Origin: an uncultured Bacteroidota bacterium
Lineage (GTDB): Bacteria; Bacteroidota; Bacteroidia; Bacteroidales; P3
Direction: 5' to 3'
NCBI GenBank assembly: GCA_902790215.1
Contig: CADAQX010000011.1
Span: 1 to 54,807 of the forward strand
Length of the DNA: 54,807 bases
Shown here one piece after another: positions 1 through 54,807 of this stretch (within the stretch, counting starts at the first letter, position 1; each line of letters starts with the position of its first letter). The notes below the pieces were generated by a model, which searched no databases, had not been told where the DNA came from, and worked only from the letters and a program-made list of their open reading frames with translations. The position numbers and the translations under genes are program-made.

Positions 1-2106
1 GGTGTAGCCATAGGTGTACACTCCGCTCTCGGTATAGTCAACACCGTGCCATGTATACACATCACAGGCACTCTGGTTATAGCTGTCGTGCGTGCCATAG
101 TTGACGGTCAAGTTCAAGGTCACGACACTGTCACATCCTGCGGCATTTGTCTCGGTGTAGGTGGGGGTGTTGGTGCTGGCGGTGTAGGTTATGCCATGCC
201 AAGAATAGGAATCACAGGCTGTCTGGGTCTCTGTGCCGGTGTTGCTGTAGGCGAGGTTGAGGGTGAGGAGGTAGATGGTGTCCCAGAGGAGGGGGTTGTG
301 GAGGGTGTCGGAGTGGAGGCCTGGGGAGGAGAGGAGAAGGTTTCGCCAGCGGAGGGTGTCGCAAGCGGAGAGGGTGTCGGAGAGAAGGAGAGCTGGGAGG
401 GGTTGGACGGCGCCGACGGCGAGGGTGTCGGCGGGACGCGGTGTTCCGATTTGGTCGAGGCTGTCGCGCAGCAGGGTCGCGGCGAGGGGCTGGTTGTCGG
501 CGAGGCTTCGCCACGCCGTCCCGTCGAGGTATGCGGCGGTGAGGTGATCGGGGCTGAGCGCGGTGGGGACCCCACTGTGGTAAGCGGCGGTGTTGGGGAG
601 GGGCGGCAGAAGGGTGTGTGTGACACTGTGGAGTGTGGTGTGGGCGGGTGCGGGGCGGCTGTAGGCATCGAGGTGCAGGGGCAGCGGCACGGTGGGCGCG
701 AGGACGGTGTTGCAGAGGTCGGCGGCGGGGGTGCCTGTGACGGAATACCACAGGTTGTGGTAGGCTCGGAGAGTGGCACGCGGCCACGAGGCGATGTCGT
801 TGAGGGCGGCGACGGCTGTGTTGTCGGCGAACAGGTTGTTGCACAGCTGCAGCTGTCCGCCCTGGGCCATGAGGGCCCCTCCGCCGTTGTTCTCGGCGGC
901 GTGGTTGGAGACGAGGGTGCTGTTGAGGAGGGAGAGGACACCGTTGCGGGAGTATAAGGCCCCACCCATGCCCGAGCCATTGGAGAAGAAGGTGCAGTGG
1001 TCGATAAGGAGACGCGCGGCGGCGTAGTTTGCCACGGCGCCGCCCAGGGCTGTCAGTGCATAGCAGCCGGAGAAGGAGCAGCGGGAGATGACGGCGGAGT
1101 GCGAGGCGGTGCCTTCGATGTAGATGGCGCCACCGTCGCCGACGGCCGTGTCGTCGATGAAGGCACAGTTGTGGAGGAGGAGGTCGGACTGGTCGGCATG
1201 GAGACCACCGGCGCGTGCGGCCACACCGCTTGCGGGGGCTTCGGCGAGGTTATGGGAGAAGGTGGTGTTGCGGAGGGAGAGGAAGGACTGCTGCGCGGAG
1301 AGGGCACCGCCATAGCATTTGACAAAGGCCAGGATGTCGGAGTCGGACACACGGGCTTTGTTGCCAACAAAGAGGCAGCTGTCGAGCAGGAGTGGTGAGG
1401 AGAGAATGCGCAGTGCGCCGCCGTGGCTGTCGCGGCCGTCGGTCAGCACGAGGTTGCCGGAGAACCGGGAGGCGGAGATGCGGGAGGTGTCGCAGTTCTC
1501 CAGTACGATGGCGCCGCCGTTGAGGCTGTGGTTGTCCAGGAACAGGCAGCGGATGGCGGTGAACCGGGGCGGCGGGCCTGCCGCGGTGGTGCCGCAGTAG
1601 ACGGCGCCGCCGCTGTGGAGGGCGAAGTTGTCGCGGAACAGGCAGTCGCGCAGTGTCAGGGAAGCGCCGACGGCATTGACGGCGCCGCCGGGGTTGCCGT
1701 TGCGACCGTTGAGGAATAGGAGGCTGTCGATGGCTATGTGTCCGCCGAGGAACAGGAGCAGGCTGTGGGTGCCGCCCCCGTCGAGGGCGACGCGGCCGGT
1801 GTCGGGGCCGCGGTTGCTGCCGTTGATATAGCAGCGCGGCGCGGTGACGGCGGGCAGGTTGGCGGAGAGGACGACGGTGCGGTTGCTGCCGAGGGGGAGG
1901 GCGAAGAGGATGGTGTCGGGGACGAGGCCGGCATTGAGGTGGAGGATGGCTTCGCGCAGGGAGGTGAGGCCGTCGGTGGCATCGACGGTGTCGAGAGGGG
2001 TGGTGACGAGGCGTGAGGGTGTTTCGGTGGGCGGGGTCTGGGCGCGGAGACCGGTGAGGGAGAGCAGCAGGAGCAGGAGTGGCAGGAGGTGTGCGGCTCG
2101 GGACAT
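1..2106 (-). CDS. Secreted beta-helix surface protein, 3' end beyond window
   Basis: The minus strand is open from ATG at 2106 to the window edge (702 codons, no stop), so the C-terminus is missing. Residues 1-22 form a signal peptide (basic start, poly-Leu core, ending LRAQ). Roughly residues 60-470 are rich in short repeats containing GGA(I/L/V) followed by segments such as SCLFVGNKA, NCAFIDDTA and HCTFFSNGS, the pattern of right-handed parallel beta-helix / polymorphic outer-membrane-protein repeats. The last 70 visible residues contain two modules with ACDSYSWHGITY and ACDVYTWHGVDY, plus CDSVVTLNLTV, as found in large Bacteroidota T9SS cargo. Family knowledge suggests a surface-exposed adhesin-like protein. 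A C-terminal sorting domain would be expected outside the window, which is inference. The gene follows a lipoprotein gene after 17 bp, probably in one transcript. Confidence 0.85.
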   Translation of the reverse strand, partial: MSRAAHLLPLLLLLLSLTGLRAQTPPTETPSRLVTTPLDTVDATDGLTSLREAILHLNAGLVPDTILFALPLGSNRTVVLSANLPAVTAPRCYINGSNRGPDTGRVALDGGGTHSLLLFLGGHIAIDSLLFLNGRNGNPGGAVNAVGASLTLRDCLFRDNFALHSGGAVYCGTTAAGPPPRFTAIRCLFLDNHSLNGGAIVLENCDTSRISASRFSGNLVLTDGRDSHGGALRILSSPLLLDSCLFVGNKARVSDSDILAFVKCYGGALSAQQSFLSLRNTTFSHNLAEAPASGVAARAGGLHADQSDLLLHNCAFIDDTAVGDGGAIYIEGTASHSAVISRCSFSGCYALTALGGAVANYAAARLLIDHCTFFSNGSGMGGALYSRNGVLSLLNSTLVSNHAAENNGGGALMAQGGQLQLCNNLFADNTAVAALNDIASWPRATLRAYHNLWYSVTGTPAADLCNTVLAPTVPLPLHLDAYSRPAPAHTTLHSVTHTLLPPLPNTAAYHSGVPTALSPDHLTAAYLDGTAWRSLADNQPLAATLLRDSLDQIGTPRPADTLAVGAVQPLPALLLSDTLSACDTLRWRNLLLSSPGLHSDTLHNPLLWDTIYLLTLNLAYSNTGTETQTACDSYSWHGITYTASTNTPTYTETNAAGCDSVVTLNLTVNYGTHDSYNQSACDVYTWHGVDYTESGVYTYGYT

Positions 2107-2123
2107 GGCGGGGCGGAGGAGGG

Positions 2124-2489
2124 TCAGTAGTTTTTGCTCCAGACTTCCTCGATATTGGAGCCGCCGTAGTTGATGAAGACACGCACTTCGACCGGGGCGG
2201 CGGGGTCGGCAGTGTCGTGGATCTTGGCATCGGCCATGGTGGCGAGCTTGAGGGTGAGGGAGCGCACGTCGGCGCGCGTGGTGTTGCGGGCCCGGACGGT
2301 GTTGTCGTTGACACGCTCGTAGAAGTCGAAGAAGGTCTGCTGGAAGGCTTGCTCTATCTCGTCGGCGGTGATGTATTTGGCGGGGGTGTAGAGCTGCCAG
2401 TAGATGGTGCAGTAGATGGTGTCGGGTTTTTGGCAGGAGGAGGGGGTTAGGAGGAGTAGTAGGAGGAATAGGGGTAATGGGTGTTTCAT
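2124..2489 (-). CDS. Small lipoprotein of unknown function
   Basis: Encodes 121 residues. The N-terminus is a lipoprotein signal: Lys-His, a run of Leu/Phe, then LTPSSC with Cys19 as the likely lipidated residue. The mature part is about 100 residues of mixed alpha/beta character with no motif I recognise; it ends in a Tyr- and Asn-rich stretch (INYGGSNIEEVWSKNY). The stop is 17 bp before the start of the beta-helix surface protein on the same strand, so the two are probably co-transcribed and this protein may act with that cargo at the envelope. That link is inferred from position only. Confidence 0.75.
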   Translation of the reverse strand: MKHPLPLFLLLLLLTPSSCQKPDTIYCTIYWQLYTPAKYITADEIEQAFQQTFFDFYERVNDNTVRARNTTRADVRSLTLKLATMADAKIHDTADPAAPVEVRVFINYGGSNIEEVWSKNY

Positions 2490-2505
2490 GGGGTTGGGGG
2501 GTGAT

Positions 2506-2632
2506 GGAATTAATTGAATTAATGGGGGTAATGGAATTAATGGAATTAATTGAATTGATGGAATTAATTGATTCTTTTTTCAATTTTCAATTTTTTTCTT
2601 TTTTCAATTTTCAATTTTCAATTTTTTTTGGG
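2506..2632. repeat. Tandem 9-bp array followed by 7-bp array
   Basis: Seven consecutive 9-bp units run from 2506 to 2568 (GGAATTAAT, TGAATTAAT, GGGGGTAAT, GGAATTAAT twice, TGAATTGAT, GGAATTAAT). They are followed from about 2580 by heptamers of TCAATTT broken by T-runs. The block fills the spacer between the lipoprotein start (2489) and the stop of the aldo/keto reductase (2618) and reaches the last codons of the reductase. Confidence 0.85.
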
Positions 2633-3658
2633 GTTTAGTTGGTCTTTTTTGGACCAGTGGGCCATGAAGTCGTCGTAGTTGCGTTGGAGGAGGTTGGGGG
2701 TGTCGAGGTTGTAGGGGCATTTGTCGCGGCATTGTCCGCAGCGGAGGCATTGCTTGACTTGCTGCATCTTTTCGTAGAATTCGTCGGTGAGATAGACGCT
2801 ATAGGGGGCGCGGCGGAGGAAGAGGTACATGCGGTTGCAGCTCTCGATTTCGATGCCGGCGGGGCAGGGCTGGCAGTAGCCGCAGCCACGGCAGAAGTCG
2901 CCGCTGAGCTCCTGACGGTCTTTCTCGATGCGGGCACGCATGTCGTCGGTGAGGACAGGGGGATTGCTCTGGAAGGAGATGAATTCGTCGAGCTCGCTCT
3001 CGCGCTGGATGCCCCAGATGGGCTCGACATGGGGGAACTGCGCCAGGTAGGCGTAGGCGGTGGCGGCATGGTTGATGAGGCCGCCGGCAAGGCTTTTCAT
3101 GGCGATGAAGCCCATGTCGTGCTCTTTGCACAGGTTGACGAGGTCCAGCTCTTTGTCGGATGCCAGGTAGGAGAAGGGGAATTGGAGGGTCTCGTAGAGG
3201 CCGCTGTCGATGGCTTCGTGCGCCACGGCGAGGCGGTGGTTGGTGATGCCGATGTGGCGCACTTTGCCCTGCTCGCGGGCTTGGAGCATGGCCTCGTAGA
3301 GGCCGGTGCCGTCGCCGGGCTTGGGACAGAAGGCGGGGTTGTGGAACTGGTAGAGGTCGATGTAGTCGGTGCGCAGGAGGCGGAGGCTGGTGTCGAGGTC
3401 GCGCCAGAAGCCGTCGGCGGTGGTGGCGCCGGTCTTGGTGCTGATGACGACGCGGTCGCGGCGGTCGGCGAAGGCGGCGCCGAGCTTCTCCTCGCTGTCG
3501 GTGTAGAAACGGGCAGTGTCGAAGTAGTACATGCCGTTGTCGAGGGCTTTATGGAGCAGGTGGACGGTGTCGGCCAGGGAGATGCGCTGGATGGGGAGGG
3601 CGCCGAAGCCGTTTTTGGGGACTATTAGTTCCGATTTGCCGAGTCTTACTGTGGTCAT
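2618..3658 (-). CDS. Aldo/keto reductase with C-terminal 4Fe-4S ferredoxin domain
   Basis: Encodes 346 residues from ATG at 3658 (MTTVRLGKSELIV). The frame stays open upstream, but only through a repeat array, so the internal start is preferred. Residues 1-240 are an aldo/keto reductase barrel with the usual tetrad: Asp47 in YFDTARFY, Tyr52, Lys75 in STKTG and His106 in YQFHNP. Residues 256-275 carry CRGCGYCQPCP plus Cys274, and 304-314 carry CLRCGQCRDKCP, two cysteine clusters that should bind iron-sulfur centres. Family members are putative NAD(P)H-linked oxidoreductases of unknown substrate; the fused iron-sulfur domain suggests coupling to one-electron carriers. The gene lies downstream of secA in the same direction, separated by about 100 bp of repeats, so it may be a separate unit. 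Confidence 0.92.
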   Translation of the reverse strand: MTTVRLGKSELIVPKNGFGALPIQRISLADTVHLLHKALDNGMYYFDTARFYTDSEEKLGAAFADRRDRVVISTKTGATTADGFWRDLDTSLRLLRTDYIDLYQFHNPAFCPKPGDGTGLYEAMLQAREQGKVRHIGITNHRLAVAHEAIDSGLYETLQFPFSYLASDKELDLVNLCKEHDMGFIAMKSLAGGLINHAATAYAYLAQFPHVEPIWGIQRESELDEFISFQSNPPVLTDDMRARIEKDRQELSGDFCRGCGYCQPCPAGIEIESCNRMYLFLRRAPYSVYLTDEFYEKMQQVKQCLRCGQCRDKCPYNLDTPNLLQRNYDDFMAHWSKKDQLNPKKN

Positions 3659-3671
3659 TGTTTTGTTTTTT

Positions 3672-3752
3672 TTTAGATTTGATAGATACGATAGATATGA
3701 TAGATTTGATAGATACGATAGATTTTTCCTCTTTTCACTTTTCACTTTTCAC
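3672..3752. repeat. 9-bp array (GATAGATAC type) plus TTTTCAC heptamers
   Basis: Six 9-bp units run from 3672 to 3725 (TTTAGATTT, GATAGATAC, GATAGATAT, GATAGATTT, GATAGATAC, GATAGATTT). Three TTTTCAC heptamers follow at 3732-3752, ending just before the secA stop. The array lies between secA and the reductase start. On the minus strand it would read as an in-frame 5' extension of the reductase, which explains the longer open frame there. Confidence 0.85.
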
Positions 3753-3757
3753 TTTTC

Positions 3758-7093
<3,336 letters not shown>

Positions 7094-7142
7094 TATTGTG
7101 TTTTCTTTTTTTACTAATAATTTATTATACAGAAATTTGTAG

Positions 7143-7161
7143 GGTCTCGACATACGAGACC
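7143..7161 (-). promoter_or_regulatory. Hairpin in secA leader
   Basis: A perfect 7-bp inverted repeat, GGTCTCG / CGAGACC, with loop ACATA lies between the secA promoter-like site and the ATG at 7093. It is not followed by a T-run, so it is more likely an RNA structure or protein site in the leader than a terminator. Any role in SecA regulation is speculation. Confidence 0.5.
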
Positions 7162-7168
7162 GAATTTG

Positions 7169-7176
7169 CAAAGATA
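7169..7176 (-). promoter_or_regulatory. Promoter -7 element for secA
   Basis: On the minus strand the sequence reads TATCTTTG, matching the Bacteroidota sigma-ABfr -7 consensus TAnnTTTG, followed by GCAAATTC. It lies 76 bp upstream of the secA ATG. A clear -33 TTTG was not found at the usual spacing. Confidence 0.6.
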
Positions 7177-7246
7177 CACAAAAAAATCCACACGGAAAAA
7201 TCTGAGCGGGGGCTTTAACGATATTTGTAAAAGAAAGGATACGAAA

Positions 7247-7280
7247 GCGAGGTGGCGCGGCCAAGGCCGCGCCACCTCGC
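7247..7280 (-). terminator. GC-rich perfect palindrome, probable terminator of the PLP gene
   Basis: A perfect 16-bp inverted repeat (GCGAGGTGGCGCGGCC / GGCCGCGCCACCTCGC) is separated by only AA. It starts 38 bp beyond the stop of the PLP-enzyme gene on the minus strand and is followed on that strand by a pyrimidine-rich stretch (TTTCGTATCCTTTCTTTTA), so it could stop transcription before the secA promoter. The two-base centre is unusual for a terminator loop; a REP-like element is the alternative. Confidence 0.6.
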
Positions 7281-7317
7281 GAAGTGTGCCGCTGTGGGCT
7301 GAAACCCGATTTGGGGT

Positions 7318-8523
7318 TTATCGGTTGCTCTCTTCGACAGACTCTTTGATGAGCTGGAAGGTGGCTTCGATGTCGTTGTCGAGACCCATGCTGAAGCGGA
7401 TGAGGCCTTCGCTCATGCCCATCTCTTTCTGGATGTCTTCGGGCACTTCGGAGCTGGTGCTCTTGCCGCTGTTGGAGAAGAGGGTCTTGAAGTAGCCGAG
7501 GCTGACGGCGAGGTAACCGACGCCTTTCTTCTGCATGATTTCCATGATGCGGCTGGCCTTGTCGGCAGTGCCCATGTCGATGCTGATCATGCCGCCGTAG
7601 CCGTAGCCTTCATTGCACATGGAGTTGAAGAGCTCGTAGTCGGGGTGCTCGGGCAGGCCGGGGTAGTTGTATTTGAATCCCACCTCTTTGAAGCGTTTGG
7701 CGAGGTACATGGCGTTTTCGCCGTGTTTCTTCATGCGGATGTGGAGGGTGTGGAGGTTCTTGTTGATGGAGGCGGAGCGCATGGGGTCGAGCACGGGGCC
7801 GAGGAGCATGCAGGTGCCGTTGTTGACGTCGATGAGGCTGCCGATGTATTCAGCGCTGCCGCAGATGGCACCGGCCACGCAGTCGTTGGTGCCGTTGACG
7901 TACTTGGTCATGGAATAGACGGTGACGTCGGCTCCCAATTTGCAGGGGCTGAAAATCATGGGAGTGAAGGTGTTGTCGACGATGAGCTTGGCACCGGCGG
8001 CGTGGGCCATCTTGCTCAGCTCGGGTACGTTGGCGATGCGGAGCAGGGGGTTGTTCATGGTCTCGGTATAGACGACCTTGGTGTTGGGGTGCTCGGCAAG
8101 GGCTTTCTTGACGGCATTGAGGTCCTGCATGTTGACGAAGGTGGTCTCGACGCCGAATTTGGGCAGGTAGTTGGCCAGGAAGGCGAAGGTGCCGCCGTAG
8201 GTGGTCATGGAGCTGATGATGTGGTCGCCGGTTTTCACTTCGTGGATGAGGGCGGAGGTGATGGCTGCCAGACCGGAGCCGGTGACCCAAGCTGCCTCGG
8301 TGCCTTCCATGGCTGCGAGAGCCTGGCAGAGAGCGAGGTTGGAGGGGTTCCAGTGGCGGCTGTAGAGGAAGAAGCCTTCGGTTTCGCCGTGGAAGGTCTC
8401 GGTCATGAGGTGTGCCTCGGGGAAGGTGAATGTTGCACTGTCGCAGATGGCGGGGTTCACGCCGCGGTTGGCGTCGCGGCCATCAAGACGCTGGATAGCG
8501 GTTGCGGGGTCGAATTTTTTCAT
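7318..8523 (-). CDS. Cys/Met metabolism PLP-dependent enzyme (methionine gamma-lyase / trans-sulfuration family)
   Basis: Encodes 401 residues, the usual length for the Cys/Met metabolism fold-type I family, which act as homotetramers in the cytosol. Family landmarks are visible: LYSRHWNPS with Tyr54 and Arg56 (phosphate contacts from the neighbouring subunit), TTYGGTFAF with Tyr109 stacking on PLP, IVDNTF with Asp183 at the PLP ring nitrogen, and [10 protein letters not shown] with Lys207 as the Schiff-base lysine. It resembles methionine gamma-lyase most, but the position of the catalytic cysteine in classical methionine gamma-lyases (YGCTFAF) is Gly111 here. A cystathionine synthase/lyase or O-acetylhomoserine sulfhydrylase activity is therefore equally possible. 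The gene seems to stand alone, bounded by a 10-bp repeat array upstream and a palindrome downstream. Confidence 0.88.
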
Positions 8524-8563
8524 GTTTTTTTTATTTTTGGGTTGTTATTATTGATTTTTTTTT

Positions 8564-8596
8564 AGGATGAACTAGGATGTATTAGGATTTTATAGG
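8564..8596. repeat. 10-bp tandem array
   Basis: Three 10-bp units (AGGATGAACT, AGGATGTATT, AGGATTTTAT) and the start of a fourth end exactly at the stop codon of the RsmI-like gene (8597-8599). They fill half of the 73-bp gap to the PLP-enzyme gene. Confidence 0.75.
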
Positions 8597-9301
8597 TTAT
8601 TTATATAGGAGGAAGATGGTGGGGCGTTTGTGGAGCTGGGGCGGGTCGTTTAGCCAGAGGCGCGCCATGCGGGTGCGGATGTACTGGGTGGGCAGGGTGA
8701 GGTCGCAGGCCACGCAGATGCGCGTGGTGGGCTGCACCCGTTTGGCCAGAAAGGCCAGCAGTTTGTCGTTGCGGTAGGGGGCTTCGATGAAAATCTGTGT
8801 CTGGTTGTCGCGGTAGATGCGTGTCTCGATGTTTTTGAGCTGCTGGAAGAATTTGTTCTGGTCGATGGGGGGATAGCCGTTGAAGGCGAAGTTCTGCCCG
8901 TTGAAGCCCGAGGCCATGAGCGCCAGGAAGATGCTGGAGGGACCCACGAGAGGCATGATTTCGATGTTTTTGCGGTGGGCCATCTCGGTGACAAGGTTGC
9001 CGGGGTCGGCCACACAGGGCAGCCCGGCTTCGCTCATGAGACCGATGTTGTGGCCTTCGGCAATGGGGTCGAGGTAGTTGATGATGTCGGTTTCGGCGGT
9101 GTGCTCGTTGAGTTCGAGGAAGAGGGTGTCGTCGATAGAGCCTTCGTAGCCCATGGCGCGGAGGTTGCGGCGGGCTGTGCGGATGTCCTCGACGATGAAG
9201 ATGCGGCAGCTGTTGAGCATCTCGCGGTTGTAGGGCGGGATGCACAAGTCGGGGGAGGTGTCGCCGACGGGGACGGGGAAGAGTATGAGCTTTCCGGCCA
9301 T
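8597..9301 (-). CDS. RsmI-like SAM-dependent methyltransferase (tetrapyrrole methylase family)
   Basis: Encodes 234 residues with the two-lobed tetrapyrrole-methylase fold shared by RsmI, the 16S rRNA C1402 2'-O-methyltransferase. Visible are the N-terminal strand KLILFPVPVGD, the region IGLMSEAGLPCVADPGN (in RsmI, the 'SDAGTPxISDPG' loop that helps bind S-adenosylmethionine) and VGPSSIFLALMASGF. It is shorter than typical RsmI (about 280 residues) and matches the shorter Bacteroidota paralogue, so the substrate is uncertain. Its ATG overlaps the TGA of the upstream pseudouridine synthase gene by one base (TGATG), suggesting translational coupling between two RNA-modification genes at the end of the 14647-8597 run. 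Confidence 0.85.
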   Translation of the reverse strand: MAGKLILFPVPVGDTSPDLCIPPYNREMLNSCRIFIVEDIRTARRNLRAMGYEGSIDDTLFLELNEHTAETDIINYLDPIAEGHNIGLMSEAGLPCVADPGNLVTEMAHRKNIEIMPLVGPSSIFLALMASGFNGQNFAFNGYPPIDQNKFFQQLKNIETRIYRDNQTQIFIEAPYRNDKLLAFLAKRVQPTTRICVACDLTLPTQYIRTRMARLWLNDPPQLHKRPTIFLLYK

Positions 9302-10296
9302 CAGATCATTTTTAGGTATCCTACTTCCTGCTCGGTGAGCTCACGGTAGCGGCCGCGGGGAAGGTCTTTCTTGGTGAGTCCGGCGAAGACCACACGGTCG
9401 AGTTTGTGGATGTTGTAGCCCAGATGCTCGAACATGCGGCGGACGATGCGGTTTTTGCCGGAGTGCAGTTCCACGCCCACGATGCGTTTGTCGTTGGCGC
9501 CCTCGACATACTGGATGTCGTCGACATGGGCGGGACCGTCTTCGAGTTCGATGCCTTCGAGGAGTTTCTTCATGTCGTCGCGGGTGACGGCGCGGTCCAC
9601 TTCCACATGGTAGATTTTATACACTCCGGTGGAGGGGTGGGTGAGACGGCGTGCCAGGTCTCCGTCGTTGGTGAAGAGGAGGAGACCCGTGGTGTTGCGG
9701 TCGAGACGGCCGACGGGGTAGATGCGCTCGGGGCAGGCGCTGTCGATGAGCATCATGACGGTTTTGCGCTCCTGCGGGTCGTCGACAGTGGTGATGTAAC
9801 CTTTGGGTTTGTTGAGGAGGAAGTAGCGTTTGCGCTCGGAACGGAGCACTTCGCCGCCGTAGTTGACCACATCGCCTTCGTGGACTTGGAAGCCCATTTC
9901 GGTGACTACCGTGCCGTTGACCATGACACTGCCTGCGGCGATGAGTTTGTCGGCCTCGCGGCGCGAGCAGATGCCGGCGTTGGCGATGTATTTGTTGAGG
10001 CGTATGGTTCCGTCATAGGCTTTGGGAGTGGGCGGCGGAGTCTTGGGCTTGCGCTGCATCGGTTTTCTTGCCCGTGGCTTCTTGTCGGTCTGCTCAGTGC
10101 GCGGGGTGTCGGGTTTGCGACGGGGTTTGGCAAAGGGCTTTTCGTCGCCGCTGCGGCTGCTGCGGGGTGTGCGTCCCTCTTTCTCGGGGCGGCTGTTCCG
10201 CTCGGGGCGGGTGTTTCTTTCGGGGCGGCCGGAGCGCGGAGCGGGCTTGGAGGTGTTGCGCTTAGGGCGGTTGCTGTTGTTATTGTTGTGTTCCAT
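9301..10296 (-). CDS. RsuA/RluB-type ribosomal RNA pseudouridine synthase
   Basis: Encodes 331 residues. Residues 1-95 are a highly basic, Pro/Arg/Lys-rich, probably disordered tail made of NTRPERN-like pieces, common in Bacteroidota members. An S4 RNA-binding domain follows (IRLNKYIANAGICSRREAD), then the catalytic domain with GRLDRNTTGLLLFTNDGDLA, where the Asp of GRLD is the nucleophile, and FEHLGYNIHKLDRVVFAGL near the end. It should convert a uridine in large- or small-subunit rRNA to pseudouridine. The exact site cannot be read from sequence, so no symbol is given. The start lies 4 bp after the preceding small gene, in the GT39-pheT run. Confidence 0.93.
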   Translation of the reverse strand: MEHNNNNSNRPKRNTSKPAPRSGRPERNTRPERNSRPEKEGRTPRSSRSGDEKPFAKPRRKPDTPRTEQTDKKPRARKPMQRKPKTPPPTPKAYDGTIRLNKYIANAGICSRREADKLIAAGSVMVNGTVVTEMGFQVHEGDVVNYGGEVLRSERKRYFLLNKPKGYITTVDDPQERKTVMMLIDSACPERIYPVGRLDRNTTGLLLFTNDGDLARRLTHPSTGVYKIYHVEVDRAVTRDDMKKLLEGIELEDGPAHVDDIQYVEGANDKRIVGVELHSGKNRIVRRMFEHLGYNIHKLDRVVFAGLTKKDLPRGRYRELTEQEVGYLKMI

Positions 10297-10300
10297 GGTT

Positions 10301-10720
10301 TCAGAATCGCATTTTGTAGGGATAACTGGAGTCTAATTCTTGTTTGTTGCGGAGAGCGGCCACCTGGTTGGCCAGGCGCAGCAGTATGTCGAGCTGCATG
10401 AAGCGGAGCCAGGAGAGCGCTTTGTCGTCGTTGCGGCAGGCAAGGGCGAACATGAGGTTGGCCTCGTGGAGGTTTTGCTGCACCCATTGGCGGGCGCGGC
10501 TGTCGCCGTCGATGGCGTGGCTGAGGAGTCCCAGCCAGTGGTAGTTGTGCTGCACGAGCCATTGCTCGGCCTCGATGTCGTCCTGCAGGAAATTGCTGAA
10601 AGCGGCCAATTCGACATACCCGGCATCGACAAGCCATTGGAAGAAGTCTTTGCTTCCACCGATGGCTTGCTGCAGTGCCAGAAGCACTCGCGGGCTGTAT
10701 GACAGGAGGCCTTTCTGCAT
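10301..10720 (-). CDS. Conserved small alpha-helical protein, function unknown
   Basis: Encodes 139 residues without signal peptide or membrane segment. The sequence is helix-rich with repeating Trp and acidic pairs (DFFQWLVDAGYVELAAF, EQWLVQHNYHWLGLL, SWLRFMQLDILLRLA). The spacing of WL motifs about every 30 residues suggests a small helical-repeat protein. It starts 3 bp after the pheT stop and ends 4 bp before the pseudouridine synthase start, so it is surely part of that operon. I do not recognise a family function. Confidence 0.8.
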   Translation of the reverse strand: MQKGLLSYSPRVLLALQQAIGGSKDFFQWLVDAGYVELAAFSNFLQDDIEAEQWLVQHNYHWLGLLSHAIDGDSRARQWVQQNLHEANLMFALACRNDDKALSWLRFMQLDILLRLANQVAALRNKQELDSSYPYKMRF

Positions 10721-10723
10721 GGG

Positions 10724-13201
10724 TTACTGGCGCACTTTGGCGTTGAGCTGTGTTTCGAGGTTCTTCTGCAGTTTGGCCATGACGGCTTCAATCTGCTTGT
10801 CGTTAAGGGTCTTGTCCTTATCCTGCAGGATGAAGCTGACGGCGTAGGATTTCATGCCCTCGGCGATACCTTTGCCTTTGTACACGTCGAAGAGGCTGAC
10901 GCGCTTGAGGAGTTTCTTCTCTGTGCTGTAGGCCACTTGCTCAATCTCGGCGAAGGTGACTTTGTTGTCGAGAATCAGAGCGAGGTCGCGGCGCACTTCG
11001 GGGTATTTGGGTATTTCGGCATAGGTGACTTCCTTGGTGGGGTAGTTCTTGAGGAGGAGGCTCCAGTCGAAGTCGGCGTAGAAGACCTGCTGCTTGCAGT
11101 CCATGCGCTTGAGGGTGTCGCGGTTGAGGAGACCCAGGGAGCAGAGGGTCTTGTGGCTGTCGCGGAAGACAATGTCGATGCCTTCGGCAAAGCAGTGCAA
11201 GGCTGTGGGTTGGAACTGCAGGCGTGTGATGTTCATCCTCATGCGGTGCAGGATGTTCATCACCTGGGCTTTGAGGAAGTAGAAGTCGGTGTGAGTGGCA
11301 GGGGTTTTCCAGTTCTCAGGCTCCATGTCGCCGGTCATGAAGATGGAGAGGTGCTGAGTCTCGATGTACTTCTTGGTGACGGGGATGTCGTCGCCGGGTT
11401 TGGCGTCGGGGTTGAGCTGGTAGGTGCGGCCGAACTCGTAGAGTTTCTGGTCGTGAATCTTGTAGTTGATGTTGCGCACGATGCACTCCAGTCCGCAATA
11501 GAGGAGGGATTGCCGCATCACGTTGAGCTCCTTGCTCAGGGGGTTGAGGATGTGGATGCTGCGTGAGGAGTCGAAATCGGGGTTGTTCTCGAAGTATTCG
11601 GCCTTGGTGAGCGAGTTGTTCATAATCTCGCTGAAGCCGTTGTAGGTGAGCATGTCGCTCACCACGTTCTGCAACTTGACGGGGTTGGGCTTGGTGCTGA
11701 AGGAAAGGCTGCTGCTGATGCGCTCGTCAACGTGGATGTTGTTGTAGCCGTAGATGCGCATAATCTCTTCCACCACATCGCACTCGCGGGTGACATCCAC
11801 CTTGCATGTGGGAATGAGCAGTGACATGCCTTCGGCGTTTTCCGACACAATCTCTATGTCGAGGGAAGTGAGAGCCGTGCGGATGGCCTCGAGGGGAATG
11901 GGTTGCCCGATGAGGCTGAACACGCGCTGGAAGTTGATGTCCACTATGGCCTTGGGAATGGGGTTGGGATAGATGTCAACCACTTCGGAGGCCACGGTGG
12001 CTCCTGCCAGTTCCTTAATCAGATAGACGGCGCGTTGCAGTGCCCAGCGGGTGATGTTGGGGTCGCAGCCACGCTCGTAGCGGAACGAGGCGTCGGTCTT
12101 CAGGCCGTGGCGCTTGCTGGTCTTGCGGATGCTCACAGGGTTGAAGTAGGCACTTTCGAGGAAGACGCGTGTGGTGTTGTGGGTCACGCCGCTCTTCTCA
12201 CCGCCGAACACACCGGCGATGCACATGCCTTCCTGTTCGTTGCAAATCATCAAGTCGCGGCGGTCGAGCTTGCGCTCCACACCGTCGAGGGTCACGAAAG
12301 GCGTGTCCTGCGGCAGGGTGCGGACAATGACGTGATTGCCCGTAATCATGTCGGCATTGAAGGCGTGCAAAGGTTGCCCCACTTCCATGAGGACGAAATT
12401 GGTCACATCCACCACGTTGTTGATGGGACGGATGCCCACGGTGCGCAGTTTGTTCTGCAGCCACTCAGGCGAATCGGCCACATGGACATTCTCCAGCGTA
12501 ATGCCGGTATAGCGGGGGCAGAGATCCGGCTCTTCCACGGTGACGCGGACGCCGTTCTTTCCCTGGGCATCCGACAAGTCGGCAACCGGGGGCCACTGTA
12601 TGTGCTTGTCGGCGCCGTTGCGCGTGTTGAGCACGGCCACCACGTCGCGGGCCACGCCGATATGGCTTGTGGCATCGCTGCGGTTGGCGGTGATGGCCAC
12701 TTCCAGCGTATAGTCCTCTTCCAGATGGAAATACTCCTTGGCGGGCATGCCCACGGGGGCGTCGTCGGGCAGCACCATGATGCCGGCGTGATCGGAACCC
12801 AGCTGCAACTCATCGGCAGCGCAGAGCATTCCCTCGCTCACCGCACCGCGCAGTTTGCCTTTCTTAATCTCATAAAACTCCGTGTCGGAAGTGTAAATCT
12901 TGGTGCCAATCTGTGCACACACAACTTTCTGTCCGGCAGCCACGTTGGGGGCTCCGCACACAATGTTGAGGGGTGTGCCGGTACCCACGTCCACGGTGGT
13001 GAGATGCAGGTGGTCGCTGTCGGGATGGGGCTCGCAGGTGAGCACCTGGGCTATCACCACGTGCTCCAGTCCGCCTTTGATGCTTTCTACCTTCTCCACG
13101 TCTTCAATCTCCAGTCCGCTGAAGGTCAACAGGTCGTCAAGTTCGTTGGGGGTGAGGTCTGTATCGACATACTCACGCAGCCATTTGTACGATATTTTCA
13201 T
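10724..13201 (-). CDS. pheT: Phenylalanyl-tRNA synthetase beta subunit
   Basis: Encodes 825 residues, the normal length of bacterial PheT, which pairs with PheS to charge tRNA-Phe; it carries the editing site but not the adenylation site. Domains in order: N-terminal MKISYKWLREYVDTDL; tRNA-binding (EMAP-like) domain around 40-150 with HPDSDHLHL and VCGAPNV; B3/4 editing domain around 210-390; B5 domain around 410-480; the catalytic-like core; and the C-terminal anticodon-binding (FDX-ACB) domain from about 730 (PKYPEVRRDLALIL, LFDVYKGKGI). pheS is not in the window. The gene follows a glycosyltransferase gene by 12 bp and is followed after 3 bp by a small unknown gene. Confidence 0.98.
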   Translation of the reverse strand: MKISYKWLREYVDTDLTPNELDDLLTFSGLEIEDVEKVESIKGGLEHVVIAQVLTCEPHPDSDHLHLTTVDVGTGTPLNIVCGAPNVAAGQKVVCAQIGTKIYTSDTEFYEIKKGKLRGAVSEGMLCAADELQLGSDHAGIMVLPDDAPVGMPAKEYFHLEEDYTLEVAITANRSDATSHIGVARDVVAVLNTRNGADKHIQWPPVADLSDAQGKNGVRVTVEEPDLCPRYTGITLENVHVADSPEWLQNKLRTVGIRPINNVVDVTNFVLMEVGQPLHAFNADMITGNHVIVRTLPQDTPFVTLDGVERKLDRRDLMICNEQEGMCIAGVFGGEKSGVTHNTTRVFLESAYFNPVSIRKTSKRHGLKTDASFRYERGCDPNITRWALQRAVYLIKELAGATVASEVVDIYPNPIPKAIVDINFQRVFSLIGQPIPLEAIRTALTSLDIEIVSENAEGMSLLIPTCKVDVTRECDVVEEIMRIYGYNNIHVDERISSSLSFSTKPNPVKLQNVVSDMLTYNGFSEIMNNSLTKAEYFENNPDFDSSRSIHILNPLSKELNVMRQSLLYCGLECIVRNINYKIHDQKLYEFGRTYQLNPDAKPGDDIPVTKKYIETQHLSIFMTGDMEPENWKTPATHTDFYFLKAQVMNILHRMRMNITRLQFQPTALHCFAEGIDIVFRDSHKTLCSLGLLNRDTLKRMDCKQQVFYADFDWSLLLKNYPTKEVTYAEIPKYPEVRRDLALILDNKVTFAEIEQVAYSTEKKLLKRVSLFDVYKGKGIAEGMKSYAVSFILQDKDKTLNDKQIEAVMAKLQKNLETQLNAKVRQ

Positions 13202-13213
13202 TATTATGTGTTT

Positions 13214-14647
13214 TTATTTTTTCAATACGTATAGTTTATATTGTTGTGTGGGTAAAGGGGTTTCGGCATACAGGTCGGCGGGGATGTCCACACTCCCGTC
13301 GGTCAGCAGATGCTGGGGAAGCGGTTGCTGGATATGAGCGAGGTCGGTTGTTTTCAAGTCGATATGTTTCTCGCGGTAGTAGTATGCATATAGGCTCCAT
13401 TCCTGCGACATGGCAGGAGGGATACCCACCTGTTCCCCTTCTTCCAGCAGCGGTGCAATCGTCCGCATATCCTCCTGCAGGGCCACATCGCGGCCTGGTT
13501 TCCCACAGCTGACGGCGTTAAGGGCAACAGCCCCCATGGCCGCCAGCACGGCAACGGCAATCAGTGTGTTACGGCGCTTCTTGCTCTCGGTGCTTGTCCA
13601 GCGGGTCAAGGGCTCCTGCATGATGGCCCCGATTCCCACAACCAAGATTGGATAGACGGTCAGAATATAAAAACCGCGCTGTTTCAGGCTGATGGCTATG
13701 GGCAGCACACCCGACAGAACCAAGAGGAAGCAAATCCAGAACACCCTTCTGTCGGCGCGGCTCACGCGCTTGCGACTCTTCGCTTTCACGACACCAACCA
13801 CCACAATGGCCAATGCCCAGAGGATGATGGTCTGCTCGAAGAATTTCTTCACGATAGTCCAGCGGTTATCGACAATGGGTGTGTCGAGGTTGCCAAGCAC
13901 TTGGTTCGACAGATAGGTCTCGAAATACGTGACTGCCTCGGGGAACAACAGCCCCGTGGCGGCAAAGCACAGTGCAAAAGTACCCACGGCCATCAGCGTG
14001 TCGGACAGGGCTCGCAACAGGGCACGACCCACATGGGTGTGCTGCCCCATGGCCCAATCGACCGCCCACACAATCATGGGCAGGGCGAAAGGATAGAGAC
14101 CAGTGAACCCTTTGCACAGGAATGCCAGGAAGAGGAACACTCCTCCCAACGCCAAGTGCAACAATCGTTTGCCTCCTTCGCGAGGAAGCAGGCTCAGCAC
14201 CGCTGCCAGCACAAAAATCACCATGGTGCATTCCAGCATATTGTCGTGGGCGTTGCGCGACATGGCGGGAATCAGCACCCACAACAGCAGAGGCAGCCAG
14301 CCTGTTCTCCGGTCGTAGCCCATTCGGTGCCACAGCCTCACGGTGAGCCATGCGGTCAGCACAGTGGTCACCATGGTGAAAAGCCTCGTCACCCAGATGT
14401 GGGTGCCGAAAATCTTGTAGAACACGGCCAGCAGTCCCATCGCCAGGGGAGGGTGCTCGTAGAAGTCGGCATGCAGCGACGGCGAATGCGTGGGGTGCCA
14501 GAACGTGCAGACACCCGACGCCATGTTGTCCGCCACATTGCCGTAAATCAAGCCGTCCATAAACATACCCGTCGTCAGCAGCGAACCGCTGATAAGCATC
14601 AGGAACACCGATGCCACAATCGTGTATGCAGGCCAGCTTTGTTTCAT
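13214..14647 (-). CDS. Membrane glycosyltransferase, GT39/ArnT-like
   Basis: Encodes 477 residues: about 8-10 hydrophobic segments in the first 380 residues, then a soluble C-terminal part of about 100 residues. The first periplasmic loop contains MDGLIYGNVAD, with Asp31 at the position of the catalytic acidic residue of GT39-type enzymes, and DFYEHPPLAMGLLAVFYKIFG, matching the conserved 'EHPPL' region of undecaprenyl- or dolichyl-phosphate-sugar glycosyltransferases. It should move a sugar from a lipid-phosphate donor to a protein or lipid acceptor on the outer face of the inner membrane. Acceptor and sugar are unknown. It begins downstream of the 7-bp array and ends 12 bp before pheT. Confidence 0.9.
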   Translation of the reverse strand: MKQSWPAYTIVASVFLMLISGSLLTTGMFMDGLIYGNVADNMASGVCTFWHPTHSPSLHADFYEHPPLAMGLLAVFYKIFGTHIWVTRLFTMVTTVLTAWLTVRLWHRMGYDRRTGWLPLLLWVLIPAMSRNAHDNMLECTMVIFVLAAVLSLLPREGGKRLLHLALGGVFLFLAFLCKGFTGLYPFALPMIVWAVDWAMGQHTHVGRALLRALSDTLMAVGTFALCFAATGLLFPEAVTYFETYLSNQVLGNLDTPIVDNRWTIVKKFFEQTIILWALAIVVVGVVKAKSRKRVSRADRRVFWICFLLVLSGVLPIAISLKQRGFYILTVYPILVVGIGAIMQEPLTRWTSTESKKRRNTLIAVAVLAAMGAVALNAVSCGKPGRDVALQEDMRTIAPLLEEGEQVGIPPAMSQEWSLYAYYYREKHIDLKTTDLAHIQQPLPQHLLTDGSVDIPADLYAETPLPTQQYKLYVLKK

Positions 14648-14678
14648 ATTGAATTCGTTAGATACGTTGATATGTCAA

Positions 14679-14797
14679 TCAATTCTCAATTCTCAATTCT
14701 CAAATCTCAATTCTCAAATCTCAAATCTCAATTCTCAATTCTCAAATCTCAAATCTCAATTCTCAATTCTCAAATCTCAATTCTCAAATCTCAATTC

Positions 14798-14800
<3 letters not shown>
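14679..14800. repeat. Heptanucleotide array, 17 units of two variants
   Basis: Seventeen contiguous 7-bp units occupy 14679-14797. Each is either TCAATTC (T) or TCAAATC (A), in the order T T T A T A A T T A A T T A T A T. The following TCA (14798-14800) is the complement of the glnS stop codon. The array fills most of the spacer between glnS and the glycosyltransferase gene. Confidence 0.95.
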
Positions 14801-16492
<1,692 letters not shown>

Positions 16493-16551
16493 CTTTATAA
16501 GATTCTCATTATATAGTTATTATAATAATATACTCCAAAAACATCAATCTA

Positions 16552-16559
16552 CAAAAATA
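16552..16559 (-). promoter_or_regulatory. Promoter -7 element for glnS
   Basis: The minus strand reads TATTTTTG, matching TAnnTTTG, 60 bp upstream of the glnS start, in an AT-rich stretch. Confidence 0.55.
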
Positions 16560-16589
16560 CGAAATAAATCTGTATAATCAAACTTTTTT

Positions 16590-16711
16590 CGTTGTAGCGC
16601 CAATCCTTATTCCCTCCCTTTCCTATCGTTTTCCGTCATTTCTCCCTTTTAAAAGGGAAAACGATAGGAAACAAATCGAATAAGAAAGGGAAAAGGAACG
16701 ACGTTACAACG
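16590..16711. repeat. 122-bp imperfect palindrome centred on TTTTAAAA
   Basis: Two 61-bp arms meet at 16650/16651 (CCCTTTT / AAAAGGG). The outer ends pair as CGTTGTA / TACAACG, and the inner 16-bp pieces TTTCCTATCGTTTTCC and GGAAAACGATAGGAAA are exact complements, but offset within the two arms. The right arm reads as roughly 11-bp units (GGGAAAACGAT, AGGAAACAAAT, CGAATAAGAAA, GGGAAAAGGAA). A related element lies at 36270-36378. It occupies the spacer upstream of glnS. Confidence 0.8.
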
Positions 16712-16735
16712 GACCAACAACGATTTTAAAAGGTA

Positions 16736-16764
16736 GCAAAAAAGCCCTCCTTGTGAGAGGGCTT
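16736..16764 (-). terminator. Intrinsic terminator of the envelope block
   Basis: On the minus strand an 8-bp stem AAGCCCTC / GAGGGCTT with loop TCACAAG is followed directly by a T-run (TTTTTTGCTACC). It lies about 150 bp beyond the stop of the barrel gene at 16913 and upstream of glnS, so it should end the transcript of the 16913-18713 genes. Confidence 0.8.
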
Positions 16765-16786
16765 GGAGTTGACATAAATGCTTTAC

Positions 16787-16917
16787 GAATTGAAAATTGA
16801 AAGTTGAAAATAGTGATTAGTGAATAGTGAAAAGTGAAAAGTGAAAAGTGATTAGTGATTGCTCAATTCACAATTCACAATTCACATTTCACAAAATTTC
16901 AATTTTCAATTTTTAGA
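16787..16917. repeat. Heptamer hairpin array
   Basis: The left half reads in 7-bp steps (GAAAATT-type, then AGTGATT, AGTGAAT, AGTGAAA three times, AGTGATT twice). The right half carries the complementary kind (AATTCAC repeats, then TCAATTT repeats), so the block can fold on itself. It ends in the last codons and stop of the barrel gene at 16913. Confidence 0.8.
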
Positions 16918-17521
16918 GGATGTAGCCAAGACCGACGAAGATGCCGGAAGTCTTGGAAGTGGTTTTGTCGCTCTTGTTGATGTCGAGCAGACCCAGGCGG
17001 TAGCCGCCGAAGAAACGGAATTGCTGGAACTCAAGGGCGGCACCGACGGCACCCAGCAGGTCGAACTGCTTGTAGTTGGAGTTGTCACCGTACCATTTGT
17101 AGTCAGTGCTGGTGTTGAGCACATTCTCGGAGATGTTGGTGTTGCCGTTGAGGGCATAGCTCAGCACAGGACCTGCAAACACGGCCAGGCGTGCGTTGCC
17201 GCCCAGAGGGATGGCGAAGTTGAGCAGCACGGGCACATCAATGAGCATCTGGGTGTATGTGGTGGTCGTGGTAGCAGAGAAGACGGTGGTGGCGGTCTTC
17301 TTGTAGTTATAGCGCAACTGGCCGCCGAAGGAGATGCCGATGTTGCCGGAGAGAACATGGTTGTAGTTGACACCGCCGAAGAATCCGGCCATCTCGCCGG
17401 GAGTGAAGTTGGTGGTTGTCTGGGGTGCGTAGCCCAGGTTGATGCCTAAGCTTTGTGCGTTGGCTTTTCCTGCAAAGAGCAGAGCCGCTGTGACGGCGAT
17501 GATAAGAATTGATTTTTTCAT
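16913..17521 (-). CDS. Outer-membrane beta-barrel protein (porin/PorT-like family)
   Basis: Encodes 202 residues with a clear signal peptide (MKKSILIIAVTAALLFAGKANAQ). The mature part alternates hydrophobic and polar residues in strands with Gly/Tyr/Asn turns (SLGINLGYAP, GFFGGVNYNHVL, ISFGGQLRYNYKK, IFVGLGYIL) and ends in a strand with a terminal hydrophobic residue, as in eight-stranded outer-membrane barrels. No specific substrate or function can be assigned. It is one of two similar small barrels in the block 16913-18713, separated by a small secreted protein. Confidence 0.85.
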   Translation of the reverse strand: MKKSILIIAVTAALLFAGKANAQSLGINLGYAPQTTTNFTPGEMAGFFGGVNYNHVLSGNIGISFGGQLRYNYKKTATTVFSATTTTTYTQMLIDVPVLLNFAIPLGGNARLAVFAGPVLSYALNGNTNISENVLNTSTDYKWYGDNSNYKQFDLLGAVGAALEFQQFRFFGGYRLGLLDINKSDKTTSKTSGIFVGLGYIL

Positions 17522-17581
17522 GTTGTTTGTAGTTTGATTTGTTGATAAATTGTTTCTATCGTTTGGCGGGAGCCCTGCTTG

Positions 17582-18076
17582 CTATTTCCTCAGCAGGAAT
17601 CCCGAGAGTGCCTGGCGTATCTCCTTGTCGGAAAAGCGCGTGCCGTAGGAGCTGACAAAGAGTTTGACCGCTTCGGGGTCCAACCGCTTGCCTTTGATGA
17701 GCCGCCAGCGGGCTATGGTTTCGGCAATGGTTTCCTCTTTCGGAAAGCCGTCGATTTCGATTTCGGCAGTGGTGTCGAACCCTTTGAAGGCAAAGACGTA
17801 GTAGTTCACCGTTCCGCTTTCGGGGTGGTTGGGCATCATGCGGTCTTTGTCGCGGAAGCTCTGTGTGGTGACAGCGATGAGGAGATTGTCGTTCTCGTCG
17901 GTGATGAAAAACTGGCAGTCGCTGCTGAGCATTTTGCAGCCCACCTTCTCAATATAGGCTATCACCTGATTGCCCACAGTGATTTCACCGTGGCGGTTCA
18001 CATTGACCTTCTGTTTTTGGGCGAAAGACGATGCGGCTACGGCAAACAGCAGAGTCAGGAGCAATGTTTTTTTCAT
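17582..18076 (-). CDS. Secreted protein of unknown function
   Basis: Encodes 164 residues from ATG at 18076. The frame is open further upstream into the preceding gene, but the signal peptide (MKKTLLLTLLFAVAASSFAQ) fixes this start. The mature protein is charged and mixed alpha/beta (GNQVIAYIEKVGC, DCQFFITDENDNLLIAV, NYYVFAFKGFDTTAEIEIDGFP) and has two Cys that could form a disulfide. No family recognised. It starts 10 bp after the upstream barrel gene and lies about 60 bp before the next barrel gene, so all three probably share a transcript. Confidence 0.78.
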   Translation of the reverse strand: MKKTLLLTLLFAVAASSFAQKQKVNVNRHGEITVGNQVIAYIEKVGCKMLSSDCQFFITDENDNLLIAVTTQSFRDKDRMMPNHPESGTVNYYVFAFKGFDTTAEIEIDGFPKEETIAETIARWRLIKGKRLDPEAVKLFVSSYGTRFSDKEIRQALSGFLLRK

Positions 18077-18086
18077 GACGGCGGAA

Positions 18087-18713
18087 TTAGAACACGAAAC
18101 CGGCACTGACAAAGGCGCGGTAGGCCTTCTGGTCGATATCGTTCTTGTAGTGCTGGTTGAACAGGTTGCCCGTTGCGCCGAGGGTGATGTTGACAAAATC
18201 CAGCTTGAAGCCTACACCGAACATGATGCTGATGTTGTAGCGGCGCATCTCCTCCGAAGCACTGACGGTCTTGTCATCGTAGTAGTTCTTCTCGAGGTGT
18301 GCGTCGAGGCCGTCCACCCAGTTGTCGCTCTTTGCGGAGACACCGATGTTGAATTCGGGACCGGCGAAGATGTAGAAGTAGGAGATCTCGGAAAGGTAGA
18401 GACGCACGTTGGGGAGCACGGGAATGTTGACGGTAGATTCAGTGTATTTGCTGTGGTGGGTGATGCCGGCAACGGCAGTCTTGTTGTCGGCGGTGTGCCG
18501 GCTGAAGAAGATGCCGGGGGTTACACCGATGTGTTTGGACAGTGCCACGTTGGTGGCTGCTCCGACATGGAAGCCCGGATAGTTGGCTGGCTTGTTGTCG
18601 CCGACTCGCAATTGCATGTAGTCGAAGCCGCCGTTGATGAGTGATTGGGCAGAGAGGCTGCCTGCCATGACCAAAAGGGCGGTTAGAATGAGGGTTTTGA
18701 TTGACTTTTTCAT
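18087..18713 (-). CDS. Outer-membrane beta-barrel protein (PorT-like family)
   Basis: Encodes 208 residues with signal peptide MKKSIKTLILTALLVMAGSL followed by SAQ. Strand-like segments with aromatic girdles (GGFDYMQLRVGDN, GVTPGIFFSRH, NVRLYLSEISYFYIFAGPEFNIG, ISIMFGVGFKLDFVNITLGATG) and a C-terminal FVSAGFVF strand fit the outer-membrane beta-barrel family common in Bacteroidota (PorT-type, about 200 residues). It is the first gene of the small envelope operon ending at 16913. Function beyond membrane location is not predictable. Confidence 0.85.
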   Translation of the reverse strand: MKKSIKTLILTALLVMAGSLSAQSLINGGFDYMQLRVGDNKPANYPGFHVGAATNVALSKHIGVTPGIFFSRHTADNKTAVAGITHHSKYTESTVNIPVLPNVRLYLSEISYFYIFAGPEFNIGVSAKSDNWVDGLDAHLEKNYYDDKTVSASEEMRRYNISIMFGVGFKLDFVNITLGATGNLFNQHYKNDIDQKAYRAFVSAGFVF

Positions 18714-18721
18714 GTTATCGT

Positions 18722-18813
18722 TGTTTTAAGAATGTGTAAACGTGTGAATGTGTTAGTCTTTTTGATTAACGAATTAATGAATTCATTTTTTCAATTCTCA
18801 ATTCTCAATTTTT

Positions 18814-18818
<5 letters not shown>
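18722..18818. repeat. 8-bp and 7-bp arrays
   Basis: Eight-base units (GAATGTGT, AAACGTGT, GAATGTGT; then TTAACGAA, TTAATGAA) are followed by heptamers of TCAATTC and TCAATTT. They reach the stop of the lipoprotein gene at 18814. Confidence 0.7.
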
Positions 18819-19524
<706 letters not shown>

Positions 19525-19554
19525 GATAAAAGCGTTTAGGTTTGTTTATTGATG

Positions 19555-19562
19555 CAAAGATA
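19555..19562 (-). promoter_or_regulatory. Promoter -7 element for the poly-Asn lipoprotein
   Basis: The minus strand reads TATCTTTG (TAnnTTTG), followed by GCATCAATAA, 31 bp upstream of the ATG at 19524. Confidence 0.6.
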
Positions 19563-19606
19563 CATTTATTTTTTCAATTATAAGATTTCATGTGTTTTTT
19601 TTATGC

Positions 19607-19639
19607 AGCAGGGGACTCGGAAATGCCAAGTCCCCTGCT
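19607..19639. other. Perfect 11-bp hairpin after T9SS cargo gene
   Basis: AGCAGGGGACT and AGTCCCCTGCT pair perfectly around an 11-base loop, 22 bp beyond the stop of the T9SS cargo gene. On the minus strand it is followed by an A-run rather than a T-run, so it is not a textbook intrinsic terminator. It may protect the mRNA end or work with another signal. Confidence 0.6.
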
Positions 19640-19661
19640 GTGATGTTTGTGGTCTGGACAT

Positions 19662-21137
19662 CTACTCCACCACCAGTTTCTTGGTTACGCAACCTGCCAA
19701 GGTGTGTATCACCACCACATAGGTGCCCTTTGCCCAGTCGTTCACGTCAAAGGATGTGGTGCCAGCAGGGAATTCGCGCCATCGAATACCGTAGGAGCCG
19801 TACACCTCAATGCCTTTCACCCCGCATGGGGTCACCACTTCAACCCTCTCTTTCGCGGGATTGGGCTGCAGAAATACACGCGACGACAGACGTACATCCT
19901 CGTCGGGCTGTACGATGCCGACCCTTGTCTGCCACTCTACGCCCTCGCTCCATTCACTGTAGCGCAGCGTGTCCAGTTCACGGCATACCGTGCGCACGTA
20001 TGCCACCATTATTTCACCAGTGTGCAGTGTGTCGATAAACCGCCATCTGTTGGTGTTGACATTGACAAAGGTGCCGCTGTCAGGCGCTGTGCCTTCCGGC
20101 CCATAGGACACTTGGTACTCGCTCCTCCCCTCCAAGGGGTTCCAGCGTAGCATGACGGTGTCTCCGTAGCGGCTCATGATGCGTAAATCCTGCACAGGCA
20201 GACAGTCTGGAGTGTCCACCGTCCATATGGTGTCATAAGTCGCAATAAGAGGGAAAATCATCCAGAATTCCCGTGTTTCTGTCGGCACCCATTCGTTCAG
20301 CCTGAATTCGATGGGTATGTTCCCATGGTATAAGTTGCTGTCCAATGTCCAGCGAACCTTTTTCTTCATGAATGGTGTCAGGCATTCCTCTCCGTAGCAC
20401 AAAGAGTCCCATTGAGAATTGAAAGTGGCCAGGGGGTCCCAGAGACCGTAATAGGCCGTTGCAGACGGAGGTACATCTTCTGCAGTCACTCCAGTAATAT
20501 AGTCAAGATGTAACTTCTCCCACTGCCAATGGTTGTTTGATGCTCCCACATAGAAAGAGTCCGATACATGGATGGGTTTGTCGAAGAAGAACCGGTAATC
20601 CTCAATACCAGGTGTGGTATACTGGGTTTCAAATTCCACATTACAATCGTGCAGAAGGTTAGATTGACCGGTGTATACTGTAGGGAATATGGTATCGCAG
20701 AACAGGTCTATCATCAGTGTGCCTTTCTGTTCAAAAGTGTCTGGGGTGGCCTCGTAAAGATACAGGAACTCGCTCGGATAGAAACCATAGGGCATAGGGT
20801 GATACCCATGAGCCCCACCATTGAATACACTTAGCATCACACTTATCCCGTAGATATCGGCTCCTCCTTCAATGTAGTTATACTGAAGCATGTCGCCATG
20901 GACAAAGGCTTTACTGCATGTGTCCTGTGACCAGGAATGAACAGCATCTGCACTATTTGACCATGAATAATAAGTAAGCCAATTCGCACTAATGACTAAC
21001 GGTTTGCCCGAATCCATCCAAGACAGGTAATTGAACTCAATATAGGGGCGTATCACCGTGTCTATGCGCACATACTCTTGCGCTGTCGCTACGGTGACGG
21101 TCAGTAGCATACACAATGTTAAAACAATTCTTTTCAT
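19662..21137 (-). CDS. T9SS type A sorting-domain protein
   Basis: Encodes 491 residues: signal peptide MKRIVLTLCMLLTVTVATAQ, a body of about 300 residues rich in Tyr/Trp without a recognised catalytic motif, then a fibronectin-III-like stretch (about 340-415: VQDLRIMSRYGDTVMLRWNP, MVAYVRTVCRELD). The last 70 residues form the Por-secretion tail: LQPNPAKERVEVVTP, GIEVYGSYG, WAKGTYVVVIHTLAGCVTKKLVVE. That tail directs T9SS export across the outer membrane and is normally cleaved and replaced by surface anchoring. Substrate or partner of the exported protein is unknown. A promoter-like site is 92 bp upstream and a hairpin lies downstream, so it is probably monocistronic. Confidence 0.88.
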   Translation of the reverse strand: MKRIVLTLCMLLTVTVATAQEYVRIDTVIRPYIEFNYLSWMDSGKPLVISANWLTYYSWSNSADAVHSWSQDTCSKAFVHGDMLQYNYIEGGADIYGISVMLSVFNGGAHGYHPMPYGFYPSEFLYLYEATPDTFEQKGTLMIDLFCDTIFPTVYTGQSNLLHDCNVEFETQYTTPGIEDYRFFFDKPIHVSDSFYVGASNNHWQWEKLHLDYITGVTAEDVPPSATAYYGLWDPLATFNSQWDSLCYGEECLTPFMKKKVRWTLDSNLYHGNIPIEFRLNEWVPTETREFWMIFPLIATYDTIWTVDTPDCLPVQDLRIMSRYGDTVMLRWNPLEGRSEYQVSYGPEGTAPDSGTFVNVNTNRWRFIDTLHTGEIMVAYVRTVCRELDTLRYSEWSEGVEWQTRVGIVQPDEDVRLSSRVFLQPNPAKERVEVVTPCGVKGIEVYGSYGIRWREFPAGTTSFDVNDWAKGTYVVVIHTLAGCVTKKLVVE

Positions 21138-21228
21138 TGTTGATGTCCTCCTGTGGAAAATGTTAATAAAAAGATAAGTGTTTTAATTCTCATGAAGATA
21201 TATGAATTTAGTTGATTGATTTTGTTTG

Positions 21229-21236
21229 CAAATATA
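21229..21236 (-). promoter_or_regulatory. Promoter -7 element for T9SS cargo gene
   Basis: The minus strand reads TATATTTG (TAnnTTTG), followed by CAAACAAAATC, 92 bp upstream of the ATG at 21137. Confidence 0.5.
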
Positions 21237-21352
21237 AGAAAAAAAATAAATTGTATAAAAAAAAGCGATTAGACATTTGTTTTGTAAATGGGGTAGCTGC
21301 TTTCCACAATATTTCAGTTCTTTCAGCGTTATTAAAAAAAACATGAGATTCG

Positions 21353-21742
21353 ATGAAAGACGAGAAGTTTTCACTCTGCAAAAGGATTAAGAGTTTCGGT
21401 TATGCCTTTGCGGGCATCAGGGTGTTGATTCGCGAGGAGCATAATGCCTGGATACACTGTGTGGCTACCGTGGCAGCAGTGACTCTGGGTTTCCTTTTCG
21501 ACATCACGCCGGGCGAGTGGACGGCAGTGGTCATCGTCATTGCCATGGTGTTCTCGGCCGAGGCCGTGAACTCTGCCATTGAGCGTACGGCCGACTTTGT
21601 CAAGGCCGAGCGCGACGACCGCAAGCGCGACATCAAGGACCTTGCTGCCGGCGCTGTGCTGATATGCGCCGTAGGTGCCGCCGTGGTGGGAGTAATCATT
21701 TTCCTTCCTTATCTGATAACATTTATTAATTCATTGATATGA
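21353..21742 (+). CDS. dgkA: Diacylglycerol kinase / undecaprenol kinase family
   Basis: Encodes 129 residues, the usual size of DgkA-type integral membrane kinases. The N-terminal amphipathic part (KRIKSFGYAFAGIRVLIREEHNAWIH) and the active-site helix with SAEAVNSAIERTADF (the 'E-x-x-N-x-A-I-E' signature) are clear; three hydrophobic segments follow the family layout. It phosphorylates diacylglycerol or, in many bacteria, undecaprenol, returning the lipid carrier for cell-wall synthesis. Which substrate applies is not visible. Its stop overlaps the start of the following lipoprotein gene (ATGA), indicating coupling. Confidence 0.93.
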   Translation: MKDEKFSLCKRIKSFGYAFAGIRVLIREEHNAWIHCVATVAAVTLGFLFDITPGEWTAVVIVIAMVFSAEAVNSAIERTADFVKAERDDRKRDIKDLAAGAVLICAVGAAVVGVIIFLPYLITFINSLI

Positions 21743-22767
21743 GTGCCATTAAGACTATCCTTATGCTGCTGGCCATGGCCGGCGCGGCATTGTTTTCGGG
21801 TTGTGGCGACCTTGAACCCCAAGACACGCTGTTGTTTTTTTACGACGATTATCTGTCGCTCACCTGTCCCGAGCACGGCACCCCTGATTATGAAAAGGTT
21901 CAGGCCTGCCTGCAAAAGTATCTGTCGCCGCGGGCGTATGACGAACTGCAGCGGAGGCGCAACGCTGACCGCGACGACTGGTTAGACTATGACATATTCA
22001 TTCAAGGGCAGGACTGTTGGCCGGGCATCCATCTTGAAAGCGTTGTTATGATGGAGAACTCGAACTGGTATGATGTAACCATAGCATGGCCGGATTACAA
22101 CAACCGCGACAGCATTGCCGAGCGCAAGCATGTCTTCTTCTACATGGAAAAGGGCGACCACGGCTGGCAGATCGGTGCTGTGGATGACCGCCACAATCGT
22201 ATCGGCTCCGCTCCCCGCAAGGACGAGGCTGCACTGAAACGCCTTCAATGGAAAATTCAGTTAGAGGAAGGTGTCCGCTGGGAACATCAGTATGCTGACG
22301 ACATGGATCAGCTTCTGCAGCGCGAGGCGGACTACAACGACCGCCTGACGAAAGCAGCTGAGCAAATTGCCCAGGGGAAAGTGTTGACCGACTTTGAACT
22401 AATTGCCGACATTCCCACCACCCGCGACCGTTACTTGGTTTTCTGGCTCGAGAACGACGAACTAAACAACAATGGCACACTGGAGCAAAAAGCGCGTTAT
22501 CTGCTCATAGATTCCGTGGCTGTGCAGCGTGCCGCCGGTTGCTGCACACCCTTGTTGGAACGATACATTGGCATGCTGGAGTGGGCTGACGGTTGGCCTG
22601 CCGAATACATATACGAGGGGGTAAGCTATCTTCGCCACGTCCATCCCGCTGAAGTGGATGCCGCCATCGACAGCCTTTTCCCCGACAAGGAGTGGTTGAA
22701 GGACGAAATCAAAGACCATCAGGAATGGTTTGAGAAACACCCGGAAGAGAAATGGATTAAAAGGTAA
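21739..22767 (+). CDS. Lipoprotein of unknown function
   Basis: Encodes 342 residues with a lipobox in LFSGC (Cys22). The mature protein is acidic and aromatic, with a first domain of about 130 residues (TLLFFYDDYLSLTCPEHG, YEKVQACLQKYLSPRAYDELQ, NSNWYDVTIAWPD, HGWQIGAVDDRHNRIG) resembling the layout of DUF3828-type periplasmic domains. The second, helical half contains READYNDRLTKAAEQIA. No catalytic motif recognised. The start overlaps the dgkA stop by 4 bp, and the next lipoprotein starts 6 bp after its stop, so the three genes form an operon. Confidence 0.82.
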   Translation: MSAIKTILMLLAMAGAALFSGCGDLEPQDTLLFFYDDYLSLTCPEHGTPDYEKVQACLQKYLSPRAYDELQRRRNADRDDWLDYDIFIQGQDCWPGIHLESVVMMENSNWYDVTIAWPDYNNRDSIAERKHVFFYMEKGDHGWQIGAVDDRHNRIGSAPRKDEAALKRLQWKIQLEEGVRWEHQYADDMDQLLQREADYNDRLTKAAEQIAQGKVLTDFELIADIPTTRDRYLVFWLENDELNNNGTLEQKARYLLIDSVAVQRAAGCCTPLLERYIGMLEWADGWPAEYIYEGVSYLRHVHPAEVDAAIDSLFPDKEWLKDEIKDHQEWFEKHPEEKWIKR

Positions 22768-22773
22768 TGTGAT

Positions 22774-23265
22774 ATGAAAAAGGTTCTGTCACGATTGTTT
22801 GCCGTTGTGGCAACGCTCTGCCTGTTTACGGTCTGTGGTAATAAGGCCGATGACTCTTTTGTTTCCATAAGCAGTGAGGACTTGTCGCAGACTGTTATCT
22901 GTCCCCGGCAGGTATTGTTGCAAGAATTGGACAGGGATGTGGATGGCCTCATCACATGCGATACCGAGTATTATGTCCAGCTGCCGGAGCCTTTGGGCTA
23001 CCGGGGTGCCGAATATTGGCGGTTCTACATCCATTTCGACATTGTCTATAAAACAGGCGACTTTTGCTATGCCGTTGAGGGACGCACCCGCTTTCGCGAT
23101 ACTGTGCGCCGTTTTGCTGGGGAGGTGGTTGTGGATTCGCTGAGGACGATTTGGAATCTCGACAGTCTCGATGACTACACCTATAGGTCTATGCGTTACT
23201 TGAATATAGATGCCGGTGGATATCTTTACGGACACTACCTTTTCCGCGAAGATTGGATGAGCTGA
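22774..23265 (+). CDS. Lipoprotein of unknown function, probably C-terminally frameshifted
   Basis: Encodes 163 residues in the intact frame; signal with lipobox LFTVC (Cys21). The mature part shares the style of the upstream lipoprotein (YYVQLPEPLGYRGAEYWRFYIHFDIVY, YRSMRYLNIDAGGYLYGHYLF). The frame ends abruptly at REDWMS. In another frame, coding resumes at once as LDELNYGDLKEDSLIALYQ then ADADWWRR and a stop at 23335-23337, a natural-looking C-terminus. A single-base indel near 23240-23262 would join the two and give a protein about 23 residues longer. Sequencing error, recent mutation and a truly short protein are all possible. Confidence 0.75.
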   Translation: MKKVLSRLFAVVATLCLFTVCGNKADDSFVSISSEDLSQTVICPRQVLLQELDRDVDGLITCDTEYYVQLPEPLGYRGAEYWRFYIHFDIVYKTGDFCYAVEGRTRFRDTVRRFAGEVVVDSLRTIWNLDSLDDYTYRSMRYLNIDAGGYLYGHYLFREDWMS

Positions 23266-23362
23266 ATTATGGTGACTTGAAAGAAGACAGTCTGATTGCC
23301 CTCTATCAAGCGGATGCGGATTGGTGGCGCAGGTGAGAGGTTTCTCTAACCTCAGGGAATGA

Positions 23363-23401
23363 AAAAGAGTGGGCATAGGCAAGGCTGATGCACACTCTTT
23401 T
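23363..23401. terminator. Bidirectional terminator between convergent genes
   Basis: A 14-bp stem with one mismatch (AAAAGAGTGGGCAT / ATGCACACTCTTTT) encloses an 11-base loop. It has an A-run on the left and a T-run on the right, so it can terminate transcription from both sides. It sits between the lipoprotein operon (plus) and the dipeptidase gene (minus). Confidence 0.85.
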
Positions 23402-23422
23402 GTTTGGGGGTGTTCGGTTGGA

Positions 23423-25033
23423 TTAGAATCCCATGCCGAACATCTGCCAGTATTTGGCTTCGAGTTGGCTCCAGGCGTAGGAGGTGTTCTCGTATTGGTC
23501 GCGGGTGAAGTTGTTGAGGGTGGCGCGCATGTCGTCGGTACGGCCGAGGCGGTCGTAGCGTGCTGCTTCGCGCTCCACCACTTCCAAACGGGCAAAGGCG
23601 TTGTCCTCAAGACGTTTGAGCTCGGCGTTCATGGAGCCTTTTGTGCGCTGCCAAGCCACGGTGGCCAGTTTGTTGGCACGGCGGTATTTCCAGAGGATGG
23701 CGTCGGGGTTGTAGTCTTTGTGACCGCAGATGCTGTAGGGCTGGGGCAGTTCGCTGTTGCCGCAGAAGATGGGCACGCGCGGGGACTGGCCGGGGTTGTC
23801 GACCGACATCCAGCACACGCCGCCTACGCAGTCGGGCAGCCAGTCGCGCAGTTGGGCTACAAAGGAGTAGGAGCACCAGGCCACGCTGACGGTGCGGCGG
23901 AAGGTGATGGTGCCGGGGGCGATGTTGTTGAGGGTTTGCTGCATGGCCGAGGTGAGCCAGGGGTTGGCAATGGGGCTGGTGATGGTGTCGGTGTAGGGTT
24001 TGCCGTTTTTGTCCTTGCGGGTGACGGGCATCTTGACGTTCTGGCACATGTCGAGGTCGGTGCCTTCGTAGGTGCTGCGGAGCAGTTCGATGACTTTGCG
24101 CACATCAACGTTCTGGTCGGGACGGATGGAGAAGGGCAGTTCGTCCATGTCCATGGAGAGTTCGAGCGATGGCGCAAGGGCATTGAGGATGAAGTATTCG
24201 CGCTCGCGGAAGTTCTTGCCGTTGGCGTAGGAGGCATTGAAGGCTTTCCAGAAGATGAATTCGCCTTTGCCGTCCCACAGGCCGTAGCGACGGGCGACGG
24301 ACTCGATGTTGTCGGAGCACATGAAATACTCGGTGTTGCCACGCTGCAGACGGCCTATGCGGGGGATGTTGCAGCTGACGCCCACGTGGTCGTCGGGGAT
24401 GCGCTGGGCAGCCCATACGCCGCCGATGTTGTCCTTGCCTTCGCCCAGGATTTCCATCTGCCACACCTCTTTGGTGTCGGCAATGGTGATGCACTCACCG
24501 GCATCGGCGTAGCCATAGACTTTGACGAGGTTGCCTATGAGGCGGATGGCGTCGCGGGCGGTGGTGCAGCGCTGCAGTGCCACGCGTTCCAGTTCCTCGA
24601 TGAGGAACATGCCTGCGGGGTTGCGCAGGGTGTCGGGGCCGCCAAAGGTGCTCTCGCCGATGGAGAGCTGATGCTCGTTGAGGCAGGGGTAGGCGGTGTT
24701 GAGGTAGGCATAGGTGTGTGCCACTTCAGGAATGGCACCCACTAAACGCACACCGGTGGTGTCGCCGCGGAAGAAGGTATGGAGGGTGCCTTTGTAGACG
24801 GGATGTACGGTGCCCGGTTCGTGGTCGACGGCGGGTTCCATGTGCATCCATGTGCGGTAACGGCCGTCGCAGGTGTGGGAGGTGATGACGCTGCCGTCTT
24901 TGGAGGCGCGTTTGCCCACCATGATGCTGGTGCAACTTTGACCGTCGAACTCGGGTTGGCTGATTTCTTGTCCTGCGCAGGTGAAGAACAGGGCAATCAG
25001 GCTGATAGAAAATAAAATCTTCTTCATGGTCAT
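23423..25033 (-). CDS. C69-family dipeptidase, exported
   Basis: Encodes 536 residues. A signal peptide (residues 1-21, KKILFSISLIALFFTCAG) precedes the Ntn-hydrolase start CTSIMVGKRASKDGS, where Cys34 corresponds to the N-terminal nucleophile of C69 peptidases (PepD family) after processing. Conserved family pieces follow: HTCDGRYRTWMHMEP, NEHQLSIGESTFGG, CITIADTKEVWQMEI. An in-frame alternative start is Met3. These enzymes hydrolyse di- and short peptides. The leader predicts action in the periplasm, so cell-wall or dietary peptides are likely substrates. It lies downstream of the murL-murD2-M20 group but is separated from it by a 139-bp spacer with a hairpin repeat. Confidence 0.9.
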   Translation of the reverse strand: MTMKKILFSISLIALFFTCAGQEISQPEFDGQSCTSIMVGKRASKDGSVITSHTCDGRYRTWMHMEPAVDHEPGTVHPVYKGTLHTFFRGDTTGVRLVGAIPEVAHTYAYLNTAYPCLNEHQLSIGESTFGGPDTLRNPAGMFLIEELERVALQRCTTARDAIRLIGNLVKVYGYADAGECITIADTKEVWQMEILGEGKDNIGGVWAAQRIPDDHVGVSCNIPRIGRLQRGNTEYFMCSDNIESVARRYGLWDGKGEFIFWKAFNASYANGKNFREREYFILNALAPSLELSMDMDELPFSIRPDQNVDVRKVIELLRSTYEGTDLDMCQNVKMPVTRKDKNGKPYTDTITSPIANPWLTSAMQQTLNNIAPGTITFRRTVSVAWCSYSFVAQLRDWLPDCVGGVCWMSVDNPGQSPRVPIFCGNSELPQPYSICGHKDYNPDAILWKYRRANKLATVAWQRTKGSMNAELKRLEDNAFARLEVVEREAARYDRLGRTDDMRATLNNFTRDQYENTSYAWSQLEAKYWQMFGMGF

Positions 25034-25069
25034 ATGTGTTTTTTATTATTATTGTTATCAGTTTTTTTT

Positions 25070-25156
25070 ATTGCTTGATTGTCTGATTGCTTGATTGTTT
25101 GAGTAATTTGACCGCGCCAGCACTCAAGCATTTACACAATCAAGCATTCAAGCAAT
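25070..25156. repeat. 8-bp-unit hairpin element, family B, copy 1
   Basis: Left arm units GATTGCTT, GATTGTCT, GATTGCTT, GATTGTTT pair imperfectly (about 27 of 35 positions) with right arm units AAGCATTT, ACACAATC, AAGCATTC, AAGCAAT. The loop carries TTTGACCGCGCCAGC, shared with the copy at 44481. Heptamers of TCAATTT follow at 25165-25195 and run into the C-terminal codons of the M20 gene. Confidence 0.85.
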
Positions 25157-25172
25157 AGTTTATTTTCAAATT

Positions 25173-26252
25173 TCAATTTTCAATTTTCAACTTTATTAGA
25201 TTAATTAGGATGTGTGCGGCGGGTTCAATCAGTGCATCGGGGAAGTTGTAGTCGGGGTGGTGCAGTTCGGGCTGTTTCTCGCCGGAGCCGATGCCGAACA
25301 TGGCACCGGGGAAGATCTGCAGGTAGTGGGCAAAGTCTTCGGACCAGCGGAAAGGGGTGAGCAGGTGGCGGTAGCGGCAGTTGCAGTGCTGCTCGATGTT
25401 TTCGACTATGTCGGAGCGGTTTTCGGTGGCGGGGAACGGGTCGCGCAGGGTGTGGGTGACATCCAGCTTGTGTTGTGCGGCGATGTCGGCGGCGATGCTG
25501 TTGGCCTCGGCCAGCAGCTGCTCCATGACGGTGTTGGAGAAAGCACGGAGTGTGAACATGATGTCGGCTTGTCCGGCAGAGGTGCCGAAGGCTTCTTGGC
25601 CCAGTTGCACGCAGATGAGTGTGCTTTGGCGGAAGTGGTCGAGGTCGGTCTCGTTGTGGTTGTTGAGCCGGTTGAAGGCTTGAATGATTTCGGCGGTGGC
25701 GAGTCCGGGGTTGATGCCTTTCTCGGGGGTGGAGGCATGGGTGCTGCGGCCTTTGAGGCGGTAGATGATGCCTGTGGAGGCGGCGGCGAAGGTGCGGAGG
25801 TTGAGCACCACGGTGCCAAGGGGGAATCCGGGCAGGTTGTGGTAGCCGTAGATGCATTGTATGTTGTATTGCTGCAGGATGCCGGAGTCGAGTATTTTCT
25901 GAGCCCCGGTGCCGGTCTCTTCCTCGGGCTGGAAGATGAGGATGACGGTGTGGCCCGGTGCGGGTTTCTTCTTCCCAAGCCATTGTGCGGTTTGCAGCAG
26001 TATGGCGGTGTGGCCGTCGTGGCCGCAGCGGTGGCCGGAGGGCAGTGCGTCGATGTCGCCCCGGATGGCGATGGCGGGGTGGGAAAGTTCCGTGCCCCAC
26101 ACGGCGATGACCCCGAATCCTCCCACATGGGTATAGACTTTGTCGGGATGACATGCGGCGAGTTCACGCACGATGAGGTCGTGGGCGAAGTGTTCGTCGC
26201 CTGAGATGCCGGGATGGGCGTGCAGTTCGTGTCGTATTTCGGTGGATGTCAT
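25173..26252 (-). CDS. M20-family amidohydrolase
   Basis: Encodes 359 residues from ATG at 26252; longer frames upstream overlap murD2 and carry no family similarity. M20D landmarks: HELHAHPGISGDE near the N-terminus, IAIRGDIDALP, GHRCGHDGHTA (Cys76 and His78 as metal ligands), FQPEEETGTGA (Glu110-Glu111, catalytic base and ligand) and YGYHNLPGFPLG. The dimerisation domain sits in the middle. Relatives hydrolyse N-acyl amino acids, hippurate or aminoacyl dipeptides with Zn or Mn. No signal peptide, so cytosolic. Its ATG overlaps the murD2 stop (ATGA), suggesting a role linked to peptidoglycan peptide or N-acyl-glutamate metabolism. The last residues (KLKIEN) come from the heptamer array. Confidence 0.9.
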   Translation of the reverse strand: MTSTEIRHELHAHPGISGDEHFAHDLIVRELAACHPDKVYTHVGGFGVIAVWGTELSHPAIAIRGDIDALPSGHRCGHDGHTAILLQTAQWLGKKKPAPGHTVILIFQPEEETGTGAQKILDSGILQQYNIQCIYGYHNLPGFPLGTVVLNLRTFAAASTGIIYRLKGRSTHASTPEKGINPGLATAEIIQAFNRLNNHNETDLDHFRQSTLICVQLGQEAFGTSAGQADIMFTLRAFSNTVMEQLLAEANSIAADIAAQHKLDVTHTLRDPFPATENRSDIVENIEQHCNCRYRHLLTPFRWSEDFAHYLQIFPGAMFGIGSGEKQPELHHPDYNFPDALIEPAAHILINLIKLKIEN

Positions 26253-27556
26253 TGCTGTTGGATGATGTATTCTTTGTATGTGTTGCCTCGGTGTTCGAAG
26301 TTGGTAAAGCTGTCGTAGCTGGCTGCGGCAGGGGAGAGGAGGCATATGGTGCCGGGATGTGTGTGGCTGTAGCACCAGGCCACAATCTGTTTGTAGTCGT
26401 TATCGGAGAGGGTGTTTCTTCCGGAGAGCGGGTTTGGAGTCAGGCTTTGCCATTCGTCCTTCATGCGCTGACCGGCTTTGCCTACGAAGACGAGGTTGCG
26501 AATGCCGCTGTGTTTCGAGAGGTAGGTGCCGAGGGGGGTGTAGTCGATGCCCCGGTCGAAACCGCCGAGAATCAGTGTGTCGACAGGTTCGAGGGCATTG
26601 AGGGCGGCTATTGTGGCTTCGGGGATGGTGCTGATGGAGTCGTTGTAGAAGGTGATGCCGTGGTAGGTGCCTACCTGCTCGAGTCGGTGGGGAAGGCCGT
26701 GGAAGGTGGTCAAGGCGAGGGCGAATTGTTCTGCTGTGATGCCCAGCAGGGCGGTGGAGAGGTAGGCGGCATAGGTGTTGGAGAGGTTGTGGTCGCCGTG
26801 CAGGGGGGATGGCATGCCTGCCACCGGTGATTGCTTGGCTTTGCCGATGGAGTAGGGGTGGAGTGCGGAACAGGTCTGAGGCTCCAGTTCTTCGGCCAGC
26901 GTGCGGAGGTCGGGACTGTCGGTGCAGTAGAGGCAGTGGTCGCCGGGGTGTTGCCGGAGCATCATCTGCATCTTGGCCATCTGGTAGTCGCGGTAGCTGT
27001 GGTAGTGGTCGAGATGCTCCTGATAGAGGTTGAGGATTATGCCGATGTGCGGCGCGCGGTGTATGTTTTCCAACTGGTGGCAGGAGAACTCGGCCACCAC
27101 GATGGTTGTGCTGTCAATTTGGGGTATGATGTCAAAAAGGGGTATGCCCATGTTGCCGGCCATGATCACTTTCCTGGTGTTGCCGAAGGAGGTTTGGAGC
27201 ACATGGTGTATGAGGGCTGTGGTGGTGCTTTTGCCCTTGGTGCCGGTGACGGCAAGGGTCTGGTCGGCGAAGAGTTGGAGGAAGATGTCGGTCTGGGAGG
27301 TGACGGTGTCGAGGTTGCAGCGTCCCTCAAGTTTCATGGTGGGTATGCCCGGCGACTTGACGATGAGGTCGTAGGGGCGGCCTTTGGCTTCGTCGAGGCA
27401 GGCGTAGATCTCTTGGTCGTTGGCGGCAACGGTGACATGGGCGTCAGGCACGCACTGCTGTAGCAGGGCATGTGTGCTTTTGCCCTCGCGGCCATATCCG
27501 GCGATAAGAATGCGGCGGTTGGCCAGAAGATTGTCAAGTTGTTGCTGCCTGTACAT
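26249..27556 (-). CDS. murD2: MurD-type ligase, probably MurD2 (UDP-MurNAc-L-Ala:L-Glu ligase)
   Basis: Encodes 435 residues of the Mur ligase family: N-terminal Rossmann-like domain (ILIAGYGREGKSTHALL), central ATP-binding domain with P-loop GTKGKST (105-111) and AEFSCHQLENI, and C-terminal domain ending LLSPAAASYDSFTNFEHRG, the MurD-type end. MurD adds glutamate to UDP-MurNAc-L-alanine in the cytosol. Because it overlaps a murL-like gene by 23 bp, the characterised Xanthomonas pair is the best model: there MurD2 adds L-Glu and MurL epimerises it to D-Glu. L-Glu specificity here is inferred from context; an ordinary D-Glu-specific MurD is the alternative. Confidence 0.85.
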   Translation of the reverse strand: MYRQQQLDNLLANRRILIAGYGREGKSTHALLQQCVPDAHVTVAANDQEIYACLDEAKGRPYDLIVKSPGIPTMKLEGRCNLDTVTSQTDIFLQLFADQTLAVTGTKGKSTTTALIHHVLQTSFGNTRKVIMAGNMGIPLFDIIPQIDSTTIVVAEFSCHQLENIHRAPHIGIILNLYQEHLDHYHSYRDYQMAKMQMMLRQHPGDHCLYCTDSPDLRTLAEELEPQTCSALHPYSIGKAKQSPVAGMPSPLHGDHNLSNTYAAYLSTALLGITAEQFALALTTFHGLPHRLEQVGTYHGITFYNDSISTIPEATIAALNALEPVDTLILGGFDRGIDYTPLGTYLSKHSGIRNLVFVGKAGQRMKDEWQSLTPNPLSGRNTLSDNDYKQIVAWCYSHTHPGTICLLSPAAASYDSFTNFEHRGNTYKEYIIQQQ

Positions 27557-28958
27557 GTTGCTGGATTAAGTTGACGAGCGCAGGGCTCAGGTTGTGGCGG
27601 GGTTGGAGAGTGGTGAGGACTGTGGATTGCGTGGCGACGGGTGTGTAGCCTTCGAGCAGGACTGGGCGGTGGTTGGGATACCAGCGCTCGACAGCCATGC
27701 TCAGGGCGGTGTTCACTTCATCGATAGTGCCTACGCACTCAAAGGGTTTGGTCTCTGCGTGGCCGGTCAGCTCGTTGAAGAATTGAAGCATGGCAGGGTC
27801 GTCGAGCATATTCTTGCCAAAGATGGTGTCGAGCTGTTGCGGCGGAATGAAAGGGGAGAGGATGATGTAGGCGAACAGGCATTTGGCGCAACGCCCGCAC
27901 CAAATGTCCTCCTTGCTGCCCGCGTTGCAGCTGCGGAAAACGGGATGGTACTTCCCGTAGCGGCTGAAGAGCATGGCAATCTGCAGCTCGGAAAGGGGAC
28001 GGAGAAAACTGAAATAGTTGTATTGCGGCGAGACATGCTCTGCCACATAGCTGCGGAAGTCGTTCTCGAATTCGAGACTCTTGGAGTATTGGTGGTTGAC
28101 GCCGCTTTCTGCCACGGTGGCCTCGTTGGCGCTGCTTTCGTTGGAAAGGGCTATGTTGGGTATGCCGCTCAGCTGCGAGGCCAACAGGGTGTAGAAGGCC
28201 AGCATGGCGCTGAAGGGGGTGTGGCCGTTGAGGCATCCTTGGCTGTTGAGCTCAAGCAGGCGGGGGTGGATGCTGCGGTGGATGACAAGGACATCTTCCA
28301 TCGAATACCCTGCCGCTTCGATGCAGCCGATGGTGGCTCCGCGCGGGTTCATGATGAGCGGCACAGGGCGCTTCCCGCCAGCCAGATAGTCGGAGAGCAG
28401 CTCGAGCGTCACCACCGAGTCCTTGCCTCCCCCGATGGGAACCAAGTAGTTCGCTTGATTGCTTGAATGCTTGAATGCTTTAGTGAATGCTTGATTGCTT
28501 GAATGCTTGATTGTTTGAGTGTTTTCACTCAGGCATTCAGGCATTAACACATTCAAGCAATCAATTTCTAAAAAGTCCTCGATGGTGGCGTGGATGCCGT
28601 TGATGTAAAAGAACTCCCCCAAGCCGTTGAAGTAAATTTTCTTCCAAAAGTCAATCTGGCTGTCGGAGAGCGAGCCGCATTTCACCACTACCTTTGGCGG
28701 GCACAGGCATTTCCAGTAGCTAATCAGCTCTATCATGCCCATGTTGAACACCAGCGTGTCCATTGTTTCCTTGGGCTGGTCGAAGTTGAGGAACGGCCGT
28801 TTAGGGACAAAGGCCGTGGGGGTGAACAGGATGCTGTCGCCGATGCGGAAGGTAAAAACGATGTGCAGCCCGTCGGACTGCACATCGTATTGGTAACACT
28901 CATAGACAAACTCGGGGTATGTCTGGCGGAACGCGTCGTATTTTGTCTGGTTTGACAT
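27534..28958 (-). CDS. murL: MurL-like UDP-MurNAc-L-Ala-L-Glu epimerase with in-frame repeat insertion
   Basis: Encodes 474 residues. An N-terminal domain (1-130) is followed by a PP-loop-like nucleotide site PIGGGKDSVVTLELL (GGGKDS at 176-181), NESSANEATVAESGVNHQYSKSLEFE, and a cysteine pair motif DIWCGRCAKCLFAY near 370. This layout matches what I recall of MurL, which activates the terminal L-Glu of UDP-MurNAc-L-Ala-L-Glu with ATP and inverts it to D-Glu. The overlap with a murD gene supports it. Residues about 131-168 are encoded by an 8-bp-unit hairpin repeat and read as a low-complexity linker (NQAFTKAF with two KHSSNQ copies) just before the ATP site. Either the protein tolerates this insertion or its activity is affected. 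Confidence 0.78.
   Translation of the reverse strand: MSNQTKYDAFRQTYPEFVYECYQYDVQSDGLHIVFTFRIGDSILFTPTAFVPKRPFLNFDQPKETMDTLVFNMGMIELISYWKCLCPPKVVVKCGSLSDSQIDFWKKIYFNGLGEFFYINGIHATIEDFLEIDCLNVLMPECLSENTQTIKHSSNQAFTKAFKHSSNQANYLVPIGGGKDSVVTLELLSDYLAGGKRPVPLIMNPRGATIGCIEAAGYSMEDVLVIHRSIHPRLLELNSQGCLNGHTPFSAMLAFYTLLASQLSGIPNIALSNESSANEATVAESGVNHQYSKSLEFENDFRSYVAEHVSPQYNYFSFLRPLSELQIAMLFSRYGKYHPVFRSCNAGSKEDIWCGRCAKCLFAYIILSPFIPPQQLDTIFGKNMLDDPAMLQFFNELTGHAETKPFECVGTIDEVNTALSMAVERWYPNHRPVLLEGYTPVATQSTVLTTLQPRHNLSPALVNLIQQHVQAATT
28452..28565. repeat. 8-bp-unit hairpin element, family B, inside murL
   Basis: Units GCTTGATT, GCTTGAAT (twice), GCTTTAGT, GAATGCTT, GATTGCTT, GAATGCTT, GATTGTTT, then GAGTGTTTTCACTC as a tight turn, and complementary units CATTCAGG, CATTAACA, CATTCAAG, CAATCAAT. 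It lies wholly inside the murL reading frame without a stop or shift. Confidence 0.88.
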
Positions 28959-29011
28959 CAGTTAAAAGAATACCTCCGTGTTGCCTGAATAATCTGCGGC
29001 GGTGGTCCGCA

Positions 29012-30394
29012 TTATTTGAGTTTAAACTCTGTCGTTCCAATCAGGTTGCCGTTGGCATACAGGGTCAGCCTGTAGATACCCGATTCAAGCTCCATCTCGT
29101 CGTCCTTGCTCCAGTTCAGGTCAAACGGGCGGGTCTGGCCGGTGAACTCGAAGGCACGTACAGTGGTGTAGGTGGTGCGGACACCGTCGGCGTCGAACTT
29201 CTGCTCCAGCGTGCCGTTGTGCAGGATGACGTTGGAAGGAGAGGTGATGACAGCGTAGATGGTGATGGTGCCGGGCTCTACAACCGAATTGCCCATCAGG
29301 TAACCCTCAATGCGGAATGCTCCGGTGGCCGAAGCGCGCGACGTGGGCTTGCCGGTGCCGGAGGATTGGCGTTTGAGCGGGGTGACGGTCAGCTCCGAGG
29401 TGGTCAGGATGGAAGCGCGGCTCACCTTGGCGGCCATCTTGGCGTTCTCCACGGCCACATTCTCCACGTTCTTCTTCATCGAGACAACCTGGGTGCGGAG
29501 GCTGTCGTTCTCGTTTCTCAGCATGGCGTTCTCGGCGCGCAGGCGCTCAATCTCCTTATAGTACTCGTCGCACTGCACCTGCAGCTGGGCAAGTTTCTTG
29601 TTGATGGCGCCTTTGGTCTTGGCCACGTTGGTCTTCGACTCGCTGGCATTGGTCTGGGCGTTCTTGGCCTGCTCGTTGGCCTGGGCTACGAGGGCAACCT
29701 GTTTGGCCAGCTCCTCCTGCAGACGGTTGATTTCAGCCTGCTGCTGAGTGACCTGGTTCTGCAGCATGGCCACCTGAGCTGCATATTCGGTGCTGCTGCT
29801 GGCCTCCGTGGTGCGCTGGCCGAGCAGATAGGCCACGTGGGCGGCAAGAGAGTCGTTGATGCAGGTGAGGGCCACCTTGTCGTTGGAAAGGGCCACGATG
29901 CGGGCATCCTGTTCCTTCACGAGCATCTGCAGACGGGCCAAAGCTTCGCGGTCGCTGTAGTCGTCGGCGGCTCTCAGGGCGTTCAGCTCGGCGGTCTGCT
30001 GGTTCAGGCGCTCCTGCAGTCTGACTATTTCGGCCTTCTTGGCAGAGAGTTCGGCATTCAGTTTCTTCAACTTGGCATTGCTCACCTTCGATTTCACCCT
30101 TGATGACTTGGTGGCGGCAGGCTTGGCGCCGGCGTTGTTAAGCTGGTTGATCAGACGCTGGATTTCGGCAGCCTGGGCTTGGATGGAACTGTCCTTCTCG
30201 GCCAGCTGGCGTGTGTAGTCGTCGCAAGTGGCCTGCATCTCCTGATACTCCTTCATAATGTCGTTCAGGCGGGTCTGCATTTCGTTCACGGTGGGTCCGT
30301 TTTGCCCGTTTTGGTTGCACGAAACAAGGCAGCCGGTCATTAGAAAAGCAAGCGCAATTGCCTTGAAAATTGATTCCTTTCTCATTGTCTTCAT
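29012..30394 (-). CDS. Coiled-coil lipoprotein
   Basis: Encodes 460 residues from ATG at 30394; the open frame extends upstream past the promoter site, so the longer version is rejected. The signal ends in LVSC (lipobox). Residues about 35-340 are long coiled coil with heptad-like Leu/Glu/Gln/Lys stretches (AEIVRLQERLNQQTAELNAL, AEINRLQEELAKQVALVAQA, IERLRAENAMLRNENDSLR). The last 105 residues form a beta-rich domain (GAFRIEGYLMGNSVVEPGTI, YRLTLYANGNLIGTTEFKLK). It is probably anchored in an envelope membrane with the coil spanning periplasm. It lies 53 bp upstream of murL in the same direction, so a structural role near peptidoglycan synthesis is possible but unproven. Confidence 0.85.
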   Translation of the reverse strand: MKTMRKESIFKAIALAFLMTGCLVSCNQNGQNGPTVNEMQTRLNDIMKEYQEMQATCDDYTRQLAEKDSSIQAQAAEIQRLINQLNNAGAKPAATKSSRVKSKVSNAKLKKLNAELSAKKAEIVRLQERLNQQTAELNALRAADDYSDREALARLQMLVKEQDARIVALSNDKVALTCINDSLAAHVAYLLGQRTTEASSSTEYAAQVAMLQNQVTQQQAEINRLQEELAKQVALVAQANEQAKNAQTNASESKTNVAKTKGAINKKLAQLQVQCDEYYKEIERLRAENAMLRNENDSLRTQVVSMKKNVENVAVENAKMAAKVSRASILTTSELTVTPLKRQSSGTGKPTSRASATGAFRIEGYLMGNSVVEPGTITIYAVITSPSNVILHNGTLEQKFDADGVRTTYTTVRAFEFTGQTRPFDLNWSKDDEMELESGIYRLTLYANGNLIGTTEFKLK

Positions 30395-30436
30395 TGTATT
30401 TATGTTTTTTAATTTATCTAAGTGAAAAATTATTTG

Positions 30437-30444
30437 TACTTTTG
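30437..30444 (+). promoter_or_regulatory. Promoter -7 element for barrel gene at 30505
   Basis: TACTTTTG matches TAnnTTTG, 60 bp upstream of the ATG at 30505. It lies almost back to back with the divergent site at 30456-30463. Confidence 0.5.
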
Positions 30445-30455
30445 TAATCAAATTG

Positions 30456-30463
30456 CAAAGATA
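30456..30463 (-). promoter_or_regulatory. Promoter -7 element for coiled-coil lipoprotein / murL run
   Basis: The minus strand reads TATCTTTG followed by CAATTTG, 61 bp upstream of the ATG at 30394. This would serve the lipoprotein and possibly murL-murD2-M20 downstream. Confidence 0.6.
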
Positions 30464-30504
30464 AATCTTTTTTTTTGAATACTGAATGTTTTGACAAAAA
30501 AAAT

Positions 30505-31305
30505 ATGAAACGGTTGTTGTTAATGATTCTTGCAACGCTGGGTTGTGCATCGGCCGCTGCCGCTGTCGACGACAGCGCAACCCATGTCTATCTGGGGCTG
30601 CACGGCGGCGCCGGAATAGGTGTCTATCGCGACGAAGGCCTCTCGCCGTTATTGTATCGGGGGCTCGAAATCCACCCTGCCCTCAGCCTCGAGGTGCGGA
30701 AACCCACCTGGCTCCTCGGTGCGGCTGCGTCCGTTGACGGAGGTGCCTACGGCCTCACCCTCTCCCTTGCCGGGCTGCGCGCCTACGGAGGGCAGGTGAC
30801 TGTGGCGTTCCACGCCCTGCGGCGGGTTGCCGGGACGGGCTGCTGGACATTCTGGGCTGGCGCGGGAGTCGCCGACCTGTTCGACATACGCTACAACCCC
30901 GCCTTTGGCAACTCCAGCGAAGGCAGTTCCAACTTCGCCCTGCTCAACCTCGCCGTGCGCGCCGAGGCGCAGCTGCGCGGCTGGACAATCCGTGCACAGG
31001 CAGACTTCGCCCCTGTGGCACTGCTCTACCGGCCGGGCTTCTCCTACATATCCAACTACGACCGCGATGCCGCCAACCCCGTCGACTGTGCCTTCGACCA
31101 ATACCAGCTCTACTGGGCAGCGGCCGCAGGGCTCGCCACCGAAGTGGGATGCAGCCGGCAGCTGCCCAATGGCAACGAAATCGGCCTCACCTACCGATGG
31201 CAGCACCTCACCTCGCGCACCTCTCCCGACCGTCTCGCCGCACCCCACCGGTTCGACTGCGCCTCCCATGCCCTTATGATTCATCTAATGTTCAATATCA
31301 AATAA
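30505..31305 (+). CDS. Outer-membrane beta-barrel protein
   Basis: Encodes 266 residues from ATG at 30505 (an in-frame upstream start lacks a signal). Signal peptide MKRLLLMILATLGCASAAAA; mature strands with alternating pattern (HVYLGLHGGAGIGVYRD, LLGAAASVDGGAYGLTLSL, GCWTFWAGAGVADLF, EIGLTYRWQHLTSR) and the C-terminal strand HALMIHLMFNIK. Size and pattern fit a 10-12-stranded outer-membrane barrel. No ligand or family name can be given. It is divergently transcribed from the coiled-coil lipoprotein and followed by a family B hairpin. Confidence 0.8.
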   Translation: MKRLLLMILATLGCASAAAAVDDSATHVYLGLHGGAGIGVYRDEGLSPLLYRGLEIHPALSLEVRKPTWLLGAAASVDGGAYGLTLSLAGLRAYGGQVTVAFHALRRVAGTGCWTFWAGAGVADLFDIRYNPAFGNSSEGSSNFALLNLAVRAEAQLRGWTIRAQADFAPVALLYRPGFSYISNYDRDAANPVDCAFDQYQLYWAAAAGLATEVGCSRQLPNGNEIGLTYRWQHLTSRTSPDRLAAPHRFDCASHALMIHLMFNIK

Positions 31306-31318
31306 ATTCGTTAAAATG

Positions 31319-31421
31319 ATTGCTTGATTGTCTGATTGCTTGATTGTTTGAGTATAATGAACGCGTCAGCCACTCAAGCATTCAGGAATTCTCAATTCTC
31401 AATTCTCAAATCTCAATTCCC
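31319..31421. repeat. Family B hairpin copy (right arm truncated) plus heptamers
   Basis: GATTGCTT, GATTGTCT, GATTGCTT, GATTGTTT and a loop with TGAACGCGTCAGCCACTC match the copies at 25070 and 44481. The right arm breaks off and is replaced by TCAATTC/TCAAATC heptamers (31391-31417), which end 8-12 bases before the S41 lipoprotein ATG. Confidence 0.85.
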
Positions 31422-31428
31422 CAAAGCC

Positions 31429-32463
31429 ATGAAACTGCATACCCTGCTCACATCCCTGACTGTTCTCCTTTTGGCCACCTCGTGCGAGAAAGCCCTTATC
31501 CCCGACAGCCCTGCCGCCAGCGCCACCCAAGTCTTCAACTACCTGTGGCAGCAGGTGGACGAGCGATACTCCATGTTCGACGTCAAAAACGTCGACTGGC
31601 AGCAAGTCTACGACACCCTGCGCCCCCAAGTGCGTGACGGCATGGACCCCGACAGCCTCTTCGCCCTCTGCGCCGCCATGCTCAACACCCTTTGCGACGG
31701 CCATGTCAACCTCTACGGCACCTGGGACGTGTCGCGCTCCGACTCCGTCTACCGTCGTTTCTACACCGACGACGGAATCGACATAAACACCGTGGTGCTC
31801 AACTACCTTGGTATCGGCTACCACTCCACCGGCGGCATCGCCCACAACGCGCTCTGCGACGGCAGAGTCATCTACATGCGCTACGGCTCCTTCAGCAGCG
31901 ACATCACCGAGCGGCAGCTGCGTCACATCATCGCCTCCTATCCCGACGCCCAAGGCATCATACTCGACATCCGCGGCAACGGCGGCGGTTCTATAGCCAA
32001 CATCATCAACCTCCTCAGCGTCATGCCCTCCCACGGGCAGGAAATCTACCGCAGCCAAATCAAGGCCGGACCCGCCCACGACGACTTCACACCCCTCGTG
32101 CCCTCCTTTGCCCCGCGCAACACAGGCGACGTCTACAACAACCCCGTCCTCGTGCTCACCGACCGCGGCTGCTTCAGTGCTGCCAGCACCTTCGCCGTCG
32201 CCACACAGGCCTACGACAACATCCGCCTTATGGGCGACACCACCGGCGGCGGCATGGGCCTCCCGGCCATGGGAGCCCTGCCCAACGGCTGGCGCTACCG
32301 ACTCTCCGTCACCCGCACCCTTGCCCTCGACGGCCGCAACTACGAGAACGGCGTGCCGCCCGACATACTGCTCAAATTCAACCCGCGGACTGCCGCCACC
32401 CTTGGCCGCGACAACATCATCGACTCCGCCTGCGCTATAATACAACAAAGAACTAAGAACTGA
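31429..32463 (+). CDS. S41-family peptidase lipoprotein
   Basis: Encodes 344 residues from ATG at 31429, chosen because MKLHTLLTSLTVLLLATSC is a lipoprotein signal (Cys19); the longer frame upstream is only repeat-derived. The S41 (tail-specific protease) core shows in GIILDIRGNGGGSIANIINLL, NPVLVLTDRGCFSAASTFA, with the Ser of FSAAS as likely nucleophile, and LMGDTTGGGMGLP. The Lys of the Ser-Lys dyad in CtpA-type enzymes is not seen in that last segment, so it resembles the tricorn-like S41 branch. No PDZ domain is evident. It should act in the periplasm or on the surface on peptides. The C-terminal QQRTKN and stop overlap a heptamer hairpin. Confidence 0.88.
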   Translation: MKLHTLLTSLTVLLLATSCEKALIPDSPAASATQVFNYLWQQVDERYSMFDVKNVDWQQVYDTLRPQVRDGMDPDSLFALCAAMLNTLCDGHVNLYGTWDVSRSDSVYRRFYTDDGIDINTVVLNYLGIGYHSTGGIAHNALCDGRVIYMRYGSFSSDITERQLRHIIASYPDAQGIILDIRGNGGGSIANIINLLSVMPSHGQEIYRSQIKAGPAHDDFTPLVPSFAPRNTGDVYNNPVLVLTDRGCFSAASTFAVATQAYDNIRLMGDTTGGGMGLPAMGALPNGWRYRLSVTRTLALDGRNYENGVPPDILLKFNPRTAATLGRDNIIDSACAIIQQRTKN

Positions 32464-32507
32464 GAAGTAAGAACTGCCGACCATTCGTGGCTCATAGTTC
32501 TTACTTC
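32448..32507. repeat. 7-bp-unit hairpin across the S41 stop codon
   Basis: Units AAGAACT, AAGAACT, GAGAAGT, AAGAACT are followed by a 20-base loop and the complementary arm; GAAGTAAGAACT (32464-32475) pairs exactly with AGTTCTTACTTC (32496-32507). The TGA at 32461-32463 lies inside the first arm. No T-run follows, so it is not a typical terminator. Confidence 0.8.
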
Positions 32508-32527
32508 CTAATTTAATACCACTTGAC

Positions 32528-35194
32528 ATGAAAATACTCATCCGCGCTAGTTACCCCAACTACCACATGGTCCACCGCTACGCCAAGCAGGGACCCGAAG
32601 TCTTCAACTGCGACGTCGACGATGCCGGCAACACCCTCGAAGGCAACAAACCCGGCACAGTCATCTACACCCTCGACGGCGACGACACCCGCCACGAAAT
32701 ACCACCCCGCTGGTACGACATGTACCTGCTGCTGAAAACACGTGGCGAACAAAAAGAACAGTTCCTGCGGCTCCTCCTCGCCGAGCGCGACGGCACCGCC
32801 ACCCCCGAACAAGCACGACAGCTCGCCGCCCACCGCGCCTGTTTCCGCCAGACAGTCATCGACTACGTCAATGACCATCCCATGCCCGACAACGAAGAGC
32901 TTATCACCCCTCTGACCGACCGTCACTTCACCGACGACGAAATCAGCCACAAGGGGCGCATGCTCCTCGAACTCACGCAGAACTGCTACCCCGTGCCCGA
33001 CTTTGTCATCCTCACCGCCGAGCTCTCGCGCCATCCCGAACACTGGGAGGAACGCCTCGCCCAGGCCATCCATTATTTGGAGAGCATGACACGCCTGCAC
33101 CTCGGCGACGACGACCACCCCCTCGTCTTTGCCATCCGCTGCGCCATGCCGCAGTACATTCCCGGCCTCATGCCCACACTGCTCAACATCGGCGTCACCC
33201 GCACAGCCTACCATGCCCTCGTCTTCCACTTCGGCCAGGACATGGCCAGCCGCGTTTACCTCTCCACCCTGCACACCATCAGCGAAATGCTGAGAATCGA
33301 GCACAAATACGACACCCCCGACATATCCCTCGACGTCCCTGCCAAGCTGCAGCGCATTGCCGAAATGGAAAACGACATAGTCAACGCCCGCGACGATGGC
33401 GAGACGCTGCTCACCGACGCCTTCTACCAAGCGCTCAAACTGGTGGAATATGTCTATTCCTTCTACACCGACAACCAGGACCTCATCCTCACCTTCATGC
33501 AGGGCAAACAGGCCTCGCCCTCGCTCATCCTCCAGCGCATGGTGTGGACCATAGGCAACAACGAGTCCTATCCCGGCGTGCTCTACAGCCGCCACAGCCG
33601 CACCGGCAAAGGCAGCCAGATAGAGAGCTACCGCAACATCTTCGGCGAGGAAATCATGACGGGCGACGTACCCTCCGAAGACCTCGCCTACTCCAGCCGC
33701 GATGCCATCAAGCTCAGCTTCCCCGCCGTCTACCACTTCCACCCCCTCCTCGTCAAGCTCGAGGAACGCTACCACTCGCCCGTCACTATCGAGTTTGCCG
33801 TCGAAACCCGTCCGGGACTCGTCAGCCTCTTCTCCGTCCTGCAGCTCAACCTCTCCGAAATGACCGGCCGTGCCGCGCTCGTCTCAGCTATCGACCTCCT
33901 GCGCGAAGGCCGCATCGACCGTCCCCACGTCATGGACATCATCAAACCCTACCACCTGCGACAGATAGTCTCTGCCTCCATCGAGGAAAGCTCCATGAAG
34001 AAACTCCAGTTCTTCGGCAAAGGCATCAGCGTCCTGCCCCGCACTGCCATAACCGCCGTGCTCTGCTTCAGTGCCACCAAGGCCGGTGAAATGGTGGCCA
34101 AGGGCAAACAGGTGTGCCTCTGCCAGGAACGATTCGTGCCGCAGGACACCATCACACTCAACGAAATCCACGCCATCCTCAGCATGACCCCCGCCGCCAT
34201 CCACGTTGTCACCGCCTGCCGCGGCTACGGCATACCCGCACTCCTCGACCTCCACAACTACGGCATACGCTTTGCCACCGACCCCGACGGCTCGCTCAAG
34301 ATAGTCAACAGCGAAGGCCTGGAACTGCATGAACTCGACGAAATCACCATCTCCAGCTACCACCAAAGCATCTTCAAAGGCATCGCCGACTTCCGGCCGG
34401 CACGCTTCTCCAAGTTCCTCCGCGGCACTCCCGTCGAGCTTGCGCCCGAAGAGGTGCAGTACTTCAACGAGATGAAAAGCGCCTACGAAACCTATCAGGA
34501 CATCGTCACCACCCAGCAGGCCTCCGTCATCGACGACCTCGACAAACTGGCGCGCCTCATCCGCTGCGAACTGCAAGACCGCCCCGACGTAGCCGAAGGC
34601 ATCGTCAACAACTGGTACAACGGCCACTCCGACAAATATGTCCAGCAAGTGCTCGAAAGCCGCATGGGCTCACACCTCGACCAGTCGCGCGTCTTCACCC
34701 TCCTCACCCCCGACCGCAAAGTGCACTTCTTCCGTGCCGTGTCGCAGGTCTGTCTCGACCGTGGCCTCTCGGGGCTCAAGGCTGGCTCCTTCATGCTGGG
34801 CCGGTTCGTGTCAAAACCCATCTCCACCACCGTGTGGAACCGCCTCAGCGACCGCATCGTCGCCTTCCTCGTCAACGAATATGTGCTTTACGAGAAATAC
34901 ATCCATGTGCTTGAAGAAGTAGGCGAGATACGCCTGGCACGCGCCCACAGCCGTATCGAGACCGAAGGCATCGACAATATGGTCGTCGACAAATTCGACA
35001 TGTACACCCTCCTGCCCCTCATCCTCTCCGACCACGACTGGCACTGTGTGGCCGACGAACTCGAAAACATCGAGCACCAGGACAACACACACCTTCTCGT
35101 CGACAAACTCTCCAAGCCTCTTGGAGAAATCTTCGACCTCACCAACCCTTACACCGTCAATCAAATCAACCAAATCAAACAGACATGGAGTTGA
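32528..35194 (+). CDS. PPDK/PEP-synthase-like protein lacking the PEP-binding TIM barrel
   Basis: Encodes 888 residues. Residues about 130-450 match the ATP-grasp part of pyruvate phosphate dikinase in order: LTQNCYPVPDFVILT, PGLMPTLLNIGV, FGQDMASRVYL, SYPGVLYSRHSRTGKGS, and SPVTIEFAVETRPGLVSLFS. The swivelling phosphohistidine domain follows (about 505-585: CFSATKAGEMVAKGKQVCLC, then HVVTACRGYGIPAL, whose His has the same spacing to RG as the catalytic His of PPDK). The C-terminal 300 residues show no match to the PEP/pyruvate-binding barrel and are helical (RLIRCELQDRPDVAEG, DRIVAFLVNEYVLYEKYIHVLEE). It may be a phosphotransferase acting on another acceptor; no function is claimed. Its stop overlaps the PAP2 gene start by 10 bp. 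Confidence 0.82.
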   Translation: MKILIRASYPNYHMVHRYAKQGPEVFNCDVDDAGNTLEGNKPGTVIYTLDGDDTRHEIPPRWYDMYLLLKTRGEQKEQFLRLLLAERDGTATPEQARQLAAHRACFRQTVIDYVNDHPMPDNEELITPLTDRHFTDDEISHKGRMLLELTQNCYPVPDFVILTAELSRHPEHWEERLAQAIHYLESMTRLHLGDDDHPLVFAIRCAMPQYIPGLMPTLLNIGVTRTAYHALVFHFGQDMASRVYLSTLHTISEMLRIEHKYDTPDISLDVPAKLQRIAEMENDIVNARDDGETLLTDAFYQALKLVEYVYSFYTDNQDLILTFMQGKQASPSLILQRMVWTIGNNESYPGVLYSRHSRTGKGSQIESYRNIFGEEIMTGDVPSEDLAYSSRDAIKLSFPAVYHFHPLLVKLEERYHSPVTIEFAVETRPGLVSLFSVLQLNLSEMTGRAALVSAIDLLREGRIDRPHVMDIIKPYHLRQIVSASIEESSMKKLQFFGKGISVLPRTAITAVLCFSATKAGEMVAKGKQVCLCQERFVPQDTITLNEIHAILSMTPAAIHVVTACRGYGIPALLDLHNYGIRFATDPDGSLKIVNSEGLELHELDEITISSYHQSIFKGIADFRPARFSKFLRGTPVELAPEEVQYFNEMKSAYETYQDIVTTQQASVIDDLDKLARLIRCELQDRPDVAEGIVNNWYNGHSDKYVQQVLESRMGSHLDQSRVFTLLTPDRKVHFFRAVSQVCLDRGLSGLKAGSFMLGRFVSKPISTTVWNRLSDRIVAFLVNEYVLYEKYIHVLEEVGEIRLARAHSRIETEGIDNMVVDKFDMYTLLPLILSDHDWHCVADELENIEHQDNTHLLVDKLSKPLGEIFDLTNPYTVNQINQIKQTWS

Positions 35195-35922
35195 CCCGCA
35201 CGAGAATAGAGGCAAGAACCAAGAGCCAGGTACTGTGGCATACAATCCTGGCTCTTAACTCTTACCTCTTACTTTGCTTCCTGCTGCTGCCCGTGTCGCT
35301 TGCCGCGCAGCAGGACACCGCATCCCGCACAGTCGACTACCAAGTGCTGAAAACCCTTCAGGACCATCGCACCCCTGTCGGCAACACCTTCTGGGTCGCG
35401 GTCAGCAACACCTTCGTCCTCTCGCCCGCCGTGCCTGTCTCGCTGGGGGTGGGCAGCTGGGTCGCCTCCGACCCACAGACAGAACAGACCCTCTTCGCCA
35501 ATGCCAGCGAGGCGGGAGGCGCCTGGCTGCTCAACGCAGGGCTGACCATGGGACTCAAATTTCTTGTAGGCCGTCCGCGACCCTGGGTGGCCTACAAGGG
35601 CGATTTGGTGTGCCTGCAGCATGTGGGCAGCCCCTCGTTCCCCTCGGGCCACACCTCCTTCGCCTTCACCGCCGCCACATCCCTCTCGCTGCTCTATCCC
35701 CGATGGTACGTCATTGCTCCCGCCTACCTTTGGGCCTCGGCCGTGGGATTCAGCCGCCTCTATGTGGGGGCGCACTATCCCTCCGATGTCCTTGCCGGCG
35801 CACTCATCGGCACAGGCTCCGCACTCCTTGTCCACTGGCTCCATCAGCGCTACATACGGCAAAACACCCCGTTCTCGCCTCCTCCCGACGCCGTTGTCAT
35901 CCCCATCGTGCTAACATTTTGA
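35185..35922 (+). CDS. PAP2-family membrane phosphatase with repeat-derived N-terminus
   Basis: Encodes 245 residues. The three PAP2 signature blocks are present: KFLVGRPRP, PSFPSGHTS and SRLYVGAHYPSDV, which form the vanadate-type phosphatase site acting on lipid phosphates such as undecaprenyl pyrophosphate or phosphatidic acid. Hydrophobic segments surround them. The N-terminal 40 residues before the export-like end SLAAQQD include a hydrophobic core (LALNSYLLLCFLLLP) whose codons are the arm of a 7-bp-unit hairpin. The only ATG overlaps the preceding gene's stop (ATGGAGTTGA), indicating coupling. Substrate is unknown; a lipid A or undecaprenyl-PP phosphatase role would fit. Confidence 0.88.
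   Translation: MELTRTRIEARTKSQVLWHTILALNSYLLLCFLLLPVSLAAQQDTASRTVDYQVLKTLQDHRTPVGNTFWVAVSNTFVLSPAVPVSLGVGSWVASDPQTEQTLFANASEAGGAWLLNAGLTMGLKFLVGRPRPWVAYKGDLVCLQHVGSPSFPSGHTSFAFTAATSLSLLYPRWYVIAPAYLWASAVGFSRLYVGAHYPSDVLAGALIGTGSALLVHWLHQRYIRQNTPFSPPPDAVVIPIVLTF
35214..35274. repeat. 7-bp-unit hairpin inside the PAP2 gene start region
   Basis: AAGAACC, AAGAGCC, AGG on the left and CCTGGCT, CTTAACT, CTTACCT, CTTACTT on the right. AAGAGCCAGG (35221-35230) pairs exactly with CCTGGCTCTT (35247-35256). Same architecture as the element at 32448, with related units. Confidence 0.8.
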
Positions 35923-36009
35923 CTCGATAGCGAAGTGGAAAAAACAATGCTTTCCATTGTTGGCCGTCAGGCCACTCCAATAAGACCCTTATTCCCGTCA
36001 TCGTAGTCC

Positions 36010-36131
36010 GTTGATAAGTTGAGGATTGCTTGAATGAAGGTTTTAGGGTATCAAACCCTTAATCCCTCAAACCTTCAATCCCTCAATCCCTTAAGCAATC
36101 AAGCATTCAAACAATATCTCAACGTATCAAC
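36010..36131. repeat. Large hairpin, family B-like, copy 4
   Basis: Ends GTTGATAAGTTGAG and CTCAACGTATCAAC pair at 13 of 14 positions. Inside, GATTGCTTGAATG faces GCAATCAAGCATTC, and the centre carries AGGGTATCAAACCCTTAATCC with repeated CCTCAA-type units. It has no TTTGACCGCGCCAGC loop, so it is only partly like the other copies. Confidence 0.75.
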
Positions 36132-36269
36132 AATTCAGTGAGACGCTTGCCTCTTCGCGCGGAAGTTACTATTTATTCTGTGAGGGATAACGCCAACTTT
36201 CGTCAGCTTTCCGATAGTGTCGGATATTTGTCCCCAACGTTCCTCAGTGCGCCTTCAGGGCTCGGTGTT

Positions 36270-36378
36270 GCGTCGTTCTTTGTCATATCGTTTTTCGATA
36301 TGTTTCCCATCGTTTTCCCTTTGTGAAACGGAAAACGAGTGGAAAACGATCGAATAACGATCGAATAAATGACGACGC
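36270..36378. repeat. 11-bp-unit palindrome related to 16590-16711
   Basis: Two 49-bp arms (36270-36318 and 36330-36378) pair at about 39 positions around an 11-base loop. The right arm steps in 11s: GGAAAACGAGT, GGAAAACGATC, GAATAACGATC, GAATAAATGAC, GACGC. The words GGAAAACGAT and ATCGAATAA recur in the 16590-16711 element. Confidence 0.8.
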
Positions 36379-36568
36379 TTGAGGGAGATTGCATGAATGC
36401 TTGAATGTGTTTTGTTGATATGTTGATATGATGCGAGCCGTATAAACTTATAAACTTATCAACGGACAACGTATTTACACAATCAAGCAATCGTCGTATT
36501 ATCAGCAAATTAACACGTTAACGAAATAACGAATTCATTAAAAAGTTCTTGTTTGTTATTTTTTTTCG

Positions 36569-36576
36569 TATTTTTG
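36569..36576 (+). promoter_or_regulatory. Promoter -7 element for nfo
   Basis: TATTTTTG (TAnnTTTG) followed by CATTCGG, 30 bp upstream of the nfo ATG at 36606, with a TTTG slightly closer upstream than the usual -33 spacing. Confidence 0.6.
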
Positions 36577-36605
36577 CATTCGGAATTATTAAAATAAGAA
36601 GTACT

Positions 36606-37448
36606 ATGTCTAATAAATACATCGGAGCCCATGTCAGTGCGTCGGGAGGCGTGGGAAACGCCGTTCTCAACGCCGAGGCCATCGGTGCCACGGCTTTTGC
36701 CCTCTTCACCCGCAACCAGCGCAGCTGGGTGAGCAAGCCGCTGCCGCAGCAGGAAATCGACGGCTTCAAGGCCTTGCTGCTTGAACGCGGCTTTGAACCC
36801 AAGTATGTGCTGCCGCACGACAGCTACCTTATCAATCTCGGCTCGCCCGACGAGGAGACCCTTGCCAAGAGCCGTGCGGCTTTTCTCGACGAGATGCACC
36901 GTGCCCAGTTGCTGGGGCTGACCATGCTTAATTTCCACCCGGGCAGCCACCTTAACCGCATCAGCGAGGAGGAATGCCTTGACCAGATTGCCCGCGAAAT
37001 AAACCTTGCCCTGAGTCAGACCGAAGGCGTCACCGCCGTCATCGAGAACACCGCAGGACAAGGCACCAACCTGGGATGGCGTTTTGAGCATATTGCCCGC
37101 ATTATCGAGGGTGTCGATGACAAGAGCCGCGTGGGTGTGTGTATCGACACATGCCACACGTTGGCGGCGGGCTACGACCTCAGCACCGAGATGGGCTATC
37201 AGTTCACCATGGAGGAATACGAGCGTGTCATCGGCCTCAAATACCTTCGTGCCGTACACCTCAACGACAGCAAGAAGGGTGCCGGCAGCCATGTCGACCG
37301 CCATGAGACACTTGGCAACGGAGCCCTGGGTCGCGACTTCTTTGTCCGCTTTATGAACGACAGCCGTTTCGACAACATGCCTATCATTCTCGAAACGCCC
37401 GACCCCTCCCGCTGGGCAGACGAAATACGCTGGCTTTTTGAATTGTGA
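36606..37448 (+). CDS. nfo: Endonuclease IV (AP endonuclease)
   Basis: Encodes 280 residues from ATG at 36606, the normal size of Nfo; the in-frame upstream start would read through the promoter. Endonuclease IV cuts DNA 5' to abasic sites in base-excision repair with three Zn ions. Metal-site motifs are present in order: [76 protein letters not shown] and ILETPDP. The last codons (FEL) and stop fall inside a heptamer array that continues to the start of the next gene, 28 bp downstream. Confidence 0.97.
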
Positions 37449-37476
37449 ATTTTGAATTGTGAATTTTGAATTGAAA
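37440..37476. repeat. Heptamer array bridging nfo stop and T9SS gene start
   Basis: Units GAATTGT, GAATTTT, GAATTGT, GAATTTT, GAATTGA run from the last nfo codons, include its TGA, and end three bases before the ATG at 37477. The whole intergenic distance is therefore repeat. Confidence 0.9.
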
Positions 37477-40400
37477 ATGGCAGCGTTTGGGAAAATAAAA
37501 ACCAATATTCTGAAACTAAAAACCGGCATTGTCCTTTTAGTTTTTAGTTTTTTCTTTTTACCTTCCTACGCGCAGCCCACGGTCATTCACGGCTATGAGT
37601 TCACCACGGGGGTGGATTCGTCGCTGTGGTACGACATGAGTGTATCCACACCGTGGACACTGATGCCCTATGCCATATACCAGCTTCCTTTCTCTTTCTT
37701 CTTTTTCGACAGGGATTTCACGGAGGTGAGGGTTTGCTGGGACGGCTCGTTGCTCTTTTCTTCCCAGGGGAGCAATACTCCGTACAGTTATTTTCCTGGT
37801 CAGGCGGGGCAAATCGGGGGGATGGGTGTTTTTGGCTACAGGAACACTTACTACACTCCTTATCTGTTTGTGGTGCCTATGCTGACTGCGGAGTTTGGGG
37901 ACGACGGTCACCGTGTGGTGGTTATCCAGCTCTACAGCTTTTTGAACGCCAGCCTTTCGAACAATTTCCAGATACAGTTGCGCGAGGAGGACTATTCCGT
38001 CACGTTGGTTTATGGCGAAAGGGAATTTGTTGGCAGTACACCGTCGTGCATCGGGTTGTTGTTTGACACCAACCACATCGCCGTTGTCAATCAAAACAGT
38101 CACACGGTGTTGCCTCAAGCCACAGGGACGGCATCAACTTCATGGCCTGGCCAATACCGTTATTACCGTTTTGTGCCGAGCGATACAATATGCCCAAACC
38201 CCAGAGAGGTTTCGGCTCAGCCTGTATGGGAGAGCGACAATGATATTCTTGTGACGTGGAATACGTGTTCCTTAGTTGACAGCTTCAGGGTGGAGTATGG
38301 ACCCACGGGCTTTGCCGAAGGAAGCGGCACCAGCATGTTGGTGGACGAACCCCAGGCTTTGATACAGGATTTGCACACGGTGGAGGAGACAGAGGTTCGG
38401 GTATATTCCCGTTGCCTGTATGGTGAAAGCGGATATGACAGCACCACAGTCGTTACTTGTCCCGCTCCTGCGGGTCTCACGGTGTCGAATGTCAGCCTGA
38501 CAAGCGATGACCTTTGGCTGAGGTGGGACGGTATGCCGCGCTATCATAGTTACAGGGTGGAGTATGGGTCTCCCGGCTTTGCCGAGGGGTCAGGTGTCAC
38601 GGCATTGGTCGATACTAATTATCTCATGTTGCCGACTCTGTCGCCTGGTGAGCAATACGAGGCGCGGGTGTATGCCGGTTGTACATACGGCGAGAGCGAC
38701 TATGCCAGTATTCTGTTCAGTGTCCCCTGTGCATTGCCGGCGGGCAACAGGTTGCATTATTCCAGCCTTTATTCCGACGGTGTCAGGTGTTGCACGGGTT
38801 TTTTCCATACTCCCGCCACGGTCTATTCCCCAGCACACATTGTTGATTCGGGCAGTGGCTCGGCAGGCTCGAGGCACACCGTCCATACCGACACGTCGGA
38901 GCGCGACCCGCGCACGGGGAATCTGCTGCGCACTGTGCCCGATGGTTTCTGCTCGTCGGTGAGGCTGGGCAACTGGCGGGGTGGCGGGGAGCAGGAAAGT
39001 ATTTTTTATACTATTGATGTAGATACCAACGATTTCGACCTGCTCATCCTCCGCTATGCGTTGGTGGAGGAACAGCCCAATCACGTCCCGCAGGACCAGC
39101 CTCATTTTGATCTTGACATCACTACGCCCGAAGGTGTCAGCATCAGCCCCTGCTATCATGGCAATTTTGTTTCGGGCGACTTGTCGGGCTGGAACACGGT
39201 GCCGGATTCCTACGGTGTTCTTTGGCGGGACTGGGATGCCGTGGGGGTGGATCTTTCCCCCTTGCACGGACAGACTATTGTCGTCGCTCTTTCAAACTAC
39301 GACTGTGGTTTTCAGGCTCATTACGGCTATGCCTATTTTACATTGCAGACCGGTACCAAGCGCATCCTTGCAGAGAACTGCGGGAACAGTGTGGTGAATA
39401 CGTTCCGTGCGCCGCAGGGGTTCGCTTACCGCTGGTACTCGGCAGCGGACACGACTGCCACGCTCTCCACGGCCGACACGCTCCATGTGACTGCGGTGGG
39501 TGACTACGGCTGCCATGTCACCTACCAGCTCTCTAACCAGGTGTGCGGTTTCAATCTCTCCACTTATGCCGGCGGGCGTTACCCGGTGGCTGCCTTTGCC
39601 ATGCAGCCGCTTGACTCGTGTGGCTCGCGGATGAGATTTGTCAACCAGAGCGTCATCGCTCGCGATTCCGCCCACACGCAGCTGACGAATTTCCCGTGCG
39701 ACGGGTGTATTTGGGTTATCGACGACAGTATCACTACTTCTGCCACCCACCCTTCGCTAAGTTTTGCCGAGGGTACCCACACGGTGACGCTCTATGCGAT
39801 GCTGGCGGGAGGGGTTTGTGTCGATTCGGTCAGGCAGTCTTTTTCCGTGACGATTGAGCGCGACACCATCCGTGCCGCCGTCTGCGAGGGGGAGAGCTAC
39901 CGTTTTTTCGGACAGGAATTGGCCGAGGCGGGAGAGTACCGGCATCAGACCGACTGCCGGCACACGGTCCTCTACCTTGAGGTGAACCCGGTTTATTCCA
40001 TGCCTGTCTATGACACTTTTGTGTTGGGTACGGCTTTTCGTTTTGATGATGGTGAGTATAGGCTGCCGGGGGTTTATACAAGGCATTACACGACCGCCGA
40101 TGGATGTGACAGCGTCTTTACGATTTATCTCAGTTGTTTCGACATGAGGGACACCACTGTGTGTGTGTCGACGCTTCCCATCGAGTGGCATGGGGTGACC
40201 TTTTCCGAAGGGGGAGACGACACGCTGCTGCTTGCCAGTGCAGGCGGGACTGACAGCATCGTGGTGCTGAACGTGCATGTGCTCGGGTTGCCAGAGCTGA
40301 GCCTCGACCCCGAGCTTTATTGCCGCATGCCGGGGGGATACAGTCTTTCCTTGCCCGACACCCTGTGCTACCAACTCTCAACCCTCAATTCTCAATTCTC

Positions 40401-41061
40401 AATTCTCAATTCTCAATTTTCATTCTTCCTGTCGCCTGCGGACACCACTGTCTATATCCTGACAGCGGACTATTGCGACTCGGTGCCGGGGATGGCTTTT
40501 GTGTCTTGCCCGTGGCGCGACACGCTGCTGCTCGCCCCTGTGGCGGCGGTGGATGCCAGCCTGGGTGTCTCGCCTCTGCAAATAGACGAGGATAATCCCA
40601 GTGTCACGGCTGTCGACCTCACCTCTCAGCCTCATGCGCGGCAGTGGTATATTGATTCCGTACCGCTCCTTTCGCAAGACAGTGTCGTCACTTATCGTGC
40701 AACCCCGTCGTGCGACAGTGTGCGGGTGATGCTGGTGGTGAACACCGATGTGTGTGCCGACACGGCATGGGCTTCCGTGCCGGTGAGGATTCAGGTGCTC
40801 TGGTTCCCCAATGTCTTTACGCCCGACGAGCCCACGAACAACCTGTTCCGAGGCTACGGCACCCGTGTGAAGGACTATGAACTGAGCGTCTATACCCGCT
40901 GGGGCGACTGCATCTTCAGGACTAAGGATATCAACGAGGGCTGGGACGGCACCTGTCACGGCGTGCGCAGCCCGGCGTCGGCCTACCCCTATGTGTGCCG
41001 CTACACCACACTGGAGGGCGAGCCCCGCACGGTGAGTGGCACTGTGGCATTGGTGAGATGA
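37477..41061 (+). CDS. Giant T9SS type B (gliding-type C-terminal domain) surface protein 1
   Basis: Encodes 1,194 residues from ATG at 37477 (MAAFGKIKTN, same start as the paralogue downstream). A signal peptide ends LPSYAQP. The body contains two fibronectin-III-like modules (about 235-415, with RVEYGPTGFAEGSGT and RVEYGSPGFAEGSGV), a jelly-roll-like region (about 430-640, GTKRILAENCGN), a PKD-like segment, and Cys-Asp-Ser repeats. The C-terminal 88 residues (LWFPNVFTPDEP, ELSVYTRWGDCIFRT, EGWDGTCHG) are the gliding-motility-type T9SS sorting domain. Such proteins are exported through T9SS and held on the cell surface or released as adhesins. Residues about 967-980 (STLNSQFSILNSQF) are encoded by a heptamer array. 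The gene is a tandem paralogue of the next one. Confidence 0.92.
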   Translation: MAAFGKIKTNILKLKTGIVLLVFSFFFLPSYAQPTVIHGYEFTTGVDSSLWYDMSVSTPWTLMPYAIYQLPFSFFFFDRDFTEVRVCWDGSLLFSSQGSNTPYSYFPGQAGQIGGMGVFGYRNTYYTPYLFVVPMLTAEFGDDGHRVVVIQLYSFLNASLSNNFQIQLREEDYSVTLVYGEREFVGSTPSCIGLLFDTNHIAVVNQNSHTVLPQATGTASTSWPGQYRYYRFVPSDTICPNPREVSAQPVWESDNDILVTWNTCSLVDSFRVEYGPTGFAEGSGTSMLVDEPQALIQDLHTVEETEVRVYSRCLYGESGYDSTTVVTCPAPAGLTVSNVSLTSDDLWLRWDGMPRYHSYRVEYGSPGFAEGSGVTALVDTNYLMLPTLSPGEQYEARVYAGCTYGESDYASILFSVPCALPAGNRLHYSSLYSDGVRCCTGFFHTPATVYSPAHIVDSGSGSAGSRHTVHTDTSERDPRTGNLLRTVPDGFCSSVRLGNWRGGGEQESIFYTIDVDTNDFDLLILRYALVEEQPNHVPQDQPHFDLDITTPEGVSISPCYHGNFVSGDLSGWNTVPDSYGVLWRDWDAVGVDLSPLHGQTIVVALSNYDCGFQAHYGYAYFTLQTGTKRILAENCGNSVVNTFRAPQGFAYRWYSAADTTATLSTADTLHVTAVGDYGCHVTYQLSNQVCGFNLSTYAGGRYPVAAFAMQPLDSCGSRMRFVNQSVIARDSAHTQLTNFPCDGCIWVIDDSITTSATHPSLSFAEGTHTVTLYAMLAGGVCVDSVRQSFSVTIERDTIRAAVCEGESYRFFGQELAEAGEYRHQTDCRHTVLYLEVNPVYSMPVYDTFVLGTAFRFDDGEYRLPGVYTRHYTTADGCDSVFTIYLSCFDMRDTTVCVSTLPIEWHGVTFSEGGDDTLLLASAGGTDSIVVLNVHVLGLPELSLDPELYCRMPGGYSLSLPDTLCYQLSTLNSQFSILNSQFSFFLSPADTTVYILTADYCDSVPGMAFVSCPWRDTLLLAPVAAVDASLGVSPLQIDEDNPSVTAVDLTSQPHARQWYIDSVPLLSQDSVVTYRATPSCDSVRVMLVVNTDVCADTAWASVPVRIQVLWFPNVFTPDEPTNNLFRGYGTRVKDYELSVYTRWGDCIFRTKDINEGWDGTCHGVRSPASAYPYVCRYTTLEGEPRTVSGTVALVR
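37515..37562 (+). repeat. 7-bp-unit hairpin encoding the signal-peptide core, T9SS protein 1
   Basis: ACTAAAA (37515-37521) pairs with TTTTAGT (37535-37541), which is followed by further units TTTTAGT, TTTTTCT, TTTTACC up to 37562. The right arm codes for the hydrophobic core LLVFSFFFLP. Confidence 0.75.
40378..40419 (+). repeat. Heptamer array inside T9SS protein 1 coding sequence
   Basis: Six 7-bp units: TCAACCC, TCAATTC four times, TCAATTT (42 bp, 14 codons). It lies about 380 bp upstream of the sorting-domain codons. The corresponding stretch of the paralogue has unrelated, non-repetitive coding sequence. Confidence 0.92.
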
Positions 41062-41074
41062 TTTATTTTTTAAA

Positions 41075-41181
41075 ACTAAAAGGTAAAAACTAAAAATGGC
41101 AGCTATTGTGAAAATAAAAACCAATATTCTGAAACTAAAAACCGGCATTGCCCTTTTAGTTTTTGGTTTTTACATTTTACC
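41075..41181 (+). repeat. 7-bp-unit inverted array around the start of T9SS protein 2
   Basis: The left arm ACTAAAA, GGTAAAA, ACTAAAA (41075-41095) ends immediately before the ATG. The right arm TTTTAGT, TTTTGGT, TTTTACA, TTTTACC (41154-41181) codes for the signal-peptide core. The two arms are made of complementary heptamers. Confidence 0.82.
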
Positions 41182-44100
41182 TTCCTACGCGCAGCCCATT
41201 GTGGCGCACGGCTATGAGTTCACGTATGGGGAGGATTCCACCCTGTGGATAGACATTGATTCGTCTTCCGTCTATTATGAGTCGTTTTTACACAATGCCA
41301 ATGCCGAATCGTTTCCGCTTCCGTTTGACTTTACGGTCTATAATCGGACTTTTTCGGATTTTAACGTTTTTCGTAACGGAACAGTGTTGTTTGGGGATCA
41401 GCGTTATCTGTTGTCCGACAATTTTCTGTCGTTTCCTTTCGACAGGGATGTGTATGGAATATGGGGTTTGGGGGGCTCCAGACAGGTGCAGGATTGGCGC
41501 ACTTGGTGCTCGCCTCCCGACTCCTTGGGGAACAGGACATATGTTCTGCAGATTACCACGCAAAACCTTCCCCCCGCCACTGTCACCAGTAATTGTGACA
41601 GCCTCATTTGGCAGCTACAGCTGCACGAGGGCGACAACTCCGTCGTGCTGGCCTACAGAAAGACTTCGGACGCTTTTCCCATACGGTACACGGGGACTGT
41701 GGGGATGCAGATGGGGCACAACCGATTCATAGCGGTGTCGCCGGCATATACGCCCATATTTGACACGGTGTGGACCACGATTCAGGACAGTATTGTCTAT
41801 TCAGGATGGCCGGGCAACAACAGCTACTACCGCTTTGTGCCGGTTGACACAGTGTGCCCGCCGACTGCTGTGGTGGGGGTGCGTGGCTCGTGGCAGAGCC
41901 CCGGCACAGTGCAGTTGGTGTGGAACAGGTGCGACTGGCACAGCTCCTATACAGTGGAGTACGGCTACGAAGGCTTCACTCCCGGCACTGGTACGGTGGT
42001 ATCCACGACCGACACGTCGGTGACGCTGACGGGTCTTTGTGAGGGGCAGAATTATGATGCGTATGTCCGCGCTGACTGTCCAGGCAGTCTGCTTTCTCCC
42101 GCTGCTTTGGTGCAGTTTCAGTCCCCCTGTGTCCCGTCGGCAGAGAACAGGATACCGTTTTATGACCTTACCGCGAGCGGTGTTGCCTGTTATACCGGCA
42201 CAACGAGCGCACCCTCTTCAACCGTGGGTATTGTCGATTCGGGTTCTCTGTCGCCCTACTCCCGCCACACGGTGCATACCAATCCGTTGGAGCGCGACCC
42301 CTATACGAACAACCAGCTCTACACCATTCCTGCAGGGCACTGCCTCTCGGTGCGGTTGGGCAACTGGAGAATCTGGAGCGAGCAGGAGTCCATCACCTAC
42401 ACACTCCATGTCGATACCAACGACTACGACCTGCTGGTGCTGCGCTATGCGCTGGTGCAGGAGTATAACGTTCACCCGGTGCAGTACAACCCACAGTTTG
42501 AGTTCGACATCACCGATGTGCAGGGCAACCGCATAAGCGACTGTTACCACGGCCTTTTTTTTATGTTGTCGGACTACTATTCGGGCTGGAACCATGGGCT
42601 GGACGTTGTGGATTGGCGCGACTGGGAGGCTGTGGGTGTGGACCTCACGCCGCTGCACGGGCAGACTATCCGCGTCACCCTCTCCAACCGAGACTGCGCC
42701 GAACTGGGGCATTTTGGCTATGGTTATTTCACGCTCGAAAGTGCTCACAAGCATTTCCGTTCCACCTCGTGCGGTGAGATGACGGAGAACACGATCCATG
42801 CCCCGGAGGGTTTTTCCTACCGCTGGTACTGCGCTGCCGATACCTCGGTCACGCTCTCCACCGCCGACTCGCTGCATGTGTCCGATACGGGACTGTACTA
42901 CTGCCGTGTCAGTCACCAGCTTTCGGGCTATGCGTGCAACTTTACGATGTCCACCTATGCGGGCTCGCGCTACCCTGCCGCTGCTTTCTCGCACGAATCG
43001 ACAGACTCGTGCGGCACTCTGGTACGTTTCCTCAACCACAGCGTTATTGCCCGCGACAGCAGCCATACGAACCTTACATCTTACCCCTGCGAGCAATATC
43101 TGTGGGATTTCGGCGACGGGACAACCTCCACTGAAATCAACCCCGTGCACCAATTCACTGCCGACACCCTCCACATAGTGACGCTCTACGCCATGCTGGC
43201 CGACGGCGCCTGCGTGGATTCGGTCAGCGACACATTCTACTTCGATTTGCCCCGCGACACTGTCTTCGACACCATCTGTGCAGGACAGACCTATTTCTTC
43301 CACGGCGAAAGGATAAGGCAGCCGGGACGGTGGACCTATCTCGACAGTTGTTCGGGACATGTGCTCTACCTGCACCACTGGCCCAAGTACGACATTCAAA
43401 TTTACGACACAATCACGATAGGCGAGACCTACACTTTCAACGGCAAGACCTTTTCGAGGCCGGTGCTATATACTGTGCAGCACACTTCGGTGAACGGGTG
43501 CGACAGTGTGGTGACCCTGCATCTGAGCAGCCGCGAGGAGCGTTCCCGCACCGTCTGCGAAACCGCCTTGCCCTTCATGTGGGAGGGTCGCACTTTTGCC
43601 GCCGCGGGGACCGACACGATGTATGTCGTGTCGCAGGCAGGAACCGACAGCATTGTCATTCTCCACCTGTCGGTGAGAAGGCAGCCTGTACTGCAGGTTA
43701 CGCCGGAGCCCATCTGCACGGATAGACAGGGCTATCTGCTGCCTTTGTGCGACACGCTGTGCTACACCGTTGTGTCCGCGCCGCCCGACAGTCTTCTCCC
43801 TCCGGCCGCGATGCAGGGCGGCACAGAGTTCGACACCCTGCTGCTGCAACCGGCAACCACTACGGAATATTGGTTCACCGCCGATTATTGCGACACGCTT
43901 TCCTGTCCGGTGACCGATACCTTTTTGCTCGAGCCCATCCGGCCGGTGCAGGCACGTGTGGCTGTGGAACCGTCGTACCTGACCGAGACAGTTCGCGACC
44001 TGACGGCTATTGACCTCAGCCTTAACAACACGGAAAGGCAGTGGTTTGTCAATTCGGTGCTGCTTGCCGACAGCGACTCGGTTCTGCATTACCGTGCCGG

Positions 44101-44458
44101 TGAGGTGTGGGACAGTGTGCGCATCATGCTGGTTGCAAACAACGACTTTTGCACCGACACGGCATGGATCGCGGTGCCGGTGAGGATACAGAACCTTTGG
44201 TTCCCCAATGTCTTTACGCCCGACGAGCCCGCGAACAACCTGTTTCGCGGCTACGGCACCCATGTGAAGGACTATGAACTGAGCGTTTATACCCGCTGGG
44301 GCGACTGCATCTTCAGGACCAAGGATATCAACGAAGGCTGGGACGGCACCTGTCACGGCGTGCGCAGCCCGGCGTCGGCTTACCTCTACGTGTGCAACTA
44401 TACCACACTGGAGGGCGAACCCTGCACCGTCTACGGCACCGTCACCCTGCTGAGGTAA
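41096..44458 (+). CDS. Giant T9SS type B surface protein 2
   Basis: Encodes 1,120 residues, starting 34 bp after the stop of its paralogue. Signal peptide KIKTNILKLKTGIALLVFGF then YILPSYAQP, nearly the same as protein 1. Body: one fibronectin-III-like module (about 260-345, TVEYGYEGFTPGTGTV), a jelly-roll-like region with HFGYGYFTLESAH, a PKD domain around 650-720 (YLWDFGDGTTSTEINPVHQF), and CDSVVTLHLSS-type repeats. The C-terminal 88 residues are nearly identical to those of protein 1 (FPNVFTPDEPANN, DINEGWDGTCHG), while the middle is clearly diverged. Exported by T9SS; probably an adhesin or sheath component, but no ligand is known. The two genes are likely co-transcribed. Confidence 0.92.
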   Translation: MAAIVKIKTNILKLKTGIALLVFGFYILPSYAQPIVAHGYEFTYGEDSTLWIDIDSSSVYYESFLHNANAESFPLPFDFTVYNRTFSDFNVFRNGTVLFGDQRYLLSDNFLSFPFDRDVYGIWGLGGSRQVQDWRTWCSPPDSLGNRTYVLQITTQNLPPATVTSNCDSLIWQLQLHEGDNSVVLAYRKTSDAFPIRYTGTVGMQMGHNRFIAVSPAYTPIFDTVWTTIQDSIVYSGWPGNNSYYRFVPVDTVCPPTAVVGVRGSWQSPGTVQLVWNRCDWHSSYTVEYGYEGFTPGTGTVVSTTDTSVTLTGLCEGQNYDAYVRADCPGSLLSPAALVQFQSPCVPSAENRIPFYDLTASGVACYTGTTSAPSSTVGIVDSGSLSPYSRHTVHTNPLERDPYTNNQLYTIPAGHCLSVRLGNWRIWSEQESITYTLHVDTNDYDLLVLRYALVQEYNVHPVQYNPQFEFDITDVQGNRISDCYHGLFFMLSDYYSGWNHGLDVVDWRDWEAVGVDLTPLHGQTIRVTLSNRDCAELGHFGYGYFTLESAHKHFRSTSCGEMTENTIHAPEGFSYRWYCAADTSVTLSTADSLHVSDTGLYYCRVSHQLSGYACNFTMSTYAGSRYPAAAFSHESTDSCGTLVRFLNHSVIARDSSHTNLTSYPCEQYLWDFGDGTTSTEINPVHQFTADTLHIVTLYAMLADGACVDSVSDTFYFDLPRDTVFDTICAGQTYFFHGERIRQPGRWTYLDSCSGHVLYLHHWPKYDIQIYDTITIGETYTFNGKTFSRPVLYTVQHTSVNGCDSVVTLHLSSREERSRTVCETALPFMWEGRTFAAAGTDTMYVVSQAGTDSIVILHLSVRRQPVLQVTPEPICTDRQGYLLPLCDTLCYTVVSAPPDSLLPPAAMQGGTEFDTLLLQPATTTEYWFTADYCDTLSCPVTDTFLLEPIRPVQARVAVEPSYLTETVRDLTAIDLSLNNTERQWFVNSVLLADSDSVLHYRAGEVWDSVRIMLVANNDFCTDTAWIAVPVRIQNLWFPNVFTPDEPANNLFRGYGTHVKDYELSVYTRWGDCIFRTKDINEGWDGTCHGVRSPASAYLYVCNYTTLEGEPCTVYGTVTLLR

Positions 44459-44480
44459 TTAAATTGAAAAGTGAAAAATG

Positions 44481-44568
44481 ATTGCTTGATTGTCTGATTG
44501 CTTGAACGCTTGAGTGATTTGACCGCGCCAGCCACTCAGGAATTAACACAATCAAGCATTCAAGCAAT
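44481..44568. repeat. Family B hairpin copy 5 between convergent genes
   Basis: GATTGCTT, GATTGTCT, GATTGCTT, GAACGCTT on the left and ACACAATC, AAGCATTC, AAGCAAT on the right, with loop ATTTGACCGCGCCAGCC as in copy 1. Flanked by heptamer-like bits (TGAAAAG, TGAAAAA; TCAATTC), it fills the gap between the T9SS gene and the dehydrogenase gene. Confidence 0.87.
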
Positions 44569-44583
44569 AATTCAATTCTCAAC

Positions 44584-45519
44584 TTATAGTGTGGCCAAGT
44601 ATTGCCTGACGTGGTCGAAGACGATATCGGCGCGGATGTCGAAGGCCTCGCGCGAAGCGTAGCCGATATGTGGTACGCAGATGCAGTTGGGCGCAAGGAG
44701 CAGGGGGTGATCTTGCTGCAGGGGCGGCTCTTTCTCATACACGTCAATGCCTGCGCCGGCTATTTCCCCGTTGCGCAGGGCTTGGGCAAGGGCATCGATA
44801 TCGACGACGTTGCCGCGGGCGGTGTTGATGAGCAGGGCGGTGGATTTCATCATGGCGATGCGTTCACGGCTGATGAGGTGGTGGGTGTCGGCATTGAGCG
44901 GCACGTGGAGTGTGACGATGTCGCTGCTGCGCATGAGGGTGTCGAGGTCGGTGTAGCGCACGCCGAGGTCTTCCACTTCTTTGTGATGACTGCGGTTATA
45001 GGCCAGCACGTTGCAGCCGAAGGCGAGGAGCAGGCGTATGGTGGCGGTGCCGATGGCTCCGGTGCCTACCACTCCAACGGTTTTGCCGCGCAGTTCGCGC
45101 CCCAGGAAGTTGGCGCGTGTGCCTCCCTGTCGGGTGGCGGCGTCGAGGGATGTGATGCGGCGCAGCAGGTCGAGCATAAGGCCCACGGCGAGTTCGCTGA
45201 CCGCTGTGGTAGAGTAGCCCGCGGCGTTCTGCACGGTGATGTTGTGCTGGCGGCAGTAGGCCAGGTCTATATGGTCGAGGCCGGTGAAGGCCACGGAGAG
45301 GTATTGCAGACGGGGACACTGGCTGAGAACGGCTGCAGGAAGCGGGATGTTGGAGATGACCGCTATGTGGGCGTCGGCCATGCGGGCAGCGAGGACGGCG
45401 GGGTCTTCGTTGCGGTCGAGGTGGTAGTGGAATGTGTGCCCGAGGGCGGCAAACTGGTTGCCGAGTTCTTCAAAATGCTCACGGCTGATGCCGAGAGGCT
45501 CTACGCATACGATGTTCAT
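44584..45519 (-). CDS. D-2-hydroxyacid dehydrogenase (glycerate dehydrogenase-like)
   Basis: Encodes 311 residues of the NAD-dependent D-isomer 2-hydroxyacid dehydrogenase family. The Rossmann motif GVVGTGAIGTATIRLL lies around 148-163; the catalytic Arg is in NTARGNVVD, the Glu in IDVYEKEPPL and the His in CVPHIGYASREA. The split substrate-binding domain contains LSVAFTGLDHIDL. Relatives reduce hydroxypyruvate, glyoxylate or related 2-keto acids in the cytosol; the nearest style is glycerate dehydrogenase. It starts 6 bp after the flavin reductase gene and both follow dnaA on the same strand, so they may form one unit. Confidence 0.92.
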   Translation of the reverse strand: MNIVCVEPLGISREHFEELGNQFAALGHTFHYHLDRNEDPAVLAARMADAHIAVISNIPLPAAVLSQCPRLQYLSVAFTGLDHIDLAYCRQHNITVQNAAGYSTTAVSELAVGLMLDLLRRITSLDAATRQGGTRANFLGRELRGKTVGVVGTGAIGTATIRLLLAFGCNVLAYNRSHHKEVEDLGVRYTDLDTLMRSSDIVTLHVPLNADTHHLISRERIAMMKSTALLINTARGNVVDIDALAQALRNGEIAGAGIDVYEKEPPLQQDHPLLLAPNCICVPHIGYASREAFDIRADIVFDHVRQYLATL

Positions 45520-45525
45520 GGTGTT

Positions 45526-46092
45526 TTATTTTTTCTTTTTGACGCTGAATCCGAAGCCTCCGAGTTTTTCGCCAAGGGCATAGTATTTGCCGTGGGAGAA
45601 GGCAAGCGGGCGCGTGTGGTTAAGCTGGAAAGCGCCGGTGGCTTTGTCGATGAGGCTGTCCTCGGCATTGACGGCCACCACGTCGGAGATGAACATGTGG
45701 TGGGTGCCGAGGGGACGTATCTCGGTGACGCGGCACTCGATGTTGAGTGGGCTTTCGGCGATGAGAGGTGCCTTGACAATCTGGGCGGGCTGCGGCGTGA
45801 GGTGAAGGGTCTTGAATTTGTCGTAGTCGCGGCCGCTGCGCACGCCGCACCAGTCGGTGGCCTGTGCGAGGGCGGCGGTGGTGAGGTTGATGACGTATTC
45901 GCCCGTGCGCTTGATGATGTCGTAGGAGTGCCGCTCCGGCCGCAGGGATATGTAGCACATGGGCGGGTCGGTGCAGAGGGTACCCGTCCAGGCCACTGTG
46001 ACGATATTATAGTTGTCCGGCTGGTCGCCGCAGGAAACCATGACGGCCGGAAGGGGGTAGATGAGTGTGCCTGGCTTGAAGGGTACTTTCAT
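45526..46092 (-). CDS. Flavin reductase-like FMN-binding protein
   Basis: Encodes 188 residues from ATG at 46092; the longer frame runs back into dnaA and is rejected. The fold is that of the flavin reductase-like split barrel: PAVMVSCGDQPDNYNIVTVA, MCYISLRPERHSYDIIK, EYVINLTT, then CRVTEIRPLGTHHMFISDVV. Proteins of this group bind FMN and either reduce free flavin for partner oxygenases or act as small NAD(P)H-dependent reductases; the substrate is unknown. It lies 11 bp after the dnaA stop. Confidence 0.9.
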   Translation of the reverse strand: MKVPFKPGTLIYPLPAVMVSCGDQPDNYNIVTVAWTGTLCTDPPMCYISLRPERHSYDIIKRTGEYVINLTTAALAQATDWCGVRSGRDYDKFKTLHLTPQPAQIVKAPLIAESPLNIECRVTEIRPLGTHHMFISDVVAVNAEDSLIDKATGAFQLNHTRPLAFSHGKYYALGEKLGGFGFSVKKKK

Positions 46093-46103
46093 GTTCAGAG
46101 GGA

Positions 46104-47552
46104 CTAGTCTTTGAACTTCTTGTCGAGTTCCTCTATCCAGCCCCGGAACTGCTTGTCGGTCTCGGCCAGATTGGCGACGGTCTTGCAGGCGTGGAGGACG
46201 GTGGCGTGGTCTTTGTTGCCGCACTGGAGGCCGATGATGGCGAGGGAGGATTTGGTGAGTTTCTTGGCAAAGTACATGGTGAGCTGGCGAGCCTGGACGA
46301 TTTCGCGTTTACGGGTTCGCGACTGGATGCTCTCGATGGGGATGTTGAAGTAGTCGCAGACCACCTTTTGAATATAGTCGATGGTGACTTCGCGGTTGGT
46401 GCTTTTGACAAACTTGTCAACCATCTGGCGGGCCAGGTCGATGGTGATGTCGCGGTGGTTGAGGGAGGATTGCGCCATGAGTGAAATAAGGGCGCCTTCC
46501 AGTTCGCGGACGTTGGTATTGATGTTGTAGGCAATGTATTCAATGACCTCGTCGGGCATTTCCACACCGTCGTTGTTGAGTTTCTGGCGCAGGATGTTCA
46601 TGCGGGTCTCCACGTCGGGAGGAAGCAGCTCGGCAGCCAGTCCCCATTTGAGGCGCGAGGTGAGGCGTGTCTCGAGGCCCTGCAGCTCGCTGGGAGCCTT
46701 GTCGCTGGTGATGATGAGCTGTTTGTTGGCTTGGTGTAGCGTATTGAAGATATGGAAGAAGGCCTCTTGTGTGCGACCGGCTTTGTTGCTCCAGAACTGG
46801 ATGTCGTCCACAATGAGCACGTCAACCATTTCGTAGAAGTGGACAAAGTCGGAGGTGGTGCCGTTGCGTCCGGCATCCATATACTGCTGCATAAACTGCT
46901 CCGATGTGACATAAAGGACTGTGAGTTCGGGGTGCAGCTCTTTTGTCTTGAGACCTATGGCGTTGGCCAAGTGGGTTTTGCCCAAGCCTACGCCGCCGTG
47001 GAGCATGAGGGGGTTGAACGAGGTCTTGCCGGGTTTTTCTGCCACGGCGTAGCCTGCGGCGCGTGCCAGACGGTTGCATTCGCCTTCCACATAGTTGTGG
47101 AGGGTGTAGGTGGAGCTCAGCTGCGAGTTGATGCGCACCTTTTTGAGACCGGGGATGACAAAGGGGTTGGGAAACTCGTGGTTGTCGCCGTGGCTGAGGT
47201 TCATCGGTATGTCCTTCGGCGGGTTGATGGTGGACTGCCGTCCCGTGGAGGGCATGCGGGTGGTGACAGGCGATTCCGAGATGCTTGTGGCCATGACGAT
47301 GCTATATTGCAGCCCAGCCTCGTTGCCCAGGGTGAGCTGGATGGCTTTCTTCAGCAGGTCGGCATAGTTCTGCTCCAGCCACTCATAGAAAAAGGGACTG
47401 GGCACTTGTATTATTAATGTATTGCCGTCGAGCTTAACCGGCACGATGGGTTCGAACCATGTGCTGAACACTTTCTCGTTCTCCTTGCCGGTCAGGTTGT
47501 CTTTGATAAACCCAAGACACTCGGCCCATACTCTCTGATAGTCTTTCTCCAT
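46104..47552 (-). CDS. dnaA: Chromosomal replication initiator DnaA
   Basis: Encodes 482 residues. Domain I (1-85, DYQRVWAECLGFIKDNL), linker, AAA+ domain with Walker A GGVGLGKTHLANAIG around 178 and Walker B VLIVDDIQFWSNK, and DNA-binding domain IV with QARQLTMYFAKKLTKSSLA and the signature GNKDHATVLHACKTV. DnaA binds DnaA boxes and opens oriC. The 760-bp AT-rich spacer upstream holds matching sites, so the gene probably lies beside the origin and may autoregulate. Flavin reductase and dehydrogenase genes follow closely on the same strand. Confidence 0.98.
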   Translation of the reverse strand: MEKDYQRVWAECLGFIKDNLTGKENEKVFSTWFEPIVPVKLDGNTLIIQVPSPFFYEWLEQNYADLLKKAIQLTLGNEAGLQYSIVMATSISESPVTTRMPSTGRQSTINPPKDIPMNLSHGDNHEFPNPFVIPGLKKVRINSQLSSTYTLHNYVEGECNRLARAAGYAVAEKPGKTSFNPLMLHGGVGLGKTHLANAIGLKTKELHPELTVLYVTSEQFMQQYMDAGRNGTTSDFVHFYEMVDVLIVDDIQFWSNKAGRTQEAFFHIFNTLHQANKQLIITSDKAPSELQGLETRLTSRLKWGLAAELLPPDVETRMNILRQKLNNDGVEMPDEVIEYIAYNINTNVRELEGALISLMAQSSLNHRDITIDLARQMVDKFVKSTNREVTIDYIQKVVCDYFNIPIESIQSRTRKREIVQARQLTMYFAKKLTKSSLAIIGLQCGNKDHATVLHACKTVANLAETDKQFRGWIEELDKKFKD

Positions 47553-47918
47553 ATTGTCGATTATTATGTGTTGGCGGTTAGTCGCCCTGTTTTTGTTCTA
47601 CTTATGTATGTTTGTACTTTTGTTTTCTACAATGCAAAGTTGCAACATTTTTATCACCTATTGGGGTGAAAAATAAATTTGCATTATTGGGATTTTTTTT
47701 ATAAAGCACATGCGTCATTTGGCCATGCCTGAACCATGCTTGTATGTAAAAAGGGCTGAATAATAACTTTTTTACCTTTTTGCCCCCTTTCTGTCTGCTC
47801 GTAATATACGATTATTTTCTGAATAGTTGATGTTTTTTTTCGTTTTTTTACTCACTTTGGTGAAAAATGTTGATAATATTTTCAACTTGTTGAACAATAG
47901 TGGAGTGGGGAGTGATAA

Positions 47919-47927
47919 TGTGTATAA
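47919..47927 (-). promoter_or_regulatory. DnaA box TTATACACA
   Basis: Reads TGTGTATAA on the plus strand; full match to TTATNCACA on the minus strand. Confidence 0.6.
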
Positions 47928-47972
47928 GTATCTTGTTTATAGTGTTTTGTCTTCAATTTGCTGATAATCATG

Positions 47973-47991
47973 CACCCCTTTCGGAGGGGTG
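47973..47991 (+). other. Hairpin in dnaA-serC spacer
   Basis: CACCCCT / AGGGGTG with loop TTCGG, followed by TTTTATTA on the plus strand. It resembles an intrinsic terminator for rightward transcription, but no gene precedes it on that strand; it could terminate transcription before the serC promoter or be a structural part of the origin. Confidence 0.5.
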
Positions 47992-48027
47992 TTTTATTAA
48001 CTCGCTAATCTTCAAAAATATGTTTTT

Positions 48028-48036
48028 TTATCCACA
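48028..48036 (+). promoter_or_regulatory. DnaA box TTATCCACA
   Basis: Exact match to the strong consensus DnaA box TTATCCACA. Confidence 0.65.
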
Positions 48037-48244
48037 AACGACGGTTAAAAAGAATGCTTCTGCAAGCACATGTTTTTGGTTGGAAAAAACGGGTTCCCCC
48101 GACGGAGGGCAGGTGGGTCGCATGGTCTGCAATCCTGCGGCGACGCTTGTCCGGCGGCGGTTCGGAACAGGTGTGCACACACGATTGTGGAACCCATTTG
48201 TAAATTTTTTTATCAAAAAGTACTAATATATTAAAATAAAAGAG

Positions 48245-48252
48245 TAACTTTG
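48245..48252 (+). promoter_or_regulatory. Promoter -7 element for serC
   Basis: TAACTTTG (TAnnTTTG) followed by CAGTCTG, 63 bp upstream of the serC ATG, in AT-rich DNA. Confidence 0.65.
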
Positions 48253-48314
48253 CAGTCTGAAACAATTGGGAAAAAAATCAAAATTATAATATAACCTATT
48301 TAAATTCAAATCAA

Positions 48315-49430
48315 ATGAAAACAGCTTATAATTTCAATGCAGGTCCCTGCGTCCTGCCCAAAGAGGCCATTGAGTCCACTATCAATGCCATTCGCGACTT
48401 CGACAACACCGGTATCGGTCTGCTCGAGATTTCCCACCGTACCCCTGGCTGGGAGCGCACCATGGAAGAAACCCGCCAGCTGTGGCGCGACCTGTTGAAC
48501 ATCCCCGCCGAATACGAAATCCTTTTCCTCGGTGGTGGTGCCAGCACTGGCTTTATGGATGTCCCTGCCAACCTTCTTAACAAGAAAGCTGCTTACCTGC
48601 AGACTGGTGTGTGGGCCAAGAAAGCCGCCAAAGAGGCTAAGAACTTCGGCGAGACCGTGATTGTCGCTTCTTCCGAGGACAAGACCTACAGCTACATCCC
48701 CAAGGGTTGGACCGTTCCTGCCGACGCCGACTACTTCCACATCACCACTAACAACACCATCTACGGTACCGAGATCCGCAAGGACTTTGCTGCCAACGAG
48801 ATTAACAACGTGATGCTTGTTGCCGATATGAGCTCCGACATCATGAGCCGTCCCGTCGACGTGAAGAAGTATGGTCTCATCTATGGCGGTGCCCAGAAGA
48901 ATGTCGGCCCTGCCGGTGTCACCTTCTACATCGTCCGCAAGGACATCCTCGGCAAGATCACCGACCGCAAGTACATGAACCCCCTGCCCACCATGGTGGA
49001 CTTCCGAACCCACGCTGCTGAAGAGGCCAAGAACATCTCCATGTTCAACACTCCTCCGGTGAGCGCCATCTTCGTGATGCACGAGACCCTGAAATGGGTT
49101 AAGAACACCATCGGCGGCGTAGCTGAGATGGAAAAAATCAACCTCAAGAAGAGCGCCCTGCTTTATGAGGAAATCGACCGCAACACCATGTTCCGTGGCA
49201 CCGTCGAGAAGGAAGACCGTTCCATCATGAACCACTGCTGGGTGATGGCCGAGGGTCGCGAGAACCTCGAGGCCGACTTCATGGCCTTCGCCAAGGAGCG
49301 CGGCATGGTTGGTATCAAGGGTCACCGCAGCGTCGGCGGCTTCCGTGCCAGCCTCTACAACGCTTGCCCCATCGAGGCCGTCGAGGCTCTCGTCCAGTGC
49401 ATGCAGGACTTCGAGAAAGCTCATAAGTAA
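48315..49430 (+). CDS. serC: Phosphoserine aminotransferase
   Basis: Encodes 371 residues, the usual length. SerC converts 3-phosphohydroxypyruvate plus glutamate to phosphoserine in serine biosynthesis and also acts in pyridoxal phosphate synthesis. Landmarks: [11 protein letters not shown] at the N-terminus, [22 protein letters not shown] (phosphate binding), [12 protein letters not shown] (Asp to the PLP ring), and [12 protein letters not shown] with the Schiff-base Lys. The C-terminus [20 protein letters not shown] matches the family. Codon choice is strongly biased to C-ending codons, as expected of a highly expressed gene. serA follows, interrupted by a four-helix-bundle gene. Confidence 0.98.
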
Positions 49431-49435
49431 TTTGA

Positions 49436-49495
49436 GTGATTAGTGAATTGTGAATGGTGAATTGAGACCGATTCGCTATTCACAATTCTTCCATC
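49436..49495. repeat. Heptamer hairpin array upstream of the four-helix-bundle gene
   Basis: GTGATTA, GTGAATT, GTGAATG, GTGAATT, a short loop, then ATTCACAATTC complementary to the left arm. Begins 5 bp after the serC stop. Confidence 0.82.
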
Positions 49496-49510
49496 AATGT
49501 TTTCTCGAAA

Positions 49511-49885
49511 ATGTACCATCGTGACTTGAATGTTTGGAGAGAGGGTATTGAACTGGTGAAGATGACATATAAGTTGTTGGAACAGTTCCCCAAGAATGAG
49601 GAGTTTGCTCTCTCTTTTCAGATACGAAAGTCTGTGGTTTCAATACCTTCTAATATAGCAGAAGGGTGTGGCAGGGATTCAGACAAGGAATTATATCATT
49701 TTTTGGGTGTTTCCGCAGGATCTCTGGCCGAATTGGAGACCCAATTATATATAGCGAAGGAATTAGGCTATATTGATGATACAACAGAGGTTGAAAACAA
49801 AATGATGGCTGTTCAGAAATTACTTACAGGCTTTAAAAAGTATATTAAAACAAATATTGATAATCAAGAATCTGTGAAGAAGTGA
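49511..49885 (+). CDS. Four-helix-bundle protein (S23/Avd-like family)
   Basis: Encodes 124 residues of the small four-helix-bundle family first seen as an open frame in 23S rRNA intervening sequences and related to Avd of diversity-generating retroelements. Typical pieces: LNVWREGIELVKMTYKLLE, SFQIRKSVVSIPSNIAEGCG, LYHFLGVSAGSLAELETQLY, IAKELGYID. The pentameric Avd binds nucleic acid; the role of stand-alone copies is unknown. The coding DNA is much more AT-rich than serC and serA on either side and uses A/T-ending codons, suggesting separate acquisition. It is flanked on both sides by arrays containing ATTCACAATTC and splits an otherwise tight serC-serA pair. No reverse transcriptase or template repeat was found nearby. 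Confidence 0.9.
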   Translation: MYHRDLNVWREGIELVKMTYKLLEQFPKNEEFALSFQIRKSVVSIPSNIAEGCGRDSDKELYHFLGVSAGSLAELETQLYIAKELGYIDDTTEVENKMMAVQKLLTGFKKYIKTNIDNQESVKK

Positions 49886-49893
49886 ACTCTTGC

Positions 49894-49921
49894 AATTCAC
49901 AATTCACAATTCACAATTCAC
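49894..49921. repeat. AATTCAC heptamer array before serA
   Basis: Four exact AATTCAC units fill the gap between the four-helix-bundle gene and serA. If a GTG at 49882 were used, the array would encode an N-terminal extension (containing SQFTIHNSQ), but the ATG at 49930 is the likely start. Confidence 0.92.
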
Positions 49922-49929
49922 AAAAAACA

Positions 49930-50850
49930 ATGAAGATATTAGTTGCTACCGAAAAACCCTTTGCTAAGGTTGCTGTTGACGGCATTCGCGAAGTGGTTGA
50001 GAAGAATGGCCACGAACTGGCTCTTCTCGAGAAATACACCGACGTGAACGACTTCTATAAAGCCGTTGCCGATGCCGACGCTCTCATCGTCCGCTCCGAC
50101 AAGGTCACCAAGGAGGTCATTGACCACGCCAAGAACCTGAAAATCGTCGTGCGTGCCGGTGCCGGTTACGACAACCTCGACCTCGAGGCCTGCACTGCCC
50201 GTGGCATCGTTGCCATGAACACTCCTGGCCAGAACAGCAACGCCGTCGCCGAGCTGGTCATGGGCATGCTTGTCTATGCCGTCCGCAACTTCTACAATGG
50301 CAAGAGCGGCTCCGAGCTTATGGGCAAGAAACTGGGTATCCTCGCCTTCGGTAACGTGGGACGCAATGTAGCCCGTATCGCCAAGGGATTTGGCATGGAT
50401 GTCTATGCCTACGACGCATTCCTCACTGCCGAGCAGATCAACTCCAGCGCGATGGCCAAGGCCGTCCCCAGCCAGGAAGCTCTGTTCGAGACTTGCGACA
50501 TCGTCTCCCTGCACATCCCCGCTACCGCCGAGACCAAGCAGAGCATCAACTACGACCTCGTAGGCAAGATGCACAAGGGCGGTATCCTCGTCAACAGCGC
50601 CCGCAAGGAAGTCATCGACGAGGCTGGTCTGCTCAAGCTGATGGCCGAGCGCACCGACCTGAAGTACATCACCGACATCATGCCCGATGCCGATGCCGAG
50701 TTCAAGGCTTTTGAAGGCCGCTACTTCGCCACCCCCAAAAAGATGGGTGCCCAGACCGAAGAGGCCAACATCAACGCCGGTATTGCAGCCGCCAACCAGA
50801 TCTGCGATTTCTTCGCCACCGGCTGCACCAAATTCCAAGTGAACAAATAA
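49930..50850 (+). CDS. serA: D-3-phosphoglycerate dehydrogenase, short form
   Basis: Encodes 306 residues from ATG at 49930 (MKILVATEKPF). SerA oxidises 3-phosphoglycerate to 3-phosphohydroxypyruvate with NAD, the first step of serine synthesis. Seen: RAGAGYDNLDL, AFGNVGRNVARI (NAD-binding GxGxxG variant), and LVNSARKEVIDE with the catalytic Arg. The usual catalytic His (TPHxGAxT in the family) is replaced: the segment reads TPKKMGAQTEEAN. I recall this form from other Bacteroidota, so it is probably functional. No C-terminal ACT domain, hence no serine-feedback domain. Pairs with serC upstream; a strong terminator follows. Confidence 0.95.
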   Translation: MKILVATEKPFAKVAVDGIREVVEKNGHELALLEKYTDVNDFYKAVADADALIVRSDKVTKEVIDHAKNLKIVVRAGAGYDNLDLEACTARGIVAMNTPGQNSNAVAELVMGMLVYAVRNFYNGKSGSELMGKKLGILAFGNVGRNVARIAKGFGMDVYAYDAFLTAEQINSSAMAKAVPSQEALFETCDIVSLHIPATAETKQSINYDLVGKMHKGGILVNSARKEVIDEAGLLKLMAERTDLKYITDIMPDADAEFKAFEGRYFATPKKMGAQTEEANINAGIAAANQICDFFATGCTKFQVNK

Positions 50851-50874
50851 TTTTTCATAGGGATTTTAAAGGTG

Positions 50875-50906
50875 GGGGGAAGGCTTTTGTCTTCCCCCTT
50901 TTTTTT
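50875..50906 (+). terminator. Intrinsic terminator after serA
   Basis: An 8-bp stem GGGGGAAG / CTTCCCCC with an 8-base loop is followed by eight T residues, 24 bp after the serA stop. Confidence 0.9.
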
Positions 50907-50923
50907 CATCACTCCCACCGTCA

Positions 50924-51862
50924 TTGCCCATGCTCTGCATCTTCAATCCCGAACACGACCTCTGCCTTGCCAACGGCAACCGCCACTTCATGCCGCCCTC
51001 GTCGGCCTTGCTGTTTGCCCGCGAGGGAGCCTCGATTATGCAGGTGGTGTATCCCGATGCGGTGGCAGTGCCGTCTATCCAGGCGGGGCAGGCCTATGCC
51101 GCCTTGGCCGATGGGACAGGCAGGCAGTGTGCTGGATGCCCTGCCATAGTGCCGTGGGGCTGGAACATCACCCTGAAGACTCAGCTGCTCAAAGCCGGCA
51201 TTCCCGCCGAGGCAATGCCCGACGACAGTCGTCTCGACCTCTGGCGGCAGCTGCAGCATCGCAGCACCCTGCTCCCCCTGCAGCCCGAAAGCCGTGCCGT
51301 CACCCTTCGCGACGAAGTGGAGGAAATGCTTGCGCTGCATGGCGACGTGGTGCTGAAAGCCCCGTGGTCGGGCTCTGGTCGCGGGTTGCGCTGGATTGGC
51401 AGCCGCATGACCGAGCACGACATCCGATGGATGGACAAGGTGGTCCGTGAGCAGCGATGCGTCATCGCCGAGCCTCGGCGCAGGGTGGCCGACGATTTTG
51501 CCCTTGAATACAGGGTACAGGGTGGCCGCCTGCTCTTTGTGGGCTATTCACTTTTTCAGTCCGAAAAAGGGGTCTATCGCTCCAATCTGCTGCTTGGCGA
51601 CGAGGCAATAGCCGCGCGCACAGGCTTTGCCGACCGGGAGAAGACTGAGCTGGAAGAGTGGCTGACCCTCCACATCGCACCGCACTACGAAGGTCCGTTG
51701 GGTGTGGATTGCATCCGAACAGAGGACGGCGTCGTTTTTGTGAGCGAGCTGAATCTGCGCCACACCATGGGACTGGTGGCGCACTGCTATCTGCAGCAGC
51801 ATCCCGAAGCCGAGGGTCGCTGCCTGACGCTCGAAGGCAAGAGGCTGTGTGTCGCCAGATAG
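50924..51862 (+). CDS. ATP-grasp-like protein, function unknown
   Basis: Encodes 312 residues. The middle and C-terminal parts have an ATP-grasp pattern: VVLKAPWSGSGRGLRWIG (glycine-rich nucleotide loop), CVIAEPRRRVADDFALEYRV, and GPLGVDCIRTEDGVVFVSELNLRHTMG, where Asp and the Glu-x-Asn pair would be Mg ligands. The N-terminus (MLCIFNPEHDLCLANGN) is characteristic of a conserved Bacteroidota group I know only as hypothetical. ATP-grasp enzymes join an acyl phosphate to an amine or thiol; the substrate is unknown. Met3 is an alternative start. The gene begins 18 bp after the T-run of the serA terminator, so it may depend on read-through or its own promoter. Confidence 0.78.
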   Translation: MPMLCIFNPEHDLCLANGNRHFMPPSSALLFAREGASIMQVVYPDAVAVPSIQAGQAYAALADGTGRQCAGCPAIVPWGWNITLKTQLLKAGIPAEAMPDDSRLDLWRQLQHRSTLLPLQPESRAVTLRDEVEEMLALHGDVVLKAPWSGSGRGLRWIGSRMTEHDIRWMDKVVREQRCVIAEPRRRVADDFALEYRVQGGRLLFVGYSLFQSEKGVYRSNLLLGDEAIAARTGFADREKTELEEWLTLHIAPHYEGPLGVDCIRTEDGVVFVSELNLRHTMGLVAHCYLQQHPEAEGRCLTLEGKRLCVAR

Positions 51863-52310
51863 CATGTCGGCATCCGTTGGCAGTTTGTTTGTCATTTCGT
51901 TATAGCTCTAATCGCTAAACAAAAATCGGTCATTAGACCGACTTCTAAACCTATAGTTTTGACAATTTTCCCCTTCGTTAGGCTACCGCCGTTGGGCAAG
52001 AGATGCTCCCTTCGTTCTTCGCTCGTTCTCCGCTCGTTCTTCGCTTTTAAAGCGAAGAACGAGCGAAGAACAACCGTGGAACGAGCGAGGAAAATACGGA
52101 GTATCAGTGTCTTTACGGTTTTGCATTGGTTTATTCTTATTTATTGTGGAATAAATGGGAAACGACAGTCGGGCTGGGAAGAAAACAAGACTGGGACAGC
52201 AGAAAGTGATGACGATATATTGTTTTGATAATCATTGTGTTTTGTATGTATAGTGTATGGTTTGTTTTAGGAAAATGATGAGAAAAACATGTTTTTTGGA
52301 ATTTTATTCG
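51863..52310. other. Gene-free spacer with large palindrome
   Basis: About 450 bp without a supported gene; the 89-codon frame at 51959-52228 is crossed by the palindrome at 52000-52096 and has no protein-like pattern. The remainder is AT-rich, with nothing else recognised before the promoter-like site at 52311. Confidence 0.65.
52000..52096. repeat. 11-bp-unit palindrome centred on TTTTAAA
   Basis: Inner arms of 23 bp (52025-52047 / 52049-52071) pair at 22 positions around a single T. The left arm is made of 11-bp units CGTTCTTCGCT, CGTTCTCCGCT, CGTTCTTCGCT, and pairing continues imperfectly outward. Same architecture as 16590-16711 and 36270-36378, with a different unit sequence. Confidence 0.83.
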
Positions 52311-52318
52311 TATTTTTG
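52311..52318 (+). promoter_or_regulatory. Promoter -7 element for the manganese operon
   Basis: TATTTTTG (TAnnTTTG) followed by CAAATTG. A start a few bases downstream would place the riboswitch at the very 5' end of the transcript. Confidence 0.65.
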
Positions 52319-52324
52319 CAAATT

Positions 52325-52425
52325 GTTTTATGAGGGAGTAATTGGCGGCAGAGGCCGTGAGCGATGTCAACAAATCCCTGGCCTGCAAAGGCTTGGTATC
52401 GCTCGCAAGCAATGAGACTCATAGG
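52325..52425 (+). ncRNA. yybP-ykoY (manganese) riboswitch
   Basis: Upstream of a TerC-family gene, as is typical. P1 pairs TATGAG (52329-52334) with CTCATA (52418-52423). The 5' side is directly followed by GGAGTA (the conserved GGGGAGUA-like loop), and the 3' side is preceded by GAGACT (family GAGACC). A second helix pairs GAGCGAT (52359-52365) with ATCGCTC (52398-52404), carrying GTCAACA and a small hairpin GCC-TGCAAA-GGC. Downstream, GCGGGTCGCCGC followed by a T-rich stretch (to about 52457) could be the terminator of the expression platform. The class senses Mn2+ and turns on exporter genes. Confidence 0.8.
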
Positions 52426-52510
52426 TGCGGGTCGCCGCGTCTGTGGTCTTTTCTTTTTTCCGGCCATCTCTCTCGGAACAACAAACAAATAGAATAATAA
52501 AGAACAGAAT

Positions 52511-53563
52511 ATGACATCGAGATTTATCTTCTTCGGAGCCTTCATGGTTTTCATCATTCTGATGCTGGCCATGGATTTGGGCGTGTTTCACAAGAAAGAC
52601 CATGTGATTAAGATTAAGGAGGCGGCCATCTGGACAGGCATCTGGGTGACGCTGGCCATGCTGTTCGGCCTGCTGCTGAGGTTCAAGGCGGAGTGGGTGC
52701 ACGGCATCACCTGCATGGACGACTTGCTGCAATATATTGAGGGCGGCACGCTGGCGTCGCATATCAGTGCCGGCATGGACTATGCGGCGGCGCTGGAGGT
52801 ATATCGCAAGGAGATTTTCTCGCAGTATCTGGCTGGCTATTTCCTTGAGGAGACGCTGTCGATTGACAACATCTTTGTGATGATTATGATTTTTGTCAGC
52901 TTCGGCATCGACAAGCAGTATTATCACCGTATCCTGTTCTGGGGCATTCTGGGTGCCATTGTGATGAGGTTCCTTTTCATCTTCCTGCTTGGTGCGGTTA
53001 TCCACAAGTTCTCTTGGGTGCTTGCCATCTTCGGTGTGATATTGATTTACAGCGGTATCAAGATGTTCCGCGACAAAGGTGATAAACACATTGACACAGC
53101 CAACCATCCGGTGGTGAAGCTGGCCAGCCGTTTCCTGCCCGTGAGCCGTCATACCCACGGCCACGACTTTTTCATCAAGCAAGACGGTCGTGTGTATATG
53201 ACACCGCTGTTCCTGGTGCTGCTGGTGATTGAGTTCTCGGATGTGATTTTTGCCGTCGATAGCATCCCGGCAGTGTTCTCAGTGACCACCGACACCTATA
53301 TCGTTTATTTCTCCAATATCTTCGCCATCATGGGACTTCGGTCGCTGTTCTTCCTGCTGAGCAATGTGACGGACATGTTCTGGCTGCTGAAATACGGCCT
53401 GGGCGTGCTGCTGTGCTTTATCGGTGTCAAGATGATAGGGCACGAGTTCTTCGGCTTGGAGATTAGCACGATTGCCTCGCTGATGGTCATCCTCGGCATC
53501 CTGGTTGGTTCGATTGCCCTTTCGCTGCTTTTCCCCAAGCGGGCCAAGCAGGCGGTGGAGTAG
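52511..53563 (+). CDS. TerC/Alx-family membrane protein, probable Mn2+ exporter
   Basis: Encodes 350 residues with about nine hydrophobic segments. Signature acidic motifs are EETLSIDNIFVMIMIF in the middle and VIEFSDVIFAVDSIPAVF later, each with an Asp in a membrane helix that probably binds metal. A soluble loop with HTHGHDFFIKQDGR sits between the halves. TerC/Alx proteins are linked to Mn2+ export and, in some bacteria, to metalation of secreted proteins. The yybP-ykoY riboswitch upstream and mntP downstream strongly support a manganese role. Confidence 0.92.
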   Translation: MTSRFIFFGAFMVFIILMLAMDLGVFHKKDHVIKIKEAAIWTGIWVTLAMLFGLLLRFKAEWVHGITCMDDLLQYIEGGTLASHISAGMDYAAALEVYRKEIFSQYLAGYFLEETLSIDNIFVMIMIFVSFGIDKQYYHRILFWGILGAIVMRFLFIFLLGAVIHKFSWVLAIFGVILIYSGIKMFRDKGDKHIDTANHPVVKLASRFLPVSRHTHGHDFFIKQDGRVYMTPLFLVLLVIEFSDVIFAVDSIPAVFSVTTDTYIVYFSNIFAIMGLRSLFFLLSNVTDMFWLLKYGLGVLLCFIGVKMIGHEFFGLEISTIASLMVILGILVGSIALSLLFPKRAKQAVE

Positions 53564-53605
53564 TGTTGGGAATCATATAAAATACGCGTTATCACGTTAG
53601 AGGCT

Positions 53606-54151
53606 TTGCTCATAGCACTGGCGCTTTGCGTTGACAGTTTGGTGGTGTCCACCACCAGCAGTTTCCGCAGCAAGATGGCTTTCCGCCGGGGGCTGCTGAT
53701 GGCAGTTGTGTTTGCTTTTTTCCAAGGGTTGTTTCCGCTGCTGGGGGCGCTGCTGGGCGCGGCGTTCAAGGATGTTGTGGCCGCTGTGGACCACTGGATA
53801 GCCTTCGGTTTGCTGCTTGCCGTGGGCGGCAAGATGATATGGGATGCCCTCTTTGCCAAGGAAGACGACAAGGTGCTTGATGTCACCAGTTTCGGCACCA
53901 TGTGCGTGTTGGGCATTGCCACCAGCATCGATGCCTTTGTGGTGGGTATCGGCTTCGGCTTGGACAGCACGCTGTCGCAGACCCTCTTCACTGTGGCGGT
54001 GATAGGGGTTGCCACATTTATCGTTTCGCTGGCGGGCTGGTATCTGGGCAAACGCAATGTACCGGTGCCGGAAAAGATTGCCGGTGTGGTGGCGGGTGTT
54101 GTGCTGATAGGCCTTGGAGTCTATACCCTGTTGGAGCACACGGTGCTTTAG
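53606..54151 (+). CDS. mntP: Manganese efflux pump MntP
   Basis: Encodes 181 residues if TTG at 53606 is used. Six hydrophobic segments in two repeats match MntP, with the conserved Asp of each half visible: LALCVDSLVVST in the first and ATSIDAFVVGIGFG in the second, plus GGKMIWDALF. MntP exports Mn2+ across the inner membrane. The start is problematic: homologues begin about eight residues earlier with a pattern like L-E-x-L-L-I-A. Those codons are present here in frame (53594-53605, TLEA), but no ATG, GTG or TTG precedes them back to the in-frame stop at 53561. Either TTG is used, giving a shortened first helix, or a non-standard ATA/ATC start, or an assembly error. It lies about 40 bp after the TerC gene, in the same Mn-controlled unit. 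Confidence 0.88.
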   Translation: MLIALALCVDSLVVSTTSSFRSKMAFRRGLLMAVVFAFFQGLFPLLGALLGAAFKDVVAAVDHWIAFGLLLAVGGKMIWDALFAKEDDKVLDVTSFGTMCVLGIATSIDAFVVGIGFGLDSTLSQTLFTVAVIGVATFIVSLAGWYLGKRNVPVPEKIAGVVAGVVLIGLGVYTLLEHTVL

Positions 54152-54174
54152 CCTTTTTTATGTAGCGTTCGGCA

Positions 54175-54807
54175 TTAGAAATCGAAGCCTGCGCTGAGGT
54201 AAACACCCCAGGGTGAGGGTTGGTTGTAGCGGGACCAGTGGACGTTGAACAAGATGGGACCGATGAATGATTTGTGGCCGTATTGCAGTGCAAAGGCATA
54301 GTCGGTAAGGGTGTTCAAGCGATACGCGGAGGCTTCCTCATCATCGAGATTACCGGCAAATGTGCTGAATCCCGCAGCGGTGAAGGAGATGTAGTCTTTG
54401 GGGGCGATTTGCCAGCGGAAATCGATATTGGCCACAACTTCGGCATGGGAGTAGGAGAAGAAGTGAGGCATATTGTAGCCGATGTATGGAAGTTGGTTCT
54501 CGTAGAATCGTCCGGGGGTGATGCCTCCGATATAGCTTTCCATCCATGAAGGAACTATGCCTTCGACGAATCTGCCTTCGAATAGCGCGAGGTTGGAGTG
54601 GAGCCAGAGCGAGGGCAGGATGGTGAAGGCTTTGGCAACAGGGATGGCGGCCTTGATTTGGGCATTGATGTTGTTGGATCTAAAGTAAATGTGCTCGATC
54701 GTATTATACCATGCGTCAGGGTAGCAGTAGTGGTAGATGTAATAGTCGTAACGGAAGCGGGCGTTGATGCCCTTGGTGGGGAAGTAGCTGTCGTCGGTGT
54801 TGTCGTA
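54175..54807 (-). CDS. Outer-membrane beta-barrel (Omp85 / patatin-type C-terminus), 5' end beyond window
   Basis: The minus strand is open from the window edge to the stop at 54175-54177 (210 codons), so the start is missing. The visible part is beta-barrel: DDSYFPTKGINARFRYDYYI at the edge resembles the start of the surface-antigen barrel in Omp85-type proteins and in Bacteroidota patatin-like phospholipases. Then come AAIPVAKAFTILPSLWLHSN, TDYAFALQYGHKSFIGPILF and the C-terminal strand WGVYLSAGFDF, ending in Phe as barrel proteins do. Patatin-like phospholipase is my first guess because of the GPILFNVHW then PWGVYLS ending, but the catalytic domain is outside the window. Confidence 0.75.
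   Translation of the reverse strand, partial: YDNTDDSYFPTKGINARFRYDYYIYHYCYPDAWYNTIEHIYFRSNNINAQIKAAIPVAKAFTILPSLWLHSNLALFEGRFVEGIVPSWMESYIGGITPGRFYENQLPYIGYNMPHFFSYSHAEVVANIDFRWQIAPKDYISFTAAGFSTFAGNLDDEEASAYRLNTLTDYAFALQYGHKSFIGPILFNVHWSRYNQPSPWGVYLSAGFDF

What the first reader, a model, noticed from the sequence alone, without database searches (positions are those of the whole stretch)
2506..52096. Gene boundaries carry periodic arrays with locally constant but globally varying unit length (7, 8, 9, 10, 11 bp), often folded as hairpins
At least fifteen spacers hold degenerate tandem arrays. Within one array the period is strict; across arrays it changes: 9 bp at 2506 and 3672, 10 bp at 8564, 7 bp at 14679, 16787, 32448, 35214, 37440, 40378, 41075, 49436 and 49894, 8 bp at 18722, 25070, 28452 and 44481, and about 11 bp at 16590, 36270 and 52000. 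Many are inverted so that the second arm is built from the complement of the same unit. Unit sequences differ, so simple copying of one element does not explain them; a process that creates periodic hairpins (templated slippage, hairpin-primed repair synthesis, or a repeat-making polymerase) would. I know no named element with these properties.
Basis: partly seen in the sequence, partly recalled or inferred. Interest (0 to 1): 0.88.

Follow-up and report, generated by a model that had tools for sequence, protein, structure and literature searches.

The report
Mobile elements with periodic repeat ends
The odd short-period repeats at these gene boundaries look like the ends, and the gene-less remnants, of a little-noticed kind of selfish DNA element that carries one small four-helix-bundle gene, and the length of the repeat unit appears to follow which version of that gene the element carries.

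Summary
In detail: 14 of 24 spacers of at least 40 bp hold a short-period array (shuffles: mean 0.30, max 2), many inverted. Window 49511-49885 encodes a TIGR02436/PF05635 protein (23S rRNA IVP, "S23", Avd-like four-helix bundle) flanked by inverted 7-bp arrays. The five strongest homologues in this genome all have such flanks, each with its own unit; the sixth has none. Of 169 homologues, 144 have an array on at least one flank and 87 on both; 83 of those 87 have the same period on both sides. They include 83 from 80 named loci of about 17 phylum-level groups. Within the genus, period and unit follow protein clade rather than genome; 9-bp arrays go with TIGR04258. 25 of 34 window arrays match element units, 3 marginally. 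One Luteimonas operon gap is empty, holds a full element, or holds a gene-less hairpin in different species; one hairpin shares the unit of its genome's element elsewhere. Best reading: a mobile element family organised like RAYT/REPIN. Catalysis, target duplications and the owner of the 11-bp class are not shown.

The parts
49511..49885 (+). TIGR02436/PF05635 four-helix-bundle gene (124 aa), the element's only gene, between an aminotransferase gene read as serC (48315-49430) and a 2-hydroxyacid dehydrogenase gene read as serA (49930-50850)
   Evidence: PF05635 E 1.1e-33; TIGR02436 E 3.2e-33; model close to 2gsc, TM 0.83-0.88; neighbours: the names serC/serA are recalled
49436..49467 (+). left 7-bp array, sense units (GTGAATT type), followed by a short antisense stretch at 49471-49489
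49890..49931 (-). right 7-bp array, antisense of the same unit; the two arms pair when 49431-49931 is folded (z -5.6)
2577..2625 (-). 7-bp array, unit of element L012
3674..3723 (+). 9-bp array, unit GATAGANNN of the TIGR04258 element L017
3731..3757 (-). 7-bp array, unit of L012
14679..14800 (-). 17-copy 7-bp array, unit of L011
16786..16916 (.). nested hairpin: L012-type units outside, L009-type units inside (one element inside another, inferred)
18764..18813 (-). 8-bp array of L013 type followed by 7-bp array of L011 type
25066..25157 (.). 8-bp hairpin, unit of elements L043 (G014), L172 (G021) and L169 (G022); no gene with that unit among the homologues read in this genome
25162..25194 (-). 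7-bp array, unit of L012
28449..28565 (.). 8-bp hairpin, L043-like unit
31315..31421 (.). 8-bp sense array (L043-like) followed by 7-bp array (L011 type)
36051..36132 (-). 8-bp array, L043-like, then a short L010-like stretch
36408..36463 (.). 8-bp hairpin of L010 type (TGTTGATA); fold not better than shuffles (z -1.6)
37435..37482 (+). 7-bp array, unit of L009, overlapping the start of the reading frame 37459-41061
40372..40428 (-). 7-bp array of L011 type inside a reading frame
44479..44570 (.). 8-bp hairpin, L043-like unit
52012..52092 (.). 11-bp hairpin (loop CTTTTAAAG), matched at nine places of the genome; no element unit matched, cognate gene unknown

Best explanation
The arrays are the ends and the gene-less derivatives of mobile elements. 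A full element is about 0.45-0.5 kb: an array of usually 4-5 short units that is G-rich on the coding strand, one gene for a four-helix-bundle protein (TIGR02436, or TIGR04258 for 9-bp units), and an array of the complementary unit. Shown: the gene-array association across bacteria, inverted pairing in most, equal period on both sides, the link of period and unit to protein clade within the genus, occupied and empty sites, gene-less hairpins, and at one site a hairpin whose unit is that of its genome's element. Inferred: the protein, a five-subunit ring in a solved relative, binds its own units on one strand, possibly one unit per subunit, and mobilises its own element and unit-matched hairpins in trans. 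Elements end up right behind stop codons of co-directional genes, where insertion is tolerated or targeted. Most likely route: a single-stranded (RNA or DNA) hairpin intermediate that host enzymes copy or insert. The enzyme is unknown.
For: Own genome: the 5 strongest PF05635 genes carry inverted arrays of their own unit and period. 169 homologues with score above 60: array score of at least 12 on either flank in 144, on both in 87 (83 in named loci: 68 and 31; 86 own and relatives: 76 and 56); same period in 83 of 87 (periods shuffled: mean 46.4, max 55); upstream arrays G-rich in 99 of 109, downstream C-rich in 107 of 122; 155 of 231 arrays have 4-5 copies. Negative: the conserved L014 type has none at score 12 in 12 of 12 (10, two more; one reaches 10). 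Named set: either flank 80.5% of 77 loci, against 8.7% of 138 distal windows and 0.8% of 385 shuffles; inverted partner beats the 95% point of swapped partners in 57 of 77. Cyanobacterial plasmids, 11 of 31 records read: score 12 on one flank in 10, on both in 9. Same genus: Mantel r 0.39 (0 of 2000 permutations); one clade 7 bp in 22 of 22, another 8 bp in 7 of 7. TIGR04258: 17 of 20 ORFs read, 22 of 26 arrays of 9 bp. accB-accC gap: 17 empty, 6 full, 2 hairpins, 5 other, of 30 read; hairpin and element of G069 share a unit. TGTTGATA arrays: the three genomes in which I read a gene with that unit rank 1, 2 and 4 of 26. Upstream neighbour co-directional in 110 of 121. Protein conserved: dN/dS 0.09 in the one of six pairs whose dS is not saturated.
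Against: No movement was seen in real time, no target-site duplication or fixed end was resolved, and no catalytic residue or partner enzyme is known. 25 of 169 homologues lack an array of score 12 on either flank. 20 of 77 named and 8 of 33 own, genus and order loci do not beat swapped partners; some of these have direct instead of inverted arrays. In the named set protein and unit distances do not correlate significantly (249 of 2000 permutations as good). G014 has 57 TGTTGATA matches without a cognate gene among those read. The 8-bp L043-like family of the window has no cognate among the homologues read in its own genome. The 11-bp class has no cognate. A contiguous core-plus-variable unit structure was not supported (18 of 42). 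G015 has homologues but no 7- or 8-bp array in its 20 kb sample, and the Luteimonas samples held one 7-bp array in 400 kb, 260 kb of it from genomes with the gene.
Confidence: 0.74

Rival explanations
1. A regulon, not a mobile element: the protein is a TRAP-like or Hfq-like RNA binder that regulates its own message and many others through arrays in their untranslated regions; arrays spread by selection and slippage.
For: Arrays sit at stop and start codons, have strand polarity and usually 4-5 units, and the ring-shaped solved relative could hold repeated units. MacGregor 2015 (PMC4679880) argued for translational control by TAACTGA heptamers in Beggiatoaceae (abstract and passages).
Against: Complete units with gene and both inverted arms are present or absent at one operon gap in related species; unrelated units occupy the same serC-serA spacer in different species (by eye); hundreds of pattern matches per genome (181 in G000; 341 in G042).
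Confidence: 0.15
2. Slippage or templated repair builds arrays anywhere in AT-rich spacers; the genes beside them are incidental.
For: Array length varies, and expansions such as 17 copies at 14679 exist.
Against: Arrays flank these genes 9 times more often than distal windows, with the same unit inverted on the other side in most; unit follows protein clade within the genus; shuffled spacers give almost none; hosts known to be GC-rich (recalled), such as Luteimonas, have them too.
Confidence: 0.04
3. Elements are real, but the four-helix-bundle gene is a passenger; another factor mobilises the arrays.
For: 11-bp arrays occur in samples of G016, whose only PF05635 match is the array-free L014 type. 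In Luteimonas the gene is single-copy in 6 of the 7 genomes that have it. No nuclease or transposase domain was found in the element's gene.
Against: Protein clade goes with period and unit within the genus, and amino acids are conserved.
Confidence: 0.07

Closest known systems
Intervening sequences (IVS) of bacterial 23S rRNA with an S23p/IVP gene
   Same: Same protein family; inverted ends that fold into a stem; suspected selfishness. Warrier 2016 (PMC4990558, passages) even notes three tandem heptamers before the S23p start codon and a strain-variable heptamer number in Coxiella.
   Different: Here the elements lie between protein genes, not in rRNA; the ends are short-period arrays; gene-less copies are dispersed; protein clades have their own units.
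REPIN/RAYT
   Same: A low-copy gene with many dispersed, inverted, gene-less hairpins and matching ends (works like it).
   Different: No Y1 transposase in the element; ends are arrays of 6-12 bp units instead of REP palindromes (RAYT definition recalled; PMC3116915 seen in listings only).
STRR and other heptamer repeats of cyanobacteria, GGGAATC of Xanthomonas, TAACTGA of Beggiatoaceae
   Same: Heptamer direct repeats in intergenic space with lengths varying between strains or species. GGGAATC-type units flank the Luteimonas and Dokdonella genes; heptamers flank cyanobacterial ones.
   Different: In the passages I saw, those papers tie no such gene to the repeats (PMC4692102; PMC4679880). Here a gene is tied to arrays of this kind.
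Avd of diversity-generating retroelements
   Same: Same fold (4dwl TM 0.73, 8ube_D TM 0.71, both with weak E-values); weak profile similarity below the curated cut-off; PMC10053308 notes the likeness of PF05635 to Avd (passages).
   Different: No RVT_1 reverse transcriptase found in this genome; template and variable repeats were not searched for.

Membership tests
23S rRNA IVS | lies inside the 23S rRNA gene | tested here: not met
   Window element lies between two protein genes; Rfam found no rRNA in the window, in five own elements' loci or in 12 of 80 named loci
23S rRNA IVS | S23p/IVP open reading frame between inverted ends | tested here: met
23S rRNA IVS | excised from RNA by RNase III | not testable with these tools
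   no RNA data
REPIN/RAYT | RAYT, an IS200/IS605-like Y1 transposase | tested here: not met
   The element's only gene is a four-helix bundle. The rest of the genome was not searched for RAYT
REPIN/RAYT | many gene-less inverted hairpins sharing ends with the gene-bearing copy | tested here: met
MITE of a known DNA transposon | terminal inverted repeats plus target-site duplication | tested here: inconclusive
   inverted ends yes; empty gaps of 6-11 bp too short to read a duplication
Diversity-generating retroelement | reverse transcriptase | tested here: not met
   0 matches to PF00078 in the own genome, 96.85% complete
TIGR02436/PF05635 protein family | profile score over the curated cut-off | tested here: met
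   L009: 114.2 bits against 24
Cyanobacterial STRR | heptanucleotide tandem repeats in intergenic DNA of heterocystous cyanobacteria | tested here: inconclusive
   heptamers at score 12 flank the gene in 10 of 11 plasmid loci read; identity with the published STRR units rests on recall

The most novel reading that the evidence does not exclude
A categorically new class of mobile element, present in many bacterial phyla and possibly one archaeal MAG: one ring-forming four-helix-bundle protein without a known nuclease or polymerase recognises arrays of its own 6-12-nt unit on a single strand, sets the period, moves itself and gene-less hairpins in trans into gene junctions, and is the source of the unexplained heptamer repeats (STRR-type, GGGAATC, perhaps TAACTGA) and of rRNA IVS elements.
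Probability: 0.5. Interest if true: 0.94.

Novelty: categorically new. Interest (0 to 1): 0.87.

Why it matters
A widespread protein family annotated only as "four helix bundle protein" or "S23 ribosomal protein" would get a role, and heptamer repeats described since about 1990 in cyanobacteria (date recalled), in Xanthomonas and in Beggiatoaceae would get a candidate source. Within the genus the repeat period goes with the protein clade, so recognition can be tested directly with small proteins, two relatives of which already have crystal structures.

Tried and rejected
Unit as a 5-nt core plus contiguous variable bases: 18 of 42 two-variable-column 7-bp arrays contiguous against one third by chance, dropped. 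Arrays as suppliers of stop codons: 101 of 144 sense units hold a stop, shuffled units 88.3 on average, reversed units also 101; dropped as a general rule. Array density against gene presence from 20-kb samples: Luteimonas gave one 7-bp array in 400 kb, uninformative; in the own genus G016 had none of 7/8 bp in 60 kb, but G015 and G024, with homologues, also had none in 20 kb each. Reverse transcription by an own RT: no RVT_1. rRNA location of 12 named loci, mostly with weak or missing arrays on a flank: no Rfam hit. Origin of the 11-bp hairpins: nine places matched, no gene between the arms in the nine viewed; the conserved L014-type gene is only a candidate.

Rows dropped or set apart: L014-L017 and L046 left out of the 33-protein alignment; 3 of 80 named loci with short flanks; identical proteins collapsed, scores of 60 or less set apart (two L014-type loci, L176 and L177, scored above 60 and count among the 169); 11 of 31 TIGR04258 loci without an ORF found by my motif; 25 of 169 without a unit left out of the Mantel test; 23 of 144 without both neighbours called; G009 (L198) had no readable serC end; one of 31 accC genomes had no locus. 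Not all PF05635 matches were fetched; its list was cut.

Papers: five seen by find passages only (PMC4990558, PMC4692102, PMC5524665, PMC10053308, PMC5088731); PMC4679880 by abstract, outline and passages; all others by listing only. No paper linking this gene family with dispersed arrays was seen in nine searches of the held library (top rows listed), which holds no bioRxiv.
Full report
What is there. The window is contig C11 of a 2.98 Mb, 40-contig assembly. Its genes include type IX secretion and sorting domains, so I take it for a Bacteroidota genome (inference). The repeats are real: Tandem Repeats Finder lists most of them, and 14 of 24 spacers of at least 40 bp reach an array score that shuffles reach 0.30 times on average. 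Five of six hairpins tested fold better than all 200 shuffles.

The key. It is flanked by 7-bp arrays in inverted orientation, and the arms pair when the stretch is folded (z -5.6). The own genome has six matches over the Pfam cut-off and three below. The five strongest are all flanked by inverted arrays, each with a unit of its own: GTGAATT, TGTTGATA (8 bp), GAATTGA, GAAAATT and an 8-bp TTAATTCG type. The sixth, L014, is not.

Generality. One scan of genome contigs gave 80 named loci (the best 80 of 584) from about 17 phylum-level groups by their titles (my tally), one of them an archaeal MAG with an array on its longer flank. Of 77 with usable flanks, 80.5% have an array on at least one side, against 8.7% of 138 distal windows of the same loci and 0.8% of 385 shuffles; both sides 36% against 0 of 138. 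The downstream flank matches the inverted upstream flank better than the 95% point of swapped partners in 57 of 77. Of 31 plasmid records with a match, most of them cyanobacterial, 11 cyanobacterial ones were read: 10 have an array of score 12 on one flank, 9 on both. Pooling 169 distinct homologues: either side 144, both 87, equal period 83 of 87; upstream arrays G-rich in 99 of 109, downstream arrays C-rich in 107 of 122; 155 of 231 arrays hold 4 or 5 units. Twelve paralogues of a conserved kind (L014 type) serve as an internal negative: 0 of 12 at score 12, one at score 10. The family is not universal: 0 of 14 well-known control genomes and 35 of 41 relatives have it.

Protein goes with period and unit, within the genus. 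In 70 elements of the own genus, protein distance and unit distance correlate (Mantel r 0.39, 0 of 2000). One protein clade has 7-bp units in 22 of 22 members, another 8-bp in 7 of 7, a third 8-12 bp. Pairs in the same genome differ in unit (mean distance 0.55), while similar proteins in different genomes share it more (0.24). Across the named set the correlation is not significant (249 of 2000), which I read as saturation. The related TIGR04258 proteins have 9-bp arrays (22 of 26 arrays), and their GATAGANNN unit is the array at window 3674. Counts of TGTTGATA arrays rank 1, 2 and 4 of 26 in the genomes where I read a gene with that unit (181, 154 and 48), with G014 (57) as an exception.

Mobility. 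Read by eye, the serC-serA spacer holds the same element in G000 and G012, an element with a different protein and unit in G006, a decayed copy in G021, gene-less hairpins of other units in several species, and no hairpin in others (neighbours by Pfam, gene names recalled). The accB-accC gap of Luteimonas was read in 30 genomes: 17 empty (6-11 bp), 6 full elements (440-461 bp), 2 gene-less hairpins, 5 other inserts. Sisters in the accC tree differ (G064 full, G075 empty, bootstrap 98). Where the unit differs between elements at that site, it differs in both arms. Seven of 31 Luteimonas genomes have the gene. G069 has the hairpin at accB-accC, and its gene-bearing element, with the same GGCCAGG-type unit, lies between genes that read as carA and carB (names recalled). 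In the window and two 20-kb stretches of the own genome, neighbouring arrays of opposite sense run sense to antisense in 12 of 13 pairs, some of mixed units.

Position. The neighbour upstream of the gene is co-directional in 110 of 121, and the array begins at a median of -1 nt from its stop codon, 56 of 84 within -10 to +15. This may be targeting or survival; the data do not separate them.

How it may work. The protein model is the fold of 2gsc (TM 0.83-0.88) and 2rld, with Avd as a weaker match. The 2gsc protein is described as a ring of five four-helix bundles (PMC4990558 passage; reference title in PMC10053308). Five subunits and four to five units per array suggest one unit per subunit on one strand, as TRAP does with RNA (TRAP recalled). 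That step, and the enzyme that moves the DNA, are inference. No RVT_1 reverse transcriptase was found in the genome. Amino acids are conserved while synonymous sites are saturated in five of six pairs; the sixth has dN/dS 0.09.

Window arrays. Of 34 arrays compared with eight element units, 25 score above all 20 shuffles, two of them the element's own ends and three only marginally (32444, 37535, 41072). Nine do not: 2504, 8563, 18730, 35240, 36345, 41104, 41154, 52012 and 52051.

What stays open. The 11-bp hairpins (36345, 52012 and relatives) have kin in G016, whose only PF05635 match is of the L014 type.

Known context. Nine searches of the held library showed no paper that ties this protein family to dispersed arrays. 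Nearest: heptamers next to S23p in the Coxiella IVS (PMC4990558), unexplained GGGAATC and GGGGATT heptamers of Xanthomonas and Nostoc (PMC4692102), and TAACTGA heptamers whose author speculated that a repeat-binding protein might itself be the mobile element (PMC4679880).

Noticed in passing
L014, L176-L186; window genome G000:C10:6841-7152: A conserved paralogue (about 145-160 aa, one per genome among those fetched) has no arrays of score 12 at its own locus; it is the only PF05635 match in G016, whose sampled arrays are all 11 bp. It may be the factor of the 11-bp hairpins.
   Followed up: partly
window 36270-36370, 52012-52092; L330-L348: 11-bp-period hairpins, several with a CTTTTAAAG-like loop, with differing units within and between genomes of the genus.
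   Followed up: partly
G055 (Thiohalocapsa, L120): The reversed control pattern GGGCTAAGGGCTAAGGG gave 153 matches, another heptamer family in that genome.
   Followed up: no
L218 and L222: In Anabaena sp. 90 and Pseudanabaena galeata plasmids the element lies between cas6 and cas4.
   Followed up: no
window 37459-37600 and 41096-41180: Two large genes carry a small inverted AAACTAAAAACC / TTTTAGTTTTTAG repeat inside what reads as the signal-peptide coding part.
   Followed up: no
window 16786-16916: L009-type hairpin nested inside an L012-type hairpin, as if one element had entered another.
   Followed up: partly
window 18869-18910: A run of fourteen TTG triplets inside the reading frame 18814-19524.
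   Followed up: no
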